Assembly (NCBI RefSeq): GCF_000576555.1
Contig: NZ_CP007145.1
Span: 558,001 to 622,000, forward strand
Length of the DNA: 64,000 nucleotides
Reading direction: 5' to 3'
Origin: Hymenobacter swuensis DY53
Lineage (GTDB): Bacteria; Bacteroidota; Bacteroidia; Cytophagales; Hymenobacteraceae
In this document: piece after piece, positions 1-64,000 of the stretch
How the letters are laid out: every line of letters begins with the position of its first letter
Numbering within the stretch: the stretch's first letter is position 1
Translations under genes and position numbers: made by a program
The notes under the pieces: model-generated
Seen by the model: only the letters and a program-made list of their open reading frames with translations
What the model was told of the DNA's origin: nothing
Databases searched by the model: none

Positions 1-1
1 G

Positions 2-1531
2 CAGGCGGCCAGGGCCTTCAGTCGCGTAAAGGCCTCGCCGCTGGTCCAGAACCTGAGTACGCCCGAGCTGGCCGCTATTCAGGATAACCTTATCGACTTT
101 CCGGGTTTTAGCGTGAAAGCCCGCATGGCCCGGTCGTATAATACGCACAGCATGGCCCACGCGCTGGGCTACGTGGGCAGCATCACACCGGCTTTCATGG
201 AGAAGCCCCGCTACGCCAAATACCAGCCCGGGGAGTTTCTAGGCATTACGGGGCTGGAATCGTACTACGAAGACCAGCTGATGGGCCGCCGCGGGGTGCA
301 ATACCGCATGGTGAACGTACGCGGGATTGAGAAGGGCGCTTTCCGAGGCGGCGAGTTTGATACGCTGTCGGTGGCGGGCCAGGATCTGCACCTGAGCCTC
401 GACTCGGAGCTGCAGGACTACACCGAGAAGCTGATGGCCGGTAAGCGCGGCTCGGTGGTGGCCCTTGACCCCAAAACCGGCGAAATCCTGGTGTTTGTAT
501 CGGCCCCGATGTTTGATCCGGCCACCCTTTCGGGCAAGGGCATGGGCAACCGCTACATGGAGCTGCTCAATAATCCCGAGCGGCCTTTGTTCAACCGTCC
601 GTTGATGGCAACTTACCCACCCGGCTCCACTTTTAAGCTGGTAAACGAACTGGTGGCACTGCAAATGGGTGTGGTGACGCCGCAAACCGGCTTTCCATGC
701 AACTGGAAGCTGGTGCGCTGCACCCACCGCCACGACTACCCCAGCGACGTGGGCATTGCCATCCGCAACAGCTGCAACCCGTATTTCTACCAGGTAATGC
801 GGGCTGCCGTGATGCGCGGCCGCTCTACCAACCGCTTCGAGGATGCCCGCCTGGGTTTGGCCGAGTGGCGGCGGCAGGTAATGCAGTTCGGACTGGGCGA
901 GAAGCTGGGCGTGGATATGTCGCAGGAGAAAAAAGGCCTGATTCCATCCTCCGATTTCTACGACAAGCGCAACGGCTACCACCGCTGGAACTTCCGCACG
1001 GTGTATTCGCTCAGTATCGGGCAGGGCGAAATTGGTATTACCGGCCTCCAGATGGCCAATATCATGGCAACCATTGCCAACCGGGGCTGGTACTACACGC
1101 CCCACTTCGTGAAAAGCATCGGGCAGGGCGGGCCGCTGCCGCAGTACCAGCAGAAGCATACCGTAGGCGTTGATCCGCTACACTTTGAGGAAATAATTCC
1201 CGGCATGCAGGGCGTGGTGGACGGCCGGGGCGGTACCGGCGGCAACGCCAGCCTGCTGGACGTGGGCATTTCGGTAGCGGGCAAAACCGGTACCGTGCAA
1301 AACCCCCACGGCGACGACCACGCCACCTTCGCCGCCTTTGCGCCGGCCGAAGACCCGAAAATTGCCATTGTGGTCTTTATCGAAAACGCCGGTTTTGGGG
1401 GCAGCTCCGCCGCGCCGTTGGCCTCCCTCGTGATGGAGAAATACCTGCGCGGCAAAGTAGCTCCCTGGCGGCACCGCTGGGAAGAATGGCTCCCCGGCCC
1501 CGCTGAACGATTTATTGTCCGTCGTCACTAA
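2..1531 (+). CDS. mrdA: Penicillin-binding protein 2 (5' end outside window)
   Basis: This is the class B transpeptidase of the elongation machinery, which cross-links peptidoglycan on the periplasmic side of the inner membrane. The frame is open from the first complete codon at base 2 with no start in view, so the membrane anchor and part of the pedestal domain lie upstream of the window. The three transpeptidase signatures occur in order: STFK with the acylated serine (626-637), SCN (770-778) and KTGT (1283-1294). The segment SIGQGE before the last motif is also typical of PBP2. rodA follows on the same strand after 89 bases, the usual mrdA-mrdB pair, separated only by a palindromic repeat. 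A GTG at 113 looks like a start but the homologous frame runs through it. Confidence 0.95.
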   Translation, partial: QAARAFSRVKASPLVQNLSTPELAAIQDNLIDFPGFSVKARMARSYNTHSMAHALGYVGSITPAFMEKPRYAKYQPGEFLGITGLESYYEDQLMGRRGVQYRMVNVRGIEKGAFRGGEFDTLSVAGQDLHLSLDSELQDYTEKLMAGKRGSVVALDPKTGEILVFVSAPMFDPATLSGKGMGNRYMELLNNPERPLFNRPLMATYPPGSTFKLVNELVALQMGVVTPQTGFPCNWKLVRCTHRHDYPSDVGIAIRNSCNPYFYQVMRAAVMRGRSTNRFEDARLGLAEWRRQVMQFGLGEKLGVDMSQEKKGLIPSSDFYDKRNGYHRWNFRTVYSLSIGQGEIGITGLQMANIMATIANRGWYYTPHFVKSIGQGGPLPQYQQKHTVGVDPLHFEEIIPGMQGVVDGRGGTGGNASLLDVGISVAGKTGTVQNPHGDDHATFAAFAPAEDPKIAIVVFIENAGFGGSSAAPLASLVMEKYLRGKVAPWRHRWEEWLPGPAERFIVRRH

Positions 1532-1532
1532 C

Positions 1533-1610
1533 TGTCAGGCCAAGCGGAGCCAGGAATCTGAGTCAGCCTCTGATAGGTAACCCGGATTCTTCGCTCCGCT
1601 CAGAATGACA
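1533..1610. repeat. Dispersed palindromic repeat, copy 1 (degenerate)
   Basis: Inverted repeat between mrdA and rodA. The left arm carries GCGGAGC and GGAATCTG, the right arm GGATTCTTCGCTCCGC and ends in GAATGACA. It matches the family seen at 20168, 38226, 40730 and elsewhere in this window, but is more degenerate. Confidence 0.7.
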
Positions 1611-1620
1611 TGCTTCTCTT

Positions 1621-2919
1621 ATGTCCACTTCTCCCGCACGTTACAGCCGCAGCATCGACTGGGTTACGGTGCTCATTTACCTGCTGATGGTAGGTGTGGG
1701 CTGGCTCAACGTGTACGCGGCCAGCTACTCGCCCGATGCGCCGGATAATGTCCTCAGCACGCTGAGTTTCCAGGAACTGATGGCCTTCAACTGGTTCAAG
1801 CAGATTCTGTGGATCGGGACGGCCGTGGTGCTCATCGTGGTGCTGGTCGTCATTGATTCCAAGGCCTACGACACGTTTGCCTTTGTGCTCTACGGGGGCA
1901 TGATTCTGCTACTGATTGTCACGCCGTTTATTGCCCGGCCTATTGCCGGTTCCCGCTCCTGGCTGGAACTGGGGCCGGTGCGCCTGCAACCCGCCGAGTT
2001 TGCCAAGTTCATTACGGCCCTGGCCGCCTCACGCTATATGGCAGGCATCAACCTGCGTCAGCAGAATTTTCGCGACCAACTGGTGCTGGCGGGCCTTACG
2101 CTGTTGCCACCGCTGCTCATCATTGCTGCCAATGAAACCGGGCAGGCGCTGGTATTCGGAGCGTTTCTGCTGGCCTACTTCCGGGAGGGTATGTCGCCCC
2201 TGATTCTGCTGATTCTGGCCGCCGCCGGGGCCATTCTCATCCTGGCGCTGCTGGTGCCTAAGCTGTGGCTGGTGGGAGCATTTACCTTAATTCTGGGGAT
2301 AGTCTTCGCCTTTAACTCTAAGCTCTGGCGGCACCATTTGCCCTTGTCGCTGAGCGTGTGGGCGGTGGTGATTGGGATGGTGTTCGGGGTAGATTTCTTC
2401 TTCAACAACGTGCTGCAGCCTCACCAGCGCAAGCGCATCGAAATTCTCATCAACCCCTCCGCCGACCCATTGGGCGTGGGCTGGAACGTCACGCAGTCGA
2501 AAATTGCCATCGGCTCGGGTGGTTTCGCGGGCAAAGGCTTTTTGCAGGGCACCCAGACCAAGTTCGATTTCGTGCCCGAACAGAGCACCGACTTTATCTT
2601 CTGCACCGTGGGCGAGGAGTGGGGCTGGGCTGGCACGATGGTAACAATTATCCTGTTTATGACGCTGCTGGGCCGCATCCTGTACGTGGCCGAGCGGCAA
2701 AAATCGGTATTCGGGCGTACCTACGGCTATTGCGTGGCCAGTATTATCTTCTTCCACTTCTGCGTGAACATCGGCATGACTATCGGGCTGGCGCCGGTGG
2801 TGGGCATTCCGTTGCCGTTCTTCAGCTACGGCGGGTCCTCACTCTGGTCGTTTACCACCCTGTTGTTTATTCTGCTGGCCATTGATGCCTACCGCAAACA
2901 GGATCTGGAGCGGTATTAG
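1621..2919 (+). CDS. rodA: RodA, SEDS peptidoglycan glycosyltransferase
   Basis: This 432-residue polytopic inner-membrane protein polymerises lipid II into glycan strands together with PBP2. It has about ten hydrophobic segments. The SEDS hallmarks are visible: a GSRSWLELGPVRLQPAE stretch after the third segment, a large extracytoplasmic loop with NPSADPLGVGWN and FDFVPEQSTDFIF, and the C-terminal GIPLPFFSYGGSS signature. The length is normal for the family. The ATG at 1621 is the first start after the palindromic repeat. Placement behind mrdA supports RodA rather than FtsW. Confidence 0.95.
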   Translation: MSTSPARYSRSIDWVTVLIYLLMVGVGWLNVYAASYSPDAPDNVLSTLSFQELMAFNWFKQILWIGTAVVLIVVLVVIDSKAYDTFAFVLYGGMILLLIVTPFIARPIAGSRSWLELGPVRLQPAEFAKFITALAASRYMAGINLRQQNFRDQLVLAGLTLLPPLLIIAANETGQALVFGAFLLAYFREGMSPLILLILAAAGAILILALLVPKLWLVGAFTLILGIVFAFNSKLWRHHLPLSLSVWAVVIGMVFGVDFFFNNVLQPHQRKRIEILINPSADPLGVGWNVTQSKIAIGSGGFAGKGFLQGTQTKFDFVPEQSTDFIFCTVGEEWGWAGTMVTIILFMTLLGRILYVAERQKSVFGRTYGYCVASIIFFHFCVNIGMTIGLAPVVGIPLPFFSYGGSSLWSFTTLLFILLAIDAYRKQDLERY

Positions 2920-2965
2920 GGAGGACAGTATATCCACTCCATCCATTACCCCGTTTCTTTGCGGC

Positions 2966-4342
2966 ATGACAGCTGACAGGCACCCGGCACGGCAGAAGGA
3001 GCCCCGCATTCCGCGCTGGGTATGGGCCGGGCTGGTAGTGCTCCACCTGCTGGCGCTGAGCTGGCAGCTGCGCCACCACACGTACCTATTTCCCGATTCG
3101 GACCGCTATGTGCAAGCGGCTCGTAACCTGCGCGAGGTGGGTGTGCTGTACGCGCTGCCATTCCAGGAAACCCCGCTCCAGCCGCAGGAGTATTCTATCC
3201 GGCCGCCCGGCTACCCGGTATTTCTGCTGCTGACCGGTGGGACTGGCTCGGACTTTCCCTGGCTGACGCTGCTGCTGCAAAACCTGCTGAGCCTGCTGAA
3301 TCTGGGGTTGGCCCTACGGTGGCTGGCGCGTCTGACGGGCGGGCTACCGCCCCGGCAATGGCTGGCCGTGCTGCTGTTAGCAGCGGCTGGGCCGGGGCAG
3401 TTCATCTACGCCAATGTACTGATGAGCGAAATGCTGCTGCAGACTGCCGTAGTGGTTCTGTGGCTGAGTCTGGATGCGTTCTGGACTACCGGGCAAAAGA
3501 TGCTTCCGCTGTTACTGGCCGCTGCCGCCACGGCGGTGGCGCTGCTCCTCAAGCCGGTGTTCTTTCCGTTTGCGGGCGTGTTGGTGCTAATGAGTGGACT
3601 GGCTGGCTGGCGACAACGCCGTGCCTGGCTGGTGCTGGCCGGGACTGTGCCGTTGCTGGTGGCCGGCCTCTGGATGGCCCGCAACGAGGCCCGTACCGGC
3701 TACTTCCATTTCTCCAGCATTGCCGAGATAAACCTGCTTCGCTACAACGTACGTGGCGTTTTGCAGACTACTGAGGGCCCGGTAGCTGCCGAAGAGTTTG
3801 TGCGGGGTACCTTGGCCGCTACTCACGGGCTGCCCACGTTTCGGGCGCAGCAGCAGCATATTCAGCAAGTGAGCATAGCTGCCCTGGCGCGTCACCCGGT
3901 TGCTTACGCCGCGCAGCATCTGCGCGGTGTAGTGACCTTTTTTCTCGACCCTGGCCGCTTCGATCTGGTACACTTTCTGGATGTTCCGCAAACTGCTGAC
4001 CAGGGCCTGCTGCAGCTCTTTAACCAGCGTAGTGCCCCCGCTGTCATCCACTACCTGCATCAGATGCCCTGGGGCGTGTTAAGCAGTCTGCTGCTGTTAT
4101 TGCTGGCTGCTGCAGTGAGGCTGGGGCTGATTATCCGGTTTTGCGCCGGGCATCTGTACGCGTGGCCGTCACGGCTGCTACTGTTGGGGCTGGTGAGTTA
4201 CGTGGCTCTCCTGACGGGCCCACTGGGGGCGGCGCGCTTCGCGGTGCCGGTACTGCCGCTGTTGCTGGCTGCTGCCGGAGCCGGGCTTAGCGGTGGGCCC
4301 CGGGCTGTTCTGCCACTAAGCCCGGCTCCGAAAGCCAACTAA
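2966..4342 (+). CDS. Polytopic GT-C-like glycosyltransferase
   Basis: This 458-residue membrane protein resembles the ArnT/PMT-like (GT39/GT83) family, which transfers sugars from polyprenyl-phosphate donors on the periplasmic side. After a first hydrophobic segment comes a loop with PDSDRY and IRPPGYPVFL, the acidic first-loop motif and R-P-P-G-Y-P signature of that family. About ten further hydrophobic segments follow. The chosen ATG is the first one after the rodA stop; the longer open frame starts inside rodA. It is 46 bases downstream of rodA and may be cotranscribed. Its 3' end overlaps the next, convergent gene by 56 bases. The acceptor and donor cannot be told from sequence. Confidence 0.75.
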   Translation: MTADRHPARQKEPRIPRWVWAGLVVLHLLALSWQLRHHTYLFPDSDRYVQAARNLREVGVLYALPFQETPLQPQEYSIRPPGYPVFLLLTGGTGSDFPWLTLLLQNLLSLLNLGLALRWLARLTGGLPPRQWLAVLLLAAAGPGQFIYANVLMSEMLLQTAVVVLWLSLDAFWTTGQKMLPLLLAAAATAVALLLKPVFFPFAGVLVLMSGLAGWRQRRAWLVLAGTVPLLVAGLWMARNEARTGYFHFSSIAEINLLRYNVRGVLQTTEGPVAAEEFVRGTLAATHGLPTFRAQQQHIQQVSIAALARHPVAYAAQHLRGVVTFFLDPGRFDLVHFLDVPQTADQGLLQLFNQRSAPAVIHYLHQMPWGVLSSLLLLLLAAAVRLGLIIRFCAGHLYAWPSRLLLLGLVSYVALLTGPLGAARFAVPVLPLLLAAAGAGLSGGPRAVLPLSPAPKAN

Positions 4343-5354
4343 ACAGTGGATCCTGAGTCAGGATAACGGCTACGGCTACCACAAAAACCGGGGCCGCGAG
4401 GTAGCCCATCCGCCCCAGGTCGCCCGACAGCAGCATATGCACGGCAACGATAAGCACAAGCCAGCCGCCGCGCCAGCCCAGCAGGGGAAGCCATTGCCGC
4501 CGCGCCGCTTGGCTGCGCAGGCCCACTAGCAGAAGCAGACTGAAAAAGCCGAAAATGCTGAAGATTTCGCCGGCTCCTTTCACGGAAAACAGTCGCTGAA
4601 TGGAATAGGTAAGGTTTTCGAAGTGGGCCAGGGCATTCTGGAGGCTGGCTGCGGGGGGAGCACCCAGGCGGTTGTCAATCCAGAAGCGGACGGCCAGCGC
4701 AGCGCCGCCGCCTGCTGCCAGCCAGCCCAGCTGCCCCGGCCAGCGCAGCGCCGTGCGCCCGTATACCCACAGCCACGGCACCAGAAATACCGCCGACTCT
4801 TTGGCCTGAAACCCCAGAACCAGTGCTGCCGCCACCGCCACCTCCGAGTTGCTACGGGCTCCGTAGAACGCCAGCGCAAACACCAGCAGATACAGACTGT
4901 CTACCAAGGGCAAACCGCTCATATACACGGCCCAGCGGCTAGTAAGCACGGCTGCTACGGCCAGAGCCGCCGCCGTCGGCGAGGCCCCGTATAGCAGGCA
5001 GGTGCGGAAGAGCAAAAGCCCCACAGCTGCCATCAACAGGCTGTTTACGGCGTAAAACCCCAGTCGAAGCGGCCATTCACTTGCTGCGCGCTGGGGCCAC
5101 ATATGCGCGTATACCTGCTCCAGCGGCCAAGCTACCACGGCGGCAGCGGCGGGCACTAGCACCCGGTAACGCCGCGTGATATTGACCCCCTCAAATTCGC
5201 CCCGGGCCATGCGCAGATAGCTGCGCGTGTCGAGCGAATGCGAGAAATCGTAATGCACGTACATGGTATAGGCCGGGCCGGCTACCAGGCCCAGGGCCAG
5301 CAGATACACGAGTAGCCACCGGGGCCAGCGCAGGGAGAGGGCAGGAGAGGGCAT
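4287..5354 (-). CDS. Polytopic membrane protein, possible GT-C fold
   Basis: This protein of 355 residues has about nine or ten hydrophobic segments. The first periplasmic loop has D-x-R-S-Y-L-R-M-A followed by an RRYRVLVP stretch, resembling the acidic loop and arginine-rich motif of glycosyltransferase-like and EpsG-like membrane proteins. The family is not certain. I chose the ATG at 5354 because it begins a normal signal-anchor (basic residues then a hydrophobic run); the frame upstream of it has low-complexity, shadow-like sequence and would run into the neighbouring gene. It is convergent with the gene at 2966-4342, the two coding ends overlapping. Confidence 0.65.
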   Translation of the reverse strand: MPSPALSLRWPRWLLVYLLALGLVAGPAYTMYVHYDFSHSLDTRSYLRMARGEFEGVNITRRYRVLVPAAAAVVAWPLEQVYAHMWPQRAASEWPLRLGFYAVNSLLMAAVGLLLFRTCLLYGASPTAAALAVAAVLTSRWAVYMSGLPLVDSLYLLVFALAFYGARSNSEVAVAAALVLGFQAKESAVFLVPWLWVYGRTALRWPGQLGWLAAGGGAALAVRFWIDNRLGAPPAASLQNALAHFENLTYSIQRLFSVKGAGEIFSIFGFFSLLLLVGLRSQAARRQWLPLLGWRGGWLVLIVAVHMLLSGDLGRMGYLAAPVFVVAVAVILTQDPLFSWLSEPGLVAEQPGAHR

Positions 5355-5448
5355 AGCCGCAAAGTAACCGCAGGAAACCGGAACGGCTGGCCCGCAAGAT
5401 GCCGGCCAGCCGTTATTTAATAAAAGCAATTTGCCCGTCAAACAGGGG

Positions 5449-6624
5449 CTACGCCCCAAATTTCCGGTCGATGAGCTTGAGCAGCTTATTAACGTGCTCT
5501 TCCTTGCGCACCCACTGGTATTTGTTGGTCAGATCCTCGTTCACGTAACGTTTGGCAATATCCGGGCTGGGCAGCGTGTCGAGGTGCTGAATGGCAGCAT
5601 GATACTCCATATTTTCCCCATTGAATAGCTCGTTGATAAAGCTGAACCGCTGGTTGATGGAAATGGCTTCCCGCAACGACTCTACTTTCGGGGCCTTATC
5701 GGCCAGTGTGGCCGTACGGTCCTGGCGTAGAGTTTCGCTCAGCGTAGGGGCCGCCGACTGTTCCGCCCTGAGCTTTTCGTACAACGACCCGGCACCGGCC
5801 AGGTCTGCTGCGGGCTGGGCTGCCTCCGCAACAACCGGCGCAGGCTTTGGCTCAGGCTGAGCTACTGGAACAGGCGGCGCAGCTATAGCAGCCGGCTCAG
5901 GAGCCGGGGCAGATGTTGCTGTGGCTGCTGCTACCGGAGCTGCAGGAGCGGGGCTGGCGGCAGGAGCAGCCCGCTCCGGCTCGGTCTGTGGAGCCAGCTC
6001 ATACAGGTCGTCTTCGGTGATAGGCAATAATACATTGAACTGCTCCACTACCAGCAGCACCGGCTGCAGCTGGGCCTGGCAGGCTTCCTGGTGCAGCCGG
6101 AAGCGGCTTACCAGGTAGTCGCGTTCCTGCTCCTGGCCGGCCGGCAGCGTGTCGAGGAAGCTCTCAAACACCGGTTTGTTCACATCAAGGTAGCGCAGAG
6201 ATTCGCGCAATTGCTCCGGCGTGCAGGCCGTCGGCTCGCCCAGCAGTTTGCGCGTAAAAGTATCAGCAGGGTCCAGGCTACCAGTCAGCGTATCGGTAAT
6301 GGCTTCGGCCAGTAAGGGCTCAAAAGCCGGGCGGCTCAGCTTGATGCGCCGGGACAGCACGTTCATAAACTGGGTGAGGGCCTGGCGCACATCGGCATCC
6401 TCAAAATCGAAGTAGGGACTGCGCAGCTGGGCCATTTCGGCGGTCCACTTGCCCAGCAGCTGTTGCACCACAAACAGGTTTACCTGCCGAATGGGCGTAA
6501 AGCGCAACACCGCCGGCCCATCGAGGGTGGCCGTGGGGCGGGCTCCAAAGTACTGGTCGCAGAGCAGCGCCGCCAGCAGGCGGCCGTATTGTTCACGCTT
6601 GGCGTGGCTATATTTGGTCTTCAT
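5449..6624 (-). CDS. Two-domain protein with Pro/Ala-rich linker, function unknown
   Basis: A 391-residue soluble protein with no signal peptide. Residues 1-215 form an alpha-helical domain, about 215-290 is a low-complexity linker rich in Pro and Ala, and about 290-391 form a conserved-looking tail with FSFINELFNGEN and YEKLRAE segments. It resembles a hypothetical family common in Bacteroidetes in which the C-terminal domain is the conserved part; I cannot name a function. The ATG at 6624 is preferred because upstream codons overlap the divergent ferredoxin gene. Only 34 bases separate the two start codons, so their promoters must overlap each other's coding sequence. Confidence 0.75.
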   Translation of the reverse strand: MKTKYSHAKREQYGRLLAALLCDQYFGARPTATLDGPAVLRFTPIRQVNLFVVQQLLGKWTAEMAQLRSPYFDFEDADVRQALTQFMNVLSRRIKLSRPAFEPLLAEAITDTLTGSLDPADTFTRKLLGEPTACTPEQLRESLRYLDVNKPVFESFLDTLPAGQEQERDYLVSRFRLHQEACQAQLQPVLLVVEQFNVLLPITEDDLYELAPQTEPERAAPAASPAPAAPVAAATATSAPAPEPAAIAAPPVPVAQPEPKPAPVVAEAAQPAADLAGAGSLYEKLRAEQSAAPTLSETLRQDRTATLADKAPKVESLREAISINQRFSFINELFNGENMEYHAAIQHLDTLPSPDIAKRYVNEDLTNKYQWVRKEEHVNKLLKLIDRKFGA

Positions 6625-6658
6625 GGAAAGCCTGATTCGAGCGGGCAAGTTAGGGAAA

Positions 6659-6982
6659 ATGCCCACGCTGCTAATTGAAAATCTGCCCTCCGACGCCATT
6701 TTCGTGCCTTCGGGGAGCACCCTGCTGGCTGCCCTGCAAACAGCCGGCCACGACTGGCTGCACGCCTGCGGGGCCCGGGGGCGTTGCACCACCTGCCGGG
6801 TGCAGGTCAGCCATGGGCTCGACCTCCTAACGCCCCTTACCTCCGCCGAGTTGCGCTACCGGGAAGCAGGCCGCCTCCTGCCCGACGAGCGCCTGACCTG
6901 CCAGGCCCGGTTACCGGCTGGTACGGTAACGGCCCGCGTGCCCCGCGCTACGCAGCTGCCGCATGTACAGTACACGCAATAG
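6659..6982 (+). CDS. [2Fe-2S] ferredoxin (adrenodoxin-like spacing)
   Basis: A 107-residue single-domain electron carrier. The cluster ligands are C37, C43, C46 and C81, a C-x5-C-x2-C-x34-C pattern that fits adrenodoxin/ISC-type ferredoxins rather than plant-type (C-x4-C-x2-C). The beta-grasp core is recognisable. ATG 6659 is chosen over the in-frame ATG at 6623 because it gives the compact domain starting at MPTLL and avoids overlapping the divergent gene. No redox partner gene is adjacent, so the pathway is unknown. Confidence 0.85.
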   Translation: MPTLLIENLPSDAIFVPSGSTLLAALQTAGHDWLHACGARGRCTTCRVQVSHGLDLLTPLTSAELRYREAGRLLPDERLTCQARLPAGTVTARVPRATQLPHVQYTQ

Positions 6983-7131
6983 GTAGTTTATGCTTCTGAT
7001 TGCCTGAGCTGTGCGCCCGAAGTGCGCTGGCCGATGCGGCCGGCCGGGGGTAAAGTTGTAACTTCGATTACCGGTTATGCCTGGCTTGGCCGGTAGCCGC
7101 TTCCAGTCTCTAATTCACTAATTCACCGATT

Positions 7132-7758
7132 GTGTTCATTGAACCCCGCGTAATTACGGGCTCGGGCATTGCTCGCCGGGGCTGGATTGAAGTCGTGTGC
7201 GGCTCCATGTTTTCGGGCAAAACGGAGGAACTGATCCGGCGGCTGAACCGGGCTAAAATTGCCCGGCAGCGGGTCGAAATCTTCAAGCCGGCTCTTGATA
7301 CCCGCTACCATGCCGAGGACGTGGTGTCGCACAACCAGAACAGCATCCGCTCCACGCCCGTGCCCGTGGCTCAGGAAATGCTGCTGCTGGCCGCCGGTTG
7401 CGACGTTATCGGGGTGGATGAGGCCCAGTTCTTCGATGAGTCGTTGGTGGAAGTGTGCGTGCAGCTGGCCAATCGGGGCACTCGCGTGATTGTAGCGGGC
7501 CTCGATATGGATTTCCAGGGCCAGCCTTTCGGCCCCATGCCGGCTTTGATGGCCGTAGCTGAGTTCGTGACCAAGGTGCACGCCATTTGTGTCTGTTGCG
7601 GCGAGTTGGCCACGTATTCCTTTCGCGTCACGGCTTCCGAAGACAAGATTCTGCTGGGCGAAACCGATGCCTATGAAGCACGCTGCCGGGTTTGTTTTCA
7701 GGAAGGCATGAAGGAAAAGCACCCGGAGTCGACAGCCGAGAAAGTTGCCCGTACCTAA
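7132..7758 (+). CDS. tdk: Thymidine kinase
   Basis: Class II thymidine kinase of the pyrimidine salvage pathway, phosphorylating thymidine with ATP in the cytoplasm. The 208 residues show the P-loop GSMFSGKT (24-31), the DEAQFF motif with the catalytic glutamate E97, and four zinc ligands as C153/C156 and C185/C188. The start is a GTG (read as Met), because Bacteroidetes Tdk proteins begin with the same F-I-E-P-R peptide and no ATG lies nearby. It appears to be a single-gene unit; a short tandem of TAATTCAC-like words precedes it. Confidence 0.95.
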
Positions 7759-7837
7759 GCGCACACCCGAGCCGCACTAAACCCCGGCCGGCGGCGTTAT
7801 CTTGCCACTTCACCGCGTCTGCCGCCACTTCTTGCCG

Positions 7838-10186
7838 ATGATTCCAGTGTTACGCTTGTTCCGGGGGGCCTGCCTCGCGGCTTTTCTGCTGACTGCCACT
7901 GGGGTTGAGGCCCAGTCTACCGCCGGCTATGGCGACTGGCAGCTACACCTGCCCACTACCCAGGCCAAAGCCCTGGCCGATGTAAGCAACCGGGTGTACG
8001 TGGCCACCGAAGACGCTTTCTTCTACTTCGACAAGGAACTGAATACTACCCAGCTGTTGTCGCGTCGCGATGGGCTCAACGATGTGGGTGTCAGTGCTTT
8101 GGCTTATGACTCGCTGAGCCAACAGGTAGTGGTAGCCTACCGCAGTGCCAATCTGGATGTGTTGAAGCTGAAAGGTGGCATTACGAACCTCAACGATATT
8201 GCCCGCAAGGAAATCAGCGGTACCAAAACCATTAACAGCATCCACATCAATAGCCGCCGGGCGTATCTGGCGTGCAGTTTCGGGATTGTGGTAGTGGATC
8301 TGGCCCGGCTGGAAATCCGGGATTCGTACACCAATATCGGGCCGGGCGGTACGGTGGTGCAGGTGTTTGCCACGGCCGTAGCCAACGGCATACTTTTCGC
8401 GGCAACTTCCAACGGCCTGATGCGGGCGAACCTCAGCGGCAACCCCCTGGACTACCGCAACTGGACAACCGACCTGCCGGCCCGCGCCGGTAACCCCTAC
8501 CGCACGCTAGCCGTGCAGGATGGCCGCGTGGTGGCCGGTATCAACGGCGACCGGCTGGTGGCGTACGTGGCCGGCAGTGGCTGGCAGACGGTAACTGGCT
8601 CGCCCACGAACGTGCAGTTCCGGCAGCTTACCCCTTCCCGGGCTGGTTTGCTTATCACCGACAACAACAAAGTATCCGTTCTGAACCTTACCACCGGCAC
8701 TACCAGCCTGGTACTGCGGCCTGCCCTGCTAACCAATCCGCAGGCGGCTGTGCGGGCCAGAGGCGGCACGTATTTCCTGGCCGATTACGCCAATGGGCTG
8801 CTGAAAACCACCGATGGGGTGCAGGCCGAACAGTTCCTGACCAACGCGCCGGCTACGGCCCAAGCTTTCAGCGTGCTGGCTGATGGCCGCTCCGGGAAGG
8901 TGAACATCTTCACCGGCGGCTATGGCGAGAATTATCTGCAGCAGGATTTCTACCGGGGGTTCTTTGAGTATGCCGATGGCCGTTGGACCAATTTTACGCC
9001 CGCTACCCAGCCCAGTCCGGCGCAGTACCCCAATCCGAAGGACGTAGTGCGCGGTACCCGCACCCCGGATGGTACGCTGTACGTGGCCAGCTACGGCAAC
9101 GGGCTGTTGGAGTGGAAAGGCGTAGGCGACTTCCGGTTGTTCAATCCAACTACCAACCTGCCCAACCCGTTACGCAGTGCTATTGCCAACCCCACTTTTA
9201 CCCGCGTAACCGACCTGACCACCGATGCGGCCGGGAAGGTGTGGGTGATTAACCGCCACCAGATTGCCGGGCAGCCGGGCGTATTCATCTTCGACCCGAT
9301 GGCGAATAGCTGGCAGATCATCGACTACTTCAGCGGCAGTGAGAATCTGGAGCGGCTGGTGCTGGACAACGCGGGCAATATGTGGGCCGCTGGCAGCCGC
9401 CGGAGCGGGGTGAACATGGTGGCCTACAACCCGGAAACCAAGGCCACCCGCTATTACTCGCAGGCGTTCGGCCCCGATAATTCCTCCCTGAGCTTCGCGG
9501 ATATTGTAAACGACGTGGTGAAGGACCGTACAGGGGATATATGGGTGGCGACCAACAAAGGCCCGGTTGTGTTCAACGACCCGCTCAGTGCCTTTGAAAG
9601 CACTCTGGACCTGACTTTTCGGGTGCCGTACGTGCGGCGTGGGGCTGGGGCCGGGTTTCCTACGCTGCTCAACGAGCGGATTCGGGCTATTGCCGTGGAT
9701 GGCGGCAACCGCAAATGGTTTGGCACCGACCGAGGGTTATGGCTCTTCAGTGCCGACGCCGACGAAGCGCTGCAGCATTTCACCACCGACAACAGCCCGC
9801 TGCCTTCCGACCAGATTGTGGACGTGGAGGTGAACGACAAAACCGGTGAAGTATTCGTGGTGACGGACGCGGGCGTGGTGGCCTACCGTGGCGACGCCAC
9901 GGTAACGGAGGGTAAGCCCAGCTGCGCCAAAGTGTTTCCCAACCCAGTCCGGACCGATTTTACGGGCCAAGTGGGTATTGCGGGGCTGGCCAACAATGCG
10001 CCCGTCAAAATAACGGACGTAACCGGCAAGCTCGTGTATCAGACCCGGGCCAACGGCGGCACCGTTACCTGGAACCTGACCGACTACAACGGCCGCCGGG
10101 TGCAATCCGGAGTCTACCTAGTGCTGTCTTCGGATGCAGACGGCAAAAACGGCTGTGTGAGCAAAGTGGCCGTAGTAGAACGGTAG
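7838..10186 (+). CDS. porZ: PorZ-like type IX secretion protein
   Basis: Exported 782-residue protein. Residues 1-26 are a signal peptide ending in VEAQ. The body is beta-propeller repeats (VYVATEDAFFYFD, MWAAGSRR, IWVATNKGPVVF, KWFGTDRGLWLF). The last ~85 residues are a T9SS type A sorting domain (VFPNPVRTDF, ITDVTGKLVYQT, YNGRRVQSGVYLV). PorZ of Porphyromonas gingivalis has the same architecture and size and is part of the surface attachment complex that adds A-LPS to T9SS cargo. The adjacency to recO is common for porZ in this phylum. ATG 7838 is preferred over the in-frame TTG at 7802 since it begins the signal peptide directly. Confidence 0.85.
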   Translation: MIPVLRLFRGACLAAFLLTATGVEAQSTAGYGDWQLHLPTTQAKALADVSNRVYVATEDAFFYFDKELNTTQLLSRRDGLNDVGVSALAYDSLSQQVVVAYRSANLDVLKLKGGITNLNDIARKEISGTKTINSIHINSRRAYLACSFGIVVVDLARLEIRDSYTNIGPGGTVVQVFATAVANGILFAATSNGLMRANLSGNPLDYRNWTTDLPARAGNPYRTLAVQDGRVVAGINGDRLVAYVAGSGWQTVTGSPTNVQFRQLTPSRAGLLITDNNKVSVLNLTTGTTSLVLRPALLTNPQAAVRARGGTYFLADYANGLLKTTDGVQAEQFLTNAPATAQAFSVLADGRSGKVNIFTGGYGENYLQQDFYRGFFEYADGRWTNFTPATQPSPAQYPNPKDVVRGTRTPDGTLYVASYGNGLLEWKGVGDFRLFNPTTNLPNPLRSAIANPTFTRVTDLTTDAAGKVWVINRHQIAGQPGVFIFDPMANSWQIIDYFSGSENLERLVLDNAGNMWAAGSRRSGVNMVAYNPETKATRYYSQAFGPDNSSLSFADIVNDVVKDRTGDIWVATNKGPVVFNDPLSAFESTLDLTFRVPYVRRGAGAGFPTLLNERIRAIAVDGGNRKWFGTDRGLWLFSADADEALQHFTTDNSPLPSDQIVDVEVNDKTGEVFVVTDAGVVAYRGDATVTEGKPSCAKVFPNPVRTDFTGQVGIAGLANNAPVKITDVTGKLVYQTRANGGTVTWNLTDYNGRRVQSGVYLVLSSDADGKNGCVSKVAVVER

Positions 10187-10308
10187 GAGGGAAGCGAATT
10201 AAACGGCAGTGCGGGCTGTTAAGCAGAGTCTTTCTTTCCGTAGCTGCACTGGGCTGTCGGCTATATCGGCGGTGTTACTGCTTCCATTTCTGATTCAACT
10301 TTCCTCTT

Positions 10309-11031
10309 ATGCTGATCAAAACCCGGGGTATCGTGCTCAACTACATGCGCTACCGCGAAACCAGCATCATTGCCCGGATTTATACAGAGCGTCTGGGTCT
10401 GCAGAGCTACGTGGTGAACGGGGTGCGCAAAGCCAAGCCGCCCGGGCGCATTGCATTGTTCCAGCCCTTTACGCTGCTGGATCTGGTGGCGTACACTTCC
10501 CGGAGCGGCGGCCTTACCCGGCTCTCGGAATTCCGGTGTGCGGAGCCGTTCCGGACGCTGCCGTATGATGTGCGGAAGAGCAGCATTGCGCTGTTTCTGT
10601 CGGAAGTGGTGGGGCGGGTGCTGCTGGAAGAGGAGGAAAACGAGCCGTTATTTACCTTTCTGCACGATTCGGTACTGGCCTTCGACCGGCAGGAAGAAGG
10701 CTTCGAGAACTTCGCGCTGGAGTTTCTGCTGCGCCTGAGCCACTACCTCGGCTTCGGCCCCGAAACCGGTGAGCAGATTACCTCGCAGGTGGCCTTTGCC
10801 TCGGAAGCGCCCAATACGGCCGCCGGGCATAGTCCCACGGCCCTGCGGTTTCAGGAGTTTGAGCAGCATTTCGACGACCTGCTGCACCGCCCCGCAATGG
10901 CAGCCGTGCCCAACGGCCGGGTGCGCCGGGAGCTGCTGGGGGTATTAATCCGCTACTACCAGCTCCACGTTGAACACCTCGGGGATATTCGCTCTCTGGC
11001 CGTGCTATCAGAGGTGTTGGCAGAGCTGTAA
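10309..11031 (+). CDS. recO: DNA repair protein RecO
   Basis: A 240-residue recombination mediator of the RecFOR pathway, which loads RecA on SSB-coated single-stranded DNA. The N-terminal OB fold begins with MLIKTRGIVLNYMRYRETS and continues with VVNGVRKAKPPGR; a helical C-terminal domain follows with the usual NPL-like leucine-rich pattern (FLLRLSHYLGFGPE). It lies 122 bases downstream of porZ; the gap shows no strong terminator, so cotranscription is possible. Length is normal. Confidence 0.93.
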   Translation: MLIKTRGIVLNYMRYRETSIIARIYTERLGLQSYVVNGVRKAKPPGRIALFQPFTLLDLVAYTSRSGGLTRLSEFRCAEPFRTLPYDVRKSSIALFLSEVVGRVLLEEEENEPLFTFLHDSVLAFDRQEEGFENFALEFLLRLSHYLGFGPETGEQITSQVAFASEAPNTAAGHSPTALRFQEFEQHFDDLLHRPAMAAVPNGRVRRELLGVLIRYYQLHVEHLGDIRSLAVLSEVLAEL

Positions 11032-11095
11032 GGTGAATGATGAGGGATGAATTGGCAGGACTCAAATAGTGTTGCCAATCCATTCCTCATCATTT

Positions 11096-12064
11096 CTACT
11101 TCACGCCCACCAGCTCCACATTGAAACGCAGAATGCTATTGGCCGGAATGTCGGCCCCGGCTCCCCGAGGACCGTATGCCAGGGCGGAAGGAATCAGCAA
11201 AATGGCTTTCGAGCCTTTCGGAAGCAGGGCAATACCCTGGTCCCAGCCCGGAATTACCTGGCCCTGACCCAGCGGAAACTCAATGGGCTTGTTCCCGTTG
11301 CGCGACGAGGCATCGAACACTTTTCCGTTGAGCAGCATGCCGGTGTACAGCACCGATACTACCTGCCCGGTTTTGGGTTTGGCTCCGATACCCGCTTTTG
11401 TGATGACGTAGTACACCCCGCCGGGGGCCTTTATTCCTTTCAGCTTGTTTTGCTTGAGGTAAGCCAGAATACTGGCATCTTCTTTCAGAGCTAGGCCGGC
11501 TGCCTGTTTTTTGGCTTCGGCCTGAGCCTTCAGCTGGGCCTGCTGCGCCTCCTGCACGGCTTCTTCCTGCGTCTGGATTTTCTCGGCCTTGGCTAGCACC
11601 GTAAGCGTAGAGCCGGCCCTGCGGATGAAGGGCGGAACCGGCTGGCGGAAAGACTTCAGAAACACGGTATCCACGTTCAGGCGAAATACACCGGAGTCGC
11701 CGGGCTGGAGCAAGGACAAGGCTTCTTCCACTGTGCCATGCTGTTGACGCCGCACCGTATCCAGCGGCACGCGCACGGGTTGGTTGCGGTTCTGGCGGCG
11801 GGAATGCATCAGCACCGAGTCCTGGGCCGTGCGGAACTGCATGTGCAGGCTCATGATTTTACCGATTCGGGCGGCATACGTGGCGTCGCCGCTGGTGGGC
11901 AGAGCTGGGCGTAGTACGTAGCGGCCGTTTTCCAGGTGGTAAATCCGGTATTCCAGTCCGGAGCTGAGGCGGTTAAACGGCGTCGGGTCGCCCTGAAACG
12001 ACATCAGACCGGCAGCAGCCAGCAGGGCAGGTATGGCAAGCTGGAGGCGGGCAGCAAAAAGCAT
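11096..12064 (-). CDS. FKBP-type prolyl isomerase, tandem-domain (array member 6)
   Basis: Peptidyl-prolyl cis-trans isomerase of 322 residues, exported by a hydrophobic N-terminal signal without a clear lipobox cysteine. It has a degenerate N-terminal FKBP-like domain (about 30-165), an Ala/Gln/Lys-rich helical segment (about 165-205) and a canonical C-terminal FKBP domain with the active-site pattern VLYTG, VFDAS, QVIPGWD, ALAYG and LRFNVEL. It has the same two-domain build as the array's first member (14371-15432), and the two are clearly paralogous over their full length. ATG 12064 is used; the frame extends only to a TTG two codons upstream. Confidence 0.9.
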   Translation of the reverse strand: MLFAARLQLAIPALLAAAGLMSFQGDPTPFNRLSSGLEYRIYHLENGRYVLRPALPTSGDATYAARIGKIMSLHMQFRTAQDSVLMHSRRQNRNQPVRVPLDTVRRQQHGTVEEALSLLQPGDSGVFRLNVDTVFLKSFRQPVPPFIRRAGSTLTVLAKAEKIQTQEEAVQEAQQAQLKAQAEAKKQAAGLALKEDASILAYLKQNKLKGIKAPGGVYYVITKAGIGAKPKTGQVVSVLYTGMLLNGKVFDASSRNGNKPIEFPLGQGQVIPGWDQGIALLPKGSKAILLIPSALAYGPRGAGADIPANSILRFNVELVGVK

Positions 12065-12158
12065 AAGCAACGGTAGTTAAGGCCAACAAGATAAGCCGGT
12101 TTTCTGAGGCTGCCGATAAGCAAAGCGGCCCACCGGCAAATGCCGACGGGCCACAGTG

Positions 12159-12647
12159 TCATTTTACTTTCAGCACTTCCAGCTCGAATATCAAATCTGA
12201 GTTGGGGGGAATGAGGTAGCGCTTTTCCGTTTCATCATCGGGGTCGAGGCGGCCTTTGGCACCGTAAGCTAGTGCCGCCGGAATCCAGACGCGGGCCCGG
12301 CTGCCTTCGGGGAGCAGCAGCAATGCCTCATCGAACCCTTTGATAACTACGCCCCGGCCGGCCTTCACTTTGAGCGGGCCGCCCTGCTGCACGGAGGTGT
12401 CAAAAATGTGCCCGTCGGTAGCCAGAAAGCCAGTGTAATGCACCACCACCCGGTCGCCGGCCTGCGGGCGCGCCCCGGTGCCCGTCTGGCGGACCGTGTA
12501 GCGCAGGCCCGAAGCCGTAGTAGTAGCGCGGGTGAGGAGGCTGTCGGAAGCGGCTGGTACTACCGTGGTTAGTACGCGCTGCGCCTGGCTCGCCATCGGC
12601 AGGCCGCTTAACGCTACCAGTAACTTCCAGACAGCCGTTGCTCTCAC
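12159..12647 (-). CDS. FKBP-type prolyl isomerase, exported (array member 5)
   Basis: A 162-residue isomerase with a signal peptide ending SQAQ and no lipobox, so likely free in the periplasm. The FKBP domain covers about residues 45-162. It is the most divergent member: the tryptophan at the base of the active site (VIPGWD in the paralogues) is phenylalanine here (VIKGFD), and there is an acidic insertion, DPDDETEK, before the last strand. Start is GTG at 12647. Seven bases separate it from the preceding gene's stop, so it is surely cotranscribed with it. Confidence 0.87.
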   Translation of the reverse strand: MRATAVWKLLVALSGLPMASQAQRVLTTVVPAASDSLLTRATTTASGLRYTVRQTGTGARPQAGDRVVVHYTGFLATDGHIFDTSVQQGGPLKVKAGRGVVIKGFDEALLLLPEGSRARVWIPAALAYGAKGRLDPDDETEKRYLIPPNSDLIFELEVLKVK

Positions 12648-12654
12648 GCTGTGC

Positions 12655-13197
12655 CTACTCTACATTCAGAATCTCCATGTCAAACAGCAGCGGAGTATTA
12701 GCCGGAATCGAGCCAAATCCGGATACACCGTAGGCCAGGTAAGAAGGAATAAGAATCAGCTTTCTGTCGCCCTTACGCATTTGCAGCGTAGCCTGGCTCC
12801 AGCCGGGGATGATGCCTGACTGACCATTGATAAAGCCGAAGCAGCCACAGGCCGTGTGATTATTGCTGGAGGCATCAAAAACCAATCCGTCGTTACTCGT
12901 TCCGATAAAGCGGCCCACGTAGTTGGTGGTCACTTTCTGGCCGGCTTTAATCAGCGGATTGGCAGTGGGCCCCTCCGTAATAGGAATCAGGTAAATCCCC
13001 GATTCCAAGCGGCTGTAATTGGTCAGGTTGTTACGGGTGAGGTAGGCCTGGATGGCGGTATCGTCCGTTTTTTTCTGCTCTTCTACTATTTTCTCTTGCT
13101 GCTCAAAAATAGTGTCGGAGCCGTTACAGCCGGTAAGAGAAGAGGCCCCCGTCAGCAGCAACGCCAACAGAAGCAGAACGGGAGAAAATTTCTTCAT
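12655..13197 (-). CDS. FKBP-type prolyl isomerase lipoprotein (array member 4)
   Basis: A 180-residue lipoprotein: signal peptide with lipobox LTGC, then a helical, lysine/glutamate-rich spacer, then the FKBP domain. The active-site aromatic set is kept (Y in NYVG, F-D in VFDAS, W in IIPGWS, Y in LAYG, F in LLFDMEI), but the segment after VFDAS carries an unusual CGC pair within HTACGCFGF that the paralogues lack. ATG 13197 is chosen because it starts the signal peptide; the longer frame overlaps the upstream gene. Confidence 0.88.
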   Translation of the reverse strand: MKKFSPVLLLLALLLTGASSLTGCNGSDTIFEQQEKIVEEQKKTDDTAIQAYLTRNNLTNYSRLESGIYLIPITEGPTANPLIKAGQKVTTNYVGRFIGTSNDGLVFDASSNNHTACGCFGFINGQSGIIPGWSQATLQMRKGDRKLILIPSYLAYGVSGFGSIPANTPLLFDMEILNVE

Positions 13198-13234
13198 GAT
13201 TACGGGAGCAGCCGGTTGCAGCCGCCAAGTAAAG

Positions 13235-13723
13235 TTACTTAATATCAACTACCTCCACATCGAAGCGCAGCACCGAATTAGGCGGGATGGTGCCGCCACC
13301 CGTCTGCCCGTACGCCTGCGCCGAAGGAATCAGCAGAATGGCCTTTGACCCTTTATTTAAGCGGGTAAATGCCGCGTCCCAGCCACTGATAACGCGCCCC
13401 TGGCCCAACATGAAGGGAAATCCGAGCGTCGTGAGGTTGCTATCGAACACAGTTCCATCCAGCAGCGTGCCGGTATACAGCACTTTCACCACCTGATTCT
13501 TCTTGGCTTTAGCACCGGTGCCGGGCTGCGTAACGGCAATGTACACCCCCAGTGTATCCTTCTGGAAGCCGGTCAGGCTTTTGTCTTTGATGTACTGCTG
13601 AATGGTGGCGTCGTCCTGCGCCGTGTAGTCAGGTGTGGCCTCGGTATCATCTTTTTCGCAGGCAGCTAGTAGCGTGAGCAGGCCCAGCAGCAGAAAAGAG
13701 AAAAGGGAAAAGCGGAATTTCAT
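13235..13723 (-). CDS. FKBP-type prolyl isomerase lipoprotein (array member 3)
   Basis: A 162-residue lipoprotein with lipobox LAAC, a short acidic linker and one FKBP domain carrying all active-site positions (VLYTG, VFDSN, VISGWD, AQAYG, LRFDVEV). It is most similar to member 2: both have D-x-x-I-x-x-Y-I-K-D, a GFQ segment and VTQPGTGA before the domain, indicating a recent duplication. Start ATG 13723 begins the signal peptide. It is 30 bases behind member 2. Confidence 0.9.
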   Translation of the reverse strand: MKFRFSLFSFLLLGLLTLLAACEKDDTEATPDYTAQDDATIQQYIKDKSLTGFQKDTLGVYIAVTQPGTGAKAKKNQVVKVLYTGTLLDGTVFDSNLTTLGFPFMLGQGRVISGWDAAFTRLNKGSKAILLIPSAQAYGQTGGGTIPPNSVLRFDVEVVDIK

Positions 13724-13753
13724 GGCAGATACAGAGAAAAAAGAAGCCAGCAC

Positions 13754-14263
13754 TTACTGAACTTTCAGCACTTCCACATCGAAGCGGAGCACCGAGTGGG
13801 CAGGCAGCGGACCCACGGCCATTTTGCCGTAAGCTAGGCCGGAAGGAATGAGCAGGATGGCTTTCGAGCCTACCGGTAATAGCGCAAAGCCCAGGTCCCA
13901 GCCCTGAATAACTTTGCCCTGGCCCAGCGGGAAGGAAAAAGGCTGGTTGGGGTTGGTAGCGGAATCAAAAACGCGGTTGTCCAGGGTAAGGCCGGTATAC
14001 AGCGCCGACACGTTCTGACCAGACGTGGGCAGGGCACCGGTACCCGGCTGGGTAATGGCCACGTACAGGCCCGAAGGTTGCCGTTGGAAGCCGGCCAGTC
14101 CGTTATCCTTGATGTAGGCCTTGATCAGGTCCTCATCCCGCTGAACGTAATCGGTGTTGTCTTCCGGGATGTCGGTTTTCTGGCAGGCCGAAACCAGGTT
14201 CCCCAGTACCAGCAGGCACAGAACCAGCCAACTGCCCGAACGACGGAAAAGAGAAAAGAGCAT
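13754..14263 (-). CDS. FKBP-type prolyl isomerase lipoprotein (array member 2)
   Basis: A 169-residue lipoprotein; lipobox VSAC follows a hydrophobic signal. One FKBP domain with intact catalytic pattern (ALYTG, VFDSA, VIQGWD, LAYG, LRFDVEV). It is the first gene after the terminator hairpin at 14298-14336, so it should be the first gene of its own transcript with members 3 to 6. Start ATG 14263 begins the signal peptide directly; the longer frame reads back into the terminator. Confidence 0.9.
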   Translation of the reverse strand: MLFSLFRRSGSWLVLCLLVLGNLVSACQKTDIPEDNTDYVQRDEDLIKAYIKDNGLAGFQRQPSGLYVAITQPGTGALPTSGQNVSALYTGLTLDNRVFDSATNPNQPFSFPLGQGKVIQGWDLGFALLPVGSKAILLIPSGLAYGKMAVGPLPAHSVLRFDVEVLKVQ

Positions 14264-14297
14264 AAGCAGAAAAGTAAATGTGCTGAGTAGAAGAGCC

Positions 14298-14336
14298 AAA
14301 AGCCCCCGGCCCGGTTGCACCGGACCGGGGGCTTTT
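14298..14336. terminator. Bidirectional-looking terminator hairpin inside the FKBP array
   Basis: Near-perfect GC-rich stem (AAAAGCCCCCGG left, CCGGGGGCTTTT right) around a TTGCA loop, with A and T runs on both sides. It should end transcripts of nrnA and FKBP member 1 and split the array into two units. Confidence 0.85.
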
Positions 14337-14370
14337 ATGTCGTTACTGGAAAACGAGCGGGCGTCGGCAA

Positions 14371-15432
14371 TTATTTGCCCTGCTGCTGACGCTGCATTTC
14401 CTCAATCTGGCGCTGGATATCAGCCGCGTTAGGCTGGCCAGGCTGGCCGGCGGGCTGCGGCGGCGCGTTCTTCACGTCCACCAGTTCCACGTCGAAGCGC
14501 AGGATGGCATCGGCCGGAATGTCGGCTCCGGCACCACGCTGCCCGTAAGCCAGCGACGATGGAATTAGGAGTACCGCTTTCGAGCCCTTGTTGAGCATCG
14601 GAATTGCCTTATCCCAGCCCGGAATCACCTGGCCTACGCCAATCGGGAATTCGATGGGCTTGCCGCCGTTGCCTTTGGCTGAGGAGTCGAACTCCTTACC
14701 GTTTTCCAGCAAAGTGCCTTTGTACTGCACAGCTACAATCTGGCCGGCTTTGGGCTTAGGGCCGGTACCAGCCGAAGTCACCACGTAATACACGCCCGAA
14801 GGGTCCTTCTGGGCCGTCAGGTTGTTCTTCTTGATGTACTCCTGCAGCTTCACGTCGTCGGCTTTCAACTGCTGATCGGCGTGCTCCTTCATCTTCTGCT
14901 GCTGCTCGCCCTGCATTTTCTGTACGTCGGCCATGGCCTCGTCGCGGGTCTGCACCTTGGCCACCTTCACGTACATGGTCATGGTTTTACCAGCCTTCTG
15001 CATGAACGGCGGCACCGGCTGACGGAACGACTTGGCGAAAATGGTGTCCACGTTGAAACGGAACACGGCTGAGTCGCCGGGCTGCAACAGGCTGATGGCT
15101 TCTTCCAGACCGCCTTTCTGAGCTGCCCGTACGGTATCGAGCGGTACCCGAACCGGGAAGCCCATCTGCTGCTTACGCGAGTTGAACAGAATCGAATCCT
15201 TGCCCGTGCGGTACTCTACGTGCAGCGCCATAATCTTGCCGATGCGCTCCTTGTAGGTCGCGTCACCATCGGCACTGATTTCGCGGGCATCGTAGCTCTT
15301 GCCGTTGCTCTTGAATACTTTGTATTCAATTCCCGATTTGGTCTTGCTGAATTCACCGCCTTTGTTGCAGGAGGCGAGGCCCAGAACGCCGGCTGCGAGG
15401 GCCAGGCTCAGAAGGTTGCGTTTAAGGAGCAT
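14371..15432 (-). CDS. FKBP-type prolyl isomerase lipoprotein, tandem-domain (array member 1)
   Basis: A 353-residue lipoprotein with lipobox LASC. An N-terminal degenerate FKBP-like domain (about 40-165, with FPVRVPLDTVRAA and FRQPVPPFM) is followed by a charged Gln/Lys/Glu helical linker (about 180-215), a canonical FKBP domain (about 225-325) and a Pro/Gln-rich tail that none of its paralogues has. All active-site aromatics are present. It follows nrnA by 50 bases, and an FKBP lipoprotein next to the DHH phosphoesterase and ndk is a recurrent Bacteroidetes neighbourhood that includes GldI-like gliding lipoproteins; whether this one is GldI is unproven. Confidence 0.9.
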   Translation of the reverse strand: MLLKRNLLSLALAAGVLGLASCNKGGEFSKTKSGIEYKVFKSNGKSYDAREISADGDATYKERIGKIMALHVEYRTGKDSILFNSRKQQMGFPVRVPLDTVRAAQKGGLEEAISLLQPGDSAVFRFNVDTIFAKSFRQPVPPFMQKAGKTMTMYVKVAKVQTRDEAMADVQKMQGEQQQKMKEHADQQLKADDVKLQEYIKKNNLTAQKDPSGVYYVVTSAGTGPKPKAGQIVAVQYKGTLLENGKEFDSSAKGNGGKPIEFPIGVGQVIPGWDKAIPMLNKGSKAVLLIPSSLAYGQRGAGADIPADAILRFDVELVDVKNAPPQPAGQPGQPNAADIQRQIEEMQRQQQGK

Positions 15433-15482
15433 GAAAGGGTTATCGTGTGTACAAACAGAATGAGCGGCCAAGTTACACCGAA

Positions 15483-16526
15483 TTATACCGATGGTGCTAC
15501 CGGCGCCAACGGGGCCGTAACCAGCTGCGCCTGATAAGCAGGAAGCAAGCTCAGAAACCGCTCTACGGTGCTGCTGAGGGAGTCATAGCTGATGCCACCA
15601 GCGGCATTATGGTGGCCGCCGCCATTGAAATTGCGGCGCGAAAACTCGCTGACTGAGAAGTCACCCACCGAACGGAAGGAAATCTTCACGGCCTGTACCC
15701 GGTCAATGAGAATGGCGGCAAACACGATTCCCTCAATGCTGAGCGCAAAGTTCACCAGCCCTTCCGTATCGCCGGTTTTAGAGTTGTACTGGCGCAACTC
15801 GTCGGCCGTAATAGCAATGTAGGCCGTGTTATACTCGCGCAGCACCGTGAGCTTATCCTTCAGCACGAAGCCCAGAAAGCGCAGCCGCTCCTCTGAGTGC
15901 GAGTCGTAGATGCGGCGGTGCACATCGGAGAGATTGATGCCCGCGTTCAGCAGCTCGGCAATAATCAGGTGCACGTTGCGCGAGGTGCTGGGGTGGCGAA
16001 ACGAGCCGGTATCCGTCATGATGCCGGCGTAGAGGCACTCCCCGATGCCGGTGTCAATCAGGTCCTGGTCGCCCAGGTCGCGGATTACTTCAAACACCAG
16101 CTCGGCCGTGGCGGCAGCTTTGGGATTGGAGTAGTCCAGCTGCGCGAAATCCTCGGGCTCCTGGTGGTGGTCGATGAGGACCTTGGTACCCTTGGCTTCC
16201 CGCACGTAATCGCCCAGCTCATTGATGCGGCCCAGACAGCTGAAATCAAGGCAGAAGAGCACTTCGGCCCGCGCAATGATGTCACGCACTTGGGCGTCGT
16301 TCTGGCGGGGCTCGTATACCACTACTTCCTCGTTACCGGGCATCCAGGCCAGGAAATCGGGGTAGTCGGATGGGGTAACCACCGTAACGCTGTGGCCCTT
16401 CTTGCGGAGGTAGCCGGCCAAGCCCAGGGACGAGCCCAGGGCGTCAGCATCGGGCTTGTGGTGGGTGGTGATGAAAATCTGTCGGGGGTGCGCAAGCAGC
16501 TCCTTCAGCTCAGATATTGTGGACAT
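15483..16526 (-). CDS. nrnA: DHH-family phosphoesterase (NrnA-like nanoRNase / pAp phosphatase)
   Basis: A 347-residue cytoplasmic enzyme that degrades short oligoribonucleotides and dephosphorylates 3'-phosphoadenosine 5'-phosphate, using Mn. The DHH domain shows THHKPDADALGS (H22/H23, D26, D28), LDFSCLGR and the name-giving D119-H120-H121. The DHHA1 domain ends with GGGHHNAAGG near residue 305. Length is normal for NrnA. It is divergent from ndk across 359 bases and probably cotranscribed with FKBP member 1. Confidence 0.9.
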   Translation of the reverse strand: MSTISELKELLAHPRQIFITTHHKPDADALGSSLGLAGYLRKKGHSVTVVTPSDYPDFLAWMPGNEEVVVYEPRQNDAQVRDIIARAEVLFCLDFSCLGRINELGDYVREAKGTKVLIDHHQEPEDFAQLDYSNPKAAATAELVFEVIRDLGDQDLIDTGIGECLYAGIMTDTGSFRHPSTSRNVHLIIAELLNAGINLSDVHRRIYDSHSEERLRFLGFVLKDKLTVLREYNTAYIAITADELRQYNSKTGDTEGLVNFALSIEGIVFAAILIDRVQAVKISFRSVGDFSVSEFSRRNFNGGGHHNAAGGISYDSLSSTVERFLSLLPAYQAQLVTAPLAPVAPSV

Positions 16527-16885
16527 TGCCTACGGGGTAGGTGACTGAATTTCGGTCGGTTAGGCCGCGTACAAAGGCGGCAAAAGTCGGAAATATTCTG
16601 GGTTTCAACAACACGCCCTTCGGAAAGGTGCAGGCAGGGCATAGGTGAGGACAAGGCCGGTTACCGGGCAAAACGTTCCGGGAGGCAGAAAATATGAGAA
16701 ATATGGAGTTGAATATGGGTACGATACTACCCGTGGGGGTGTATGCTGCTGGAAAAATGCCGTATCTAATTTCGGCATTTCTACACCAGCAACTCATTCC
16801 ATCATTTCATTCCGTACTTTTGCGGCCGCAAACGCCTGCCGTTTGCGTAGTAACTGAATTCATTTCAACTAACCATACCAAGCCC
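16527..16885. other. Divergent intergenic region between nrnA and ndk
   Basis: 359 bases without a gene. It must hold both start regions. I see a -7-like TACTTTTG for ndk (16815-16822) but no recognisable operator, repeat or RNA. An open frame running into ndk from 16694 is not credible as an extension because Ndk is complete from 16886. Confidence 0.5.
16815..16822 (+). promoter_or_regulatory. Putative Bacteroidota -7 element for ndk
   Basis: TACTTTTG matches the TAnnTTTG consensus and would give a leader of roughly 55 bases before the ndk ATG. No clear TTTG -33 element is found at the expected distance, so this is moderate. Confidence 0.45.
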
Positions 16886-17305
16886 ATGGCCACGAACCGC
16901 ACGTTTACGATGATTAAGCCCGATGCTACCCAGGACAACCACATTGGTGGTATCCTGAGCATGATTGAGGAAGGTGGCTTCCGCATCGTTGCCCTGAAAA
17001 AAGTGCAGCTGACTCCCGAGCGTGCCGGCCAGTTCTACGAAGTACACAAGGAGCGCCCCTTCTACCAGGACTTGGTGAAGTACATGTCGTCGGGCCCCAT
17101 CGTGGCCGCTATCCTCGAGAAGGATAACGCCGTAGCTGACTTCCGCACCCTGATTGGTGCTACCAACCCCGCCCAGGCCGCCGAAGGCACCATCCGGAAG
17201 AAGTACGCCAAGAGCATCGAAGCCAACGCCGTACACGGCTCCGATTCCGATGAAAACGCCAAAATCGAAGGTGACTTCTATTTCACCGCCGACGAGCAAT
17301 TCTAA
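16886..17305 (+). CDS. ndk: Nucleoside diphosphate kinase
   Basis: A 139-residue enzyme that transfers the gamma phosphate from ATP to nucleoside diphosphates through a phosphohistidine. H117 in NAVHGSDS is the catalytic residue; TFTMIKPDA at the N terminus and the RTLIGATNP segment are family hallmarks. The ATG at 16886 gives exactly the usual family length. Followed by a perfect terminator hairpin at 17381. Confidence 0.97.
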
Positions 17306-17380
17306 ATCATGGACTCAGGCGGATTAGTCGGATTTTATAGACGATTGAAAACCGCACTACCGTTTGATTTGTCATTAGAA

Positions 17381-17422
17381 GCAATAAAAAAGCCTCGCAT
17401 CAGTGCGAGGCTTTTTTATTGC
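17381..17422. terminator. Perfect bidirectional terminator between ndk and nupG
   Basis: Two 19-base complementary arms (left part GCAATAAAAAAGCCTCGCA) around a TCAG loop, with A/T runs on both ends. It can end both the ndk transcript and the converging permease transcript. Confidence 0.93.
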
Positions 17423-17491
17423 TTAAAGTTATGCTTGAATCCGAAAAACGGGTCGTCCACAAAATCCGGCCAATCCGTCTGAGTCCGTGAT

Positions 17492-18784
17492 TTAGACGGG
17501 CTCTGCGCTAAGCAGGGGCTCTATGTGCTCCGATTCGGTTACTTCCTGAGTGGTGTGCTTGTGCTTGAAGAGGAAGACGAACAGCACAGCAATAACCAGT
17601 GCATAGGCCGCAAACGTCAGCCAGATGCCGTGCCAGTCCTTGGTTACGCCATCGGCGGCGGTAAAGTACTGCTCGATGACGATACCGCTAACGGAACTGC
17701 CCAGCACGGCGCCAAAACCGTTGGTCATCATCATGAACAAGCCCTGGGCACTAGCGCGGATAGACGAGGCCGTCTGGGTTTCCACGAACAGCGAGCCAGA
17801 GATATTGAAGAAGTCGAAAGCCATGCCGTACACAATGCAGGACAGGACAATCAGCCAGATGCCGGGCTGGTCGGGAGTGCCGAAAGCCAGCAGGCCAAAA
17901 CGTAACACCCACGCAATCATACTGAACAGCATCACCTGCTTGATGCCAAAGCGGCGTAAAAAGAACGGAATAGCCAGAATGAACAGCGTTTCCGATACCT
18001 GCGAGATGGACATAATGATGGCCGGGTACTTCACGGCAAACGTGTCTTGGTAGGCTGGCACTTTGTCGAAATCGTGCAGGAAGGTGTCGCCGTAGGCGTT
18101 GGTAAGCTGTAGAGCGGCTCCCAGCAGCAGGGCAAACAGGAAGAAGGTGAGCATTTTGGTGTCGCGCAACAACGCAAACGACTTCAGGCCCAATACATCT
18201 ATTAGCGAGCGGCTGGGCGTGTCTTTAGCCGGAGGCGGGCAGGCGGGCAGCGTAAATGAATAGATGCCCAGCGCAAAAGCGGCGGCGGCGGCTACGTAAA
18301 ACTGGTTAGCCGATTTCTCGAAGCCCAATAAGCTCACCGTCCACATGGCCACAATGAAGCCGATGGTACCCCACACCCGAATGGGCGGGTAGTCCTTCAC
18401 TACATCCAGGCCCTGCCGCTTCAACACTGAGTACGATACGGCAATGCTGAGGGCCAGCGTGGGCATGTAGAAAATCATGTTCAGCAGAATCACCCAGAAG
18501 AAGGTGCCTGGGTCCGTCACTAGGGGAACCGTGCACAGCACCGCCCCACCTAGAATATGCAGGATACCGTAGAGTTTTTCGGCATTCACATACTTATCGG
18601 CAATAATCCCCATGATGGAAGGCATGAAGATGGAGGCAATGCCCATGGTGGAGAAGATGGCCCCGAACTGCGCGCCCGACCACTGTTTGGTCTGAAACCA
18701 GTACGCCCCGATGGTTATCAGCCACGAGCCCCAGATGAAAAACTGTAAAAAGCTCAGAATAGTGAGACGCAGCTTGGTACTCAT
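17492..18784 (-). CDS. nupG: Nucleoside:H+ symporter, NupG/XapB family
   Basis: A 430-residue MFS transporter with 12 hydrophobic segments. It closely follows the NupG pattern: ILSFLQFFIWGSWL at the N terminus, FMPSIMGIIADK, YPPIRVWGTIGFIVAMW, IIMSISQVSETLFIL and the late segment YGMAFDFFNISGSLFVE. It should import purine and pyrimidine nucleosides with protons across the inner membrane. The single-gene unit is bounded by terminators at 17381 and 18905. Together with Tdk and Ndk in this window it fits nucleoside salvage, though the genes are not in one operon. Confidence 0.92.
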   Translation of the reverse strand: MSTKLRLTILSFLQFFIWGSWLITIGAYWFQTKQWSGAQFGAIFSTMGIASIFMPSIMGIIADKYVNAEKLYGILHILGGAVLCTVPLVTDPGTFFWVILLNMIFYMPTLALSIAVSYSVLKRQGLDVVKDYPPIRVWGTIGFIVAMWTVSLLGFEKSANQFYVAAAAAFALGIYSFTLPACPPPAKDTPSRSLIDVLGLKSFALLRDTKMLTFFLFALLLGAALQLTNAYGDTFLHDFDKVPAYQDTFAVKYPAIIMSISQVSETLFILAIPFFLRRFGIKQVMLFSMIAWVLRFGLLAFGTPDQPGIWLIVLSCIVYGMAFDFFNISGSLFVETQTASSIRASAQGLFMMMTNGFGAVLGSSVSGIVIEQYFTAADGVTKDWHGIWLTFAAYALVIAVLFVFLFKHKHTTQEVTESEHIEPLLSAEPV

Positions 18785-18904
18785 GCAACTACTGGTGAGG
18801 AAAGTGGGGGGAACACAATTTGAATCCTAAAGATACAAGAATTCTCTGCGGTGAAAATTCGCCGCCGCCGCCGCCCCATCGGACCGGTCCGGGGTATAAA
18901 CCCC

Positions 18905-18940
18905 AAAAAAGCCCCTCCGGCCGGGGCCAGGGGGGCTTTT
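18905..18940 (-). terminator. Terminator downstream of sodA
   Basis: GC-rich stem with AAAAAAGCCCC on the left and GGGGGGCTTTT on the right. Read on the minus strand it ends in a T run just past the SOD stop codon. Confidence 0.8.
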
Positions 18941-18967
18941 CGCAAGTGCAATAGTATTACCTGAAGG

Positions 18968-19576
18968 TTACGCGGCGTCCGCGAAACGCTTGTTTACTTC
19001 GTCCCAGTTGATGAGGTTGAAGAAGGCGGCAATGTAATCGGGGCGACGGTTCTGATACTTGAGGTAGTAGGCGTGCTCCCACACGTCGAGGCCCAGTACC
19101 GGAGTACCTTTGCAGCCGGTGTCGGGCATGAGGGGATTATCCTGGTTAGGCGTGGAGCAGATTTGTACCGAGCCGTCGGCCTGCTTGCACAGCCACGCCC
19201 AGCCCGAGCCGAAACGGGTAGTAGCAGCCTTGGTGAATTCCTCCTTGAATTTCTCGTAGCTGCCGAATGCCTGGTTGATGGCTTCGCCGACAGCGCCGGT
19301 GGGGGTACCACCACCGTTGGGGCCCAGAATCTGCCAGAAAAAGGAGTGGTTCCAATGGCCACCGCCGTTGTTGCGTACGGCTGCCGGAGCCGAGGCAATG
19401 TTCTGCAGCAAATCTTCCAGACTCTTGCCTTCCAATTCAGTGCCGGCTACGGCGTTGTTGAGGTTAGTAACGTAGGCCTGATGGTGCTTGCCGTGGTGGA
19501 TTTCCATGGTTTGCGCATCAATGTGCGGCTCCAGGGCATCGTAGGCGTAGGGCAGTTGGGGCAGTTCGAAAGCCAT
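18968..19576 (-). CDS. sodA: Superoxide dismutase, Mn-type
   Basis: A 202-residue cytoplasmic enzyme that dismutates superoxide. Metal ligands are H27 (MEIHHGKHH), the second histidine in HWNHSFFW, and D and H in LDVWEHAYY. The NQD segment before the metal-binding aspartate and the [10 protein letters not shown] ending match Mn enzymes more than Fe enzymes, although cambialistic use cannot be excluded. No signal peptide, normal length. It appears monocistronic. Confidence 0.93.
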
Positions 19577-19693
19577 CGTAAGGAGAGGTTAGTTGGGTGA
19601 AGGAAAGGTAAGCTGCTGTTGACCTTTGCAGGTACAGACTGACAGTAAAACCACCGGAACCCGCGTAGGGTTGCGGTGGCGGCCAAAAGTAGC

Positions 19694-20140
19694 CTATTTC
19701 CGCTTTTGGGCGAAGAACTCCCGCATCAGGCTTTCACTCTCCTGCGCCAGAATGCCGCTGACTACTTCGGCCCGGGGGTGCAGCAGTTGACCGTGGCGGC
19801 GGTACCCGAATTTCGGCTCGGCCGCACCGTACACCACCCGGCGCACCTGCGCCCAGGCCGTAGCCCCGGCGCACATCACGCAGGGCTCCACCGTCACGTA
19901 GAGGGTGCATTCCTGCAAATATTTGTTGCCGAGGTGGTTGGCCGCCGCCGTGAGGGCCAGCATTTCGGCGTGGGCCGTGACGTCCTGCAGCTTCTCAGTC
20001 TGGTTGTAAGCGCGGGCAATGATGCGTTTATTCAGCACTACCACGGCTCCAATCGGAATTTCCTCCTCCTCAAACGCATACCGCGCCTGCTTCAGCGCCT
20101 CCTGCATGTACTGCTCGTCGGAATACAGGGAAAGGGTCAT
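19694..20140 (-). CDS. tadA: tRNA adenosine(34) deaminase
   Basis: Zinc deaminase of 148 residues that converts the wobble adenosine of tRNA-Arg to inosine. The zinc and proton-shuttle residues are H57 and E59 (HAE), C87 and C90 (PCVMC). The N-terminal helix and GAVVVLNKRIIA strand are standard. A palindromic repeat and a small exported protein gene lie upstream. Confidence 0.93.
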   Translation of the reverse strand: MTLSLYSDEQYMQEALKQARYAFEEEEIPIGAVVVLNKRIIARAYNQTEKLQDVTAHAEMLALTAAANHLGNKYLQECTLYVTVEPCVMCAGATAWAQVRRVVYGAAEPKFGYRRHGQLLHPRAEVVSGILAQESESLMREFFAQKRK

Positions 20141-20167
20141 TTTTTAAGGTAAGGGTTGATGCGAAAA

Positions 20168-20292
20168 CGTCATTCAGAGCATGTGGCGCATCAAGCCAGT
20201 GTCGGAGCGAAGTCGAGGAATCTCGTATGCTGAAGTTGTAGAAACTATTCATGCATCAGCACGCGAGATTCCTCGGCAAGCTCGGAATGACG
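20168..20292. repeat. Dispersed palindromic repeat, copy 2
   Basis: 125-base inverted repeat between tadA and the exported protein gene. The right arm CACGCGAGATTCCTCGGC and end GCTCGGAATGACG represent the family consensus; the left arm is interrupted by a CATGTGGCGCATCAAGCC insertion also seen in copy 5 (39031). Confidence 0.85.
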
Positions 20293-20294
20293 TT

Positions 20295-20861
20295 CTACTT
20301 CATCATAATGCTGCTCATCACGGCTTGGGCGGTGGGTTGCCACTGGGCCTGCTCGTCGGCGGGGGCCGTGAAGGTGAATACGTAAAGCTGGTCGCCCTCA
20401 ATGGCGTATTGCACGAACTGGTACTTGCGCACCGGGGCCAGGTTGCTGCCCCGGCGGTTATCCACCACCGACGACACGAATTCCAGCACCACGAAGTCGC
20501 GCTTATTTACCGTCCGGATATCTTCCTGCAGGAACTGCACCTTGCCGTACATATTCTGAATGCTGGCCTTGTAGATTTTCAGCAGCAGGGCGTAATCCCG
20601 GTTGCTGAAGGTGCTGGGCTTCTGCTGCACGCTCAGATCGGTGCGGCCGCTGGGGTTGGTGAACACGGCCAGCGGCTTGCGGGGCGAGGGAAACTTGGCC
20701 GCAATACCGTCATCGGGAAGGGCCGCGAAGCCTTCGGGCACCCCGATGGTGATGTTCTTGCCAATGGCGGTTTTCTTCAGCTTAGGGCCAGCAAAGGCGG
20801 CCAGCAGCAACACGGCCAGCACCAGCGGCAGCAGTCGGCCAAAACGAGCGAGAGTTTTCAT
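20295..20861 (-). CDS. Exported protein, PsbP/DcrB-like, function unknown
   Basis: A 188-residue protein with an N-terminal signal (basic MKTLARFGR, then a hydrophobic run ending AAFAGP). The mature part looks like a small beta-rich domain with a PEGF segment, FTNPSGRTDLSV and YVFTFTAPADEQAQW, a pattern resembling PsbP-like/DUF1795 lipoproteins; this is a weak resemblance. The ATG at 20861 begins the signal peptide; the longer open frame upstream has no such logic. Its stop lies only three bases from the palindromic repeat. Confidence 0.7.
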   Translation of the reverse strand: MKTLARFGRLLPLVLAVLLLAAFAGPKLKKTAIGKNITIGVPEGFAALPDDGIAAKFPSPRKPLAVFTNPSGRTDLSVQQKPSTFSNRDYALLLKIYKASIQNMYGKVQFLQEDIRTVNKRDFVVLEFVSSVVDNRRGSNLAPVRKYQFVQYAIEGDQLYVFTFTAPADEQAQWQPTAQAVMSSIMMK

Positions 20862-20952
20862 AACAGCGGCAAGGTAAGGTGCGGCCCGCAACCGGGGCCG
20901 ACAGGGAAAATGCAAAGCTCCGAAGCCGTAACGACTCCGGAGCCTTATATGT

Positions 20953-21030
20953 ATCATTCTGAACGAAGTGAGAAATCAGAATTTGCGTCTTGTTGATAAA
21001 CCTAGATTCCTCTCTTCGTTCGGAATGACA
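20953..21030. repeat. Dispersed palindromic repeat, copy 3 (degenerate)
   Basis: 78-base inverted repeat with left start ATCATTCTGAACGAAG and right end CTTCGTTCGGAATGACA. It lies between two minus-strand genes and ends two bases from the stop codon of the next one. Confidence 0.75.
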
Positions 21031-21032
21031 AC

Positions 21033-21485
21033 TTAGCGGCGTTTTTTTGTGGTAGCTACCGTTGGGTATTTGATACTTACCTTCTTCCAGTACACGTAGT
21101 TGCCGGTTTTCGCCTCAATCAAATACGTGCCAGCCGGAATGCGGCCCAGGTCCACGGGCGCGCCGGTGTTGTTCTGCGGGTCAAGCTCCATCGTGTAAAT
21201 GGGCTGCTTCTTGTAGTTGGTCATCACCAGCGTGCCGGGCTTGGTAAACTGCTGGGTGAAGCTGAGCATGATGCTCTGGCCGCCCGAGGCCGGGAATACA
21301 TCAATACCCGACAGCGTTTCCACCCGCTTGATGGGACCGTTCAGCGTCACCGGCTCTACATCCGACTTGGTTTTGATTTCGGTGCCATTAGCTGCCTTGG
21401 TTTTGGTCTTGACCTTGGTCTGCGCCTGCGCGGCCGAGAAGGAGAGGAGCATGGCAGCTAGTGCGAGCAGTACGGGGCGTTTCAT
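21033..21485 (-). CDS. Small exported protein, function unknown
   Basis: A 150-residue protein with signal peptide MKRPVLLALAAMLLSFSAAQAQ. The mature part begins with a Thr/Lys-rich stretch (TKVKTKTKAANGTEIKTK) and ends with a beta-sheet segment YLIEAKTGNYVYWKKVSIKY, which resembles, but does not clearly match, the last strands of a T9SS sorting tail. I cannot assign a function. ATG 21485 is chosen for the signal peptide. Confidence 0.7.
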   Translation of the reverse strand: MKRPVLLALAAMLLSFSAAQAQTKVKTKTKAANGTEIKTKSDVEPVTLNGPIKRVETLSGIDVFPASGGQSIMLSFTQQFTKPGTLVMTNYKKQPIYTMELDPQNNTGAPVDLGRIPAGTYLIEAKTGNYVYWKKVSIKYPTVATTKKRR

Positions 21486-21690
21486 ATCGGAGGGTAAGAA
21501 GAGGTTGTGGCGAAGGATTACTGGTTCGGGAAAGGCTGTTTGCATACTCCGTACCAATTTTTGCGCAAGCTTACGCAAAACCTCGCCAAGCTGCCGAAAA
21601 CGCCTTTTTACGGCCTGTCAAAAGCCCGCCAGACAGGAGGAAAGCCCGGAAAATTTCCCTCCCTACTTATTTTTCCTGCCTACCTTCGCT

Positions 21691-21799
21691 GTAGGTAGTA
21701 GTGAGTATCGGGTACTAAGTACTGAGTCTGCAAAACACCCGAGGACTTCCGCCAGCATCTGTCAGTCGCTCAGTACTACCTACTCAATACTCAATACCA
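21691..21799. repeat. Word-type hairpin in front of aspS (AGTACT/GAGTA words)
   Basis: Left arm is built of GTAGTAGTGAGTAT and TACTAAGTACTGAGT words, right arm of CTCAGTACTACCTACTC and AATACTCAATACC. The arms are complementary but each is also an imperfect tandem repeat. It would lie in the aspS leader if the TACCTTCG at 21681 is the -7 element. Confidence 0.65.
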
Positions 21800-21805
21800 G
21801 ACAAC

Positions 21806-23572
21806 ATGCTCCGGACGCACACCTGCGGCGAACTTCGCCCCGAACACATTGGCCAAACCGTCACGCTCTGCGGCTGGGTGCAGCGCACCCGCGACAAAGG
21901 CGGCATTCTGTGGGTGGATCTGCGCGACCGGTACGGCCTCACCCAGCTGGCCTTGGAAGAAGGCGTGGAAACCGCCGAAGTGCGCGAGCAGGCCCGCCAG
22001 TTGGGCCGTGAGTTTGTGCTCTCGGTGACCGGCCAAGTGGCCGAGCGCCATTCCAAAAACGATAAAATGCCCACCGGTGGCATCGAAATCCGGGTGGAGA
22101 GCATCGAGGTGCTGAACCCCGCCAAGCTGCCGCCCTTCCTGATTGAGGACGACACCGATGGCGGCGACGACCTGCGGATGAAGTACCGCTACCTCGATTT
22201 GCGCCGCGCCCCCGTTCGCCAGAACCTGATGCTGCGTCACCGCGTGGCCCAGGCCACCCGCCGCTACCTCGACGGCCAGGAGTTCATTGAAGTGGAAACC
22301 CCGGTGCTCATCAAAAGCACGCCCGAAGGTGCCCGCGACTTCGTGGTGCCGTCCCGCATGAACCCCGGCGAGTTCTACGCCCTGCCCCAGAGCCCCCAGA
22401 CGTTCAAGCAGCTGCTGATGGTATCGGGCTTTGACCGGTACTTCCAGATTGTGAAGTGCTTCCGCGACGAAGACCTGCGCGCCGACCGCCAGCCCGAATT
22501 CACGCAGATTGACTGCGAAATGTCGTTTGTGGAGCAGGAGGACATCCTCAATACCTTCGAAGGGCTGGTGCAGTACCTGTTCCGCGAGGTGAAGAACCTG
22601 GAAATCGGTGAGCTGCCCCGCATGACCTACGCCGATGCGATGCGCTATTACGGCAACGATAAGCCCGACACGCGCTTCGAAATGCGTTTCGTGGAGTTGA
22701 ATGAGGTGGCCAAGGGCCACGGCTTCCCGGTGTTTGAGGCCGCCGGGCTGGTGGTGGGCATCTGCGCCACGGGTGCGGCCAGCTACACCCGCAAGCAGCT
22801 CGACGAGCTGACCGAGTACGTGAAGCGCCCCCAGATTGGCGCGACTGGCTTGGTTTACGCCCGGGTGGAAACTGATGGCTCGGTGAAGTCGTCGGTAGAC
22901 AAGTTTTACTCGCAGGAGGCGCTGCAGCAGTGGAAGACGGCCTTCAACGCCCAGCCCGGCGACCTGCTGCTGATTCTGGCCGGCGAGCCGAACAAGACCC
23001 GCAAGGCCCTCTCGGAGCTGCGCCTGGAAATGGGCCAGCGTCTCGGCCTGCGCGACAAAGACACCTTCTCGGCGCTGTGGGTGGTCGATTTTCCCCTGCT
23101 CGAGTATATCGAGGAGGAAGGCCGCTACTTCGCCATGCACCACCCCTTCACTTCGCCTAAGCCCGAGGATGTGGCTTTGCTCGACAACCCCGAGACCATC
23201 GGCGAAGTGCGCGCCAACGCCTACGATATGGTGATTAACGGCGTAGAAGTGGGCGGCGGCTCCATCCGCATTCACGACCGCGCGGTGCAGGCCCGCATGT
23301 TCTCCCTGCTCGGTTTCTCCGATGAGGAAGCCAAAGCCCAGTTTGGCTTCCTGCTCGACGCCTTCGAGTACGGCGCACCCCCGCACGGCGGCATTGCCTT
23401 CGGCTTCGACCGTCTCTGCAGCCTCTTCGGTGGCGCCGACTCCATCCGCGACTTCATCGCCTTCCCCAAAAACAACTCCGGCCGCGACGTCATGATTGAC
23501 TCACCTTCGCAGATTTCGGGCGCTCAGCTCAAGGAGCTGAGCATTAAGACGGACGTGGTAGCGGGCAAGTAG
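21806..23572 (+). CDS. aspS: Aspartate-tRNA ligase
   Basis: Class II aminoacyl-tRNA synthetase of 588 residues, charging tRNA-Asp in the cytoplasm. The N-terminal OB-fold anticodon domain is followed by the catalytic core with motif 2 [18 protein letters not shown] and motif 3 GIAFGFDRL; the bacterial GAD insertion lies between them. Length is normal for the bacterial type. ATG 21806 is six bases after the word hairpin. Confidence 0.97.
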
Positions 23573-23575
23573 TCA

Positions 23576-24031
23576 ATGAGCCCAAATCCAAGGAAAGGAA
23601 AAGTTCAGACCTTCGAGCATGAAATCTACTACTCGCAGAGTAGTGTCGTAGCCGATGGCTTTTGGGCTATGCTTTTACTTGGAGTAGCCACCTGGATAGC
23701 AGTGCTAGGTAATTACTGGGGTACTTTGTTTTTGAGTGGTGCGGCGTTGTTCATTGTAATTCGTGCGGTAAGACGGGCACGGGTCACTGGGCCGGCCCTA
23801 AAGTTTGGCCGTGCAGGAATATGGACTGACAAACTAGGGTTGAAAACCTGGCACCAAGTTGTGGCAGTAATGCAAGTGCAGACGACCTTCCGAGGCAGTA
23901 CTTCACTTTATCTATGCATTCTACAAAGCGGCAGTAGTACCCAATTAGAGTTGCAGAGTCTTCCGATTAATGATCTGGCCGTAGATGTCCAAGCATTGCA
24001 AGTGTGGTTAAAGCAATACACTGTCGGGTAA
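23576..24031 (+). CDS. Small membrane protein with two TM segments, function unknown
   Basis: A 151-residue protein that begins three bases after the aspS stop. A polar N terminus (residues 1-25) is followed by two adjacent hydrophobic segments (about 28-62) and a soluble domain in which GPALKFGRAGIWTD and LKTWHQVVAV recall the PH-like STM3941 pattern; the protein encoded at 39605-40126 has the same layout. Base composition is visibly more AT-rich than aspS, suggesting later acquisition. It ends before a hairpin whose core recurs at 40142. Confidence 0.65.
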   Translation: MSPNPRKGKVQTFEHEIYYSQSSVVADGFWAMLLLGVATWIAVLGNYWGTLFLSGAALFIVIRAVRRARVTGPALKFGRAGIWTDKLGLKTWHQVVAVMQVQTTFRGSTSLYLCILQSGSSTQLELQSLPINDLAVDVQALQVWLKQYTVG

Positions 24032-24051
24032 TCTTGCTAACACTTGCTTGT

Positions 24052-24097
24052 ATAACAAAAAGCGGCGTCTGATGCATCAGGCGCCGCTTTTTGTTAT
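24052..24097. terminator. Bidirectional terminator with CTGATGCATCAG core
   Basis: Inverted repeat with outer ATAACAAAAAGCGGCG / CGCCGCTTTTTGTTAT arms and a palindromic inner CTGATGCATCAG. It separates the 151-residue membrane protein gene from the converging dioxygenase gene. Nearly the same inner sequence occurs in the hairpin at 40142-40175. Confidence 0.9.
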
Positions 24098-24112
24098 GGG
24101 ATATGAGGTTAT

Positions 24113-25147
24113 CTACCGCCACGCCGTATTCTCCTTGAACTCCACGGGGTGCATATTCAGGTACTGCACGATGCGCGGATAGGTGCCGCGGTTGGGGCTG
24201 CTGCCGTGGGGCAGAAAGTGGTGCCAGATAACAAAATCCCCGGCTTCGGCGGCAATGGGTACGGCCTGCGCCTCCAGATTCACGCGTCGTGGGTCGGTGC
24301 CGGGGGGCAGGCTGGCTAGCCAGGTTTCCAGCGTACGGTGAAATCCGGGTACGCAGCAGAACGCGCCCTGCTCGGCAGGCGTATCGCAGAGGTAGAGCAG
24401 GCCCTGGGTTCCGAAGCGGAAAGGGGGCTCCAGGCTCATGTCCCAGTGCAGGTGCGGGCCCTGGAAAGGCAACGCGGCCGTTTCGGGCGGGTTGAAGCTG
24501 GTGCGGTCAGTAGTTCTCCACAGGTCGGTAGTTTGCCAGAGCTGGGCAAAGGCTTTATGAATGCGCTTCGACTGCCGGTTGGCCTGCAGAGTAGGGTGGT
24601 GATAGAAATCCATCATAATGCCTTTGCCAATAGGCTTCTGGTACCAGCTGGCCGGCTCGTGTGGGTCCATACCCAGAGCCTCCCATACGGCCAGCTCCGT
24701 TTCGCGTGCCTGTTCCCGGGGAATGGCTCCGCGTATTATTACGTAGCCGTTTTCTGCCCAGAAAGTCAGATCCTCCGCGCTGAGTACGTTTGGCTCTCGT
24801 TCAAGATCCTGCAAACTCTGCACTACGGCCGCCGGATAAGGTTGGTCAGAGAACAGACTGTTAAGCCGGTCAACCTGCAGCGGATCAAGCTGGCCGTGGT
24901 GCTTGGCCAGAATCCAGTGTTCAAACTCCGAAAAGCTGGGGGCCTGCTGCCCTACGTATTGTATCGTTTCTTCGAGCGGCAACCCCAGTCCGTTCAACAG
25001 TAAATTGTCGAAGCGCCAGTCCTGTTCGGTTGACTCCGTGAACACGCCATTTCGCTTGGCTAGTAGTCGAGCCCAGAACCGCTTTAGGTAGTGTACGCCA
25101 AGCTCGCCCGTTTCCTCAATTCCGACCGGTTTTTGTGGTGAAGTCAT
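24113..25147 (-). CDS. Phytanoyl-CoA dioxygenase (PhyH) family protein
   Basis: A 344-residue Fe(II)/2-oxoglutarate oxygenase. The iron-binding H-x-D is H234/D236 (PHLHWDMS), the distal histidine is H314 (LPHGSSPNRG) and the 2-oxoglutarate-binding arginine is R325. The N-terminal ~120 residues are an extra helical region. Substrate is unknown; PhyH homologues hydroxylate diverse small molecules. The chosen ATG at 25147 removes an N-terminal extension of low-quality sequence. Divergent from the histidine kinase gene at 25486. Confidence 0.85.
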   Translation of the reverse strand: MTSPQKPVGIEETGELGVHYLKRFWARLLAKRNGVFTESTEQDWRFDNLLLNGLGLPLEETIQYVGQQAPSFSEFEHWILAKHHGQLDPLQVDRLNSLFSDQPYPAAVVQSLQDLEREPNVLSAEDLTFWAENGYVIIRGAIPREQARETELAVWEALGMDPHEPASWYQKPIGKGIMMDFYHHPTLQANRQSKRIHKAFAQLWQTTDLWRTTDRTSFNPPETAALPFQGPHLHWDMSLEPPFRFGTQGLLYLCDTPAEQGAFCCVPGFHRTLETWLASLPPGTDPRRVNLEAQAVPIAAEAGDFVIWHHFLPHGSSPNRGTYPRIVQYLNMHPVEFKENTAWR

Positions 25148-25485
25148 TACGCTTAGGTAATCAGTAAACCGTTCGATTAATGGGAATAAGCCCGTTGTGG
25201 CAAGGTAAATAAAAGGTCCCCAATGTAGCACCCACAGGGCGCTTACCTGTGCAGCCGGGTGCGGAACTGCAAAAAGCAACGGTGCAACGATACTGCTCTG
25301 CCGCTTGGTTTAAGACTACAGTAGTTTTGTGAACCATGGACCAATGTGGCACTGACGAACAGGCGATGCTGAGGCAGGTTGGGAGATGCGGGTACTGGCT
25401 GATAAATAAGCAATTGCAGGTTATCCTACTTTCTGCCTAGCTTACATCCATAGCCTGAACCCGCTACTCCTGGAATGCTTCTGCC
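25148..25485. other. Divergent intergenic region, dioxygenase and histidine kinase
   Basis: 338 bases without a gene. It contains a TAnnTTTG match (25322-25329) facing the kinase gene. I see no repeat, hairpin or second clear promoter. Confidence 0.45.
25322..25329 (+). promoter_or_regulatory. Putative -7 element for the histidine kinase gene
   Basis: TAGTTTTG agrees with TAnnTTTG. The nearest upstream TTG (25305) is only 14 bases away, shorter than the usual 19, so the match is tentative. The leader would be about 150 bases. Confidence 0.35.
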
Positions 25486-28400
25486 ATGTGGTACCGCTCT
25501 TTTCTCTGCCTGTTACTACTGCTGAGCTACAGCAGCGTGCTGCGGGCACAGCCGACGGCCGTGTTTCAGCCACTCACCCCAGCTGAGGGCTTAGCCCCGG
25601 GCAGTGTGTTTGCCGTAGCCCAGGACCGACGGGGGTTCGTGTGGCTGGGGACTCAGGATGGCCTCGTGCGCTACGACGGCGGTAACACCCGCATCTTTCG
25701 CCACGACCCGCAGCGGCCCGGCAGCCTCAGCAGCAATTACATTCTGGCACTTACGGAAGACCAGGCCGGTAACCTGTGGATTGGTACCGGGGGCGGCGGG
25801 GTGTGCCGGTATTCGCCGCTCAATGGGCGGTTTCAGATATTTCAGAAGACAGCCCCCGATACTACCGGCCTTACCGATGGATTTGTGCGGGCTGTGCTGG
25901 CGGACCGGCAGGGGAGGGTATGGGTGGGTACCGAAGAGGGACTGCACCGCTGGAATACCCGTCTGCGTCGTTTTCAGCATTACCGAGTCGGGAGCGGGCG
26001 GGGAGTGCGCGGTAATTCCATCCGCGCCCTGACCCAGACCACCGATGGCCGGCTGTGGGTAGGTACCGGCAACGGGCAGCTGGCCTGGCTGGATACCTCG
26101 CGGCAGGAACTAATGCCTGTGCCCGGGTTTCGAGCCGGTAGTCCGGTGTCTGCCCTGGCGGCTGCTCCCAATGGCACGCTGTGGGTAGGTACGGAGGCGC
26201 ATGGCCTGTACCGGCTGGATGCTACCGCGTCGGGTGGGGCAGCCGTTGCCTATCAGGCCAGAGAGTTAGCTTCCAACAGCATCCGGGCTTTGTGCTTCAC
26301 GGCGGAGAACCAGCTGTGGATTGGCACCGCGGCCGGCCTGAGCGCGCTGGACCCCGCCACCGGCCGATTTGCTACCTACCGCCACGAAACTTCCCAGCCT
26401 TGGAGCCTGCCTTCCGATGCCGTGCAAAGCATCTTTCAGGATAAAACGGGCCTGCTGTGGATTGCTACCGATAAAGGCGTAGTCCGGTTTGAGGGCCGGC
26501 CTTCGGCTTTCCGCATGCTGCCGCTACCCGCCCCGCCCAGCGGCGTGTGGGCCGTGCTGGAAGCACCCGATGGCGCGGTATGGGCGGGTACGGAAACACA
26601 GGGCTTGGTGCGGTTTGGGCCTGCCGTCGGGCAGCAGCAACAGTTCCGGAACCAGCCGCTGCTACCCGGCAGCCTGAGTCAGGATTACGTGCGTGCCCTG
26701 TGCCTTGACCGAACCGGCCGCTTGTGGGTGGGTACCCAGAATCAGGGTCTGGATTGCCTGGAGCCCGGAGCCGGCCGGTTTCGCCATTTTCGGCATCAGG
26801 CCCGGAACCCGGCTTCCCTCGGCGACGATTTTGTGCGGGCGCTGTACGAAGACTCCCGGGGTCGGATCTGGGTGGGTACGGAAGGCGGCCTGAGTCAGTA
26901 CACGCCCGCCACCGGCCGGTTCCGGACGTTCCGGCACGACCCGGGCAACGCGGCCAGCCTCAGTAACAACTTTGTGCGGGTAATGCTCCAGGACCGGCGG
27001 CGCGACGTGCTGTGGGTGGGAACGGGCGGGGGAGGCCTCAACTGCCTCGATCTGCGCACCGGCCGCTTCCGCAGCTACCGGGCAGATGCCCGTGACGCCC
27101 GCAGCCTCAGCAGCAACTTTGTCCGCTCCCTGCTGCAGGACCAGGCCGGTACGCTCTGGATTGGCACGGAAGGCGGCGGGCTCTGCCGGCTGGATGAGGC
27201 CGCCACGGGCCGCTTCACTACCTACCGGGAGCCGCAGGGCCTCCCCAATGACGTAGTATATGGCCTGTTGCAGGACACGCAGGGCTACCTCTGGCTCTCT
27301 ACCAACAAAGGCCTAGCCCGCTTCCAGCCCCGCACGCACGCGGTTATTACCTTCAATCAGCACGACGGCCTGGGGCAGGATGAGTACAATGCCGGCGCGG
27401 CTTTTCAAGGGCGTAGCGGGCAGCTGTATTTTGGCGGGGTAAACGGGCTGGTGGTTTTTCGGCCGGCTGGTATTCGGTCCAATACCCAGGTGCCACCCGT
27501 GGTCCTGACGGGCCTGCGCCGCCTTAACCAGCCGCTGGAACTGCCCGATACCACCATCACCGAGCGACGCACACTGCGCCTTACGCCTCAGGATTACGTG
27601 TTTACCCTGGAATTCGCAGCCCTCAATTACCGGCAACCCGAGAAAAACCGGTATGCCTACCTGCTCGAAGGCTTCGACCCCGACTGGATACCGGCGGGTA
27701 CGCGCCGGGAGGCAACCTATTCCAACCTCGACCCCGGTACGTATACTTTCCGGGTGCGCGCTACCAACAATGATGGCGTCTGGAACCCCGTGGGGGCCGC
27801 GTTGCGCATCATTGTGAATCCGCCCTGGTACCGCACCTGGTGGTTCCGGGTCGGGTTGAGCTGGGTGCTGTTTGCGGTACTATTCCTGCTTTACCGGCTG
27901 CGGGTACGGCAGTTGCTGGCCCTCGAACAGGTGCGCCACGGCATTGCCCGCGACCTGCACGACGACATGGGTTCCACGCTCAGCAGTATCTCCATTCTCA
28001 GCCAGGTCGCCTGCCACCACCAGCGCCAGAACCGCCCGGAACAGGCAGCTGCCGTGCTGGAGCAAATCGGGGAATCCTCGCGCCGCATGCTGGATGCCAT
28101 GGACGACATCGTATGGGCCATTAACCCCGCCCACGACGGCCTCGACGACGTAACAGCCCGCATGCGCCGGCTGGCTTCCGAAGTGCTGGAGTCGGCGGGC
28201 ATTGAGTTTACCTTTCGGGCCGATGCCGCCCTGCAAAGTCTGCGCTTCGATATGCGGGCGCGTCGGGAGTTTTTTCTGCTGTTCAAGGAAGCCATCAACA
28301 ATCTGGCGAAATATGCCCAGTGCCGGCACGCGGCCATTACGCTGGAATACCGCCAGGGCCAGCTGCTGCTCACGGTGCAGGATGATGGGATAGGCTTCGA

Positions 28401-28539
28401 CCAGCAGGCCCCGGCCCAGGGCGGGGGTAACGGCCTCACCAATATGCGCGCCCGCGCCGCTGCCCTGCACGGTGAGCTGACTATTAAAACCGCCCCCGGC
28501 CAGGGTACAACGCTACACCTAAGCGTCCCCATGCCCTAA
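25486..28539 (+). CDS. Propeller-type sensor histidine kinase
   Basis: A 1017-residue membrane sensor kinase of the type often called two-component regulator propeller protein. After a signal peptide (1-22) there are 14 propeller blades with the LWIGT/VWVGT G-x-x-G-L motif (about 30-640), consistent with two seven-bladed domains in the periplasm; a Y_Y_Y domain (about 690-755); one TM segment (about 785-805); a HisKA_3 box with H825 in RDLHDDMGS; and a HATPase with DDGIGFD and GNGLTNMRAR. It lacks the fused regulator domain of classical hybrid systems. The partner regulator begins 91 bases downstream. The ligand is unknown. Confidence 0.92.
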   Translation: MWYRSFLCLLLLLSYSSVLRAQPTAVFQPLTPAEGLAPGSVFAVAQDRRGFVWLGTQDGLVRYDGGNTRIFRHDPQRPGSLSSNYILALTEDQAGNLWIGTGGGGVCRYSPLNGRFQIFQKTAPDTTGLTDGFVRAVLADRQGRVWVGTEEGLHRWNTRLRRFQHYRVGSGRGVRGNSIRALTQTTDGRLWVGTGNGQLAWLDTSRQELMPVPGFRAGSPVSALAAAPNGTLWVGTEAHGLYRLDATASGGAAVAYQARELASNSIRALCFTAENQLWIGTAAGLSALDPATGRFATYRHETSQPWSLPSDAVQSIFQDKTGLLWIATDKGVVRFEGRPSAFRMLPLPAPPSGVWAVLEAPDGAVWAGTETQGLVRFGPAVGQQQQFRNQPLLPGSLSQDYVRALCLDRTGRLWVGTQNQGLDCLEPGAGRFRHFRHQARNPASLGDDFVRALYEDSRGRIWVGTEGGLSQYTPATGRFRTFRHDPGNAASLSNNFVRVMLQDRRRDVLWVGTGGGGLNCLDLRTGRFRSYRADARDARSLSSNFVRSLLQDQAGTLWIGTEGGGLCRLDEAATGRFTTYREPQGLPNDVVYGLLQDTQGYLWLSTNKGLARFQPRTHAVITFNQHDGLGQDEYNAGAAFQGRSGQLYFGGVNGLVVFRPAGIRSNTQVPPVVLTGLRRLNQPLELPDTTITERRTLRLTPQDYVFTLEFAALNYRQPEKNRYAYLLEGFDPDWIPAGTRREATYSNLDPGTYTFRVRATNNDGVWNPVGAALRIIVNPPWYRTWWFRVGLSWVLFAVLFLLYRLRVRQLLALEQVRHGIARDLHDDMGSTLSSISILSQVACHHQRQNRPEQAAAVLEQIGESSRRMLDAMDDIVWAINPAHDGLDDVTARMRRLASEVLESAGIEFTFRADAALQSLRFDMRARREFFLLFKEAINNLAKYAQCRHAAITLEYRQGQLLLTVQDDGIGFDQQAPAQGGGNGLTNMRARAAALHGELTIKTAPGQGTTLHLSVPMP

Positions 28540-28630
28540 CAGATTCATCTCACCTCACATCATTATGCAGTAGCGGTGAGGTGAGCAGGTGCGTATCTTG
28601 GCTGAGTTCCCCTCCTGTTTGCGTTGTTGT

Positions 28631-29281
28631 ATGGAAGCCGCTACCCGCGTTCTGATTTATGAAGATAACCCCGACCTGCGCGCCAGTCTGAGCCAGCTGC
28701 TTAGTAGTGCGCCTGCGCTGGAGCTGGCCGCTGCCGTGGGCAACTGCACCCGCGCCGAGGAGGACGTGGCCCGCTTCCGGCCCGACGTGGTATTGATGGA
28801 TATCGACATGCCCGGCTGTACCGGCATTGATGGCCTGCGCCGCATTAAAGCCATTGCCCCGCAGGTTCAGGTGGTCATGCTGACTGTTTTTGAGGAAAAC
28901 GACCGGGTATTTGAGGCGGTGTGCGCCGGGGCCGATGGGTATCTGCTCAAAAAGACACCGCCCGGTAAAATTCTGGAAGCCATTGGCGAAGTACGCGCCG
29001 GCGGTGCCCCCATGACGCCCGCCATTGCCCGGCAGGTGCTGCGCTTGTTTCCGCGCCCGGTGCCGCGCCAGCAGGCCGACGAAGCCAATGGCACGTTGAG
29101 TGCCCGCGAACAGGAGATTCTGCGGCTGCTGGTGGAAGGCTATAGCTACAAGATGATTGCCGCCGACCGGGGCATCAGTATTGATACCGTGCGTTCCCAC
29201 ATCAAAAAAATATATGAGAAGCTGCATGTGCGCTCCATGACGGAAGCTGTCAGTAAGGCCCTGCGCCAGGGCCTGACGTAG
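28631..29281 (+). CDS. NarL/FixJ-family response regulator
   Basis: A 216-residue regulator. The receiver domain has acidic pocket residues E11/D12, the phosphoacceptor D57 (VVLMDIDMPG) and the conserved lysine in YLLKKTPP. A linker follows, then a LuxR-type HTH (about 150-210, LSAREQEILRLLVEGYSYKMIA and VRSHIKKIYEKL). It is the natural partner of the HisKA_3 kinase upstream. ATG 28631 starts the receiver domain; 14 extra codons upstream show no homology. The regulated genes are not evident. Confidence 0.92.
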   Translation: MEAATRVLIYEDNPDLRASLSQLLSSAPALELAAAVGNCTRAEEDVARFRPDVVLMDIDMPGCTGIDGLRRIKAIAPQVQVVMLTVFEENDRVFEAVCAGADGYLLKKTPPGKILEAIGEVRAGGAPMTPAIARQVLRLFPRPVPRQQADEANGTLSAREQEILRLLVEGYSYKMIAADRGISIDTVRSHIKKIYEKLHVRSMTEAVSKALRQGLT

Positions 29282-29482
29282 CCGTTAGCTGAGGGCTGAA
29301 ACGTTGCGGGCCTGTTGAGGAAGGCCTTCTGGCTCAGCCTGCAGCCACCCGATTCACATGATTATGCTATTGACCTGGGTAAGTGAATTGTGCAACTTTC
29401 TGAGACCCAACGGCTCCGGCGAAGCTGCTCCTGGCGGCGGGTATCCGGGGCCGGCCGGGCATCTCCCTCACACCTACTCATT

Positions 29483-29557
29483 ATGCGCAAACCACGTCGT
29501 GAACTGCTGATTACCCTGCTGGGATTGTGGCTTACCAACCGCCCTGCGCTGGCCTGA
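29483..29557 (+). CDS. Possible 24-residue signal-peptide-like ORF
   Basis: ATG at 29483, TGA at 29555-29557. The peptide begins with a basic MRKPRR, then a hydrophobic LLITLLGLWLT and ends NRPALA. This is the shape of a Sec signal peptide ending with an A-x-A cleavage motif, but there is no mature part. The strong terminator 52 bases further on suggests that a transcript really ends here. It could be a remnant of an exported gene, a small secreted peptide precursor or chance. Confidence 0.3.
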   Translation: MRKPRRELLITLLGLWLTNRPALA

Positions 29558-29608
29558 CCACCACGCCGTCTGCTGTGGCCCTTGGCCTTTTGCGGCTGAT
29601 CTGCTTCT

Positions 29609-29655
29609 GCCCGTTTCCGCTGGTACCTGTTACCAGCAGAAACGGGCGCTTTTTT
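29609..29655 (+). terminator. Strong rho-independent terminator
   Basis: Stem GCCCGTTTC-GCTGGTA with matching TACCAGC-GAAACGGGC (one bulge on each side), followed by GCTTTTTTG. It ends a transcript from the left, either the two-component operon or a small gene. Confidence 0.88.
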
Positions 29656-29747
29656 GCCGGTTAGCTGCCAGAATAAGCAGCTGAAGCACTAGTTGTGCCC
29701 GAAACGTCTATCTTACCTTATTCGCTCCGCCTTATTTCTCTGCTGTT

Positions 29748-30536
29748 ATGCGCCTGCTCCGCGACCTGAAGCTCGACGAAGTGTTTGTGCTCGACATCGA
29801 AACGGTGCCCTGCGTAGGCAACCACGATGACCTGCACGAGATGCTCAAGGAACTGTGGGAACACAAGTGCCACGCCCTACGCCGCGAAAAAGGCTGGATT
29901 TCCCACCACGACCACATTGCCCCGCTGCCTGATACACTGCACGCCGCCACGCTATTCGAGCAGGCCGGCATTTACGCCGAGTTTGGCCGCGTCGTGTGCA
30001 TTTCCTTGGGCCGCTTCCGCACGGCGGCCGACGGTAGCGTGAGCTTCAGCGTAAAATCCTTTTATGGTCATGATGAGCGGGAACTGTTACGGGAGTTCAG
30101 TGCCATCATCAGCCAGCGGCCCCAGTTCCGGTTGTGCGGCCACAATGCCAAGGAATTCGATTTACCCTACCTCTCGCGCCGCATCCTCATCAACGGGCTG
30201 GAATTGCCCCCGCACCTGGATACGGCTGGCAAGAAGCCCTGGGAAGTCACGCACCTTGATACCATGGAACTCTGGAAATTTGGTGACCGGAAATCCTTCA
30301 CTTCCCTGAGCCTGCTGGCTGCTATGTTCGGAATTCCCACGCCCAAAGACGACATTCAGGGCAAGGACGTAGCGCGGGTGTACTACGAGGAAAAGGACCT
30401 GCCCCGTATCGCCCGCTACTGCCAGAAGGATATCATCACCACGGCCCGCCTGCTCCAGAAATTCCGGGGTGAAGAGCCGTTTGCCGACGATGCCGTCGTG
30501 TACGCCAACGAAGAAACCGTCCTGCGGCGGGCTTGA
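29748..30536 (+). CDS. DEDDy-type 3'-5' exonuclease (PolB-like)
   Basis: A 262-residue RNase H-fold exonuclease. The catalytic set is D16/E18 (VLDIETV), D138 (HNAKEFDLP), and Y224/D228 (YCQKD), i.e. the DEDDy variant. It resembles the predicted PolB-like exonucleases found as stand-alone proteins in Bacteroidetes. Whether it acts in DNA repair or RNA processing is not known. A TATCTTAC at about 29709 may be its -7 element. Confidence 0.85.
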   Translation: MRLLRDLKLDEVFVLDIETVPCVGNHDDLHEMLKELWEHKCHALRREKGWISHHDHIAPLPDTLHAATLFEQAGIYAEFGRVVCISLGRFRTAADGSVSFSVKSFYGHDERELLREFSAIISQRPQFRLCGHNAKEFDLPYLSRRILINGLELPPHLDTAGKKPWEVTHLDTMELWKFGDRKSFTSLSLLAAMFGIPTPKDDIQGKDVARVYYEEKDLPRIARYCQKDIITTARLLQKFRGEEPFADDAVVYANEETVLRRA

Positions 30537-30594
30537 GATACATTTTGGCTGAGAGAGTGTATTAAGTAGGTTTTTAGTGGCTTCCTTTCAGATG

Positions 30595-30628
30595 AAAAAA
30601 GCCTGTTCCATCGGAGCAGGCTTTTTTT
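30595..30628. terminator. Terminator after the exonuclease gene
   Basis: Stem AAAAAAGCCTGTTCC / GGAGCAGGCTTTTTT with one G-U pair and a three-base loop, then a T run. Confidence 0.88.
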
Positions 30629-30684
30629 ATAGTATATATGGTAATTATTTAAATAAAAAATGTAGTTTTATTTATGTTGGTACG

Positions 30685-30693
30685 AAAGGGAGG
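30685..30693 (+). promoter_or_regulatory. Strong Shine-Dalgarno in front of the DUF937-OmpA gene
   Basis: AAAGGGAGG lies eight bases before ATG 30701. Few other genes in this window have such a sequence, in line with the usual weak use of Shine-Dalgarno pairing in Bacteroidetes. The preceding 60 bases are strongly AT-rich. Confidence 0.7.
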
Positions 30694-30700
30694 ATCTACC

Positions 30701-32011
30701 ATGGAGCAGTCACTAGCAACCGTCACCCAGTTCTCTTTCAGCACTACGATGCTGGAGCAGCTGGCACACGAAACCCAGGAAAGTGCGGCAAGCCTGCGCA
30801 CAGCCCTCAAACGAGCGGTACCAGTAGTAGTACAGGCCCTGGCCGGCCGCGTGAGTGGCCCCGATGGCCCGGAAGCCATCTGGAAACTCAGTCGCGAAGC
30901 CTACGGAGCCAACGTGCTGGAGCCAATGGCCGCCGCCAACCACGTAAGCTGGGTAAAGCGCGGAGAATCATTGATGCGCGGATTATTGGGTGAAACGTAT
31001 CATTTTACGGTACTACGAGTAGCTACGGCCGCTAGCCTCGGACAACCAGCTGCCGAGCGGGTACTGGTTGCGGCAGCCGTGGCTACGTTAGGTGTAATAG
31101 GCGAACATAGCCAGGAGCAGAGCCTGACTCCAGCCACGCTGGCCGAATGGCTGACGCGCGAAGGCAGCACGCTGCACGAGTCCATGCTAGCCGATACAGG
31201 CAGCAACTCCAGCATTGCCACCGTGGACCGCACAAGTACGCCGCCATTTACTGAGCCGGCTACTACCGGGGCTTGTGCTGCTGTGGGTGGCGGGCAGACG
31301 TACACGCCAGCGGCGGCACTGGTGGCGGCCCGGCCGGCTGTGCGCTGGCAGTGGGGAGCCTTATTGCTGGCGGCAGTAGTGCTGGGGTATATTTTTGGCA
31401 ACTGGAACAGCGGCCTGTTCGGGTCCGAAAAAGCACCAGCCGCTAGCGTGCCCGTAATTTCGGCGGAGGCTGCCAAAGCCAACAATGCCGCCACGGGTGG
31501 CCGTTACGATGCCGCCAGCGGCAACTACATCTACGACACCGGCCAACCAATTATTCTGCGCCTGGCTGACGGCACCACCCAGAAAGTAGGAGCCAACTCC
31601 ACCGAGAACCGCCTCTATACATTCTTGGCCGATCCGGGCCAGCAGGTGGACTCCATCAACCGCACCAAAGGCTGGATCAACTTCGACCGGGTGTATTTCG
31701 AGCCTGGCTCCACCACACTTACCGATGAATCGTTTATGCAGCTGCGCAACGTGGCCAGCATCCTCAAAACGTTTCCCGCCTCCGTAGTGAAGCTGGGCGG
31801 CTACACCGACAGTACCGGCAATCCGCTCAAAAACTTCCAACTCAGCGAAACGCGCGCCCAGACGGCCATGCTGGCTATTGCCGGCATGGGCATTGATATA
31901 AACCGCATCCAGGCAAAAGGCTACGGCGGCAAGTACTTCATCACGCCCAACACCACGCCCGAAGGCCGCGCCCTCAACCGCCGCATCAGCATCCGCGTGA
32001 TTAAGAAGTAG
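30701..32011 (+). CDS. DUF937 - TM - OmpA fusion protein
   Basis: A 436-residue cell-envelope protein. Residues 1-165 resemble the helical DUF937/YidB domain; one TM segment lies at 217-235; the C-terminal OmpA/MotB peptidoglycan-binding domain covers about 325-436 (GYTDSTGNPLKN at 367-378, LNRRISIRV at the end). There is no signal peptide: the N-terminal part should be cytoplasmic and the OmpA part periplasmic, tying the membrane to the cell wall. A strong Shine-Dalgarno and AT-rich upstream region suggest good expression. Function of the DUF937 part is unknown. Confidence 0.85.
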   Translation: MEQSLATVTQFSFSTTMLEQLAHETQESAASLRTALKRAVPVVVQALAGRVSGPDGPEAIWKLSREAYGANVLEPMAAANHVSWVKRGESLMRGLLGETYHFTVLRVATAASLGQPAAERVLVAAAVATLGVIGEHSQEQSLTPATLAEWLTREGSTLHESMLADTGSNSSIATVDRTSTPPFTEPATTGACAAVGGGQTYTPAAALVAARPAVRWQWGALLLAAVVLGYIFGNWNSGLFGSEKAPAASVPVISAEAAKANNAATGGRYDAASGNYIYDTGQPIILRLADGTTQKVGANSTENRLYTFLADPGQQVDSINRTKGWINFDRVYFEPGSTTLTDESFMQLRNVASILKTFPASVVKLGGYTDSTGNPLKNFQLSETRAQTAMLAIAGMGIDINRIQAKGYGGKYFITPNTTPEGRALNRRISIRVIKK

Positions 32012-32022
32012 CAGTGGTAGCA

Positions 32023-32064
32023 CCAACGAAAAAGAGCGGCTCACAGGCCGCTCTTTTTCGTTGG
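32023..32064. terminator. Perfect bidirectional terminator, OmpA-like gene and nuoN
   Basis: Two 18-base perfectly complementary arms (CCAACGAAAAAGAGCGGC on the left) around TCACAG. It ends both converging transcripts, that of the OmpA-like gene and that of nuoKLMN. Confidence 0.93.
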
Positions 32065-32082
32065 ATCAGGTGCTGAAGTGAA

Positions 32083-33495
32083 TTACAGCGCGCCGGCCAC
32101 CAGACCGGGCAGGATGCCCAGCAGTACCGTGAGGGCAGCAAGCAGCAGCAGCGCGCCGGCCTGGAAGGTAGTGACGGGCACTGCTTCGGCCGTTTCGGCG
32201 TCGGTGTCGCGCATATACATGGCAATAATGGGGCGCAGGTAGTAGTAGATGCTCACCATCGACATCACCACGGCAAACACCACGAGGCCGATGTAACCAT
32301 TCTCCACGGCGGCCGAGAATACGAAGAACTTGCCGAAGAAGCCACCCGTGAGCGGAATACCGGCCAGGCTCAGCATGGATACCGTGAGCGAGAAGGCCAG
32401 AAGCGGGTTGGTTTTCGCCAGCCCGTTCAAGCCGTTATAATCCTCGCGCTGACGGGCATCGGCCACCAGTTTCACCACCCCGAAGGCGGCCACCGTGGCT
32501 ACCGAGTAGGCCAGCGAGTAGAACAGAATACCGTTGGCGGAAGCTCCTTCCAGTTGGCCGTTGTAGGCCACTAGGGCAATCAGCAGGTAGCCGGCGTGGG
32601 AGATGCTGGAGTAGGCCAGCATGCGCTTGATGCTGGTCTGGGCCACAGCCCCCACGTTGCCGATGAGCAGCGTGAGCACGCACATAGCCGTGAGGGTAGG
32701 CAGCCAGATACCTTGGGCGTTGGCGGCCGGGAAAGCTTGCACCAGTAGCTTCAGAAAGGCAGCAAAACCAGCCGTCTTCACAATGGTGCTCATGAAGGCG
32801 GCGAAGAAGGTGGGCGTGCCTTCGTACACGTCGGGCGTCCAGAAGTGGAAAGGCGCGGCCGATACTTTAAAGCCGATACCAATCAGCATCAGCAGCATGC
32901 CAATGTAGAGCATCGGCTTCAGCGACTCGAAGCCGGGAGCCGGGTTCTGCACCGCGAAGCTGATTTCGCTCAGCACAAACGTACCGGTAGCGCCGTACAG
33001 CAGCGCCATCCCGAACAACAGGATGCCGGTGAAGAAGGCACCCATCAGGAAGTACTTGAGGGCGGCTTCGTTGGAGCGTAGGTTGCGCTTATCGGAGCCG
33101 GCCAGCACGTACATGGCCACGCTTAGGATTTCGATGCCCAGAAATAGCATCAGCAGGTGGTTGTAGCTCACCAGCATGATGGCGCCCACCAGCGAGAACA
33201 GCAGCAGCGAGTAGTACTCAGCCAGGTTGCTTTCGCCGTCGAGCACGTACTTCTGGGAGAAGGGAATCAGCACCAGCGCCGTGAGCAGCACGATGCCCGT
33301 GAAGGCCACCGAGAAGTTGTCGATGGTGAGCATGCCATTGAAGAACGACTGTGTGCTACCCCAGTCGAGGAAGTTCACCGTCAGGATACCACCCAGGATG
33401 AGCATCATCACGGGCAGCAGCAGCCGGTTGGAGCGACGGAACCCCAGGAAGAGGTTACCCAGGCCCAGAACGGAAAGTAGAATGATGGAATTCAT
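32083..33495 (-). CDS. nuoN: NADH-quinone oxidoreductase subunit N
   Basis: Complex I proton-pumping membrane subunit, 470 residues, 14 hydrophobic segments. The Mrp-antiporter-type core is recognisable (NHLLMLFLGIEILSVAMY, SISHAGYLLIA, GIPLTGGFFGKFFVF). It is the last gene of the distal unit nuoKLMN, which ends at the 32023 terminator. Confidence 0.95.
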   Translation of the reverse strand: MNSIILLSVLGLGNLFLGFRRSNRLLLPVMMLILGGILTVNFLDWGSTQSFFNGMLTIDNFSVAFTGIVLLTALVLIPFSQKYVLDGESNLAEYYSLLLFSLVGAIMLVSYNHLLMLFLGIEILSVAMYVLAGSDKRNLRSNEAALKYFLMGAFFTGILLFGMALLYGATGTFVLSEISFAVQNPAPGFESLKPMLYIGMLLMLIGIGFKVSAAPFHFWTPDVYEGTPTFFAAFMSTIVKTAGFAAFLKLLVQAFPAANAQGIWLPTLTAMCVLTLLIGNVGAVAQTSIKRMLAYSSISHAGYLLIALVAYNGQLEGASANGILFYSLAYSVATVAAFGVVKLVADARQREDYNGLNGLAKTNPLLAFSLTVSMLSLAGIPLTGGFFGKFFVFSAAVENGYIGLVVFAVVMSMVSIYYYLRPIIAMYMRDTDAETAEAVPVTTFQAGALLLLAALTVLLGILPGLVAGAL

Positions 33496-33507
33496 GTTCG
33501 TCTCAAT

Positions 33508-33601
33508 GTAGCGCGAACTTTGCAGTTCGCGCAGCTGCCGGATCGGTCGTGCGGCTAATATGCTAACGGCGCGGAGACGCGAACTACAAAGTTCGCGCTA
33601 C
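33508..33601. repeat. Hairpin between nuoM and nuoN
   Basis: 94-base element: left arm GTAGCGCGAACTTTGCAGTTCGCG, right arm CGCGAACTACAAAGTTCGCGCTAC (each given in two overlapping halves of fewer than 20 bases by the words GCGCGAACTTTG and AAAGTTCGCGC). The same GACGCGAA words occur in the urease hairpin at 58789-58895. Confidence 0.75.
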
Positions 33602-33605
33602 TGCT

Positions 33606-35075
33606 TTAGCGTTTAACTACCTCGTTCAGAATGTTCATCACGCTGCCTTCCGACAGGTGCAGGAACGTGTTGGGGAACATGCCAATCCAGAACACCAGCA
33701 CGATGAGCGGCACCAGCAGGGCCAGCTCGGAGCCGGTGAGGTCGGTGAAGGTTTCAGTGAACGAGGAATCGGGGCCGAGCATCACGCGCTGGAACATGCG
33801 CAGCAAATACACCGCACCCAGAATGATGGTCACGCCAGCAATAGCGCCCATCCAGGCGTTGAACTGGTACACGCCGCCCAGCAGCAGAAACTCGCCTACG
33901 AAGCCGTTGGTGAGCGGCAGCGCCACCGTGCCCAGCAGCAGCACCAGGAAGCACACCGTCAGCACGGGCGCTTTACGGGTGAGGCCGCCCAGGTCGGCGA
34001 TGTTGCGGGTGCCGGTGCGGCGCTCAATGGCGTCGGCAATGAAGAACATGCCCACCACGTTCACGCCGTGGGCCAGCATCTGAATGCTGGCACCCTGCAG
34101 ACCCATCTGGGTGAGCGAGAACACACCGGCAATCATCAATCCCACGTGTGAGAGGGAGGAGTAGGCAATCAGGCGCTTCACGTCCTGCTGGCGGATGGCA
34201 ATGATGGCACCGTAGATGATGCCGATGATGGCCAGAATCAGTACCAGGTTCTGCCAGTAGTCAACGCCCATCGGTACCACCGGCAGCAGCCAGCGCATGC
34301 AGCCGTAGATACCCATTTTCAGCATAATGCCCGAGAGCAGCATGGTGGCCGGTGCCGGAGCTTCGGTGTAGGTGTCGGGCTGCCAGGTGTGGAAGGGGAA
34401 GATGGGCATCTTTACGGCAAAGGCCGCGAAAATCAGCCAGAATACCCACATCTGCGTGTCAGCAGTCAGGTTCAGAGCGTAGAACGAGGCCAGGGCCGAG
34501 TTGTGAGCCGAGAGGCCGTCGGCCGTGGGGCCGGTCTGGAAGTAGAGGTACACGAAGCCGGCCAGCATGAACAGCGAGCCGATGATGGTGTACAGGAAGA
34601 ACTTGAATGTGATGCGGGCCCGGTTCACACCGCCCCACACGCCAGCTAGGAAGTAAATCGGAATCAGGGCCACCTCCCACATGAAGTAGAACAGGAAGGC
34701 ATCCTGGGCCGTGAACACGCCCACCAGACCGGTTTGCATGAACAGCACCAGCGCGTAGAACACCGACTCGTTTTCGAAGTTGCGGCGGAAGGCGCTCAGT
34801 AGAATCACCGGCACCAGCACGGCCGTCAGCAGCACCAGCAAGAGGCTCAGCCCGTCCATGCCCACCGCGAAGTGAATGCCGGCCGAGGGAATCCAGTTCA
34901 GGTTGAAGCTGAATTGGCCGGAGTTGTTGGCGTTGAACGTGAGGGCCGCGTAGGCCGCCAGCGCAAATTCAACCAGGGCCGCGCCTAGCGCCGGAACCCG
35001 GGCCGCACGGCCTTTGAAGAAGTGCAGCAGCAGGGCGGCCGCCACGGGCCAGAGTAGAAGAAGGACAGTCAGCAT
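33606..35075 (-). CDS. nuoM: NADH-quinone oxidoreductase subunit M
   Basis: Complex I antiporter-like pump subunit, 489 residues, 14 hydrophobic segments. The conserved GMDGLSLLLVLL, WEVALIPIYFLAGVWGG, FPFHTWQPDTYTEAPAP and YSSLSHVGLM segments carry the pump's glutamate, lysines and histidines. It lies 57 bases behind nuoL; this short junction has no long hairpin. Confidence 0.96.
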   Translation of the reverse strand: MLTVLLLLWPVAAALLLHFFKGRAARVPALGAALVEFALAAYAALTFNANNSGQFSFNLNWIPSAGIHFAVGMDGLSLLLVLLTAVLVPVILLSAFRRNFENESVFYALVLFMQTGLVGVFTAQDAFLFYFMWEVALIPIYFLAGVWGGVNRARITFKFFLYTIIGSLFMLAGFVYLYFQTGPTADGLSAHNSALASFYALNLTADTQMWVFWLIFAAFAVKMPIFPFHTWQPDTYTEAPAPATMLLSGIMLKMGIYGCMRWLLPVVPMGVDYWQNLVLILAIIGIIYGAIIAIRQQDVKRLIAYSSLSHVGLMIAGVFSLTQMGLQGASIQMLAHGVNVVGMFFIADAIERRTGTRNIADLGGLTRKAPVLTVCFLVLLLGTVALPLTNGFVGEFLLLGGVYQFNAWMGAIAGVTIILGAVYLLRMFQRVMLGPDSSFTETFTDLTGSELALLVPLIVLVFWIGMFPNTFLHLSEGSVMNILNEVVKR

Positions 35076-35132
35076 GCGTTATCTGGATGCGGATGAAGCC
35101 GGTGAAAAAGTCCGGTCCGGCCGTCAGTAGAA

Positions 35133-37079
35133 TTAGAATTTCCCGAAGTTCAGCGCCATCACCAGCACAATGCCCACCACCATCAGAATGAGGTAGGTTT
35201 CCACGGAGCCGGTTTGCACGTAGCGCAGGAGCTGACCACCGCCCATGGTCAGGCGGCCGAAGCCGTTCACGATGGGGTCGATAATGCCGTTTTCCACGTA
35301 GCGGAACAGGCCGCGCGATAGCCACATGATGGGGCGCACGAACAGGGCGTTGTAGAGCTCGTCGATGTAGTACTTGTGGTAAATTAGGTTCTCGAGGAAG
35401 CCGCGCGACTCGCCGTCTTCCACCGGGCGCACCCCGCGGCTCACGTACTGCACGTAGGCCAGAATGATGCCCAGCACACCCGCACCCACTGAGAGGCCGA
35501 TGAGCATGAGCTCGGTGGCGTGGTCGGCGTGTACGCCGAAGGCGGCCGGGTTCAACTGCTTGGAATAAGTGAACAGCGGTGCGAGGTAGTTGGCCAAGTA
35601 GGCGTTTTCCTCACCCAAGAAGAAGGGCGCGTTCATGAAACCACCCACGGCGGCCAGAATAGCCAGCACGATGAGCGGCAGCGTCATGGAAGCCGGCGAC
35701 TCGTGCAGGTGGTGCTTCTGCTCCTCGGTGCCCCGGAACTCGCCAAAGAAGGTGAGGAACAGCAGTCGGAACATATAGAAAGCCGTCAGGAAGGCAGTGA
35801 ACAAACCTACCGCGTACAGCACCTTGCTGTGCTCGAAGGCGTGCAGCAGGATTTCGTCTTTCGAGAAGAAGCCCGAGAAGGGCGGGATGCCGGCAATGGC
35901 CAGGCAGCCTACGAAGAAGGTGATGAACGTAATGGGCAGTGACTTGCGCAAGCCGCCCATGCGGCGCATATCCTGCTCGTTGCTCATGGCGTGAATCACG
36001 GAGCCCGCGCCCAAGAACATCAGCGCCTTGAAGAAGGCGTGGGTGAGGACGTGGAACAGGCTGGTGCTGTAGCCCATTACGCCCAGCGCCAGGAACATGT
36101 AGCCCAGCTGCGAAACGGTGGAGTAGGCCAGCACCTTCTTGATGTCGTTTTGAGCCAGGCCGATGGTGGCGGCAAACAGGGCCGTAGCCGCGCCGATGAT
36201 GGCAATAACTTCGAGGGTATCGGGGGCCAGCGTGAACAGCACGTTGGCGCGCAGAATCATGTAGATACCCGCCGTTACCATGGTTGCGGCGTGAATCAGG
36301 GCCGAAACCGGGGTGGGGCCGGCCATAGCGTCGGGCAGCCAAGTGTAGAGCGGCAGCTGGGCCGATTTACCAGTAGCGCCCACGAACAGCAGCAGCGTAA
36401 TGGCCGTTACCACGCCCGCGCCAATCTGCATCGTGCTGGCTTTCTGGAATACCTCGGCGTACTGCACCGAGTCGAAGGTCAGGTAAATCAGGAAGATGCC
36501 CAGCAGGAAGCCCAGGTCACCGATGCGGTTGATAATGAAGGCTTTCTTGGCGGCGTTGTTGTAGGCGGTGTTCTTGTTCCAGAAGCCGATGAGCAGGTAG
36601 GAGCAGAGACCCACGCCTTCCCAGCCGATGAACAGAATCACGAAGTTGGCGCCCAGCACCAGCACCAGCATGCTGAACACGAACAGGTTCAGGAAGCTGA
36701 AAAACTTGCCCACGTTCTCGTCGTGGTGCATGTAGCCGATGCTGTACACGTGGATCAGGAAACCCACGCCCGTCACGAGCAGCAGCATAATCAGGCTGAG
36801 TTGGTCGATCTGGTAGCTGAAGGGAATCTGCATCGAGCCGACCGAAATCCAGTCGAACAGCGTGACGGTGTACTGGTACTGGAAGTTCAGGAACAGGAAC
36901 ACCGAAATGGCGAACGAGCCCAGCACCGCCAGGCTGCTGATGGCACCGGCCACCTTGCCCGAAAGCTTGCGGTTGAGTAGCCCGTTGATCAGAAAGCCCA
37001 AAAACGGCAGCAGCGGAATAAGCACGTACAGAAACGTGGAGTACGGCGCGCCGGCAGCGGGGATTACAGTTTCTTGCAT
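35133..37079 (-). CDS. nuoL: NADH-quinone oxidoreductase subunit L
   Basis: Largest complex I pump subunit, 648 residues, with 16 predicted TM segments and the long lateral helix at the C terminus. Signatures: VTGVGFLIHVYSIGYM, GWEGVGLCSYLLIGFW, LPLYTWLPDAMAGPTPVSALIHAATMV and YSTVSQLGYMFLALG (each quoted in part). The start ATG 37079 immediately follows the word hairpin. Confidence 0.97.
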   Translation of the reverse strand: MQETVIPAAGAPYSTFLYVLIPLLPFLGFLINGLLNRKLSGKVAGAISSLAVLGSFAISVFLFLNFQYQYTVTLFDWISVGSMQIPFSYQIDQLSLIMLLLVTGVGFLIHVYSIGYMHHDENVGKFFSFLNLFVFSMLVLVLGANFVILFIGWEGVGLCSYLLIGFWNKNTAYNNAAKKAFIINRIGDLGFLLGIFLIYLTFDSVQYAEVFQKASTMQIGAGVVTAITLLLFVGATGKSAQLPLYTWLPDAMAGPTPVSALIHAATMVTAGIYMILRANVLFTLAPDTLEVIAIIGAATALFAATIGLAQNDIKKVLAYSTVSQLGYMFLALGVMGYSTSLFHVLTHAFFKALMFLGAGSVIHAMSNEQDMRRMGGLRKSLPITFITFFVGCLAIAGIPPFSGFFSKDEILLHAFEHSKVLYAVGLFTAFLTAFYMFRLLFLTFFGEFRGTEEQKHHLHESPASMTLPLIVLAILAAVGGFMNAPFFLGEENAYLANYLAPLFTYSKQLNPAAFGVHADHATELMLIGLSVGAGVLGIILAYVQYVSRGVRPVEDGESRGFLENLIYHKYYIDELYNALFVRPIMWLSRGLFRYVENGIIDPIVNGFGRLTMGGGQLLRYVQTGSVETYLILMVVGIVLVMALNFGKF

Positions 37080-37085
37080 ATAGTC

Positions 37086-37165
37086 AGGGACTTGGGGACT
37101 CAGGGACTTGGGGACTGGGACTGGTCAATACCAAGCCCCCAAGTCCCTGAGTCCCCAAGTCCCTT
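37086..37165. repeat. Word-type hairpin between nuoK and nuoL (GGGACTTG words)
   Basis: 80 bases made of AGGGACTTGGGGACTC words on the left arm and CCAAGTCCCTGAGTCCCC words on the right. Each arm is an imperfect tandem repeat and is complementary to the other. It ends three bases before the nuoK stop codon. Confidence 0.85.
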
Positions 37166-37167
37166 AC

Positions 37168-37500
37168 CTAGAATTTCAGGCGGTTGAGCAGATTAACGTC
37201 GGTATTCTGCAGGTTGCGGTAGATCATCACGATAATAGCCAGCCCGACCGCCACTTCGGCGGCGGCCACGGCCATGATGAAGAACACGAATACCTGCCCG
37301 TTGGGGTCGGCGCGATAGGCCGAAAAGGCCGTCAGCAGCACGTTCACGGCGTTCAGCATCAGCTCCACGCACATGAAGATGATGATGGCATTGCGCCGCG
37401 TGAGTACGCCCAGCACCCCGATGGAAAACAGGGCGGCGGCGAAGAAAACGTAGTACTGAAGAGGAACCGTTTGGATAACCTGCGGTATGTTCTGGTCCAT
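37168..37500 (-). CDS. nuoK: NADH-quinone oxidoreductase subunit K
   Basis: Small complex I membrane subunit of 110 residues with three TM segments and the conserved glutamates in FMCVELMLNAVN and AAAEVAVGLAI that line the proton path. ATG 37500 gives the usual length; the frame could extend to 37554 but without family similarity. It is the first gene of the distal unit and has its own -7 element at 37563. Confidence 0.95.
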   Translation of the reverse strand: MDQNIPQVIQTVPLQYYVFFAAALFSIGVLGVLTRRNAIIIFMCVELMLNAVNVLLTAFSAYRADPNGQVFVFFIMAVAAAEVAVGLAIIVMIYRNLQNTDVNLLNRLKF

Positions 37501-37562
37501 GCGGTAGCGTTGGCGGCGGAACGAAGCCCCATCGGCCGGGGCACGGCGGGGCAATTAGCTGG

Positions 37563-37570
37563 CAAAGGTA
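37563..37570 (-). promoter_or_regulatory. Putative -7 element for nuoKLMN
   Basis: TACCTTTG on the minus strand, a perfect TAnnTTTG match about 60 bases before the nuoK start. The -33 region has no clear TTTG. It gives the distal nuo genes a promoter of their own, which they need since nuoJ is 2.7 kb away behind a terminator. Confidence 0.6.
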
Positions 37571-37746
37571 TCCTGAAAATCGGAAAACGCCACCCTTTAA
37601 ATTGGCCTGATTCGGGCGTTTTCAAGGCGAAGATTCGCTGGTGAACACGCCGGTGGAGCCCTAGCCGGACCTTTTTCGCGGTAGGTATAGCCGCTCCCGT
37701 AGCCAAACCGTACTTTAGCACTTCCGCCACCGCAACTTATTGCCTC

Positions 37747-38208
37747 ATGAGTATTACCATTGGCAGCTTAGCTGAGCTGCAACAGTACGAGGGCCAGGAC
37801 CTCGGCATCACGCCCTGGCACACCATCACGCAGGAGCAAATCAACCAGTTCGCCGCCGCTACCCTGGATTTCCAGTGGATTCACACCGACCCCGAGCGGG
37901 CCGCCGCCGAGTCGCCGTTCGGGGGCACTATTGCCCACGGCTACCTCACGCTGTCGTTGCTGCCCTACTTTTGGAACCAGCTAGTGCAGGTGGAAAACCT
38001 GAAGATGCAGGTGAACTACGAAATCAGCGAGTTCCGCTTCAACCAGGCCGTGTTGGTAAACACGCCCGTGCGCCTGCATGCCAAGCTGCTGGCCGTGAAA
38101 GATTTGCGCGGCATCGCCAAAGCCAACATCGGCGTGACGATGGAAATTGAAGGCCAGAAGAAGCCCGCATACACCGGCGTTATTACGTTCCTGTACCACT
38201 TTTTATAG
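37747..38208 (+). CDS. MaoC-family hot-dog dehydratase
   Basis: A 153-residue hot-dog protein. The hydratase-2 motif is visible: D41 and H46 in LDFQWIHTD followed by GGTIAHGYLTLSLL, the active-site pattern of (R)-specific enoyl-CoA hydratases. It probably hydrates enoyl thioesters, but the NodN-like subgroup has no settled role. It lies alone on the plus strand in the cassette that separates nuoJ from nuoK; a near-match TACTTTAG at about 37709 may be its -7 element. Confidence 0.85.
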   Translation: MSITIGSLAELQQYEGQDLGITPWHTITQEQINQFAAATLDFQWIHTDPERAAAESPFGGTIAHGYLTLSLLPYFWNQLVQVENLKMQVNYEISEFRFNQAVLVNTPVRLHAKLLAVKDLRGIAKANIGVTMEIEGQKKPAYTGVITFLYHFL

Positions 38209-38225
38209 GAGGGATTTCGTAGAAT

Positions 38226-38346
38226 GGTCATTCCGAGCGAAGGCGGAGCCGTAGCCGAGGGATCTCGCCAGCGTAGTAATCAATCGTATTACAACGTCAG
38301 CACGCGAGATTCCTCGGCTACGGCTCCGCCTTCGCTCGGAATGACC
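38226..38346. repeat. Dispersed palindromic repeat, copy 4
   Basis: 121-base near-perfect inverted repeat: GGTCATTCCGAGCGAAGG on the left, CTTCGCTCGGAATGACC on the right, with inner CACGCGAGATTCCTCGGC. It precedes the sigma factor gene, which has another copy behind it. Confidence 0.9.
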
Positions 38347-38420
38347 GTTTCAATGACTTTGAATAAAATTTCTGCTCCCCGATAAAGTATCTTCCGGCGC
38401 TTCCCGTCTGTGTCAGCAGA

Positions 38421-39026
38421 ATGGAACCCCTAGCTCTACCACTCGACGCTGCACGCATGACGGCCGGCCACCAGGACCTGCAGATACAGGAAGCCGTGCG
38501 CACCCAACGGAAGCGTCTGCTGACGTTTATCCGCCGCCGCATCCCCAACGAGGCCGAGGCTGAAGACGTGCTGCAGGACGTGTTTGCTGAACTTGTGGAA
38601 AGCTACCGGCTGATGAAGCCCGTAGAGCAGGCCGCCGCTTGGCTGTTCCGGGTCGCCCGTAACAAAATCACCGACCTCTACCGCCGCAAAAAGCCCGTTT
38701 CGCTGGAAAACGAAATGGCCGCCTTTGCTGCCGACGGCGACGAAAACTCGTTGCTGCTGGCCGATATCCTGCCGGCTGTAGATGACGCGCCCGAAAACCG
38801 CCTGCTGCGCGAAACCCTCATGGAAGCCCTCAGCGACGCCTTGGCCGAGCTGCCCGCCGCCCAGCGCGAAGTCTTCATCTGGCACGAGCTGGAAGACAAA
38901 ACCTTCCGCGAAATGGAGGAAGAAACCGGCGTGCCGCTCAAAACCCTGATTTCGCGCAAACATTATGCCGTGCAGCACCTGCGCAAACGCCTCCGCACGC
39001 TCTATACCGAGCTGTTTACGGACTAG
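38421..39026 (+). CDS. RNA polymerase sigma factor, sigma-70 (ECF-like)
   Basis: A 201-residue ECF-type sigma factor. Region 2 covers about 28-92 (RLLTFIRRRI, AEDVLQDVFAELV, AWLFRVARNKITDLYRRKK); an acidic linker follows; region 4 is at about 137-195 (LPAAQREVFIWHELEDKTF, REMEEETGVPLKTLISRKH). A short membrane protein gene follows but no recognisable zinc-finger anti-sigma factor, so its control is open. It is bracketed by two copies of the palindromic repeat. Confidence 0.88.
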   Translation: MEPLALPLDAARMTAGHQDLQIQEAVRTQRKRLLTFIRRRIPNEAEAEDVLQDVFAELVESYRLMKPVEQAAAWLFRVARNKITDLYRRKKPVSLENEMAAFAADGDENSLLLADILPAVDDAPENRLLRETLMEALSDALAELPAAQREVFIWHELEDKTFREMEEETGVPLKTLISRKHYAVQHLRKRLRTLYTELFTD

Positions 39027-39030
39027 TTTT

Positions 39031-39154
39031 CGTCATGCTGAGCATGTGGCATCAAGCCAGTGTGCACAGCCGTAGTCGAAGCCTCTCTGCCGCTTCGTTG
39101 CAATGGTAGTTGATTAGCCAGAGGCAGAGATGCTTCGGCAAGCTCAGCATGACA
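39031..39154. repeat. Dispersed palindromic repeat, copy 5
   Basis: 124 bases: CGTCATGCTGAGCATGTGG on the left, GCTTCGGCAAGCTCAGCATG on the right. It uses the CATGCTGAGC variant of the arm. It begins four bases after the sigma factor stop. Confidence 0.85.
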
Positions 39155-39177
39155 CGTTCTTCTAAAAACCACCCAAA

Positions 39178-39543
39178 ATGAACCGTTCCTTCCGCCTGCT
39201 ACACGGCCTCAAAATACTGCTGCTGATTACGCTGTTTCTGGCCGTGGCCGGCTACGTAACTATGCGCCTCTGGAACTGGCTGCTGCCCGACCTGTTCAAC
39301 CTGCCTCTCATCAGCATCTGGCAGGCGCTGGGGCTGCTGGTGCTTTCGCGCATCCTGTTCGGGGGCTGGGGCGGCCGCGGCCACCGCGCCGGCTGGGCCC
39401 GCAAGCGCCGCCAATGGAAGCAGCAGATGGAAACCCGCCTAGAGTGCCTCACGCCCGAGGAAAAGGAGAAATTTCGCCAGAAAATGGAAGGCGTCTGCAC
39501 CGGCCCCGCCTGGATGCGCCGCCGCAGCCCGGAAGTGGAATAG
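39178..39543 (+). CDS. Small two-TM protein behind the sigma gene, unknown
   Basis: A 121-residue protein with hydrophobic segments at about 10-30 and 43-60, then a Gly/Arg-rich stretch (GGWGGRGHRAGW) and a basic-acidic helix with LTPEEKEKFRQKMEG. The last motif recalls the LTPEQ helices of Spy/CpxP-like periplasmic chaperones, a weak resemblance. Its position after the sigma gene suggests a partner role, possibly controlling sigma activity at the membrane, but the sequence does not show it. Confidence 0.6.
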   Translation: MNRSFRLLHGLKILLLITLFLAVAGYVTMRLWNWLLPDLFNLPLISIWQALGLLVLSRILFGGWGGRGHRAGWARKRRQWKQQMETRLECLTPEEKEKFRQKMEGVCTGPAWMRRRSPEVE

Positions 39544-39553
39544 GCGGTGTTTG

Positions 39554-39617
39554 ATACGCCCAATAACCAGCAGCGGCCCCCGAGTAATCGGGGGCCGCTG
39601 CTGGTTATTGGGCGTAT
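39554..39617. terminator. Perfect 30-base-arm hairpin shared by two convergent genes
   Basis: Arms of exactly 30 bases are perfectly complementary around a GTAA loop (left arm begins ATACGCCCAATAACC). The stop codon and last codons of the minus-strand gene at 39605 lie within the right arm. It has no long T run, so termination is plausible but not certain. Confidence 0.75.
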
Positions 39618-40126
39618 TGTGTTAGTAGCTGCGTACGGTCGGCGGGGCGCTCTACCTGCGTCATAGCTAGCAGAAAATGGGCGAAGCGTACCTCATCGAT
39701 TTGAATCATGCCCAGGGAAATATTTAGCTCCTGAAACCCTAGCTCCCGGGAAAGCTGGGCCAGTGCTTGGCCTACGGTGCCTTTTGTACGGGAGGGCTCG
39801 AACTCAGCCGGAACTACCAAGCACAGGATCTTCTGGCCGTGTATGCTCACCAGGTAGGCATTCTGAATAATGTCCCAGTTGATAAAGCTGTGGTAAGTGG
39901 TGCGGTCAAAGATGCCGACTTCGTTGATAATAATTTGGGGGCGCCGGTCCAGCAGCTGAAAAAGTCCACCCGGTATTCCTAGCCCGAAAAAACCAATGCA
40001 TGCCCACGCCACCCATGATGGAGTGCCGGGCTGACGTAACAGAAAAGTGCCCAATGCCACAAAGGCACTGCTGCCCAGCAATAGTTTCACGGCTCGCCAA
40101 GGCGATTTGTAGAGCTTGATTTCCAT
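39605..40126 (-). CDS. STM3941-like membrane protein
   Basis: A 173-residue protein: a short polar N terminus, two hydrophobic segments (about 15-60), then a PH-like domain with QIIINEVGIFDRTTYHSFINWD and a C-terminal helical tail. The pattern resembles the STM3941 family, of unknown function. The protein at 23576-24031 has the same plan. The stop codon lies in the hairpin at 39554-39617. The gene sits between nuoJ and nuoK and runs in the nuo direction but behind a terminator. Confidence 0.7.
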   Translation of the reverse strand: MEIKLYKSPWRAVKLLLGSSAFVALGTFLLRQPGTPSWVAWACIGFFGLGIPGGLFQLLDRRPQIIINEVGIFDRTTYHSFINWDIIQNAYLVSIHGQKILCLVVPAEFEPSRTKGTVGQALAQLSRELGFQELNISLGMIQIDEVRFAHFLLAMTQVERPADRTQLLTQYAQ

Positions 40127-40137
40127 AGTACGAACAT

Positions 40138-40175
40138 AAAAAAGCGCGGCGGCTGATGCATCAGCCGCCGCGCTT
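40138..40175 (-). terminator. Terminator of the nuoA-J unit
   Basis: Stem AAGCGCGGCGGCTGA / TCAGCCGCCGCGCTT around TGCA, ending in a T run when read on the minus strand, 28 bases past the nuoJ stop. This shows that the proximal nuo transcript is meant to end before nuoK. The inner sequence resembles the 24052 hairpin. Confidence 0.9.
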
Positions 40176-40202
40176 GGTTTCCACTGAAGCCAGCGGATAA
40201 AA

Positions 40203-40715
40203 CTAGAAATTCCGCTCGCCTACTTCGCGCTTGCCGAGCATTACAGCACCCACCATGGCTACCAGGAACAGCACGGAAGCCAGCTCAAAGGGCAGCAGGT
40301 AATCGGTGTAGAGCTTCATGCCCAGCTGGTCTACCATGCCGATCTGCGAGTTGAAGGCGGTGCCGGCTGGTACGCCGGTGGGCGTTACGTCTTTCAAGGC
40401 CGCCACGAGGATGAGCAGGAGGGAGCCACCGGCTACGGCCGCGGCAATTTTGGCCAGGGCCGGCTTGTGCGGCTCGGTGTCCACGTTCAGGTTCAGGAAC
40501 ATAATCACGAACAGGAACAGCACCATGATGGCACCGGCGTACACGATGATGTTCACGGCCGCCAGAAACTGCGCGTTCAGCAGCAGGTAGTGCCCCGACA
40601 GCGAGAAGAACGTCAGAATCAGGAACAGTACGCTGTGCACCGGGTTTTTGGCAAACACCACCCCCAGCGCGCTCAGCAGCGCCACGAAGGTCAGAAAGAG
40701 GAAGATTGGAGACAT
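40203..40715 (-). CDS. nuoJ: NADH-quinone oxidoreductase subunit J
   Basis: Complex I membrane subunit, 170 residues, five TM segments. The third segment carries NIIVYAGAIMVLFLFVIMFLN in part, with the pi-bulge tyrosine/glycine typical of NuoJ. It is the last gene of the proximal nuo unit and ends just before the terminator at 40138. In most operons nuoK would follow directly. Confidence 0.95.
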   Translation of the reverse strand: MSPIFLFLTFVALLSALGVVFAKNPVHSVLFLILTFFSLSGHYLLLNAQFLAAVNIIVYAGAIMVLFLFVIMFLNLNVDTEPHKPALAKIAAAVAGGSLLLILVAALKDVTPTGVPAGTAFNSQIGMVDQLGMKLYTDYLLPFELASVLFLVAMVGAVMLGKREVGERNF

Positions 40716-40729
40716 GGAGAAGTGTGTTT

Positions 40730-40807
40730 TGTCATTCCGAGCAAAGCGAGGAATCTGAGGGTTGTTAAATAGGATAATTCAGATTCCTCGTTTTGCTCGG
40801 AATGACA
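40730..40807. repeat. Dispersed palindromic repeat, copy 6 (nuoI/nuoJ)
   Basis: 78-base inverted repeat with TGTCATTCCGAGCAAAGCG and CGTTTTGCTCGGAATGACA arms, inner GAGGAATCTGA / CAGATTCCTC. It fills most of the junction. Confidence 0.9.
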
Positions 40808-40816
40808 CGAGAATCA

Positions 40817-41386
40817 TTACGCCTGCTGCAGCTTGCCGCGCAGCGTGGTAGCCTGATCGGGCGTGAGCTGGATGCCGCGCACGGAACGCTCATCCGGCGA
40901 AACGGGCTCCACCAGGCGGTCCTTGCCGTAGATGAACTCGTCCCGCTCGTAGCGCGGCGGAGCCATCTTGTCGGGCTGGAGGTAGACGGCGGCTTTGGGG
41001 CAGGCTTCCTCGCAGAGGCCGCAGAAGATGCACCGCAGCATGTTGATTTCGTAGCTGATGGCGTACTTCTCCTCGCGGTAGAGGCCTTCTTCGCCCTTTT
41101 TCCGCTCACCGGCCACCATTGTAATGGCTTCGGCGGGGCAGGCTACGGCGCACAGGCCGCAGGCGGTGCACCGCTCCCGGCCCTGCTCGTCGCGCTTGAG
41201 CACGTGCAGGCCGCGGAACGTGTTGGAGAAGGGCCGCACTTCCTCGGGGTAGCGCACGGTGGCCTTCTTCATAAAGAAGTGGCGCATCGTGATGCTCAGG
41301 CCCTGGAAGATGGCCGGCAGGTACGCCCGCTCGGCCAGCGTCATCGGCTTCTTTTCTAGCTTCTTGGCTCGGTTGGTGAGTTGCAT
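40817..41386 (-). CDS. nuoI: NADH-quinone oxidoreductase subunit I
   Basis: Peripheral-arm subunit of 189 residues carrying two [4Fe-4S] clusters (N6a, N6b). The ligands form two classical sets: C73, C76, C79 and C83, and C119, C122, C125 and C129. No TM segment. The C-terminal ~40 residues extend beyond the cluster domain. Junctions on both sides hold palindromic repeats. Confidence 0.95.
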   Translation of the reverse strand: MQLTNRAKKLEKKPMTLAERAYLPAIFQGLSITMRHFFMKKATVRYPEEVRPFSNTFRGLHVLKRDEQGRERCTACGLCAVACPAEAITMVAGERKKGEEGLYREEKYAISYEINMLRCIFCGLCEEACPKAAVYLQPDKMAPPRYERDEFIYGKDRLVEPVSPDERSVRGIQLTPDQATTLRGKLQQA

Positions 41387-41420
41387 ATAATCAGTTACGA
41401 AAACTGTCGGGATGATGGGC

Positions 41421-41512
41421 CGTCATGCAGAGCGCAGCGAAGCATCTCGCATGCGCCGTTAGCTGGTAGCACAACGTCAGCACGCGAGATGCTTCGCTGC
41501 GCTCTGCATGAC
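41421..41512. repeat. Dispersed palindromic repeat, copy 7 (nuoH/nuoI)
   Basis: 92-base inverted repeat with CGTCATGCAGAGCGCAGCG / CGCTGCGCTCTGCATGAC arms and CACGCGAGATGCTTCG inside (CATGCAGAGC arm variant). Confidence 0.9.
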
Positions 41513-41535
41513 AGACGCGGGCAGTTTAAAGGTAC

Positions 41536-42615
41536 TTAAATCACGCCGGCCAGGATGAGGCCACCGGTGAGGACGATGTTGAAAACGGCCAGCGGGATGA
41601 GGATGGTCCAGCCCAGGCGCATCAGCTGGTCGTAGCGGAAGCGCGGGAGAGTCCAGCGGATCCACATAAAGAAGAAGATGAAGGCGAAGATCTTCAGGAA
41701 CAGGCCCACGGTACCCAGCAGCGTAATCAGGTTCTGAGCCGAAGCCAGCTCCCAGCCTTGGCTGTTCACGAACCAGTCGCGCAGCTCATATTGGAACGGG
41801 AAGTTGAAGCCGCCGAAGTACAGCACGCTCATCACGGCCGATACCACGAAGATGTTCACGTACTCCGAGAATAGGTACAAACCCAGCTTCATCGACGAAT
41901 ACTCGGTGTGGTAGCCGCCCACCAGCTCAGTTTCGCACTCAGGAAGGTCGAAGGGCGTGCGGTTGGTTTCGGCGAAGGCGCACACCAAGAAGATGATGAA
42001 GCCCAGCGGCTGTTTCACGATGTTCCAGACGTGCCACTCACCGGCTACCGACTGCTGCAACGTGATGTCGCGCAGGCTCAGGGTGCCCGAAATCATCAGC
42101 ACGGCAATCAGGGCCATACCCATGGCCAGTTCGTAGCTGATGTTCTGCGAAGCAGCGCGGATGGCGCCCAGCAGCGAGAACTTGTTGTTGGAGGCCCAGC
42201 CGCCAATCATCACGCCGTACACGCCCAACGACACCACGCCGAACACCCACAGCATGCCGATGTTCACCTCAATGCCTTGTAGGAAGAACAGGTTGTTGCC
42301 GAAGTTCATGATGTTGCCGAACGGAATTACCGCCGACGACATCAGGGCCGTAATCATGGCCAGGCAGGGGCCGAACACGAATAGCGCCTTGTTGGCACCG
42401 CCGGGGAAGAATTCTTCCTTCGTGAACATCTTCACGGCATCGGCCAGCGGCTGCGCCAGGCCGTAGGGGCCGGCGCGGTCGGGGCCCACGCGGTCCTGCA
42501 GGAATGCGGCAATTACGCGTTCCGCGTAGGTGCAATACGTCGCAATCAGCAGCGAAAGCGCGAATACGACGAAGATGACAATGGATTGCCAGCCTAGTGC
42601 GGGTAGTTCAATCAT
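41536..42615 (-). CDS. nuoH: NADH-quinone oxidoreductase subunit H
   Basis: Complex I membrane subunit that forms the quinone tunnel together with NuoB and NuoD; 359 residues with eight TM segments. Signatures: YAERVIAAFLQDRVGPDRAGP, FAETNRTPFDLPECETELVGG and WIRWTLPRFRYDQLM (each in part). Normal length. Confidence 0.96.
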   Translation of the reverse strand: MIELPALGWQSIVIFVVFALSLLIATYCTYAERVIAAFLQDRVGPDRAGPYGLAQPLADAVKMFTKEEFFPGGANKALFVFGPCLAMITALMSSAVIPFGNIMNFGNNLFFLQGIEVNIGMLWVFGVVSLGVYGVMIGGWASNNKFSLLGAIRAASQNISYELAMGMALIAVLMISGTLSLRDITLQQSVAGEWHVWNIVKQPLGFIIFLVCAFAETNRTPFDLPECETELVGGYHTEYSSMKLGLYLFSEYVNIFVVSAVMSVLYFGGFNFPFQYELRDWFVNSQGWELASAQNLITLLGTVGLFLKIFAFIFFFMWIRWTLPRFRYDQLMRLGWTILIPLAVFNIVLTGGLILAGVI

Positions 42616-42621
42616 GTTTTT

Positions 42622-42711
42622 TAGCTGTTAGCTACCAGCTGTTGGCTGTTAGCTTGATGTTCGGGTAAGTAGCAAAGAAAGCCAACAGCTAACAGCCATC
42701 AGCTAACAGCC
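42622..42711. repeat. Word-type hairpin between nuoG and nuoH (AGCTGTTAG words)
   Basis: 90 bases: AGCTGTTAGCTACCAGCTG and TTGGCTGTTAGCT words on one arm, GCCAACAGCTAACAGCC and ATCAGCTAACAGC on the other. It ends six bases before the nuoG stop. Confidence 0.85.
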
Positions 42712-42716
42712 GAAAA

Positions 42717-43718
42717 TCAGTTGCCTAATTTCAGCGGTGGGTTCTTCTGCAGGTCGCGCTGGGTGCTTTCGGGCAGGTCGGCTACTACCGATTGGTTGAG
42801 AACCGGCAGTTCGTAGTGGTTGGCCGAAATAACCGAAGAACGGTCGATGTGGGCAGGGCCCTCGATGGTCCAGTCGGAAGTTTCCTTTTTCTCGAAGCGG
42901 CACTCGTTGCAGATCCACTCCTTCACCTCGCCGTACTGGTCCTTGCGGGCCGTGGTACGTAGCACGTCGTTGCCTTTATACCAGAGCACCACGTTGCCGG
43001 AGCACTTGGGGCAGTCACGGTGGGCATTCACGGGCTTCGTGAACCACACGCGCGACTTGAAGCGGAACGTCTTATCGGTCAGGGCACCTACCGGGCACAC
43101 GTCGATGACGTTGCCGGAGAAGTCGTTGTCGATGATGTTCTCGATGTAGGTGCCGATTTCGGCGGCATCACCGCGGCCCAGCACGCCGTGCACCCGGTTA
43201 TCGGTAATTTGGTTAGCAGTGTACACGCAGCGGTAGCACAGGATACAGCGCGTCATGTGCAGCTGAATCAGCGGGCCAATGTCGATTTTCTCGAAGGTGC
43301 GGCGCTCTTCCTGGTAGCGGGTGGTGCTCACGCCGTGCTCGAAGGCGAAGTTCTGCAGATCACACTCGCCGGCCTGGTCGCACACGGGGCAATCCAAGGG
43401 GTGGTTGATGAGCAGCATCTCCACGATGCCCTTGCGCACGTCCAGCACCTGCGGGTTGGTGGTGTTTTCCACCACCATGCCATCCTGTACTGGTGTCACG
43501 CACGAGGCCACCAGCTTGGGCATGGGGCGCGGGTCTTTGGCCGAGCCGGCCGCCACGCGGACGAGGCAAGCACGGCACTTACCACCCGATCCTTTCAGCG
43601 GGGTATAGTAGCACATGGCCGGGGGCACGATGCTGCCGCCAATCTGGCGGGCCGCATTCAGGATGGTGGTTCCGTCCGGAACTTCCACCTCGATGCCGTC
43701 GAAAGTTATTTTAGCCAT
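42717..43718 (-). CDS. nuoG: NADH-quinone oxidoreductase subunit G, short form
   Basis: Peripheral-arm iron-sulfur subunit of only 333 residues, against roughly 700-900 in most bacteria. N1b [2Fe-2S]: C36, C48, C51, C73. N5 [4Fe-4S]: H106, C110, C113, C119. N4 [4Fe-4S]: C158, C161, C164, C208. The N7-like ligand pairs C236/C239 and C270/C273 remain, but the frame stops about 60 residues later, before the molybdopterin-oxidoreductase fold. Such short NuoG proteins are usual in Cytophagales and Flavobacteria, so this is probably not a truncation. Confidence 0.93.
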   Translation of the reverse strand: MAKITFDGIEVEVPDGTTILNAARQIGGSIVPPAMCYYTPLKGSGGKCRACLVRVAAGSAKDPRPMPKLVASCVTPVQDGMVVENTTNPQVLDVRKGIVEMLLINHPLDCPVCDQAGECDLQNFAFEHGVSTTRYQEERRTFEKIDIGPLIQLHMTRCILCYRCVYTANQITDNRVHGVLGRGDAAEIGTYIENIIDNDFSGNVIDVCPVGALTDKTFRFKSRVWFTKPVNAHRDCPKCSGNVVLWYKGNDVLRTTARKDQYGEVKEWICNECRFEKKETSDWTIEGPAHIDRSSVISANHYELPVLNQSVVADLPESTQRDLQKNPPLKLGN

Positions 43719-43730
43719 TGGTCAGTTTTG

Positions 43731-43830
43731 TCATCCTGAGCGGAGCGAAGGACCTTATCACGTCCGCGCCCCGGTATGTACTAATCCTGAAGAACGCAGC
43801 GGTGATAAGATGCTTCGTTCCTCAGCATGA
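43731..43830. repeat. Dispersed palindromic repeat, copy 8 (nuoF/nuoG, divergent)
   Basis: 100 bases: TCATCCTGAGCGGAGCGAAG on the left, GCTTCGTTCCTCAGCATGA on the right. The inner part does not match the other copies well. Confidence 0.7.
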
Positions 43831-43840
43831 GGTTCTAAAG

Positions 43841-45181
43841 TTACGCCAGCACGGCCCCGGCCCGGTACACCGCACCGGGTTGGGCGGCTTCCTTAGCGTG
43901 GGTCACGTGCCACTCGAACTCGTGGCGGAAGTGGCGCACGGCGGCGGCTACGGGCCAGGCGGCGGCTTCACCGAGGGGGCAGATGGTGTTGCCCTCGATT
44001 TGCTTGGCCACGCTCACCAGCAGGTCGATGTCCTCCATGTGGCCGTGGCCGTGCTCGAGGCGGTGCAGCACCTTCTCCATCCAGCCCGTTCCCTCGCGGC
44101 AGGGCGAGCATTGCCCGCACGACTCGTGGTGGTAGAAGCGGCTGAAGTTCCAGGTGTTGCGCACGATGCAGGTTGTCTCGTCCATGGCAATGAAGCCACC
44201 CGAGCCCAGCATAGTACCCGTCACGAAGCCCCCGTCGCTGAGCGACTCGTATGTCATCAGGCGGTTTTCGCCGGCAGCGGTTTTCAGAATCAGCTCCTTG
44301 GGCAGAATCGGGACGGACGAACCACCGGCTACTACCGCCTTCAGGTCACGGCCTTTCCAGATGCCGCCGCAGTACTCATCGGAGTAGATGAATTCCTCGA
44401 CGGGCAGACCCAGCTCAATTTCGTAGATGCCGGGCTTGTTGAGGTGGCCGCAGGCCGAAATCAGCTTGGTGCCGGTGCTCCGGCCCACCCCGATTTTGGC
44501 ATACTCGTCGCCGCCCTCGTTCACAATCACTGGCACGGCGGCAATGGATTCCACGTTGTTGACCACCGTGGGGCGGGCGTAGAGGCCCTGCACAGCCGGG
44601 AATGGGGGCTTGTTGCGCGGGTTGCCACGCTTGCCTTCCAACGATTCCAGCAGCGCAGTTTCCTCACCGCAGATGTAAGCGCCGCCGCCGGGGTGCACGT
44701 GCAGGTCCAGGTCGTAGCCCGAACCCAGGATGTTCTTGCCCAGAAAACCGGCCGCGTAAGCCTCAGCAATGGCTTTTTCCAGGATGCGCAGCACGTACAA
44801 CAACTCGCCGCGGATGTAGATGTACGAGGTGTTGGCGCCCAGCGCGTACGAGCTCGTAATCATGCCCTCGATGAGCAGGTGCGGCAGCTTCGACATCAGC
44901 TGGCGGTCCTTGAAGGTGCCCGGCTCCGATTCGTCGGCGTTGCAGACGAGGTAGCGCGGCACGCCCTCGGGCTTAGCCAGGAAGCTCCACTTCATACCCG
45001 TGGGGAAGCCCGCGCCGCCGCGGCCCCGCAGGCCCGACTTCTTCACTTCTTCCACCACCTCATCGGGCGTCATCGTTTTCAGGGCCTTCTCCACCGAGCG
45101 GTAGCCGCCGTGCTTGCGGTACACCTCCAGGGTGTCGATGCCTTCAACGTTAATATGTTCGGTCAGCAGTTTGCGTCCCAT
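43841..45181 (-). CDS. nuoF: NADH-quinone oxidoreductase subunit F
   Basis: NADH-oxidising subunit, 446 residues. The NADH site GRGGAGFPTGMKW, the FMN-binding region with CNADESEPGTFKDR and the N3 [4Fe-4S] ligands in SCGQCSPCREG are present, with the fourth cysteine in NTICPLGEAA. It pairs with NuoE and NuoG in the dehydrogenase module. Twenty bases separate it from nuoE. Confidence 0.97.
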   Translation of the reverse strand: MGRKLLTEHINVEGIDTLEVYRKHGGYRSVEKALKTMTPDEVVEEVKKSGLRGRGGAGFPTGMKWSFLAKPEGVPRYLVCNADESEPGTFKDRQLMSKLPHLLIEGMITSSYALGANTSYIYIRGELLYVLRILEKAIAEAYAAGFLGKNILGSGYDLDLHVHPGGGAYICGEETALLESLEGKRGNPRNKPPFPAVQGLYARPTVVNNVESIAAVPVIVNEGGDEYAKIGVGRSTGTKLISACGHLNKPGIYEIELGLPVEEFIYSDEYCGGIWKGRDLKAVVAGGSSVPILPKELILKTAAGENRLMTYESLSDGGFVTGTMLGSGGFIAMDETTCIVRNTWNFSRFYHHESCGQCSPCREGTGWMEKVLHRLEHGHGHMEDIDLLVSVAKQIEGNTICPLGEAAAWPVAAAVRHFRHEFEWHVTHAKEAAQPGAVYRAGAVLA

Positions 45182-45201
45182 AGGTTCAGAGCTGAAAGAC
45201 G

Positions 45202-45771
45202 TTAGTTGTTGGCCACTGCGTTCGGGAGGCCGTTTTCTTCCCAGGGCAGGGCCGGGCGGTGCACCTGGTTGCGCAGCTCCGTGAGCATGGCGTCCACGGC
45301 TTCCGGGGTATCAAGCTGCTCGTAGTATTTCTCGCGTACCTGCACGATGGGGGCGAAGCCGCAGGCGGCCAGGCACTCCACTTCCTTCAGGGTAAACAGG
45401 CCATCTTCGGAAGCCGGGCCGCCTACTTTGGCACCCGTGATGCGCTCCAGGTGGGCCGTCAGTTCGTCGGAGCCGCGCAGCATGCAGGGGCCCGTGCGGC
45501 AGATTTCCAGCACGTGCTTGCCGACTGGCTTGAGGTTGAACATGGTGTAGAACGACGACACCTCGTACACCTCAATCGGGGCCACGCCCAGCACTTCGGC
45601 CACCAGATCCTGCACTTCGGGGCTCACCCAGCCGCCAAATTCGGCCTGGGCAATGTGCAGCACCGGCAGCATAGCCGATTTGCGGCGCTCCTCCGGGTAT
45701 TGCTTGCAGATGCGCGCAATTTCAGCCTTCGCGGCTTCGGAGAATTGCGGCTTGGTAGCAGTCGATTCCAT
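45202..45771 (-). CDS. nuoE: NADH-quinone oxidoreductase subunit E
   Basis: Thioredoxin-fold subunit of 189 residues holding the N1a [2Fe-2S] cluster, with ligands C91, C96, C133 and C137. Start ATG 45771 is chosen because the 15 residues before it overlap the nuoD tail. The gap to nuoD is 22 bases, with no room for a hairpin. Confidence 0.95.
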   Translation of the reverse strand: MESTATKPQFSEAAKAEIARICKQYPEERRKSAMLPVLHIAQAEFGGWVSPEVQDLVAEVLGVAPIEVYEVSSFYTMFNLKPVGKHVLEICRTGPCMLRGSDELTAHLERITGAKVGGPASEDGLFTLKEVECLAACGFAPIVQVREKYYEQLDTPEAVDAMLTELRNQVHRPALPWEENGLPNAVANN

Positions 45772-45793
45772 ATCAGTTGTATTCAGCAAAAAA

Positions 45794-47062
45794 CTACGCG
45801 TCGAGCTCCCCGGCAATTACGTTCATCGACGACAGCGTCACGATGGCGTCGGAGAGGGTCTGGCCCACCACCATTTCGGTGTAGGCCTGGTAGTAGATGA
45901 AGCAGGGCCGGCGGAAATGCAGGCGGTAAGGGGTGCGGCCGCCGTCGGACACGAGGTAGAAACCCAGTTCGCCGTTGCCGCCTTCCACCGAGTGGTAGAC
46001 CTCGCCCACGGGCGCGTCAATCTCACCCATCACAATCTTGAAGTGATAGATGAGGGCCTCCATGTTCTGGTACACGGCCTGCTTGGGCGGCAGGTAGAAG
46101 TGCGGCGCATCGGCGTGGTAGGGGCCTGCGGGCAGGTTTTCCAGCGCCTGCGTGATGATGCGCAGGCTCTGCCAGATTTCCTCATTGCGCACCATGAACC
46201 GGTCGTAGGTGTCGCCCTTGGTGCCTACCGGAATTTCAAACTCGAAGTCTTGGTAGCTGGAGTAAGGGTTCATCACCCGCACGTCGTAATCGACGCCGGC
46301 GGCGCGCAGGTTGGGGCCGGTGAAGCCGTAGTTGAGGGCGCGTTCGGCCGAGATGCCGCCCACGTCCACCACGCGGTCCATGAAGATGCGGTTGCGGTTG
46401 AACATCTTCTCGAACTCCGCCATCACGGCCGGGAAGGTCTTCAGCCAGGCGCGCAGCTTGGCAATGGCCACGTCGGAGAAGTCGCGCTCCATGCCGCCCA
46501 CGCGGCCCATGTTGGTGGTGAGGCGGGCGCCGCTTACTTCCTCGTAAATCTCGTACACCTTCTCCCGCTCATCCATGAGGTAGAGGAAGCCGGTGAAAGC
46601 GCCGGTATCCACGCCCAGAATGCCGTTGCAGATCAGGTGGTCGGTGATACGGGCAAGCTCCATCAGGATAACCCGGATGTACTGGGCGCGCTTGGGTACT
46701 TCCACCCCCAACAGCTTCTCCACCGTCATGTGCCAGCCCATGTTGTTGATGGGCGACGAACAATAGTTCATGCGGTCCGTCAGGGGCGTAATCTGGTAGA
46801 AGGGCCGGCGCTCGGCAATCTTCTCGAAGGCGCGGTGGATGTAGCCAATGGTGGGCACACCCGCCACAATCCGCTCGCCGTCCATCTGCAGAATGTTCTG
46901 GAAGATGCCGTGGGTAGCGGGGTGCGTGGGACCCAGGTTTAGCGTGGTGAGCTCCTGGTTGAAGTCGTTGACGGTCGGGGCCAGCGGGTTCAGCCGCGGC
47001 TCCTGCTCCCGGGCCGACTCAATGATTTTATGGGTGCCTTCCAGCGTGTCGTTTACTGCCAT
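45794..47062 (-). CDS. nuoD: NADH-quinone oxidoreductase subunit D
   Basis: The 49-kDa-type subunit, 422 residues, descended from hydrogenase large subunits and lining the quinone site. Key segments are NLGPTHPATHG with the quinone-site histidine, IGYIHRAFEKIAE, YCSSPINNMGWHMTVEKL and the C-terminal DAIVTLSSMNVIAGELD. NuoC and NuoD are separate here, unlike the fused form in enterobacteria. Confidence 0.96.
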   Translation of the reverse strand: MAVNDTLEGTHKIIESAREQEPRLNPLAPTVNDFNQELTTLNLGPTHPATHGIFQNILQMDGERIVAGVPTIGYIHRAFEKIAERRPFYQITPLTDRMNYCSSPINNMGWHMTVEKLLGVEVPKRAQYIRVILMELARITDHLICNGILGVDTGAFTGFLYLMDEREKVYEIYEEVSGARLTTNMGRVGGMERDFSDVAIAKLRAWLKTFPAVMAEFEKMFNRNRIFMDRVVDVGGISAERALNYGFTGPNLRAAGVDYDVRVMNPYSSYQDFEFEIPVGTKGDTYDRFMVRNEEIWQSLRIITQALENLPAGPYHADAPHFYLPPKQAVYQNMEALIYHFKIVMGEIDAPVGEVYHSVEGGNGELGFYLVSDGGRTPYRLHFRRPCFIYYQAYTEMVVGQTLSDAIVTLSSMNVIAGELDA

Positions 47063-47067
47063 CTGGT

Positions 47068-47154
47068 TTGGTGCTTAGTGCTCAGTGCTTTGTGCTTAGT
47101 AATCAGGTCTGATTTTGTTGCCTATGCACCAAGCACAAGGCACTAAGCACTAAA
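47068..47154. repeat. Word-type hairpin between nuoC and nuoD (TGCTTAG words)
   Basis: 87 bases: TTGGTGCTTAGTGCTCAGTG and TTTGTGCTTAGT on one arm; GCACCAAGCACAAGGCACTA and AGCACTAA on the other. The words are imperfect tandem repeats. It ends four bases before the nuoC stop. Confidence 0.88.
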
Positions 47155-47157
47155 AAA

Positions 47158-47721
47158 CTATCGTCCGAAGAACAGGTCGGTTTTGTCTTCGCGGGTGCCG
47201 TCTTCCAGGGCGTACTCCTTGCGCATCGGGTGGTAGTCCATGTCCTCCACGTTGAGGATGCGCATGAGGTTGGGGTGGCCGGGGAAGATGATGCCGTAGA
47301 AGTCGAAAGCCTCGCGCTCCATCCAGTTGGCGGTGGCGTAGAGGTCGGTCAGGGTCGGGGCAACCGGGTCGGCAATCGGGAAGAAGATCTTCAGGCGCAG
47401 CCGGATGTTCTGGGTGAGGCTGTGCAGGTGGTACACAATACCCAACTCCTGGTCCTTCCTCTCGGGCCAGTGCATGCCGCACATGGTAGTCAGGAAGTTG
47501 AGCTGGAGCTCTTCGTCCTTCTGCAGACCTTCGATGATGCCGTGAATCTGCTCCCGGGTGGTGGTGGCGGTCAGCAGGCCGTAGGGCTCCTCCACGTCGG
47601 TGAAGGCATCGGCCCCGAACAGGCGGTGCAGCAGAGCCAGCAGCTGCGCGTTTTTCTGCGCGGCCGGGTCCTGGGCGGCAGCCTGTTCCTGAGCCGGGAT
47701 GGATTCGTTCTGGTCAGCCAT
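47158..47721 (-). CDS. nuoC: NADH-quinone oxidoreductase subunit C
   Basis: The 30-kDa-type subunit, 187 residues. The conserved MEREAFDFYGIIFPGHPN and LRILNVEDMDYHPMRKEY segments are present, as is a variable N-terminal Gln/Ala-rich stretch. It carries no cofactor and connects the dehydrogenase and quinone modules. Confidence 0.95.
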   Translation of the reverse strand: MADQNESIPAQEQAAAQDPAAQKNAQLLALLHRLFGADAFTDVEEPYGLLTATTTREQIHGIIEGLQKDEELQLNFLTTMCGMHWPERKDQELGIVYHLHSLTQNIRLRLKIFFPIADPVAPTLTDLYATANWMEREAFDFYGIIFPGHPNLMRILNVEDMDYHPMRKEYALEDGTREDKTDLFFGR

Positions 47722-47727
47722 TTTTAT

Positions 47728-47814
47728 GGTAGAGCTTAGAGCTTAGATGATAGAGCTTAGAAGTTAAGGGAGCCGAACTGCCTAAGTTCTAAGCTCTATC
47801 GTCTAAGCTCTAAA
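47728..47814. repeat. Word-type hairpin between nuoB and nuoC (AGAGCTTAG words)
   Basis: 87 bases: TAGAGCTTAGAGCTTAGATG and ATAGAGCTTAGAAGTTA on one arm, TAAGTTCTAAGCTCTATC and GTCTAAGCTCTA on the other. It ends about six bases before the nuoB stop. Confidence 0.88.
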
Positions 47815-47820
47815 ATCAGC

Positions 47821-48375
47821 TTACTTGATGTTGTACGACGCCAGCAGGGCCTGATACTCGGGCGAGTTGCGGCGGCGGAAGGATTCGTTTTTGGCCAGGT
47901 CCTGGATGCGCATCAGGCCGTCGAGCACCTGCTCGGGGCGGGGCGGGCAGCCGGGCACGTACACGTCCACCGGAATGATCCGGTCGATGCCCTGGAGCAC
48001 GGAGTAGGTATCGAAGATGCCGCCCGAGGAGGCGCAGGCACCCATGGCCAGCACCCAGCGGGGCTCGGCCATCTGCTCGTACACCTGCTTCACGATGGGA
48101 GCCATCTTCTTGGCGATGGTGCCCATCACCATCAGCAAATCGGCCTGCCGAGGCGAGAAGCTGGGACGCTCCGAACCGAAGCGGGAGATGTCGTAGCGGG
48201 AGCCCATGGTGGCCATGAACTCGATGCCGCAGCAGGAGGTAGCGAAGGGCAGGGGCCAGAGCGAGTTGGCGCGGGCAATGCCCACCACTTTCTCCAGGGA
48301 GGTAGCAAAGAAGCCGGCGCCTTCGAGGCCGTCGGGCGCGTCTACCGTTTTGATTTCAGGAACTCGGGTATCCAT
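47821..48375 (-). CDS. nuoB: NADH-quinone oxidoreductase subunit B
   Basis: Subunit holding the N2 [4Fe-4S] cluster next to the quinone site, 184 residues. Ligands are the tandem cysteines C48/C49 (SCCGIEF), C114 (GACASSGG) and C143 (VPGCPPRPE). Eighty-one bases separate it from nuoA, without a clear long hairpin. Confidence 0.97.
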
Positions 48376-48456
48376 GAGAGCAAGTCAGATTTGGGAAGCG
48401 GCGACGCTTCAGAAAGGCAACATCCGGCCGGGGCCAAAGGTTGCCGCCACCAGGGC

Positions 48457-48849
48457 TTAACGGGCTTCGTTCCAGCGTAGAACGCCTTTTTTGATAACGT
48501 AGGCGAAGCCAGCCATCAGCAAAGCCAGGAATACAATCATCTCGTAGAAGCCGGTGGTGCCCAGCTGGCGGAAGTTCACGGCCCAGGGGTACATGAAGAT
48601 GACTTCCACGTCGAAGAGCACGAACAGGATAGCCGTGAGGAAGTATTTCACCGAAATCGGGGTGCGGGCGTTGCCCACCGACTCGATGCCGCACTCGAAG
48701 GCTTCATCCTTCACCACGCTCTTGCGGCGCGGGCCCAGCAGGTGAGACGTAATCATGGCGAAGGCCACGAAGGCCACGGCCAGCACAAACTGCACCACGA
48801 TGGGCAGGAAATCCTGGGGCTGATATTGGGTCGGAACGGCGAGAAGCAT
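48457..48849 (-). CDS. nuoA: NADH-quinone oxidoreductase subunit A
   Basis: First gene of the complex I unit: 130 residues, three TM segments, with the FECGIESVGNARTPISVKYF loop (in part) and the acidic residues in FDVEVIFMYPWAV that belong to the proton-transfer path. ATG 48849 is preferred over upstream codons that overlap the promoter region. Confidence 0.95.
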   Translation of the reverse strand: MLLAVPTQYQPQDFLPIVVQFVLAVAFVAFAMITSHLLGPRRKSVVKDEAFECGIESVGNARTPISVKYFLTAILFVLFDVEVIFMYPWAVNFRQLGTTGFYEMIVFLALLMAGFAYVIKKGVLRWNEAR

Positions 48850-48891
48850 AGGCTGCGACAAATAAACGCCGCGTAGAAACGGCATGGGAGG

Positions 48892-48922
48892 CAAAGGTAG
48901 GACCTAGCCGGTTGGGAACAAA
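48892..48922 (-). promoter_or_regulatory. Promoter of the nuoA-J operon
   Basis: On the minus strand TTTG (48919-48922) and TACCTTTG (48892-48899) are separated by exactly 19 bases. This is the Bacteroidota primary-sigma consensus (TTTG, 19, TAnnTTTG). The leader to the nuoA ATG is about 35-40 bases. Confidence 0.8.
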
Positions 48923-48980
48923 GGTGAAATAGGAGGGTAGGGGAAAGGCGTATATTCACCCTATCCGCTAGATTCAGACG

Positions 48981-49604
48981 ATGAAACCATTCTACGAGCC
49001 ATTTGTGCCTGGACAGCTGTATTCGGTAGCCGAGTTCTTGGCGCTGGAACAGCAGGCCGAAGACCGGCACGAATTCTACGACGGGCAGGTCTGGCCTTTT
49101 CCGGCTGATACGCCGCGGCACAACCTGTTGGTGCAGAACTGCTCACTTCCTCTGTTTGTACAACGTAAACAATTTGGCCTCGACGTATTCAGTACCGGCA
49201 TGATGCTGGAAGTGCTACCCGGTCGCTACTACACTTATCCCGACGTAATGCTATTAGATACCGCGCCGTGTTCTGGCCAAGAATGCGTGTTGCAAAACCC
49301 ACTGGTACTTATCGAAGTGCTGGACCCGCTGTGGGCAGAGCGTGACCGGGCATGGAAGTGCGCCCACTACCGCCACCTCGACTCGCTCCGACAGTATGTC
49401 CTGGTTTCACAAACGCAGCAGTTCGTGGAATCCTACCGGCGCACAGCGGCGGGAGAGTGGCGCTACGAGGCGTCTATAAAACCGGATGATATGTTGGTTA
49501 TTGCTGATACTGGCTTGCAGTTGACGTTGCGGGAAATCTACGATGAGGTGGCAGTGCCGCTGTTGCAGCCGCAGCTTCCGGATATTCGCGAAACAATAAA
49601 ATAA
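48981..49604 (+). CDS. Uma2-family restriction-like endonuclease
   Basis: A 207-residue PD-(D/E)XK protein of the Uma2 (DUF820) family. The catalytic pattern is D88 in YPDVMLL, E112 in VLIEVLDP and K126 in RAWKCAHYRHL, followed by the QYVLVSQ strand. The canonical EVLSPST segment is EVLDPLW here. Uma2 genes are often multi-copy and mobile, with no settled function. A TATATTCA at about 48951 may be its -7 element. Confidence 0.85.
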   Translation: MKPFYEPFVPGQLYSVAEFLALEQQAEDRHEFYDGQVWPFPADTPRHNLLVQNCSLPLFVQRKQFGLDVFSTGMMLEVLPGRYYTYPDVMLLDTAPCSGQECVLQNPLVLIEVLDPLWAERDRAWKCAHYRHLDSLRQYVLVSQTQQFVESYRRTAAGEWRYEASIKPDDMLVIADTGLQLTLREIYDEVAVPLLQPQLPDIRETIK

Positions 49605-49611
49605 CAGCCTA

Positions 49612-50154
49612 ATGAGCGACCATAGCATTGCAATTGTACCACAAGTATCCAGTTACCCTAACAGAGTGGCGAGGGCAAAGGAAATTCTAAACTGGTTGGT
49701 TGAAGATGATATAGTTAAGCCTGCGCTTACATCCTGTGTTTTAGGATTTGATGGGGGTTACGCAATATCGGGTGGTGCTAAGAAAGTAATTGGGTCGGCC
49801 AATAGACATACTTTTAGTTTAGATGTAAATGGACTTGAGATTATCACTGAAAGACACATCTTCGATACTGGTGGTAATGGAATAGAAGAAATATACTGTC
49901 CGGCTTGTCAACAAAATTTGGCAGAAGAGGACTTGGGTTTTCTTGAGAACTGGTATGAGGGCAACCTAAATGATGTAGCTTGTTCAGTCTGCGACACTAT
50001 GAATAGCATCCATCAGTTTCGGTTTACGCCGCAGTGGGGCTTCAGTGACTTAGGCTTCAAATTCTGGAACTGGCCTGACTTGACCGACGATTTTGTAAGC
50101 AGGTTTCAGCAGAAGTTGGGTGTCAATGTTTCTGTCATTTATCAACGTATATGA
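49612..50154 (+). CDS. AT-rich gene for a zinc-ribbon-like protein
   Basis: A 180-residue protein with two CxxC pairs, C96/C99 and C124/C127, as in a zinc ribbon, between an N-terminal alpha/beta region and a C-terminal aromatic-rich segment (FKFWNWPDLTDDFVSRF). Its codons are AT-rich and unlike those of its neighbours, so it is likely acquired. I do not recognise the family; similar small acquired proteins are sometimes toxin-immunity partners, but no toxin is beside it. It starts seven bases after the Uma2 stop. Confidence 0.7.
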   Translation: MSDHSIAIVPQVSSYPNRVARAKEILNWLVEDDIVKPALTSCVLGFDGGYAISGGAKKVIGSANRHTFSLDVNGLEIITERHIFDTGGNGIEEIYCPACQQNLAEEDLGFLENWYEGNLNDVACSVCDTMNSIHQFRFTPQWGFSDLGFKFWNWPDLTDDFVSRFQQKLGVNVSVIYQRI

Positions 50155-50158
50155 AATA

Positions 50159-50192
50159 AAAAGGCCGCCCCGGAATCCCGGAGCGGCCTTTT
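50159..50192. terminator. Bidirectional terminator before pruA
   Basis: Stem AAAAGGCCGC-CCGG / CCGG-GCGGCCTTTT with one mismatch and an AATC loop, A and T runs at the ends. It ends both the zinc-ribbon gene and pruA. Confidence 0.9.
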
Positions 50193-50211
50193 GCATTCAA
50201 AACCAAACGGC

Positions 50212-51876
<1,665 letters not shown>

Positions 51877-51936
51877 AATGAAGTGCTGGATTGGCGTGAT
51901 GGGTGGTGGGGAAGGGCAAAGGTAGAAAGCCCGGTC

Positions 51937-52311
51937 TTATTCGCGGCGGTACTGGCGCACAGACTCCTGCTGTAGCTGCATCCAGTTCGTATTGTCTGTA
52001 ACTACCCAATGACCCGCTATCCTGTGCAACTCGTCAAGGCGTTTTTGACAGCGGTTAATCAGGTAGGCGGCTGGCAGTTGGGGCGCTGAAGTTGCGTAGT
52101 GTAGCTCTATGGTGTCGCCGGTCAGCCGGAACTGGCCTTCTTCCTCAGTAGCGGGCAAGGATAAATGGAAGCCACCGTCCTTGTACAAGCTAAGCGCCCA
52201 GATACCCGCGAAATTGTCGGAGTAAGCGGATAAAATTCCTGGACGAACTGGAGTTGGCCAAAATAGATAGGTCAGCAAACCCAAACCACAAGGAAATATG
52301 AACTTCTTCAT
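51937..52311 (-). CDS. Small exported protein, function unknown
   Basis: A 124-residue protein with a short hydrophobic N terminus (FPCGLGLLTYLFWP) that may be a signal or anchor. The rest has FRLTGDTIELHYAT and a C-terminal helix with QLQQESVRQYRRE. Its base composition is lower in GC than that of pruA. I recognise no family. ATG 52311 is used in place of the TTG that begins the frame. Confidence 0.55.
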   Translation of the reverse strand: MKKFIFPCGLGLLTYLFWPTPVRPGILSAYSDNFAGIWALSLYKDGGFHLSLPATEEEGQFRLTGDTIELHYATSAPQLPAAYLINRCQKRLDELHRIAGHWVVTDNTNWMQLQQESVRQYRRE

Positions 52312-52326
52312 ATTCAAATAATAACG

Positions 52327-52680
52327 TCAAAGTAATGGATGCTCAACGTGCCAGGGCCCATTGAAGGCAGTTGGTGCTACTCCGAGTTGCTGTAATATGT
52401 CATATAGCTGAGCCTCGTCATTGACATAATAAGCGGCCTTATTCACGATGGCAAAATCCTCATCCCCGGCTTCCGCATACTTCGCCAGAAGTGCAACATC
52501 AAACTCAGTATCTGTAATGTAATAGAGATGTTGTGGACGCCTGATTACACTACGGGTATTGATATTGGAATGAATGGCAACCCAACGTCTGAAACCTGGA
52601 GCGGAAGGGGATGCCTCAGCGGCAATGGGTTGCCGAAGCATCTCAATACGATTCCATACTTTGATTGGAATGTGTTCCAT
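52327..52680 (-). CDS. Hypothetical protein behind a duplicated kinase 3' end
   Basis: A 117-residue soluble protein with no recognisable domain (RRPQHLYYITDTEFDVALLAKYAEAGDEDF and a C-terminal QLGVAPTAFNGPWHVEHP, both in part). It begins 20 bases after the stop codon of a 66-base duplicate of the dNMP-kinase gene's 3' end (52700-52766). GC content is below that of the flanking housekeeping genes. Confidence 0.55.
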   Translation of the reverse strand: MEHIPIKVWNRIEMLRQPIAAEASPSAPGFRRWVAIHSNINTRSVIRRPQHLYYITDTEFDVALLAKYAEAGDEDFAIVNKAAYYVNDEAQLYDILQQLGVAPTAFNGPWHVEHPLL

Positions 52681-52699
52681 TGCAAAGTGTATAATAAGC

Positions 52700-52766
52700 C
52701 TACAGCCGCTGCAGCAGCTCCCGCACCTGCCATTCCAGGTCAGCGACGGAGCCGGTGTTGTGGAGC
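52700..52766 (-). pseudogene. 3'-end fragment of the dNMP-kinase gene
   Basis: These ~66 bases match 53277-53342, the last 22 codons and stop of the kinase gene, with four mismatches (about 94% identity). The reading frame and stop codon are kept (…HNTGSVADLEWQVRELLQRL, then stop). Upstream of it the similarity decays within about 25 bases; the rest of the kinase is absent. It points to a recombination event at the kinase 3' end. Confidence 0.85.
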
Positions 52767-52805
52767 TTGAGCGTCAGATTAGTAAGTGGTAGAACGGATT
52801 ATCTA

Positions 52806-53261
52806 TTATGGTAGATAACCGGCCCTGCGGCGGTGGCGCCAACTCTTATTGGATTGCAGACCCGTAAGGAAAAAGAATAACGCCCCAATTGAAAGTACAC
52901 TCACTCCGCCGCTAATGCTCGATTCAGATTCTAACAGAGGCTTTTGAGCTTGATGTTCGGCGTAACGAACAGCTACTTTGCTGCCTAAAGTCAGTTGATC
53001 GAAAGCACGGTGGTTTGTGATTATGCGGGCAGTTCTGACGTTCTCCTGAGGGGCTACATATGTTACCACAACCTCATAGGTGCTGCTTTTGCCCGAGCCA
53101 ATTCGGCCGGGTAACGCGTGTACTACTGCAGTAGCAGGAATTCCATGCAGCGTACGCCACCGCTGAGCCGCCAGCCACAGCATACTTAGTAGAAAAGCAG
53201 CTCCTATAAGCGGCTGGATCCATGCTCTAATCCAGAAGCTGAAAACAGACTCATGTGCCAT
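52806..53261 (-). CDS. DUF3592-like membrane protein
   Basis: A 151-residue protein with a TM segment at about 15-35, a central beta-rich domain (YEVVVTYVAPQENVRTARI, GSKVAVRYAEHQAQKPLL, in part) and a second TM segment at about 118-138. The GSKVAVRYxxxxPxxxxL pattern is that of DUF3592 proteins. ATG 53261 is chosen; it lies 15 bases after the kinase stop codon. It forms the middle of a segment flanked by two copies of the kinase 3' end. Confidence 0.72.
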   Translation of the reverse strand: MAHESVFSFWIRAWIQPLIGAAFLLSMLWLAAQRWRTLHGIPATAVVHALPGRIGSGKSSTYEVVVTYVAPQENVRTARIITNHRAFDQLTLGSKVAVRYAEHQAQKPLLESESSISGGVSVLSIGALFFFLTGLQSNKSWRHRRRAGYLP

Positions 53262-53276
53262 TCTAGTAGAACTCAA

Positions 53277-53825
53277 CTACAGCCGCTGCAACAGCGCCCG
53301 CACCTGCCATTCCAGGTCGGCGACGGAGCCGGTATTGTGGAGGGTGAGGTCGAAGTGAGGGTAGTGGTCGAGGGCGGTTTCGGAGGGGTGGTCGTCGTCG
53401 CGGGTGCCGTCGCCGCGCTGGTGGAGCGGGTCGCCTTCCACGCGCACCATCAGGCCGCCGCGGCTGCGGATGAGGTCGGCCTCGTTGGGGAAGCGCACGT
53501 CTGGAATCAGCGTATGCTGCTCGGCCGGTAGCTGGGAGAAGAACGCCTGCACCCAGATATCGGGCTCCCAATGGCGCAGGGCCAAGCCGACCTGCTGGAG
53601 CATCTCGCCGCGGGTACGGTCGAAGGCAGGCAGCTTCTCAGCCTTGCCCTGCTGGGAGAAATATGGGGCCGTGCCCTCGCCCGCCAGCGCCGCACACACG
53701 GCCTTAATGGGCTCGCCCACGGAGCGAATGTGCCATTTGCTTTCGGGCTGTGTCCGTTGAATCAGGCGGGCGATGGTGTCTTTGCCGCTACCCCGCCGCC
53801 CCGAAAAACCGATTAGTCTTGTCAT
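53277..53825 (-). CDS. Deoxynucleoside monophosphate kinase-like P-loop protein
   Basis: A 182-residue P-loop kinase with Walker A GRRGSGKD (9-16), of the type found in phages and bacteria as dNMP kinase. The DVRFPNEADLI segment, shared with phage dNMP kinases, supports this. It would phosphorylate dNMPs, but the substrate is inferred. The last 66 bases are duplicated at 52700-52766. Confidence 0.8.
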   Translation of the reverse strand: MTRLIGFSGRRGSGKDTIARLIQRTQPESKWHIRSVGEPIKAVCAALAGEGTAPYFSQQGKAEKLPAFDRTRGEMLQQVGLALRHWEPDIWVQAFFSQLPAEQHTLIPDVRFPNEADLIRSRGGLMVRVEGDPLHQRGDGTRDDDHPSETALDHYPHFDLTLHNTGSVADLEWQVRALLQRL

Positions 53826-53844
53826 CGGGGCAAAGGTAAGGCCT

Positions 53845-53922
53845 TGTCATTCCGACGCGGGAGGAATCTGAATTAAGGTATTGAGACAAGCGCACTCAGG
53901 TTCTTCCCGCGTTGGAATGACA
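53845..53922. repeat. Dispersed palindromic repeat, copy 9
   Basis: 78 bases: TGTCATTCCGACGCGGGAG on the left, CTTCCCGCGTTGGAATGACA on the right. It fills the gap between the kinase start and the YjjG-type gene's stop. Confidence 0.88.
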
Positions 53923-53926
53923 CATC

Positions 53927-54619
53927 TTACAGAATCTCCTTCAGCTCGCTCAGACAGCTGATTTCGTAGGTAATCTGGTTGAAGTGGCGGCGCTTGGCGG
54001 GGTTGAAGTACACCTGGTCGAGGCCGGCGTTGTAGGCGCCCAGCACGTCGCACTCCAGGTTGTCGCCAATCATGAGGCTTTCCGGGGCGTTGGCACCGGC
54101 GCGCTCCAGCGCGTGCTCGAAAATGCGGGTATCGGGCTTGAGGTGGCCGCAGCACTCCGACGTCACGATTTCCTCGAAATACTCCGTGAGCTGGGACGCA
54201 TCGAGCTTGAGGTACTGAATGTTGCGGAAGCCGTTGGTGATGAGGTGCAGGCGGTAGCCCTTGTCGCGCAGGTAGTCGAGCACCTCGTAGGTGTAGGGGA
54301 ATACGGCTTTTTTCAGCGGCAGCAGGTCGGTAAACTGTTCCGAGATGCCCGTCGGCGAATCTTCCTCCCGCAGCCCCAGCTGCACGAAGGTGCGCGGGAA
54401 GCGGGTGGCGCGCAGCTGCTGCTGGTTGATTTTGCCGCCCTGGTACAGCCGCCACAGGCCGTGGTTGATGTCGGAATACTCCTTGATAAACTTCTCTACC
54501 GACACCCCGTGCCGGCCGATGTTGTGCTCCGCGAACAGGTGGCGCAGGGTTTCATCGGCATTGGTTTCAAAGTCCCACAGCGTATGGTCGAGGTCGAAGA
54601 AGAGGTGACGGTATTTCAC
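53927..54619 (-). CDS. YjjG-family noncanonical pyrimidine nucleotidase
   Basis: HAD-type phosphatase of 230 residues, removing phosphate from noncanonical (d)UMP-like nucleotides in housecleaning. Motif I is FFDLDHTLWD with nucleophile D9 and D11; motif II and III lie in LITNGFRN and the LKPDTRIFEHAL segment; motif IV is MIGDNLECDVLGA. Start is GTG 54619; no ATG lies in frame upstream. Next to a dNMP-kinase-like gene it fits nucleotide pool control. Confidence 0.87.
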   Translation of the reverse strand: MKYRHLFFDLDHTLWDFETNADETLRHLFAEHNIGRHGVSVEKFIKEYSDINHGLWRLYQGGKINQQQLRATRFPRTFVQLGLREEDSPTGISEQFTDLLPLKKAVFPYTYEVLDYLRDKGYRLHLITNGFRNIQYLKLDASQLTEYFEEIVTSECCGHLKPDTRIFEHALERAGANAPESLMIGDNLECDVLGAYNAGLDQVYFNPAKRRHFNQITYEISCLSELKEIL

Positions 54620-54665
54620 TGGTGATGCGTGAGGAAGGTGATGAGGTAAATAGGGGAGGGGAGAA

Positions 54666-54762
54666 CGTCATGCAGAGGCGCAGCCGAAGCATCTCGTTCG
54701 GATAGTAAGCAATGGTACCACAACGTCAGCGCGCGAGATGCTTCGCTCCGCTCTGCATGACG
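54666..54762. repeat. Dispersed palindromic repeat, copy 10
   Basis: 97 bases: ACGTCATGCAGAGGCGCAG on the left, GCTTCGCTCCGCTCTGCATG on the right, with GCGCGAGATGCTTCG inside. It uses the CATGCAGAG arm variant, as in copy 7. Confidence 0.88.
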
Positions 54763-54772
54763 TTTAGGGAAA

Positions 54773-55099
54773 TCAGTCGACCTGCAGCCGTTCCACAATC
54801 CGGCCTTCGCCCAGGTGCTCGTGCACGATGGCGGCGGCGTCTTTGGGACGGACGTTGCCGTACACGGTGCCTTCGGGGTGGATGATGAGGGCGGCGCCGG
54901 GGCCTTTCTTGCACTGCTTGCACAGGTCGAGGCAGTTGCAGGTCTGCACCCGCACTTTGCGCTTCTCGCCGCCGGCCAGCAGCTTTTTCAGGCCTTGCTT
55001 CTTGAGCTCGGTTTTTAATGCCTTGACGACCTCCTTGCCCACCTCGTCTTTCTGAGCAGTGCAAACAAACAGGCGAATAACAGAGTCAGCAGATTTCAC
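54773..55099 (-). CDS. Thioredoxin-like [2Fe-2S] ferredoxin
   Basis: A 108-residue protein with C13 (LFVCTAQ) and a cluster of cysteines C54, C56, C60 and C63 (TCNCLDLCKQC). The C-(x)-C pattern, the following PEGTVYGNV and the basic middle resemble the small (2Fe-2S) ferredoxins of the thioredoxin-like fold (NuoE/Shethna type). GTG start at 55099. It is 20 bases downstream of the ArsR regulator and probably cotranscribed. Confidence 0.8.
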   Translation of the reverse strand: MKSADSVIRLFVCTAQKDEVGKEVVKALKTELKKQGLKKLLAGGEKRKVRVQTCNCLDLCKQCKKGPGAALIIHPEGTVYGNVRPKDAAAIVHEHLGEGRIVERLQVD

Positions 55100-55119
55100 G
55101 GGAGAGAGAGGCGCAAGGG

Positions 55120-55509
55120 TTAAGGCTGGCCGGTCCAGCGGCGGTTTTGCAGCTTATACGCGGCTAGCTCCCGGTTCGACCAGAGCGTTTGGTAAATCTT
55201 CTGGTCGTGCTGGAGCTGCGGGTCCCGCTCCATGTAGCCGAGCAACTGCTGGAGAAAATCCGCGGCCTCATCCTTGATGAAGTAAAACACCCAGTTATCG
55301 AGCCGGCGGAAATTGACCAGGCCGGCATTTTTGAGGTACGCTAATTGCCGGGAGGTTTTGGTCTGGGTGAAATCCAGCACCTGTTCCAGGTCGGAAATGC
55401 ACATTTCCTGGTTGCGCCACAGCAAATGCAGGATGCGTACCCGCGAATCGTCGCCGAGGGCCTTGAATAGTTGCTGGCCAAATGCAACGGTAAAGTGTTT
55501 GAGACGCAT
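55120..55509 (-). CDS. ArsR-family HTH transcriptional regulator
   Basis: A 129-residue winged-helix protein. The HTH core is LGDDSRVRILHLLWRNQEMC (in part), SDLEQVLDFTQTKTSRQLAYLKNAGLV (in part) and the wing DNWVFYFIKDE. The ELCVCDL metal-binding helix typical of arsenic sensors is EMCISDL, with a single cysteine, so it is probably not a classical As(III) sensor. Likely regulates itself and the ferredoxin gene. Confidence 0.85.
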   Translation of the reverse strand: MRLKHFTVAFGQQLFKALGDDSRVRILHLLWRNQEMCISDLEQVLDFTQTKTSRQLAYLKNAGLVNFRRLDNWVFYFIKDEAADFLQQLLGYMERDPQLQHDQKIYQTLWSNRELAAYKLQNRRWTGQP

Positions 55510-55596
55510 CTTTAGGCAAAAGCAAGTGGAGGGGCTGAACCAATCCAGCCGGGCCCGAATTTAGCCTAAACCCGCCAGCGGCCCCCGAAAGTGCCG

Positions 55597-55604
55597 TATC
55601 TTTG
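55597..55604 (+). promoter_or_regulatory. Putative -7 element (TATCTTTG)
   Basis: Perfect TAnnTTTG match 10-19 bases before the candidate start codons of the next gene, which would leave a very short leader. No TTTG is present at -33. Confidence 0.5.
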
Positions 55605-55613
55605 TCGCTCGTA

Positions 55614-56315
55614 ATGCCTTGTATGTCTGTTGTGGCCCGAATTCGTCTTTCTTATTTACCCACCTTACTGGGTTTCCTGCTGGTAGCGCTGCTACTGGTC
55701 CCCGGCCACGCGCGGGCGCAGGGCCAGCGCCGGGTGGTGCAGTTTACCGGCATTGTGGCCTCCGGCGACTCATTGCTGGGCGTGCCCGGGGCGGCTATTT
55801 TCGTGCCCAAGGCCGGCCGGGGAACGGCCTCCAACCCCTACGGCTATTTCTCTCTGCCCGTGCTGGCCGGTGATAGTATCGTGATTCGGAGCCTAGGCTA
55901 CCGCAACCAGTACGTCATTATCCCCGAAAACTATCCGCGCCAGAGCTACTCCGTAATTGTGCAGCTCAAAGAGGACGCCACCGTGCTGCCGGAAGTGCGC
56001 ATCTTCCCCTATGCCACCGAAAAAGCGTTTAAGGAAGCCTTTCTGGCCATGAAGCCGCCATCTGAAGAGGACCGCACGCCAGCCGATAAGCTCAACGAGC
56101 AGGTGATGCGCCGTATGTTCAACACGCTGCCCGTCACCAGCATGGGTAACTACCGCCAGACTATGCAGGCCCAGCAGAACGACCAGATGCGTCGCATGGG
56201 CCTCGGCGCTACCCCCGCCACCAACAACCCCCTGCTCAACCCCTTCAGCTGGCTGCAGCTCATCAACCAGGTGAAAAGCGGCGAATTCAAGAAGAAGGAA
56301 GGCGTGGATTATTGA
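55614..56315 (+). CDS. Exported carboxypeptidase-regulatory-like domain protein
   Basis: A 233-residue protein (230 if ATG 55623 is used). A signal peptide (LLGFLLVALLLVPGHARAQ) is followed by a CarboxypepD_reg-like beta-sandwich (FTGIVASGDSLLGVPGAAIF, SNPYGYFSLPVLAGDSI, RSLGYRN, in part), and then a Met/Asn/Gln-rich C-terminal region (NYRQTMQAQQNDQMRRMG). Such domains occur in TonB-dependent receptors and outer membrane proteins; here there is no receptor barrel. The exact start among the two ATGs is not certain. Confidence 0.82.
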   Translation: MPCMSVVARIRLSYLPTLLGFLLVALLLVPGHARAQGQRRVVQFTGIVASGDSLLGVPGAAIFVPKAGRGTASNPYGYFSLPVLAGDSIVIRSLGYRNQYVIIPENYPRQSYSVIVQLKEDATVLPEVRIFPYATEKAFKEAFLAMKPPSEEDRTPADKLNEQVMRRMFNTLPVTSMGNYRQTMQAQQNDQMRRMGLGATPATNNPLLNPFSWLQLINQVKSGEFKKKEGVDY

Positions 56316-56355
56316 GTTGAATTGTTGGATGGTTGAACTGTTGAATAGTTGAACT

Positions 56356-56535
56356 GTCATTGCGAGCAGCCCGAAGTTAGCTGTCCTCCACGAGAGGCAA
56401 GCCTTGTTATGCAGAAAGCCCCTGACGTCCGCGCTGGCGTCAGGGGCTTTCTGCTTCCTCGGGGTGCGGCGCTCTGGGAAGGACGGATTGCTTCGGACAC
56501 TGGCTTGATGCGCCACATGCCTCGCAGTAACGAGT
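56356..56535. repeat. Dispersed palindromic repeat-like element, copy 11 (variant)
   Basis: CTGTCATTGCGAGCAGCCC on the left, CTCGCAGTAACGAG on the right; a GTCATTGCGAG/CTCGCAGTAAC variant of the arms, with a terminator at its centre. The left flank (56316-56355) is a run of GTTGAATTGTTGGATGG-type words. Confidence 0.55.
56411..56454. terminator. Terminator inside repeat copy 11
   Basis: Perfect 17-base arms (GCAGAAAGCCCCTGACG) around a 10-base loop. The arms carry AAAG and CTTT rather than a long T run. Confidence 0.75.
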
Positions 56536-56596
56536 CACTCGTTCAACCATTCCTCCCTATATTCAGTACAGCCACTGTTTGACCTCTGACTTTGCT

Positions 56597-57979
56597 ATGG
56601 ATACCAACCTACCGCGTACTTCCCAACCTCGTATTGTAATTATCGGTTGCGGCTTTGCCGGGCTGCGGCTGGCCAAGGACCTAGCCGACGCGCCCGTGCA
56701 GGTGGTGGTGATTGACCGGAACAACTACCACAACTTTCAGCCCCTGCTCTACCAGGTAGCCACCGGGGCCCTGGAGGCCGACAGCATTGCCTACCCCATC
56801 CGCAAGATTTTCGCCGGCCAGCCCAACTTCTTCTACCGCATGGCCGACGTGCAGCGCGTCGATCCGGCCACCAACACGCTCACCACCAACATCGGCGACA
56901 TCCGCTACGACCACCTGGTGGTGGCTACTGGCTCGCTCACCAACTTCTTCGGCCTCACCAGCATCGAGCAGAATGCCATGCAGATCAAGAGCGTGCCCAA
57001 CGCCCTGAATCTGCGCAGCTACCTGTTTCAGAACTTTGAGAAGGCCATTCTTACCGAAGACCCCGCCCGCCGGCAGGCCCTGATGAACGTGGTGGTGGTG
57101 GGCGGCGGCCCCACGGGCGTGGAAATCTGCGGCTCCCTGGCCGAGATGCGCAAGGACGTACTGCCCAAGGATTACCCCGAGCTCGACCTCAAGCAGATGG
57201 AAATCTACTTGGTGGAATCGGGTGGGGAGGTGCTTGGGCCCATGAGCAAGGACTCGCAGGTGCAGGCCAAGGGCTACCTGGAGGAAATGGGCATCCACGT
57301 GCGCCTCAACACCCAGGCCAAGCACTTCGAGGACGGCAAACTATATTACTCCGACACCGAATTTATCCGCACCGAAAACCTGATATGGGCGGCCGGCGTG
57401 AACGGAGCGGCGCTGGAAGGCTTGCCCGAGGCCGCCGTGGCCCGCAACAAGCGCGTGAACGTGGACACGGTGAACCGGGTGGTGGGCTTCCAGAACGTGT
57501 ACGCCATCGGCGACGTGGCCAACATGGTCACCGACGAGATGCCGCGGGGCTACCCCATGCTGGCCCCCGTGGCCATCCAGCAGGCCGAGCAGCTGGCCGA
57601 CAACTTCAAGCGGCTGCTGCGCGGCGAAACCATCCGGCCGTTCAAGTACACCAACAAGGGCAGCATGGCCATTGTGGGCCGCAACCGCGCCGTAGTGGAT
57701 TTGCCCGGCGACAAGCACTTCGGCGGCTTCTTCGGGTGGCTTACCTGGCTGTTTGTGCACCTGATGACGCTGGTGGGCTTCCGCAACAAAGTAGTTACGC
57801 TGGTGGGCTGGGCTATCAGCTACTTCAGCTCCGACAAAGCCCTGCGCCTTATCATCCGCCCCTACAAGCGCAACGACTTCAAATCGGACAAGGGCCTGGC
57901 CACCGCCATCCACAACGCCGCCACGCCCGAGTACAACCCATCCGTACCAGCTCCCAACGCCCCGGTGGTGGGAGGGTAG
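56597..57979 (+). CDS. ndh: Type II NADH:quinone oxidoreductase (NDH-2)
   Basis: A 460-residue single-subunit, non-pumping NADH dehydrogenase of the inner membrane. FAD-binding GCGFAGLRLAKDL near residue 15, NAD-binding VVVGGGPTGVEICG near 172 and the VYAIGDVANM motif near 303 are visible; the C-terminal ~80 residues hold hydrophobic-amphipathic membrane anchors (FGWLTWLFVHLMTLVGF). It coexists with complex I in this window. ATG 56597 follows a TTG that only begins the frame. Confidence 0.92.
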   Translation: MDTNLPRTSQPRIVIIGCGFAGLRLAKDLADAPVQVVVIDRNNYHNFQPLLYQVATGALEADSIAYPIRKIFAGQPNFFYRMADVQRVDPATNTLTTNIGDIRYDHLVVATGSLTNFFGLTSIEQNAMQIKSVPNALNLRSYLFQNFEKAILTEDPARRQALMNVVVVGGGPTGVEICGSLAEMRKDVLPKDYPELDLKQMEIYLVESGGEVLGPMSKDSQVQAKGYLEEMGIHVRLNTQAKHFEDGKLYYSDTEFIRTENLIWAAGVNGAALEGLPEAAVARNKRVNVDTVNRVVGFQNVYAIGDVANMVTDEMPRGYPMLAPVAIQQAEQLADNFKRLLRGETIRPFKYTNKGSMAIVGRNRAVVDLPGDKHFGGFFGWLTWLFVHLMTLVGFRNKVVTLVGWAISYFSSDKALRLIIRPYKRNDFKSDKGLATAIHNAATPEYNPSVPAPNAPVVGG

Positions 57980-58011
57980 CGTTCAGAAGGTGTTTTGTTG
58001 AAAATAGATAG

Positions 58012-58040
58012 CCCTGCTCTGGTAGCAGGGTTATTTTTTT
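58012..58040 (+). terminator. Terminator after ndh
   Basis: Stem CCCTGCT / AGCAGGG around CTGGT followed by TTATTTTTTT. It ends the NDH-2 transcript ahead of the urease region. Confidence 0.88.
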
Positions 58041-58122
58041 AGGGGTAATAGTAGAAAAGTGTATTGATTTTACAGCGTTCCGCTTAGATTACCACCATCA
58101 AACCCCTGATGCGCCCGTTTTC

Positions 58123-58848
58123 ATGCAAGAGGCTCTGCCGCTTTCCTTCGCCCTGCTGGCCGGCACCGGACACGCCTTCGAGGCCGACCACCTCATTGCC
58201 GTGAGCACCCTGGTAGCCCGCCACGACCACCGCCGCGACGCCGTGCGCGAGGGGCTATTCTGGGGCCTGGGCCACACCACCACGCTGGTGGTGTTCGGGG
58301 GCGCGCTGCTGCTGAGCCGCTCCCTCATCACCCACACCAACTACTTCGAGGCCGCCGTGGGCGCGCTGCTGCTGCTGCTGGGCCTAAGCCGCCTCACCGA
58401 TAAAAGCTATTACCAGACCGCCCCGCCGCGCTACCGCCGGGGTACGGCCTACGCCGTGGGCCTCGTGCACGGGCTGGCCGGTAGCGGGGCGCTGGTGCTG
58501 CTGCTAATGGGTAGTCTGCGCTCCGCGTGGCTGGGCGTGGCCTACCTGGCGCTATTCGGGCTGGGCTCGGTGGTGGGCATGCTGGGTGCCACCGGCCTCA
58601 TGAGCGTGCCCTTCACCCAGCGCATGCGCTTCAGCCGCAACCTGCGTGCCGGCCTGGTCATCGTCTCGGCCCTGCTCAGCATAGGGTACGGCGGGTGGAT
58701 GATTTATGGGAATCTGTTTAGCAGTGAGAGTTTAGAGGGGAGAAATGAGAGCAGTTCCGGTAGCGTAATAAGGCCAGAACAACGGCAAGACGCGACACTT
58801 CGCGTCTCGTCGTTGAACGGCTCGTGCTATGCAGCTTCCAACCCATAG
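58123..58848 (+). CDS. ureH: UreH/NicO-family nickel permease with repeat-derived tail
   Basis: A 241-residue inner-membrane protein with about six TM segments. The HAFEADHLIAVSTLVARH segment near residue 17 is the nickel-binding H-x4-D-H signature of NicO/UreH permeases, and GLGHTTTLVVFG is its partner. It should supply nickel to urease downstream. The natural protein would end near GGWMIYGNLF (about residue 199); the last ~42 residues (from SSESLEGRNES) are read from the hairpin at 58721-58951 and are probably not functional. Confidence 0.85.
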   Translation: MQEALPLSFALLAGTGHAFEADHLIAVSTLVARHDHRRDAVREGLFWGLGHTTTLVVFGGALLLSRSLITHTNYFEAAVGALLLLLGLSRLTDKSYYQTAPPRYRRGTAYAVGLVHGLAGSGALVLLLMGSLRSAWLGVAYLALFGLGSVVGMLGATGLMSVPFTQRMRFSRNLRAGLVIVSALLSIGYGGWMIYGNLFSSESLEGRNESSSGSVIRPEQRQDATLRVSSLNGSCYAASNP

Positions 58849-58951
58849 CCAGCCACGCGCAAGTCGTTCAACGCGGAGACGCGAAGTGTCGCGTCTCTAC
58901 ATCGTTCTACGAAAGCTTCTTTCTTCTCATTTCTAAGCTCTCACTTCTCTA
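58721..58951. repeat. Nested hairpin between ureH and ureAB
   Basis: Inner arms of 30 bases at 58789-58818 and 58866-58895 (GACGCGACACTTCGCG on the left, CGCGAAGTGTCGCGTC on the right) and outer word-type arms AGTGAGAGTTTAGAGG / CTTCTCATTTCTAAGCTCTC. The ureH frame crosses the left side and stops in the loop. The ureAB ATG is two bases after it. Confidence 0.85.
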
Positions 58952-58953
58952 CC

Positions 58954-59652
58954 ATGCACCTTTCCCCCAAAGACCTCGATAAGCTGGTGCTGCACCAAGC
59001 CGGCGTGGTGGCCCAGAAGCGCTACGCCCGCGGCTTGGCCCTAAATTACCCCGAGGCGGTGGCGCTGCTGGCTACTCAGCTGCTGGAGTTTATCCGCGAC
59101 GGGGAATCGGTGGCGGCGTTGATGGACAAGGGCAAGCAGATTCTGGGGCTGCAGGACGTGCTGCCGGGCGTGGCCGTGCTGGTGGCTGAGGTGCAGGTGG
59201 AAGGCACCTTCCCCGACGGCACCAAGCTCGTGACGGTCCATCATCCCATCTGCCGCGAAACCGGCTCCGCCGAGCTGGCCCTCTACGGCTCCGGCCTCGT
59301 GCGCGCCCCGCGCCCGGCCGCTGCCCCGCCCGAAACCACTCCGCCCGCCCCCGGCGAGTACCAATTAGCCGCCGAAGACGTGCAACTCAACGAAGGCCGC
59401 GAAACCCTGACCCTCGACGTGCTCAACCACGGCGACCGGCCCATCCAGGTCGGTTCGCACTACCCGTTCTTCGAAACCAACGCCGCCCTCGACTTCGACC
59501 GCGCCGCTGCCCGGGGCTTCCGCCTCAACATCCCCGCCGGTACCGCCGTCCGCTTCGAGCCCGGCGAGCGGAAAACCGTAACGCTGGTGGCGCTGGCCGG
59601 GGAAAGAATCGTGTACGGCGGCAACGCGCGGATTAATGGGAAGGTGGACTGA
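58954..59652 (+). CDS. ureAB: Urease gamma-beta fusion subunit
   Basis: A 232-residue fused structural subunit. Residues 1-100 are the gamma part ([55 protein letters not shown], in part); a Pro/Ala linker (about 112-128) joins the beta part (about 130-232, [36 protein letters not shown], in part). Fused gamma-beta subunits are known from Helicobacter and some Bacteroidetes. It forms the apo-urease with UreC. Confidence 0.93.
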
Positions 59653-59712
59653 GTGAAATAAGTAAGCATTACTGTAGGGGTTTTAGAATCAACTTCACAA
59701 CGAACATAATTT

Positions 59713-60120
59713 ATGAAAATAGTTAATTATTTACTCATCTGTGCTTTGTCAAACATATTGGTTTCTTGCGAATACTGGGATAGTCGATTGACTATAATAA
59801 ATAAGACAGGTCGAAAAATAGCAACTGAAACATACACAGATACGGTGCCTGAATACCCTAGTGTGAACCAAAGGGAATTTTATATGCGTCAAGCATTTGC
59901 ACCATATAGTAGCACTACAATGATGAAAGAGGGGAAAGAAGGCTGGCCGAACTATCTGAAGAGTAGTAAAAATAGCAAGCTAAATCTTGTGATTTTTGAC
60001 TTTGAAGATGTAGACAAATGCAAATCAATTGATAGTTTAATAACTCATAAAAAATACAGAATAATTACTGTAAATGAGGCTGATTTGATTAAAAATAATT
60101 GGCAAGTCGTAATCAAATAA
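59713..60120 (+). CDS. AT-rich lipoprotein inserted in the urease locus
   Basis: A 135-residue lipoprotein with lipobox VSC (ILVSCEYW) and a Lys/Ser/Thr-rich soluble part. Its codons are far more AT-rich than those of ureAB and ureC, so it is probably acquired. It lies 60 bases behind ureAB and 8 bases ahead of ureC, in the operon direction, so it should be cotranscribed. I do not recognise the family; nothing suggests a role in urease. Confidence 0.72.
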
Positions 60121-60128
60121 AACCATCC

Positions 60129-61844
60129 ATGTCCCTTCCCATTTCCCGGCAAGCCTACGCCGATATGTACGGCCCTACCACCGGCGACCGGGTGCGGCTG
60201 GGTGATACCGACCTCGTAGTTGAGGTGGAGCACGACTACTGCGTGTACGGCGAGGAATGCAAGTTTGGGGGCGGCAAGGTGCTGCGCGACGGCATGGGCC
60301 AGGCCGCCGGCATTTCCCAGGCGGAGGCCCTGGACCTGCTCATCACCAACGCCCTCGTGCTCGACTACACCGGTATCTACAAGGCCGACATCGGGGTGAA
60401 GAATGGGCGCATTGCGGGTATTGGGAAGGCCGGCAACCCGCATATTATGCCGGGCGTGACGCCGGGCATGACGGTGGGCGTGACCACCGAAGTGGTGGCG
60501 GGGGAGGGGCTCATCCTCACGGCCGGCGGCATTGATTGCCACATCCACTTCATCTGCCCCCAGCAGATTGACGAGGCCCTGGCCGCCGGGCTCACCACCA
60601 TGCTGGGCGGCGGCACGGGGCCGTCGGCGGGCACCAGCGCTACTACCTGCACGCCGGGCGCGTTCTACATCGAGATGATGCTGAAGGCCACCGATGCGTT
60701 TCCGCTCAACTTCGGCTTTCTGGGCAAGGGCAACACCTCCCGCCCCGAGGGTCTGCGCGAGCAGCTGGAAGCCGGGGCCCTGGGCTTCAAGCTGCACGAG
60801 GACTGGGGCACCACCCCCGCCACCATCGATACTTGCCTGCAGGTAGCCGAGGAGTACGACGTGCAGGTGTGCATCCACACTGATACGCTCAACGAAAGCG
60901 GCTTTGTGGAAAACTCGGTGGGCGCGTTCAAGGGCCGCACCATCCACAGCTACCACACCGAGGGCGCGGGCGGCGGCCATGCCCCCGATATCATCAAAAT
61001 CTGCGGCGAGCCGAACGTCATTCCCTCGTCCACGAACCCCACCCGGCCCTTCACCAAGAACACCATCGACGAGCACCTCGATATGCTCATGGTCTGCCAC
61101 CACCTCGACCGCAATATTCCCGAGGACGTGGCCTTTGCGGAAAGCCGCATCCGGGGCGAAACCATTGCCGCCGAAGACGTGCTGCACGATTTGGGCGCGC
61201 TCAGCATCATCAGCTCCGACTCGCAGGCCATGGGCCGGGTGGGCGAGGTGGTGACGCGCACCTGGCAGACGGCCCACAAGATGCGCCAGCAGCGCGGCCT
61301 GCTGCCCGAAGACGCCGCCCGCGGCTGTGACAACTTCCGGGCCCGGCGCTACGTGGCCAAGTACACCATCAACCCCGCCCGCGCCCACGGCTTCGCGCAG
61401 CACATCGGCTCCGTCGAAATGGGCAAGCTGGCCGATCTGGTGCTCTGGAAACCCGCTTTCTTCGGCTCCCGGCCCGAAATGGTCATCAAAGGCGGCGTTA
61501 TCGTGCGCAGCCAGATGGGCGACGCCAACGCCTCCATTCCCACGCCCCAGCCCTCGTTTTCGCGGCCCATGTTCGGGGCCTTCGGCGGCGCGGTGGGCCC
61601 CACGTCGCTGGCCTTCGTCTCGGGGGCTTCGGTGGAGCACGTGCGCGCCTCCTACGGCCTGAAAAAGCAGGTGGTAGGTGTGCAGGGCTGCCGCACGGTG
61701 CAGAAAAAGGACATGGCCTTGAACGACTACCTGCCCAACATCGAAGTAGACCCCGAAACCTACCGTGTCACCGTCGACGGCATCCACCTCACCTGCGAAC
61801 CGGTGGACTCATTACCCCTGACGCAGCTGTACAATCTGTTTTAG
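60129..61844 (+). CDS. ureC: Urease catalytic (alpha) subunit
   Basis: Nickel hydrolase subunit, 571 residues. All nickel and catalytic residues are present: H138 and H140 (GGIDCHIHF), carbamylated K221 (GFKLHEDWG), H250 (CIHTDTLNE), H276 (YHTEGAGGG), D364 (IISSDSQAM), flap cysteine C323 and H324 (MVCHHLD). They sit at a constant offset of four from Klebsiella urease numbering. ATG 60129 gives the normal N terminus. It should act as (ureAB-ureC) oligomers in the cytoplasm. Confidence 0.97.
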
Positions 61845-61845
61845 A

Positions 61846-62030
61846 GCTAGATGCTAGAAAGCTAGTTCCCCTCCTTGGAGAGGAGGGGCTAGGGGGTGGT
61901 TGATTCGTTGAACGGCTCGCTAGCTTCTAGCTCTAGTATCGTTCGACCGTCGTCAACCACCCCCAATCCCTCCTTTCCAAGGAGGGGAGCTAGTTGCTAA
62001 CTCCTAGCTCCTTACTTCTCACTTCTAACT
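61846..62030. repeat. Large word-type inverted repeat between ureC and ureF
   Basis: Arms include GCTAGTTCCCCTCCTTGG with GGGGGTGGTTGA on the left, and TCAACCACCCCCAATCCC with TTTCCAAGGAGGGGAGC on the right, flanked by CTAGATGCTAG and TAGCTTCTAG words. It fills the gap up to the ureF start. Confidence 0.85.
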
Positions 62031-62037
62031 CCTGAAA

Positions 62038-62721
62038 TTGTCTACTCGCCTCGCCCGTCTGCTTCACCTCGCCGATTCGGCCCTGCCGACGGGTGGGTTT
62101 GCGTATTCGTATGGGCTGGAGAGTAGCCGTACGTTTGGGTTGGTGCAATCGGAAAGCGGGCTGCGGAATTACCTGTACTCGTTTTTGCAGCAGGCCGTGG
62201 GGCTGGAGGTGCCGTTTCTGAACGCCTGCTACCGGGCCGCTTTGCCCGCCGGGGCTGAGGCCCTCCGCACCATTGTGCAGGAGTACGACGCCCAGTTGCT
62301 GGTGCCGGCCCTGCACCGCGGTAGCCTCACGCAGGGCAAAACCTGGCTGCGGCTGCTGCACTCGTTTTACCCGGCCGCTGGCCTGCCCGCCCTGGGCGAG
62401 TGGCTGGCCGCCGAGGAGTTGCCGCTGCACTTCGTGCCCCTATTGGCCCTGAGCCTGCGCCGCCTCGAATACACCCTGCCCGAAATTCACACGCTCTACC
62501 TGCACTTGGCCCTGCGAGACCAAGTCAGCGCGGCCATCCGGCTGGGCTGCCTGGGCCCCATGGAAGGTCACCGCCTCCAGCACGAGTTCTACGCCATCTT
62601 CGACGACCTGCTGCTCGGTGCCGATGCCCTCGACCACCGCCATGCTACCCGCTCCGCCGTCCTGCTCGACGCCGCCCAGATGCTGCATGAACAGGTGTAC
62701 TCCCGCCTGTTTCAGAATTGA
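62038..62721 (+). CDS. ureF: Urease accessory protein UreF
   Basis: Maturation factor of 227 residues that binds UreD and UreG and helps place nickel in the active site. Family segments seen: LLHLADSALPTGGFAYSYGLE, QAVGLEVPFLNACYRAA, and the late GxxxHRLQHEF and LDHRHATRSAVL (in part). The start appears to be a TTG at 62038; no ATG lies in frame between the hairpin and the conserved N terminus. Annotation tools may miss it. Confidence 0.88.
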   Translation: MSTRLARLLHLADSALPTGGFAYSYGLESSRTFGLVQSESGLRNYLYSFLQQAVGLEVPFLNACYRAALPAGAEALRTIVQEYDAQLLVPALHRGSLTQGKTWLRLLHSFYPAAGLPALGEWLAAEELPLHFVPLLALSLRRLEYTLPEIHTLYLHLALRDQVSAAIRLGCLGPMEGHRLQHEFYAIFDDLLLGADALDHRHATRSAVLLDAAQMLHEQVYSRLFQN

Positions 62722-62764
62722 TGTAGGGGAAAGAACGATGAGAAACCAGAACGACGAAAAAGAA

Positions 62765-62868
62765 CGTCATTCCGAGCTTGCCGAGCAATCTCGCGTGCTG
62801 ATGTAAGGGTTACTATTGCAACATCAGCACGCGAGATTCCTCGGCTCCGGCTGCGCCTCTGCATGACG
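62765..62868. repeat. Dispersed palindromic repeat, copy 12 (ureF/ureG)
   Basis: 104 bases: ACGTCATTCCGAGCTTGCCG on the left, CACGCGAGATTCCTCGGCTC and GCATGACG on the right. The inner arms match copies 2 and 4 closely. Confidence 0.88.
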
Positions 62869-62927
62869 GCCTGGGTAGCGCATCCATTCACCCATTCATC
62901 AGTCCAACACTCCAGCCATTCACCTTC

Positions 62928-63680
62928 ATGCCCTTAATTGATAAACTCGCCCTGCTGCTCCACGGTCATACGCACGAGTACTACGAGTCGCCCGGCGACT
63001 TCGCCCGGCGCGAAACGAGGCGGCTGCCGTCGCACCGCAATTTCCGGCAGCGAGCCTTCACGGTGGGGATTGGCGGGCCGGTGGGCACGGGCAAAACGGC
63101 GCTGCTGAAGGCGTTGTGTGAACGGCTGCGCCACGAGTTCGAGCTGGGCGTGGTCACCAACGATATCTTCACCAGCGAGGACGCTGAGTTCCTCATCCGC
63201 CACAGCGCCCTGAGCGAGGACCGGATTGTGGGCGTGGAAACCGGCGGCTGCCCCCACGCGGCCATTCGGGAGGATATTTCCCTGAACATGGACGCGCTGG
63301 AAGGCCTGATGAAGCGCTTCGATAACCGCCTGGATTACCTGTTCGTGGAAAGCGGCGGCGACAATTTGGCGGCCCATTTCAGCCGGGAGCTGGTAGACTA
63401 TTCCATCTACGTCATCGACGTATCGGGCGGCGACAAAGTGCCCCGCAAGGGCGGCCCCGGCATCACCCAGTCGGACCTGCTGGTCATCAACAAAACCGAC
63501 CTCGCCGAGCTGGTGCGCGCCGACCTGAGCGTGATGGACCGGGACGCCCGCCGCATGCGTGGGGAAGGACCGTTCCTGTTCGCCCGCGCCCTGCACGGTG
63601 TCGGGCTAAAGGAAATTGTGCAGCACATTCACGCGGCAAAAGCGCGGGCGTTCGAGGCCGTTGGGGCGGAGCGTCGGTAG
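62928..63680 (+). CDS. ureG: Urease accessory GTPase UreG
   Basis: SIMIBI GTPase of 250 residues that delivers nickel to urease. P-loop GPVGTGKT (50-57), the metal-binding C108-P-H110 (ETGGCPHAA), and the guanine specificity motif NKTD near 190 are present. The N terminus (about 1-45) is longer than in enteric UreG and contains [13 protein letters not shown], a His-containing stretch that may bind nickel; UreE, which would do this, is not in view. Confidence 0.93.
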
Positions 63681-63699
63681 AGTCAGTAGTATGGTAGAC

Positions 63700-63910
63700 C
63701 GTCATTCCGAGCGTAGCCGGAGGCGAAGTCGAGGAATTTCGCGTGCTGATGTTGGGTTGGTAATTTAAGCCCCTCTCTTCTGGAGAGGGATTGGGGTGAT
63801 GCGCAATCACTAGCTCTAGTGAAGCGGTAGAGATGCTTCGACTTCGCTCAACATGACGGTTACCAGTGCAACGTCAGCGCGCGAGATTCCTCGGCAAGCT
63901 CGGAATGACG
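63700..63910. repeat. Composite palindromic element (nested copies)
   Basis: The left arm GTCATTCCGAGCGTAGCC begins at 63700; the matching right arm CGCGAGATTCCTCGGC with GCTCGGAATGACG ends at 63910. Between them lie a CCCTCTCTTCTGGAGAGGG hairpin with CTAGCTCTAG words (63767-63815) and an extra variant arm GAGATGCTTCGACTTCGC, ending CATGACG (63830-63857). One element seems to have been inserted into another. Confidence 0.8.
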
Positions 63911-63920
63911 TTCAGTTAAA

Positions 63921-64000
63921 CTAATACTTCCGCTTTCCCGCGTGAAACCCCAACAGCTCCGGCGCGGCCAGTGCCTCGTGCAGCGCGTTGTAGATGGGTT
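63921..64000 (-). CDS. 3' end of an unidentified gene (5' end outside window)
   Basis: On the minus strand a frame open from the window edge reads PIYNALHEALAAPELLGFHAG and ends KRKY at a TAG (63921-63923). Twenty-five residues are too few to assign a family. The neighbouring composite repeat suggests it is a true gene end. Confidence 0.4.
   Translation of the reverse strand, partial: PIYNALHEALAAPELLGFHAGKRKY

What the first reader, a model, noticed from the sequence alone, without database searches (positions are those of the whole stretch)
32083..48849. Complex I genes punctuated by hairpins at nearly every wide junction
Inspected junctions: A/B 81 bp (only a weak GGCAAC/GTTGCC pair), B/C 99 bp (word hairpin 47728-47814), C/D 95 bp (word hairpin 47068-47154), D/E 22 bp, E/F 20 bp, F/G 122 bp (palindrome 43731-43830), G/H 101 bp (word hairpin 42622-42711), H/I 149 bp (palindrome 41421-41512), I/J 101 bp (palindrome 40730-40807), K/L 88 bp (word hairpin 37086-37165), L/M 57 bp, M/N 110 bp (hairpin 33508-33601). 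Every junction wider than 85 bp is filled by a long hairpin of one of two classes, and no hairpin appears in shorter gaps. Inference: the hairpins may set mRNA processing or relative subunit stability, or simply accumulate where they do no harm, but their regular presence between genes of one complex is not what neutral insertion alone predicts.
Basis: seen in the sequence. Interest (0 to 1): 0.75.

Follow-up and report, generated by a model that had tools for sequence, protein, structure and literature searches.

The report
Swappable hairpin cassettes between complex I genes
The gaps between respiratory complex I genes in this Hymenobacter bacterium really are filled by long DNA hairpins, but these are interchangeable repeats of several unrelated kinds that differ between close relatives and are sometimes shared nearly letter for letter with more distant ones, so no fixed mRNA-processing device is needed to explain them.

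Summary
Eight nuo junctions of 88-149 bp each contain a long hairpin. They are several kinds, not two: GTCAT-tagged inverted pairs (F/G, H/I, I/J), a GTAG-tagged REP pair (M/N), and 'word' hairpins of 7-nt (B/C, C/D, G/H) or 8-nt (K/L) repeats.

In 72 nuo loci (71 relatives plus the window), 242 of 316 gaps of 85-170 bp have a stem score of 12 or more; 0 of 178 scored gaps under 40 bp do.

New here: each junction is a slot. Close relatives carry unrelated hairpins in one slot (window vs nearest relative: 5 of 8 differ), while some more distant pairs share 93-100% identical ones. In 20 such distant pairs the matching block is the gap plus short flanks, 101-212 bp in all. A slot in the ATP synthase operon looks alike.

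Arms diverge about three times slower than loops, yet mismatches show no G-U preference and the mRNA strand is not the better folder, so RNA-level selection is unsupported. Element number in nuoA-J ranges from 0 to 7 between loci.

Best reading: palindromic extragenic elements, exchanged as short cassettes and filtered by selection. Function is unproven.

The parts
47736..47813 (.). nuoB/C word hairpin (words TTAGAGC, period 7), arms 47783-47813 and 47736-47766, 16-nt loop
47075..47153 (.). nuoC/D word hairpin (words TTAGTGC, period 7), arms 47131-47153 and 47075-47097
   Evidence: 99% identical gap in Hymenobacter duratus (L010)
43731..43830 (.). nuoF/G inverted pair with a GTCATCCTGAGC end (REP-like); stem broken, score 11
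   Evidence: 98% identical gap in L010
42622..42711 (.). nuoG/H word hairpin (words TTAGCTG, period 7)
   Evidence: gap 88% identical to L012
41422..41512 (.). nuoH/I GTCATGCAGAGC inverted pair (REP-like), 33-bp arms 97% complementary
   Evidence: 98% identical gap in L010
40730..40807 (.). nuoI/J GTCATTCCGAGC inverted pair (REP-like), 29-bp arms 97% complementary
   Evidence: 98% identical gap in L009; tag present 97 times in the genome
40142..40175 (-). perfect 17-bp inverted repeat plus T6 after nuoJ: intrinsic-terminator-like, end of the nuoA-J unit
37086..37164 (.). nuoK/L word hairpin (words GGGACTTG, period 8)
33508..33601 (.). nuoM/N inverted pair of GTAG-tagged REP units (GTAG + 8-bp stem CGCGAACT/AGTTCGCG, loop TTGT)
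   Evidence: GTAGCGCGAA present 69 times in the genome against 0 for the reversed control
45772..45793 (-). nuoD/E gap, 22 bp, no hairpin; 16-25 bp in the 64 loci (of 68) with a short gap
48376..48456 (-). nuoA/B gap of 81 bp without a hairpin (52 of 68 loci have a 40-170 bp gap without an element, 11 of 68 are under 40 bp)

Best explanation
The nuo hairpins are extragenic palindromic elements of several unrelated families (GTAG-tagged REP pairs, GTCAT-tagged REP-like pairs, heptamer/octamer 'word' hairpins, C-rich hairpins) lying between stop and start codons. Each junction is a slot with many alternative alleles. Alleles are replaced wholesale between Hymenobacter species, sometimes by horizontal exchange of a very short patch anchored in the flanking genes, so close species differ and distant ones can match. 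Shown: the elements, their dispersal, the slot-wise turnover, the short shared blocks, slow arms and fast loops. Inferred: that exchange is by homologous recombination; that arm complementarity is kept at the DNA level rather than for an mRNA structure; and that selection mainly decides where an element is tolerated (not D/E, not in the one ribosomal-protein region looked at).
For: Dispersal in the genome: GTCATNCNGAGC 349 copies vs 10 for the reversed control, GTAGCGCGAA 69 vs 0, TTAGCTGTTAGCT 6 vs 0.

Gap widths: at C/D filled gaps have median 114 bp, 15 bp after taking off the hairpin, and unfilled ones 18 bp; likewise E/F 19 vs 27, F/G 39 vs 46, H/I 41 vs 35.

Turnover: distinct cassettes at 80% identity are B/C 38 of 60 filled loci, C/D 20 of 43, F/G 29 of 47, G/H 31 of 48, I/J 29 of 40. 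In 22 sister pairs: filled-filled different 56, same 19, both filled but not clustered 4, filled/empty 36, both empty 107. Window vs L009 (third-position identity 0.903): 5 of 8 slots differ, one of the three matches being at the 0.80 limit.

Exchange: B/C of L033 and L048 is identical over 81 bp although third positions are 75% identical; C/D of L012 and L040 is 99% vs 77%. In the 20 pairs with gap identity of 0.93 or more and third positions below 0.80, the first flanking mismatch is a median 12 bp upstream and 26.5 bp downstream, and gap plus both runs is 101-212 bp. In 15 of them the nearest 30 bp upstream are 0.907 identical against 0.821 in 298 non-sharing pairs, and near background beyond. 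45 of 60 shared cassettes are not monophyletic on the nuo tree. Loop orientation is kept in 162 of 162 same-junction loop matches.

Arms vs loops: word cassettes 383/5000 vs 669/3157 differences, REP 607/9547 vs 1483/5591, others 47/489 vs 48/307. No RNA signal: G-T 81 vs A-C 76 mismatches in word stems with equal arms, 20 vs 40 in REP, 37 vs 35 in other hairpins, and the sense strand is not more stable.
Against: The source of new cassettes is not found: the central 36 nt of word hairpins recur at another place in 1 of 109 cases (REP 23 of 124), so recent transposition is not shown for word hairpins. At B/C, G/H, I/J, K/L and M/N unfilled gaps (median 80, 61, 63, 106, 47 bp) are wider than filled gaps minus the hairpin (14, 17, 12, 28, 21 bp), which simple insertion into a short gap does not predict. 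Element class is strongly junction-specific (word:REP-like B/C 50:1, F/G 5:39; chi-square p = 7e-20), which random insertion from one pool would not give; related loci share alleles, so this p overstates independence. The G-U test has little power in very stable stems (mean about -42 kcal/mol for word gaps), and among single-side stem changes between related word cassettes 197 keep a pair (G-U included) and 157 do not (two-sided: 18 keep, 30 do not). Strong constraint on a whole cassette could mimic exchange in single pairs, and some closer pairs share longer blocks (17 pairs with third positions of 0.80 or more: 109-527 bp). The tree is built from nuo genes, which may themselves be mosaic. 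The 0.8 rule favours gaps that look conserved; with it 181 of 188 homologous pairs exceed third-position identity.
Confidence: 0.65

Rival explanations
1. The slots are functional mRNA hairpins whose sequence is free: any strong hairpin spanning stop to start couples, insulates or tunes translation of the next subunit, so alleles may be swapped as long as a hairpin stays.
For: Word hairpins span almost exactly stop to start: median 3 nt after the stop codon and 7 nt before the start codon. B/C holds an element in 60 of 68 loci with 38 different cassettes. In the atpF/H slot 20 of 29 genomes have a stem score of 12 or more and 28 of 29 either that or a 7/8-nt period, in 25 clusters. Gaps tend to be either short or element-filled. 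Arms diverge about three times slower than loops. Initiation in Flavobacterium johnsoniae is tuned by structure near the start codon (PMC6847099, passages).
Against: No G-U over A-C preference and no sense-strand stability advantage. Element number in nuoA-J ranges from 0 to 7 in 64 loci. A/B stays unfilled in 63 of 68 loci, median 73 bp. At C/D the stop-to-start fit also follows from placing an element of about 95 bp into a gap of about 18 bp.
Confidence: 0.25
2. Plain neutral accumulation: transposable REP-like palindromes land anywhere harmless, and nuo simply has gaps that tolerate them.
For: The families are dispersed genome-wide. Elements are called in 54 of 152 tandem gaps of 85-160 bp and only 10 of 93 divergent gaps of 85-600 bp. 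REP centres recur at other places in 23 of 124. Y1 transposase matches occur in 43 of 61 Hymenobacter genomes.
Against: Class is junction-specific. Stems of 12 or more: D/E 0 of 67, B/C 57 of 68. The window's own genome has no Y1 transposase match. Word-hairpin centres do not recur elsewhere (1 of 109).
Confidence: 0.2
3. In-situ concerted evolution: one ancestral word hairpin per slot keeps changing its word by slippage and template switching, which also keeps the arms complementary.
For: 109 word gaps show best lag 7 (103) or 8 (6) among lags 5-12, with 49 different heptamer consensuses. A clean 7-nt indel appears within one B/C cassette group. Template switching can create and maintain stems (PMC8794818, abstract).
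Against: Within alignable cassettes arms are the slow part (0.077 vs 0.212), the opposite of fast word conversion. Loop inversion, described as a product of template switching between repeat arms (PMC8604942, abstract in the listing), is seen in 0 of 162 same-junction loop matches.
Confidence: 0.15
4. The hairpins are transcription terminators or attenuators.
For: They are strong stem-loops downstream of stop codons.
Against: A T4 run within 9 nt after the stem is seen in 0 of 109 word, 6 of 124 REP, 1 of 13 GTAG, 0 of 12 C-rich and 1 of 57 other hairpins. The terminator-like hairpin in the window follows nuoJ.
Confidence: 0.04

Closest known systems
GTAG- and CGTC-tagged REPs and their dimers (Di Nocera 2013, PMC3733652; abstract, passages and section 15 seen)
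   Same: Tagged palindromes in inverted pairs, dispersed, mostly between co-directional and convergent genes and downstream of coding regions. The M/N unit has the GTAG tag and an 8-bp stem.
   Different: The GTCAT-type arms lack the 8-9 bp unit stem of CGTC REPs (fold z 0.02-0.27). Slot-by-slot replacement between species is not in the parts I saw. The own genome has no Y1 transposase match.
Heptamer direct repeats, e.g. TAACTGA (MacGregor 2015, PMC4679880; abstract and section 10 seen); cyanobacterial STRR repeats (recalled)
   Same: Intergenic 7-nt tandem words, some in Bacteroidetes, with indels in 7-nt steps reported for Cyanothece.
   Different: Here the words form inverted arrays that pair as hairpins, with 49 heptamer consensuses; TAACTGA is described as direct repeats of one word, with one indirect repeat in the main genome.
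Intergenic-region switching / horizontal regulatory transfer (Piggy, PMC5890482; passages seen)
   Same: Non-homologous intergenic alternatives between the same two genes, incongruent with gene trees.
   Different: The passages treat strains of S. aureus and E. coli and regulation of downstream genes; here the switched pieces are hairpins inside operons, between named species, with identical blocks of 101-212 bp in distant pairs.
Template-switch creation and upkeep of hairpins (PMC8794818; abstract seen)
   Same: A DNA-level route that keeps stems complementary without RNA selection.
   Different: No loop inversion was found here (0 of 162).

Membership tests
GTAG-tagged REP (M/N hairpin) | GTAG tetranucleotide next to a short palindrome | tested here: met
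   GTAG + CGCGAACT TTGT AGTTCGCG, fold z -5.4
GTAG-tagged REP (M/N hairpin) | high-copy, dispersed | tested here: met
   GTAGCGCGAA 69 copies, reversed control 0
GTAG-tagged REP (M/N hairpin) | RAYT/Y1 transposase in the genome (hypothesised mobiliser, not part of the repeat itself) | tested here: not met
   PF01797: 0 in own genome; 43 of 61 Hymenobacter genomes have a match; flanking of those genes by GTAG repeats was not tested
CGTC-tagged REP (F/G, H/I, I/J) | CGTC/TGTC tag at the outer ends of an inverted pair | tested here: met
   GTCAT...ATGAC at H/I and I/J, the base before it C or T on three of four ends seen; at F/G one end reads GTCAT and the other CTCAT
CGTC-tagged REP (F/G, H/I, I/J) | 8-9 bp stem within each unit | tested here: not met
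   three single arms folded, z 0.02 to 0.27; so called REP-like, not filed as a member
Heptamer tandem repeats (STRR / TAACTGA kind) | intergenic 7-nt tandem repeats | tested here: met
   best lag 7 in 103 and 8 in 6 of 109 word gaps; shuffles reach 18/28 at most against the cut of 20
Heptamer tandem repeats (STRR / TAACTGA kind) | a characteristic word used as direct repeats | tested here: not met
   49 consensus words; 97 of 109 word gaps have a stem score of 12 or more, i.e. inverted arrays
Intergenic-region switching | non-homologous gap sequences between the same gene pair in relatives | tested here: met
Intergenic-region switching | distribution incongruent with the gene tree | tested here: met
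   45 of 60 shared cassettes not monophyletic, word cassettes 17 of 21; nuo-gene tree, so not a full species tree
Intergenic-region switching | effect on expression | not testable with these tools
   no transcript data
Intrinsic terminator | T-run after the stem | tested here: not met
   T4 within 9 nt: 0 of 109 word, 6 of 124 REP

The most novel reading that the evidence does not exclude
Hymenobacter carries a distinct class of extragenic element, inverted arrays of an arbitrary 7-nt word, that occupies fixed slots between genes of nuo and atp. The slot demands a hairpin but not a sequence, and alleles travel between species as cassettes of about 100-200 bp, coupling or insulating translation of subunits that must be made in balance.
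Probability: 0.22. Interest if true: 0.8.

Novelty: new variant of a known kind. Interest (0 to 1): 0.55.

Why it matters
It shows a genus in which the spaces inside an essential operon evolve as sets of interchangeable hairpin alleles, replaced even between close species and partly shared across species lines. That makes two questions directly testable: whether an operon needs 'a hairpin, any hairpin' at a junction, and how patches of only about 100-200 bp come to be shared between species. It also warns that a hairpin at the same junction in relatives is not by itself evidence of a conserved RNA element.

Tried and rejected
Rejected: a complex-I-specific device (similar slot in the atp operon, and elements at many other gaps). 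Terminators. RNA-level selection by G-U versus A-C and by sense versus antisense stability: the antisense strand was even slightly more stable for word (p 0.0008) and REP (p 6e-9) gaps. Loop inversion by template switching (0 of 162). Y1/RAYT mobilisation by the window's own genome. Rfam at gathering scores: one match in the window, 5_ureB_sRNA, away from the hairpins. Stop-codon trap idea: 121 of 139 word gaps have stops in all three frames against 90.6 expected from shuffles; suggestive only, not pursued.

Literature: ten searches of open-licence PMC papers; the listings are capped (for example 15 of 381). No listed title or abstract start dealt with Hymenobacter hairpin slots, and one search found no paper with its four terms. 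That is not proof of absence from print.

Weak points: own gene caller for control gaps (it gave the nuo B-N and 173-aa gene boundaries in use; the nuoA start differs). nuo was picked by a reader, so the control p is optimistic. 'Element' classes count repeat motif or word period as well as stems (97 of 109 word and 96 of 124 REP gaps have a stem score of 12 or more). Several loci are MAGs or share an assembly (L039/L059; L051/L065 same sampling series; L060/L062 same strain label), and L046 is labelled only Hymenobacteraceae, so loci are not all independent species. In one search pairs at K/L, L/M and M/N and pairs with any flank block below 0.55 were dropped.

Full report
WHAT WAS CHECKED. 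The window lies in a 5.25-Mb genome whose nuo genes group with Hymenobacter. NCBIfam and Pfam confirm nuoA-J and nuoK-N on the minus strand. Seven have stem scores of 15-30, above every dinucleotide shuffle (maximum 10-12, 600 shuffles at each of four lengths); F/G scores 11, within the shuffle range, but carries a repeat end found genome-wide. Between nuoJ and nuoK lie 2.7 kb with four other genes, and the 76-bp gap after nuoJ has a terminator-like perfect hairpin with T6, so the cluster looks like two transcription units.

WHAT THE HAIRPINS ARE. M/N is an inverted pair of GTAG-tagged REP units: tag, 8-bp stem, fold z -5.4, 69 copies of GTAGCGCGAA genome-wide against 0 for the reversed control. 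F/G, H/I and I/J are inverted pairs with GTCATNCNGAGC ends, 349 copies against 10. They carry the tag of CGTC REPs, but a single arm does not form the 8-9 bp stem that defines those (definition from PMC3733652, passages), so I call them REP-like. B/C, C/D, G/H and K/L are word hairpins: both arms are tandem arrays of a short word. In 109 such gaps across the relatives the best lag is 7 in 103 and 8 in 6, none other from 5 to 12, 97 of them with a stem score of 12 or more, with 49 heptamer consensuses. In the own-genome sample outside nuo 29 periodic gaps were found, 17 of period 7 and 12 of period 8; not all of them are clear hairpins.

WHY WIDE MEANS HAIRPIN. In 72 loci (71 public Hymenobacter or Hymenobacteraceae loci of the 80, plus the window; 718 junctions without J/K), a stem score of 12 or more is reached in 0 of 178 scored gaps under 40 bp (181 in all), 28 of 168 of 40-84 bp, 242 of 316 of 85-170 bp and 5 of 53 wider ones. 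C/D is either about 18 bp or about 114 bp, and gap minus hairpin is 15 bp; E/F, F/G and H/I behave alike. There the width is the element. At B/C, G/H, I/J, K/L and M/N the 6-26 unfilled gaps are wider (medians 47-106 bp) than filled gaps minus hairpin (12-28 bp), which I cannot explain by insertion alone; decayed elements are possible. The E/F gaps over 170 bp (17 of 69) contain a small ORF instead.

IS NUO SPECIAL? In 864 kb of the same genome, 54 of 152 tandem gaps of 85-160 bp outside nuo have an element, 10 of 93 divergent gaps of 85-600 bp, and 42 of 57 convergent gaps of 40-160 bp. nuo with 8 of 8 by the same rules is enriched (p 0.0004), with the caveat that it was picked for being striking. 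The two gene runs around ribosomal protein L14 have gaps up to 71 bp and no element. In the atp operon, between the 165-aa and about 117-aa genes (taken as atpF/atpH by size and position beside the ATP-synt_A match), 29 of 30 loci have a gap of 60-140 bp: 20 of 29 have a stem score of 12 or more, 16 pass the strict and 26 a looser 7/8-nt period test, 2 are REP-like, one (L124) has neither, and they form 25 clusters.

SLOTS WITH SWAPPED ALLELES. At 80% identity, B/C has 38 cassettes in 60 filled loci, C/D 20 in 43, F/G 29 in 47, G/H 31 in 48, H/I 9 in 16, I/J 29 in 40, K/L 21 in 31, M/N 12 in 16. The window and its nearest relative L009 (third-position identity 0.903) differ at 5 of 8 slots, yet the window matches L010 at C/D, F/G and H/I (98-99%) and L009 at I/J and M/N (97-98%). 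Distant pairs can be identical: L033 and L048 at B/C, 81 bp, with third positions 75% identical; these two are sisters on the nuo tree, so here strict constraint is the alternative. In all 20 pairs with gap identity of 0.93 or more and third positions below 0.80, gap plus identical flanks measures 101-212 bp (median 164.5; first mismatch a median 12 bp upstream and 26.5 bp downstream, against 0 and 14 bp in 382 non-sharing pairs of third-position identity 0.74-0.80). In 17 closer pairs it is 109-527 bp. Flank identity is raised in the nearest 30 bp upstream only (0.907 in 15 pairs against 0.821 in 298). Of 60 shared cassettes 15 are monophyletic. All 162 same-junction loop matches keep orientation. 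The central 36 nt of word hairpins recur at other places in 1 of 109 against 23 of 124 for REP, and at the same junction in another species in 41 of 109 and 52 of 124. I read this as short-patch exchange and descent within a slot, not fresh transposition, for word hairpins.

WHAT KEEPS THE ARMS. Within shared cassettes, arms differ at 383/5000 sites and loops at 669/3157 (word), 607/9547 and 1483/5591 (REP), while third positions differ at about 0.26 and 0.30. If the mRNA hairpin were selected pair by pair, G-U should be preferred to A-C mismatches on the sense strand. They are equal in word stems (81 to 76) and reversed in REP stems (20 to 40), and the sense strand is not more stable. Counts of stem changes are mixed: in word cassettes 197 single-side changes keep a pair and 157 do not, two-sided 18 and 30; in REP 304 and 317, 34 and 48. 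With stems this strong these tests have limited power, so they lower but do not exclude an RNA role.

PLACEMENT. Stems of 12 or more: D/E 0 of 67 scored, A/B 4 of 68, B/C 57 of 68; D/E stays 16-25 bp in 64 of 68. Class is junction-specific (word to REP-like: B/C 50:1, F/G 5:39). Selection or allele-pool history must act at the level of the slot. Word hairpins run from a median of 3 nt after the stop to 7 nt before the start, which would allow translational coupling (mechanism recalled, not tested) but is also what an element filling a short gap would give.

VERDICT. The mRNA-processing reading is not supported. The REP part is known in kind; intergenic switching is known in kind (PMC5890482, passages); heptamer repeats are known in kind (PMC4679880, abstract and one section). 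The combination, position-conserved slots filled by sequence-free heptamer hairpins and partly shared in short patches between species inside respiratory operons, I did not see in the listings of my ten searches.

Noticed in passing
L014, L015, L019, L025, L027, L028, L047, L052, L059, L063, L066, L067, L068, L072, L076, L077, L079: nuoE/F gap of 208-389 bp: A small ORF, with a start like MDDRNKDLPLIVSEILIEMHEMK in several loci (read by eye), sits between nuoE and nuoF in these 17 of 69 loci where others have a short gap or a word hairpin; a similar small ORF seems to sit at H/I in L018.
   Followed up: partly
window 37500-40126: nuoJ and nuoK are separated by MaoC-like, sigma-70-like and two short unnamed genes; several relatives (e.g. 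L012, L024, L033) show no nuoK-N within the fetched flank.
   Followed up: no
window 42717-43718: NuoG is only 333 aa, matching positions 1-260 of the 606-position NuoG model.
   Followed up: no
window 60282-60576 (-): Rfam 5_ureB_sRNA match (111 bits) antisense to a 581-aa ORF; may reflect coding conservation rather than an sRNA.
   Followed up: no
L084 (G/H, H/I, I/J), L083 (I/J), L082 (K/L): Hairpins, some with word-like arms, also occur at nuo junctions in a Cytophagaceae MAG, Fibrella and a Chitinophaga MAG.
   Followed up: partly
word hairpins of the 72 nuo loci: 121 of 139 word gaps have a stop codon in all three sense frames against 90.6 expected from shuffles.
   Followed up: partly
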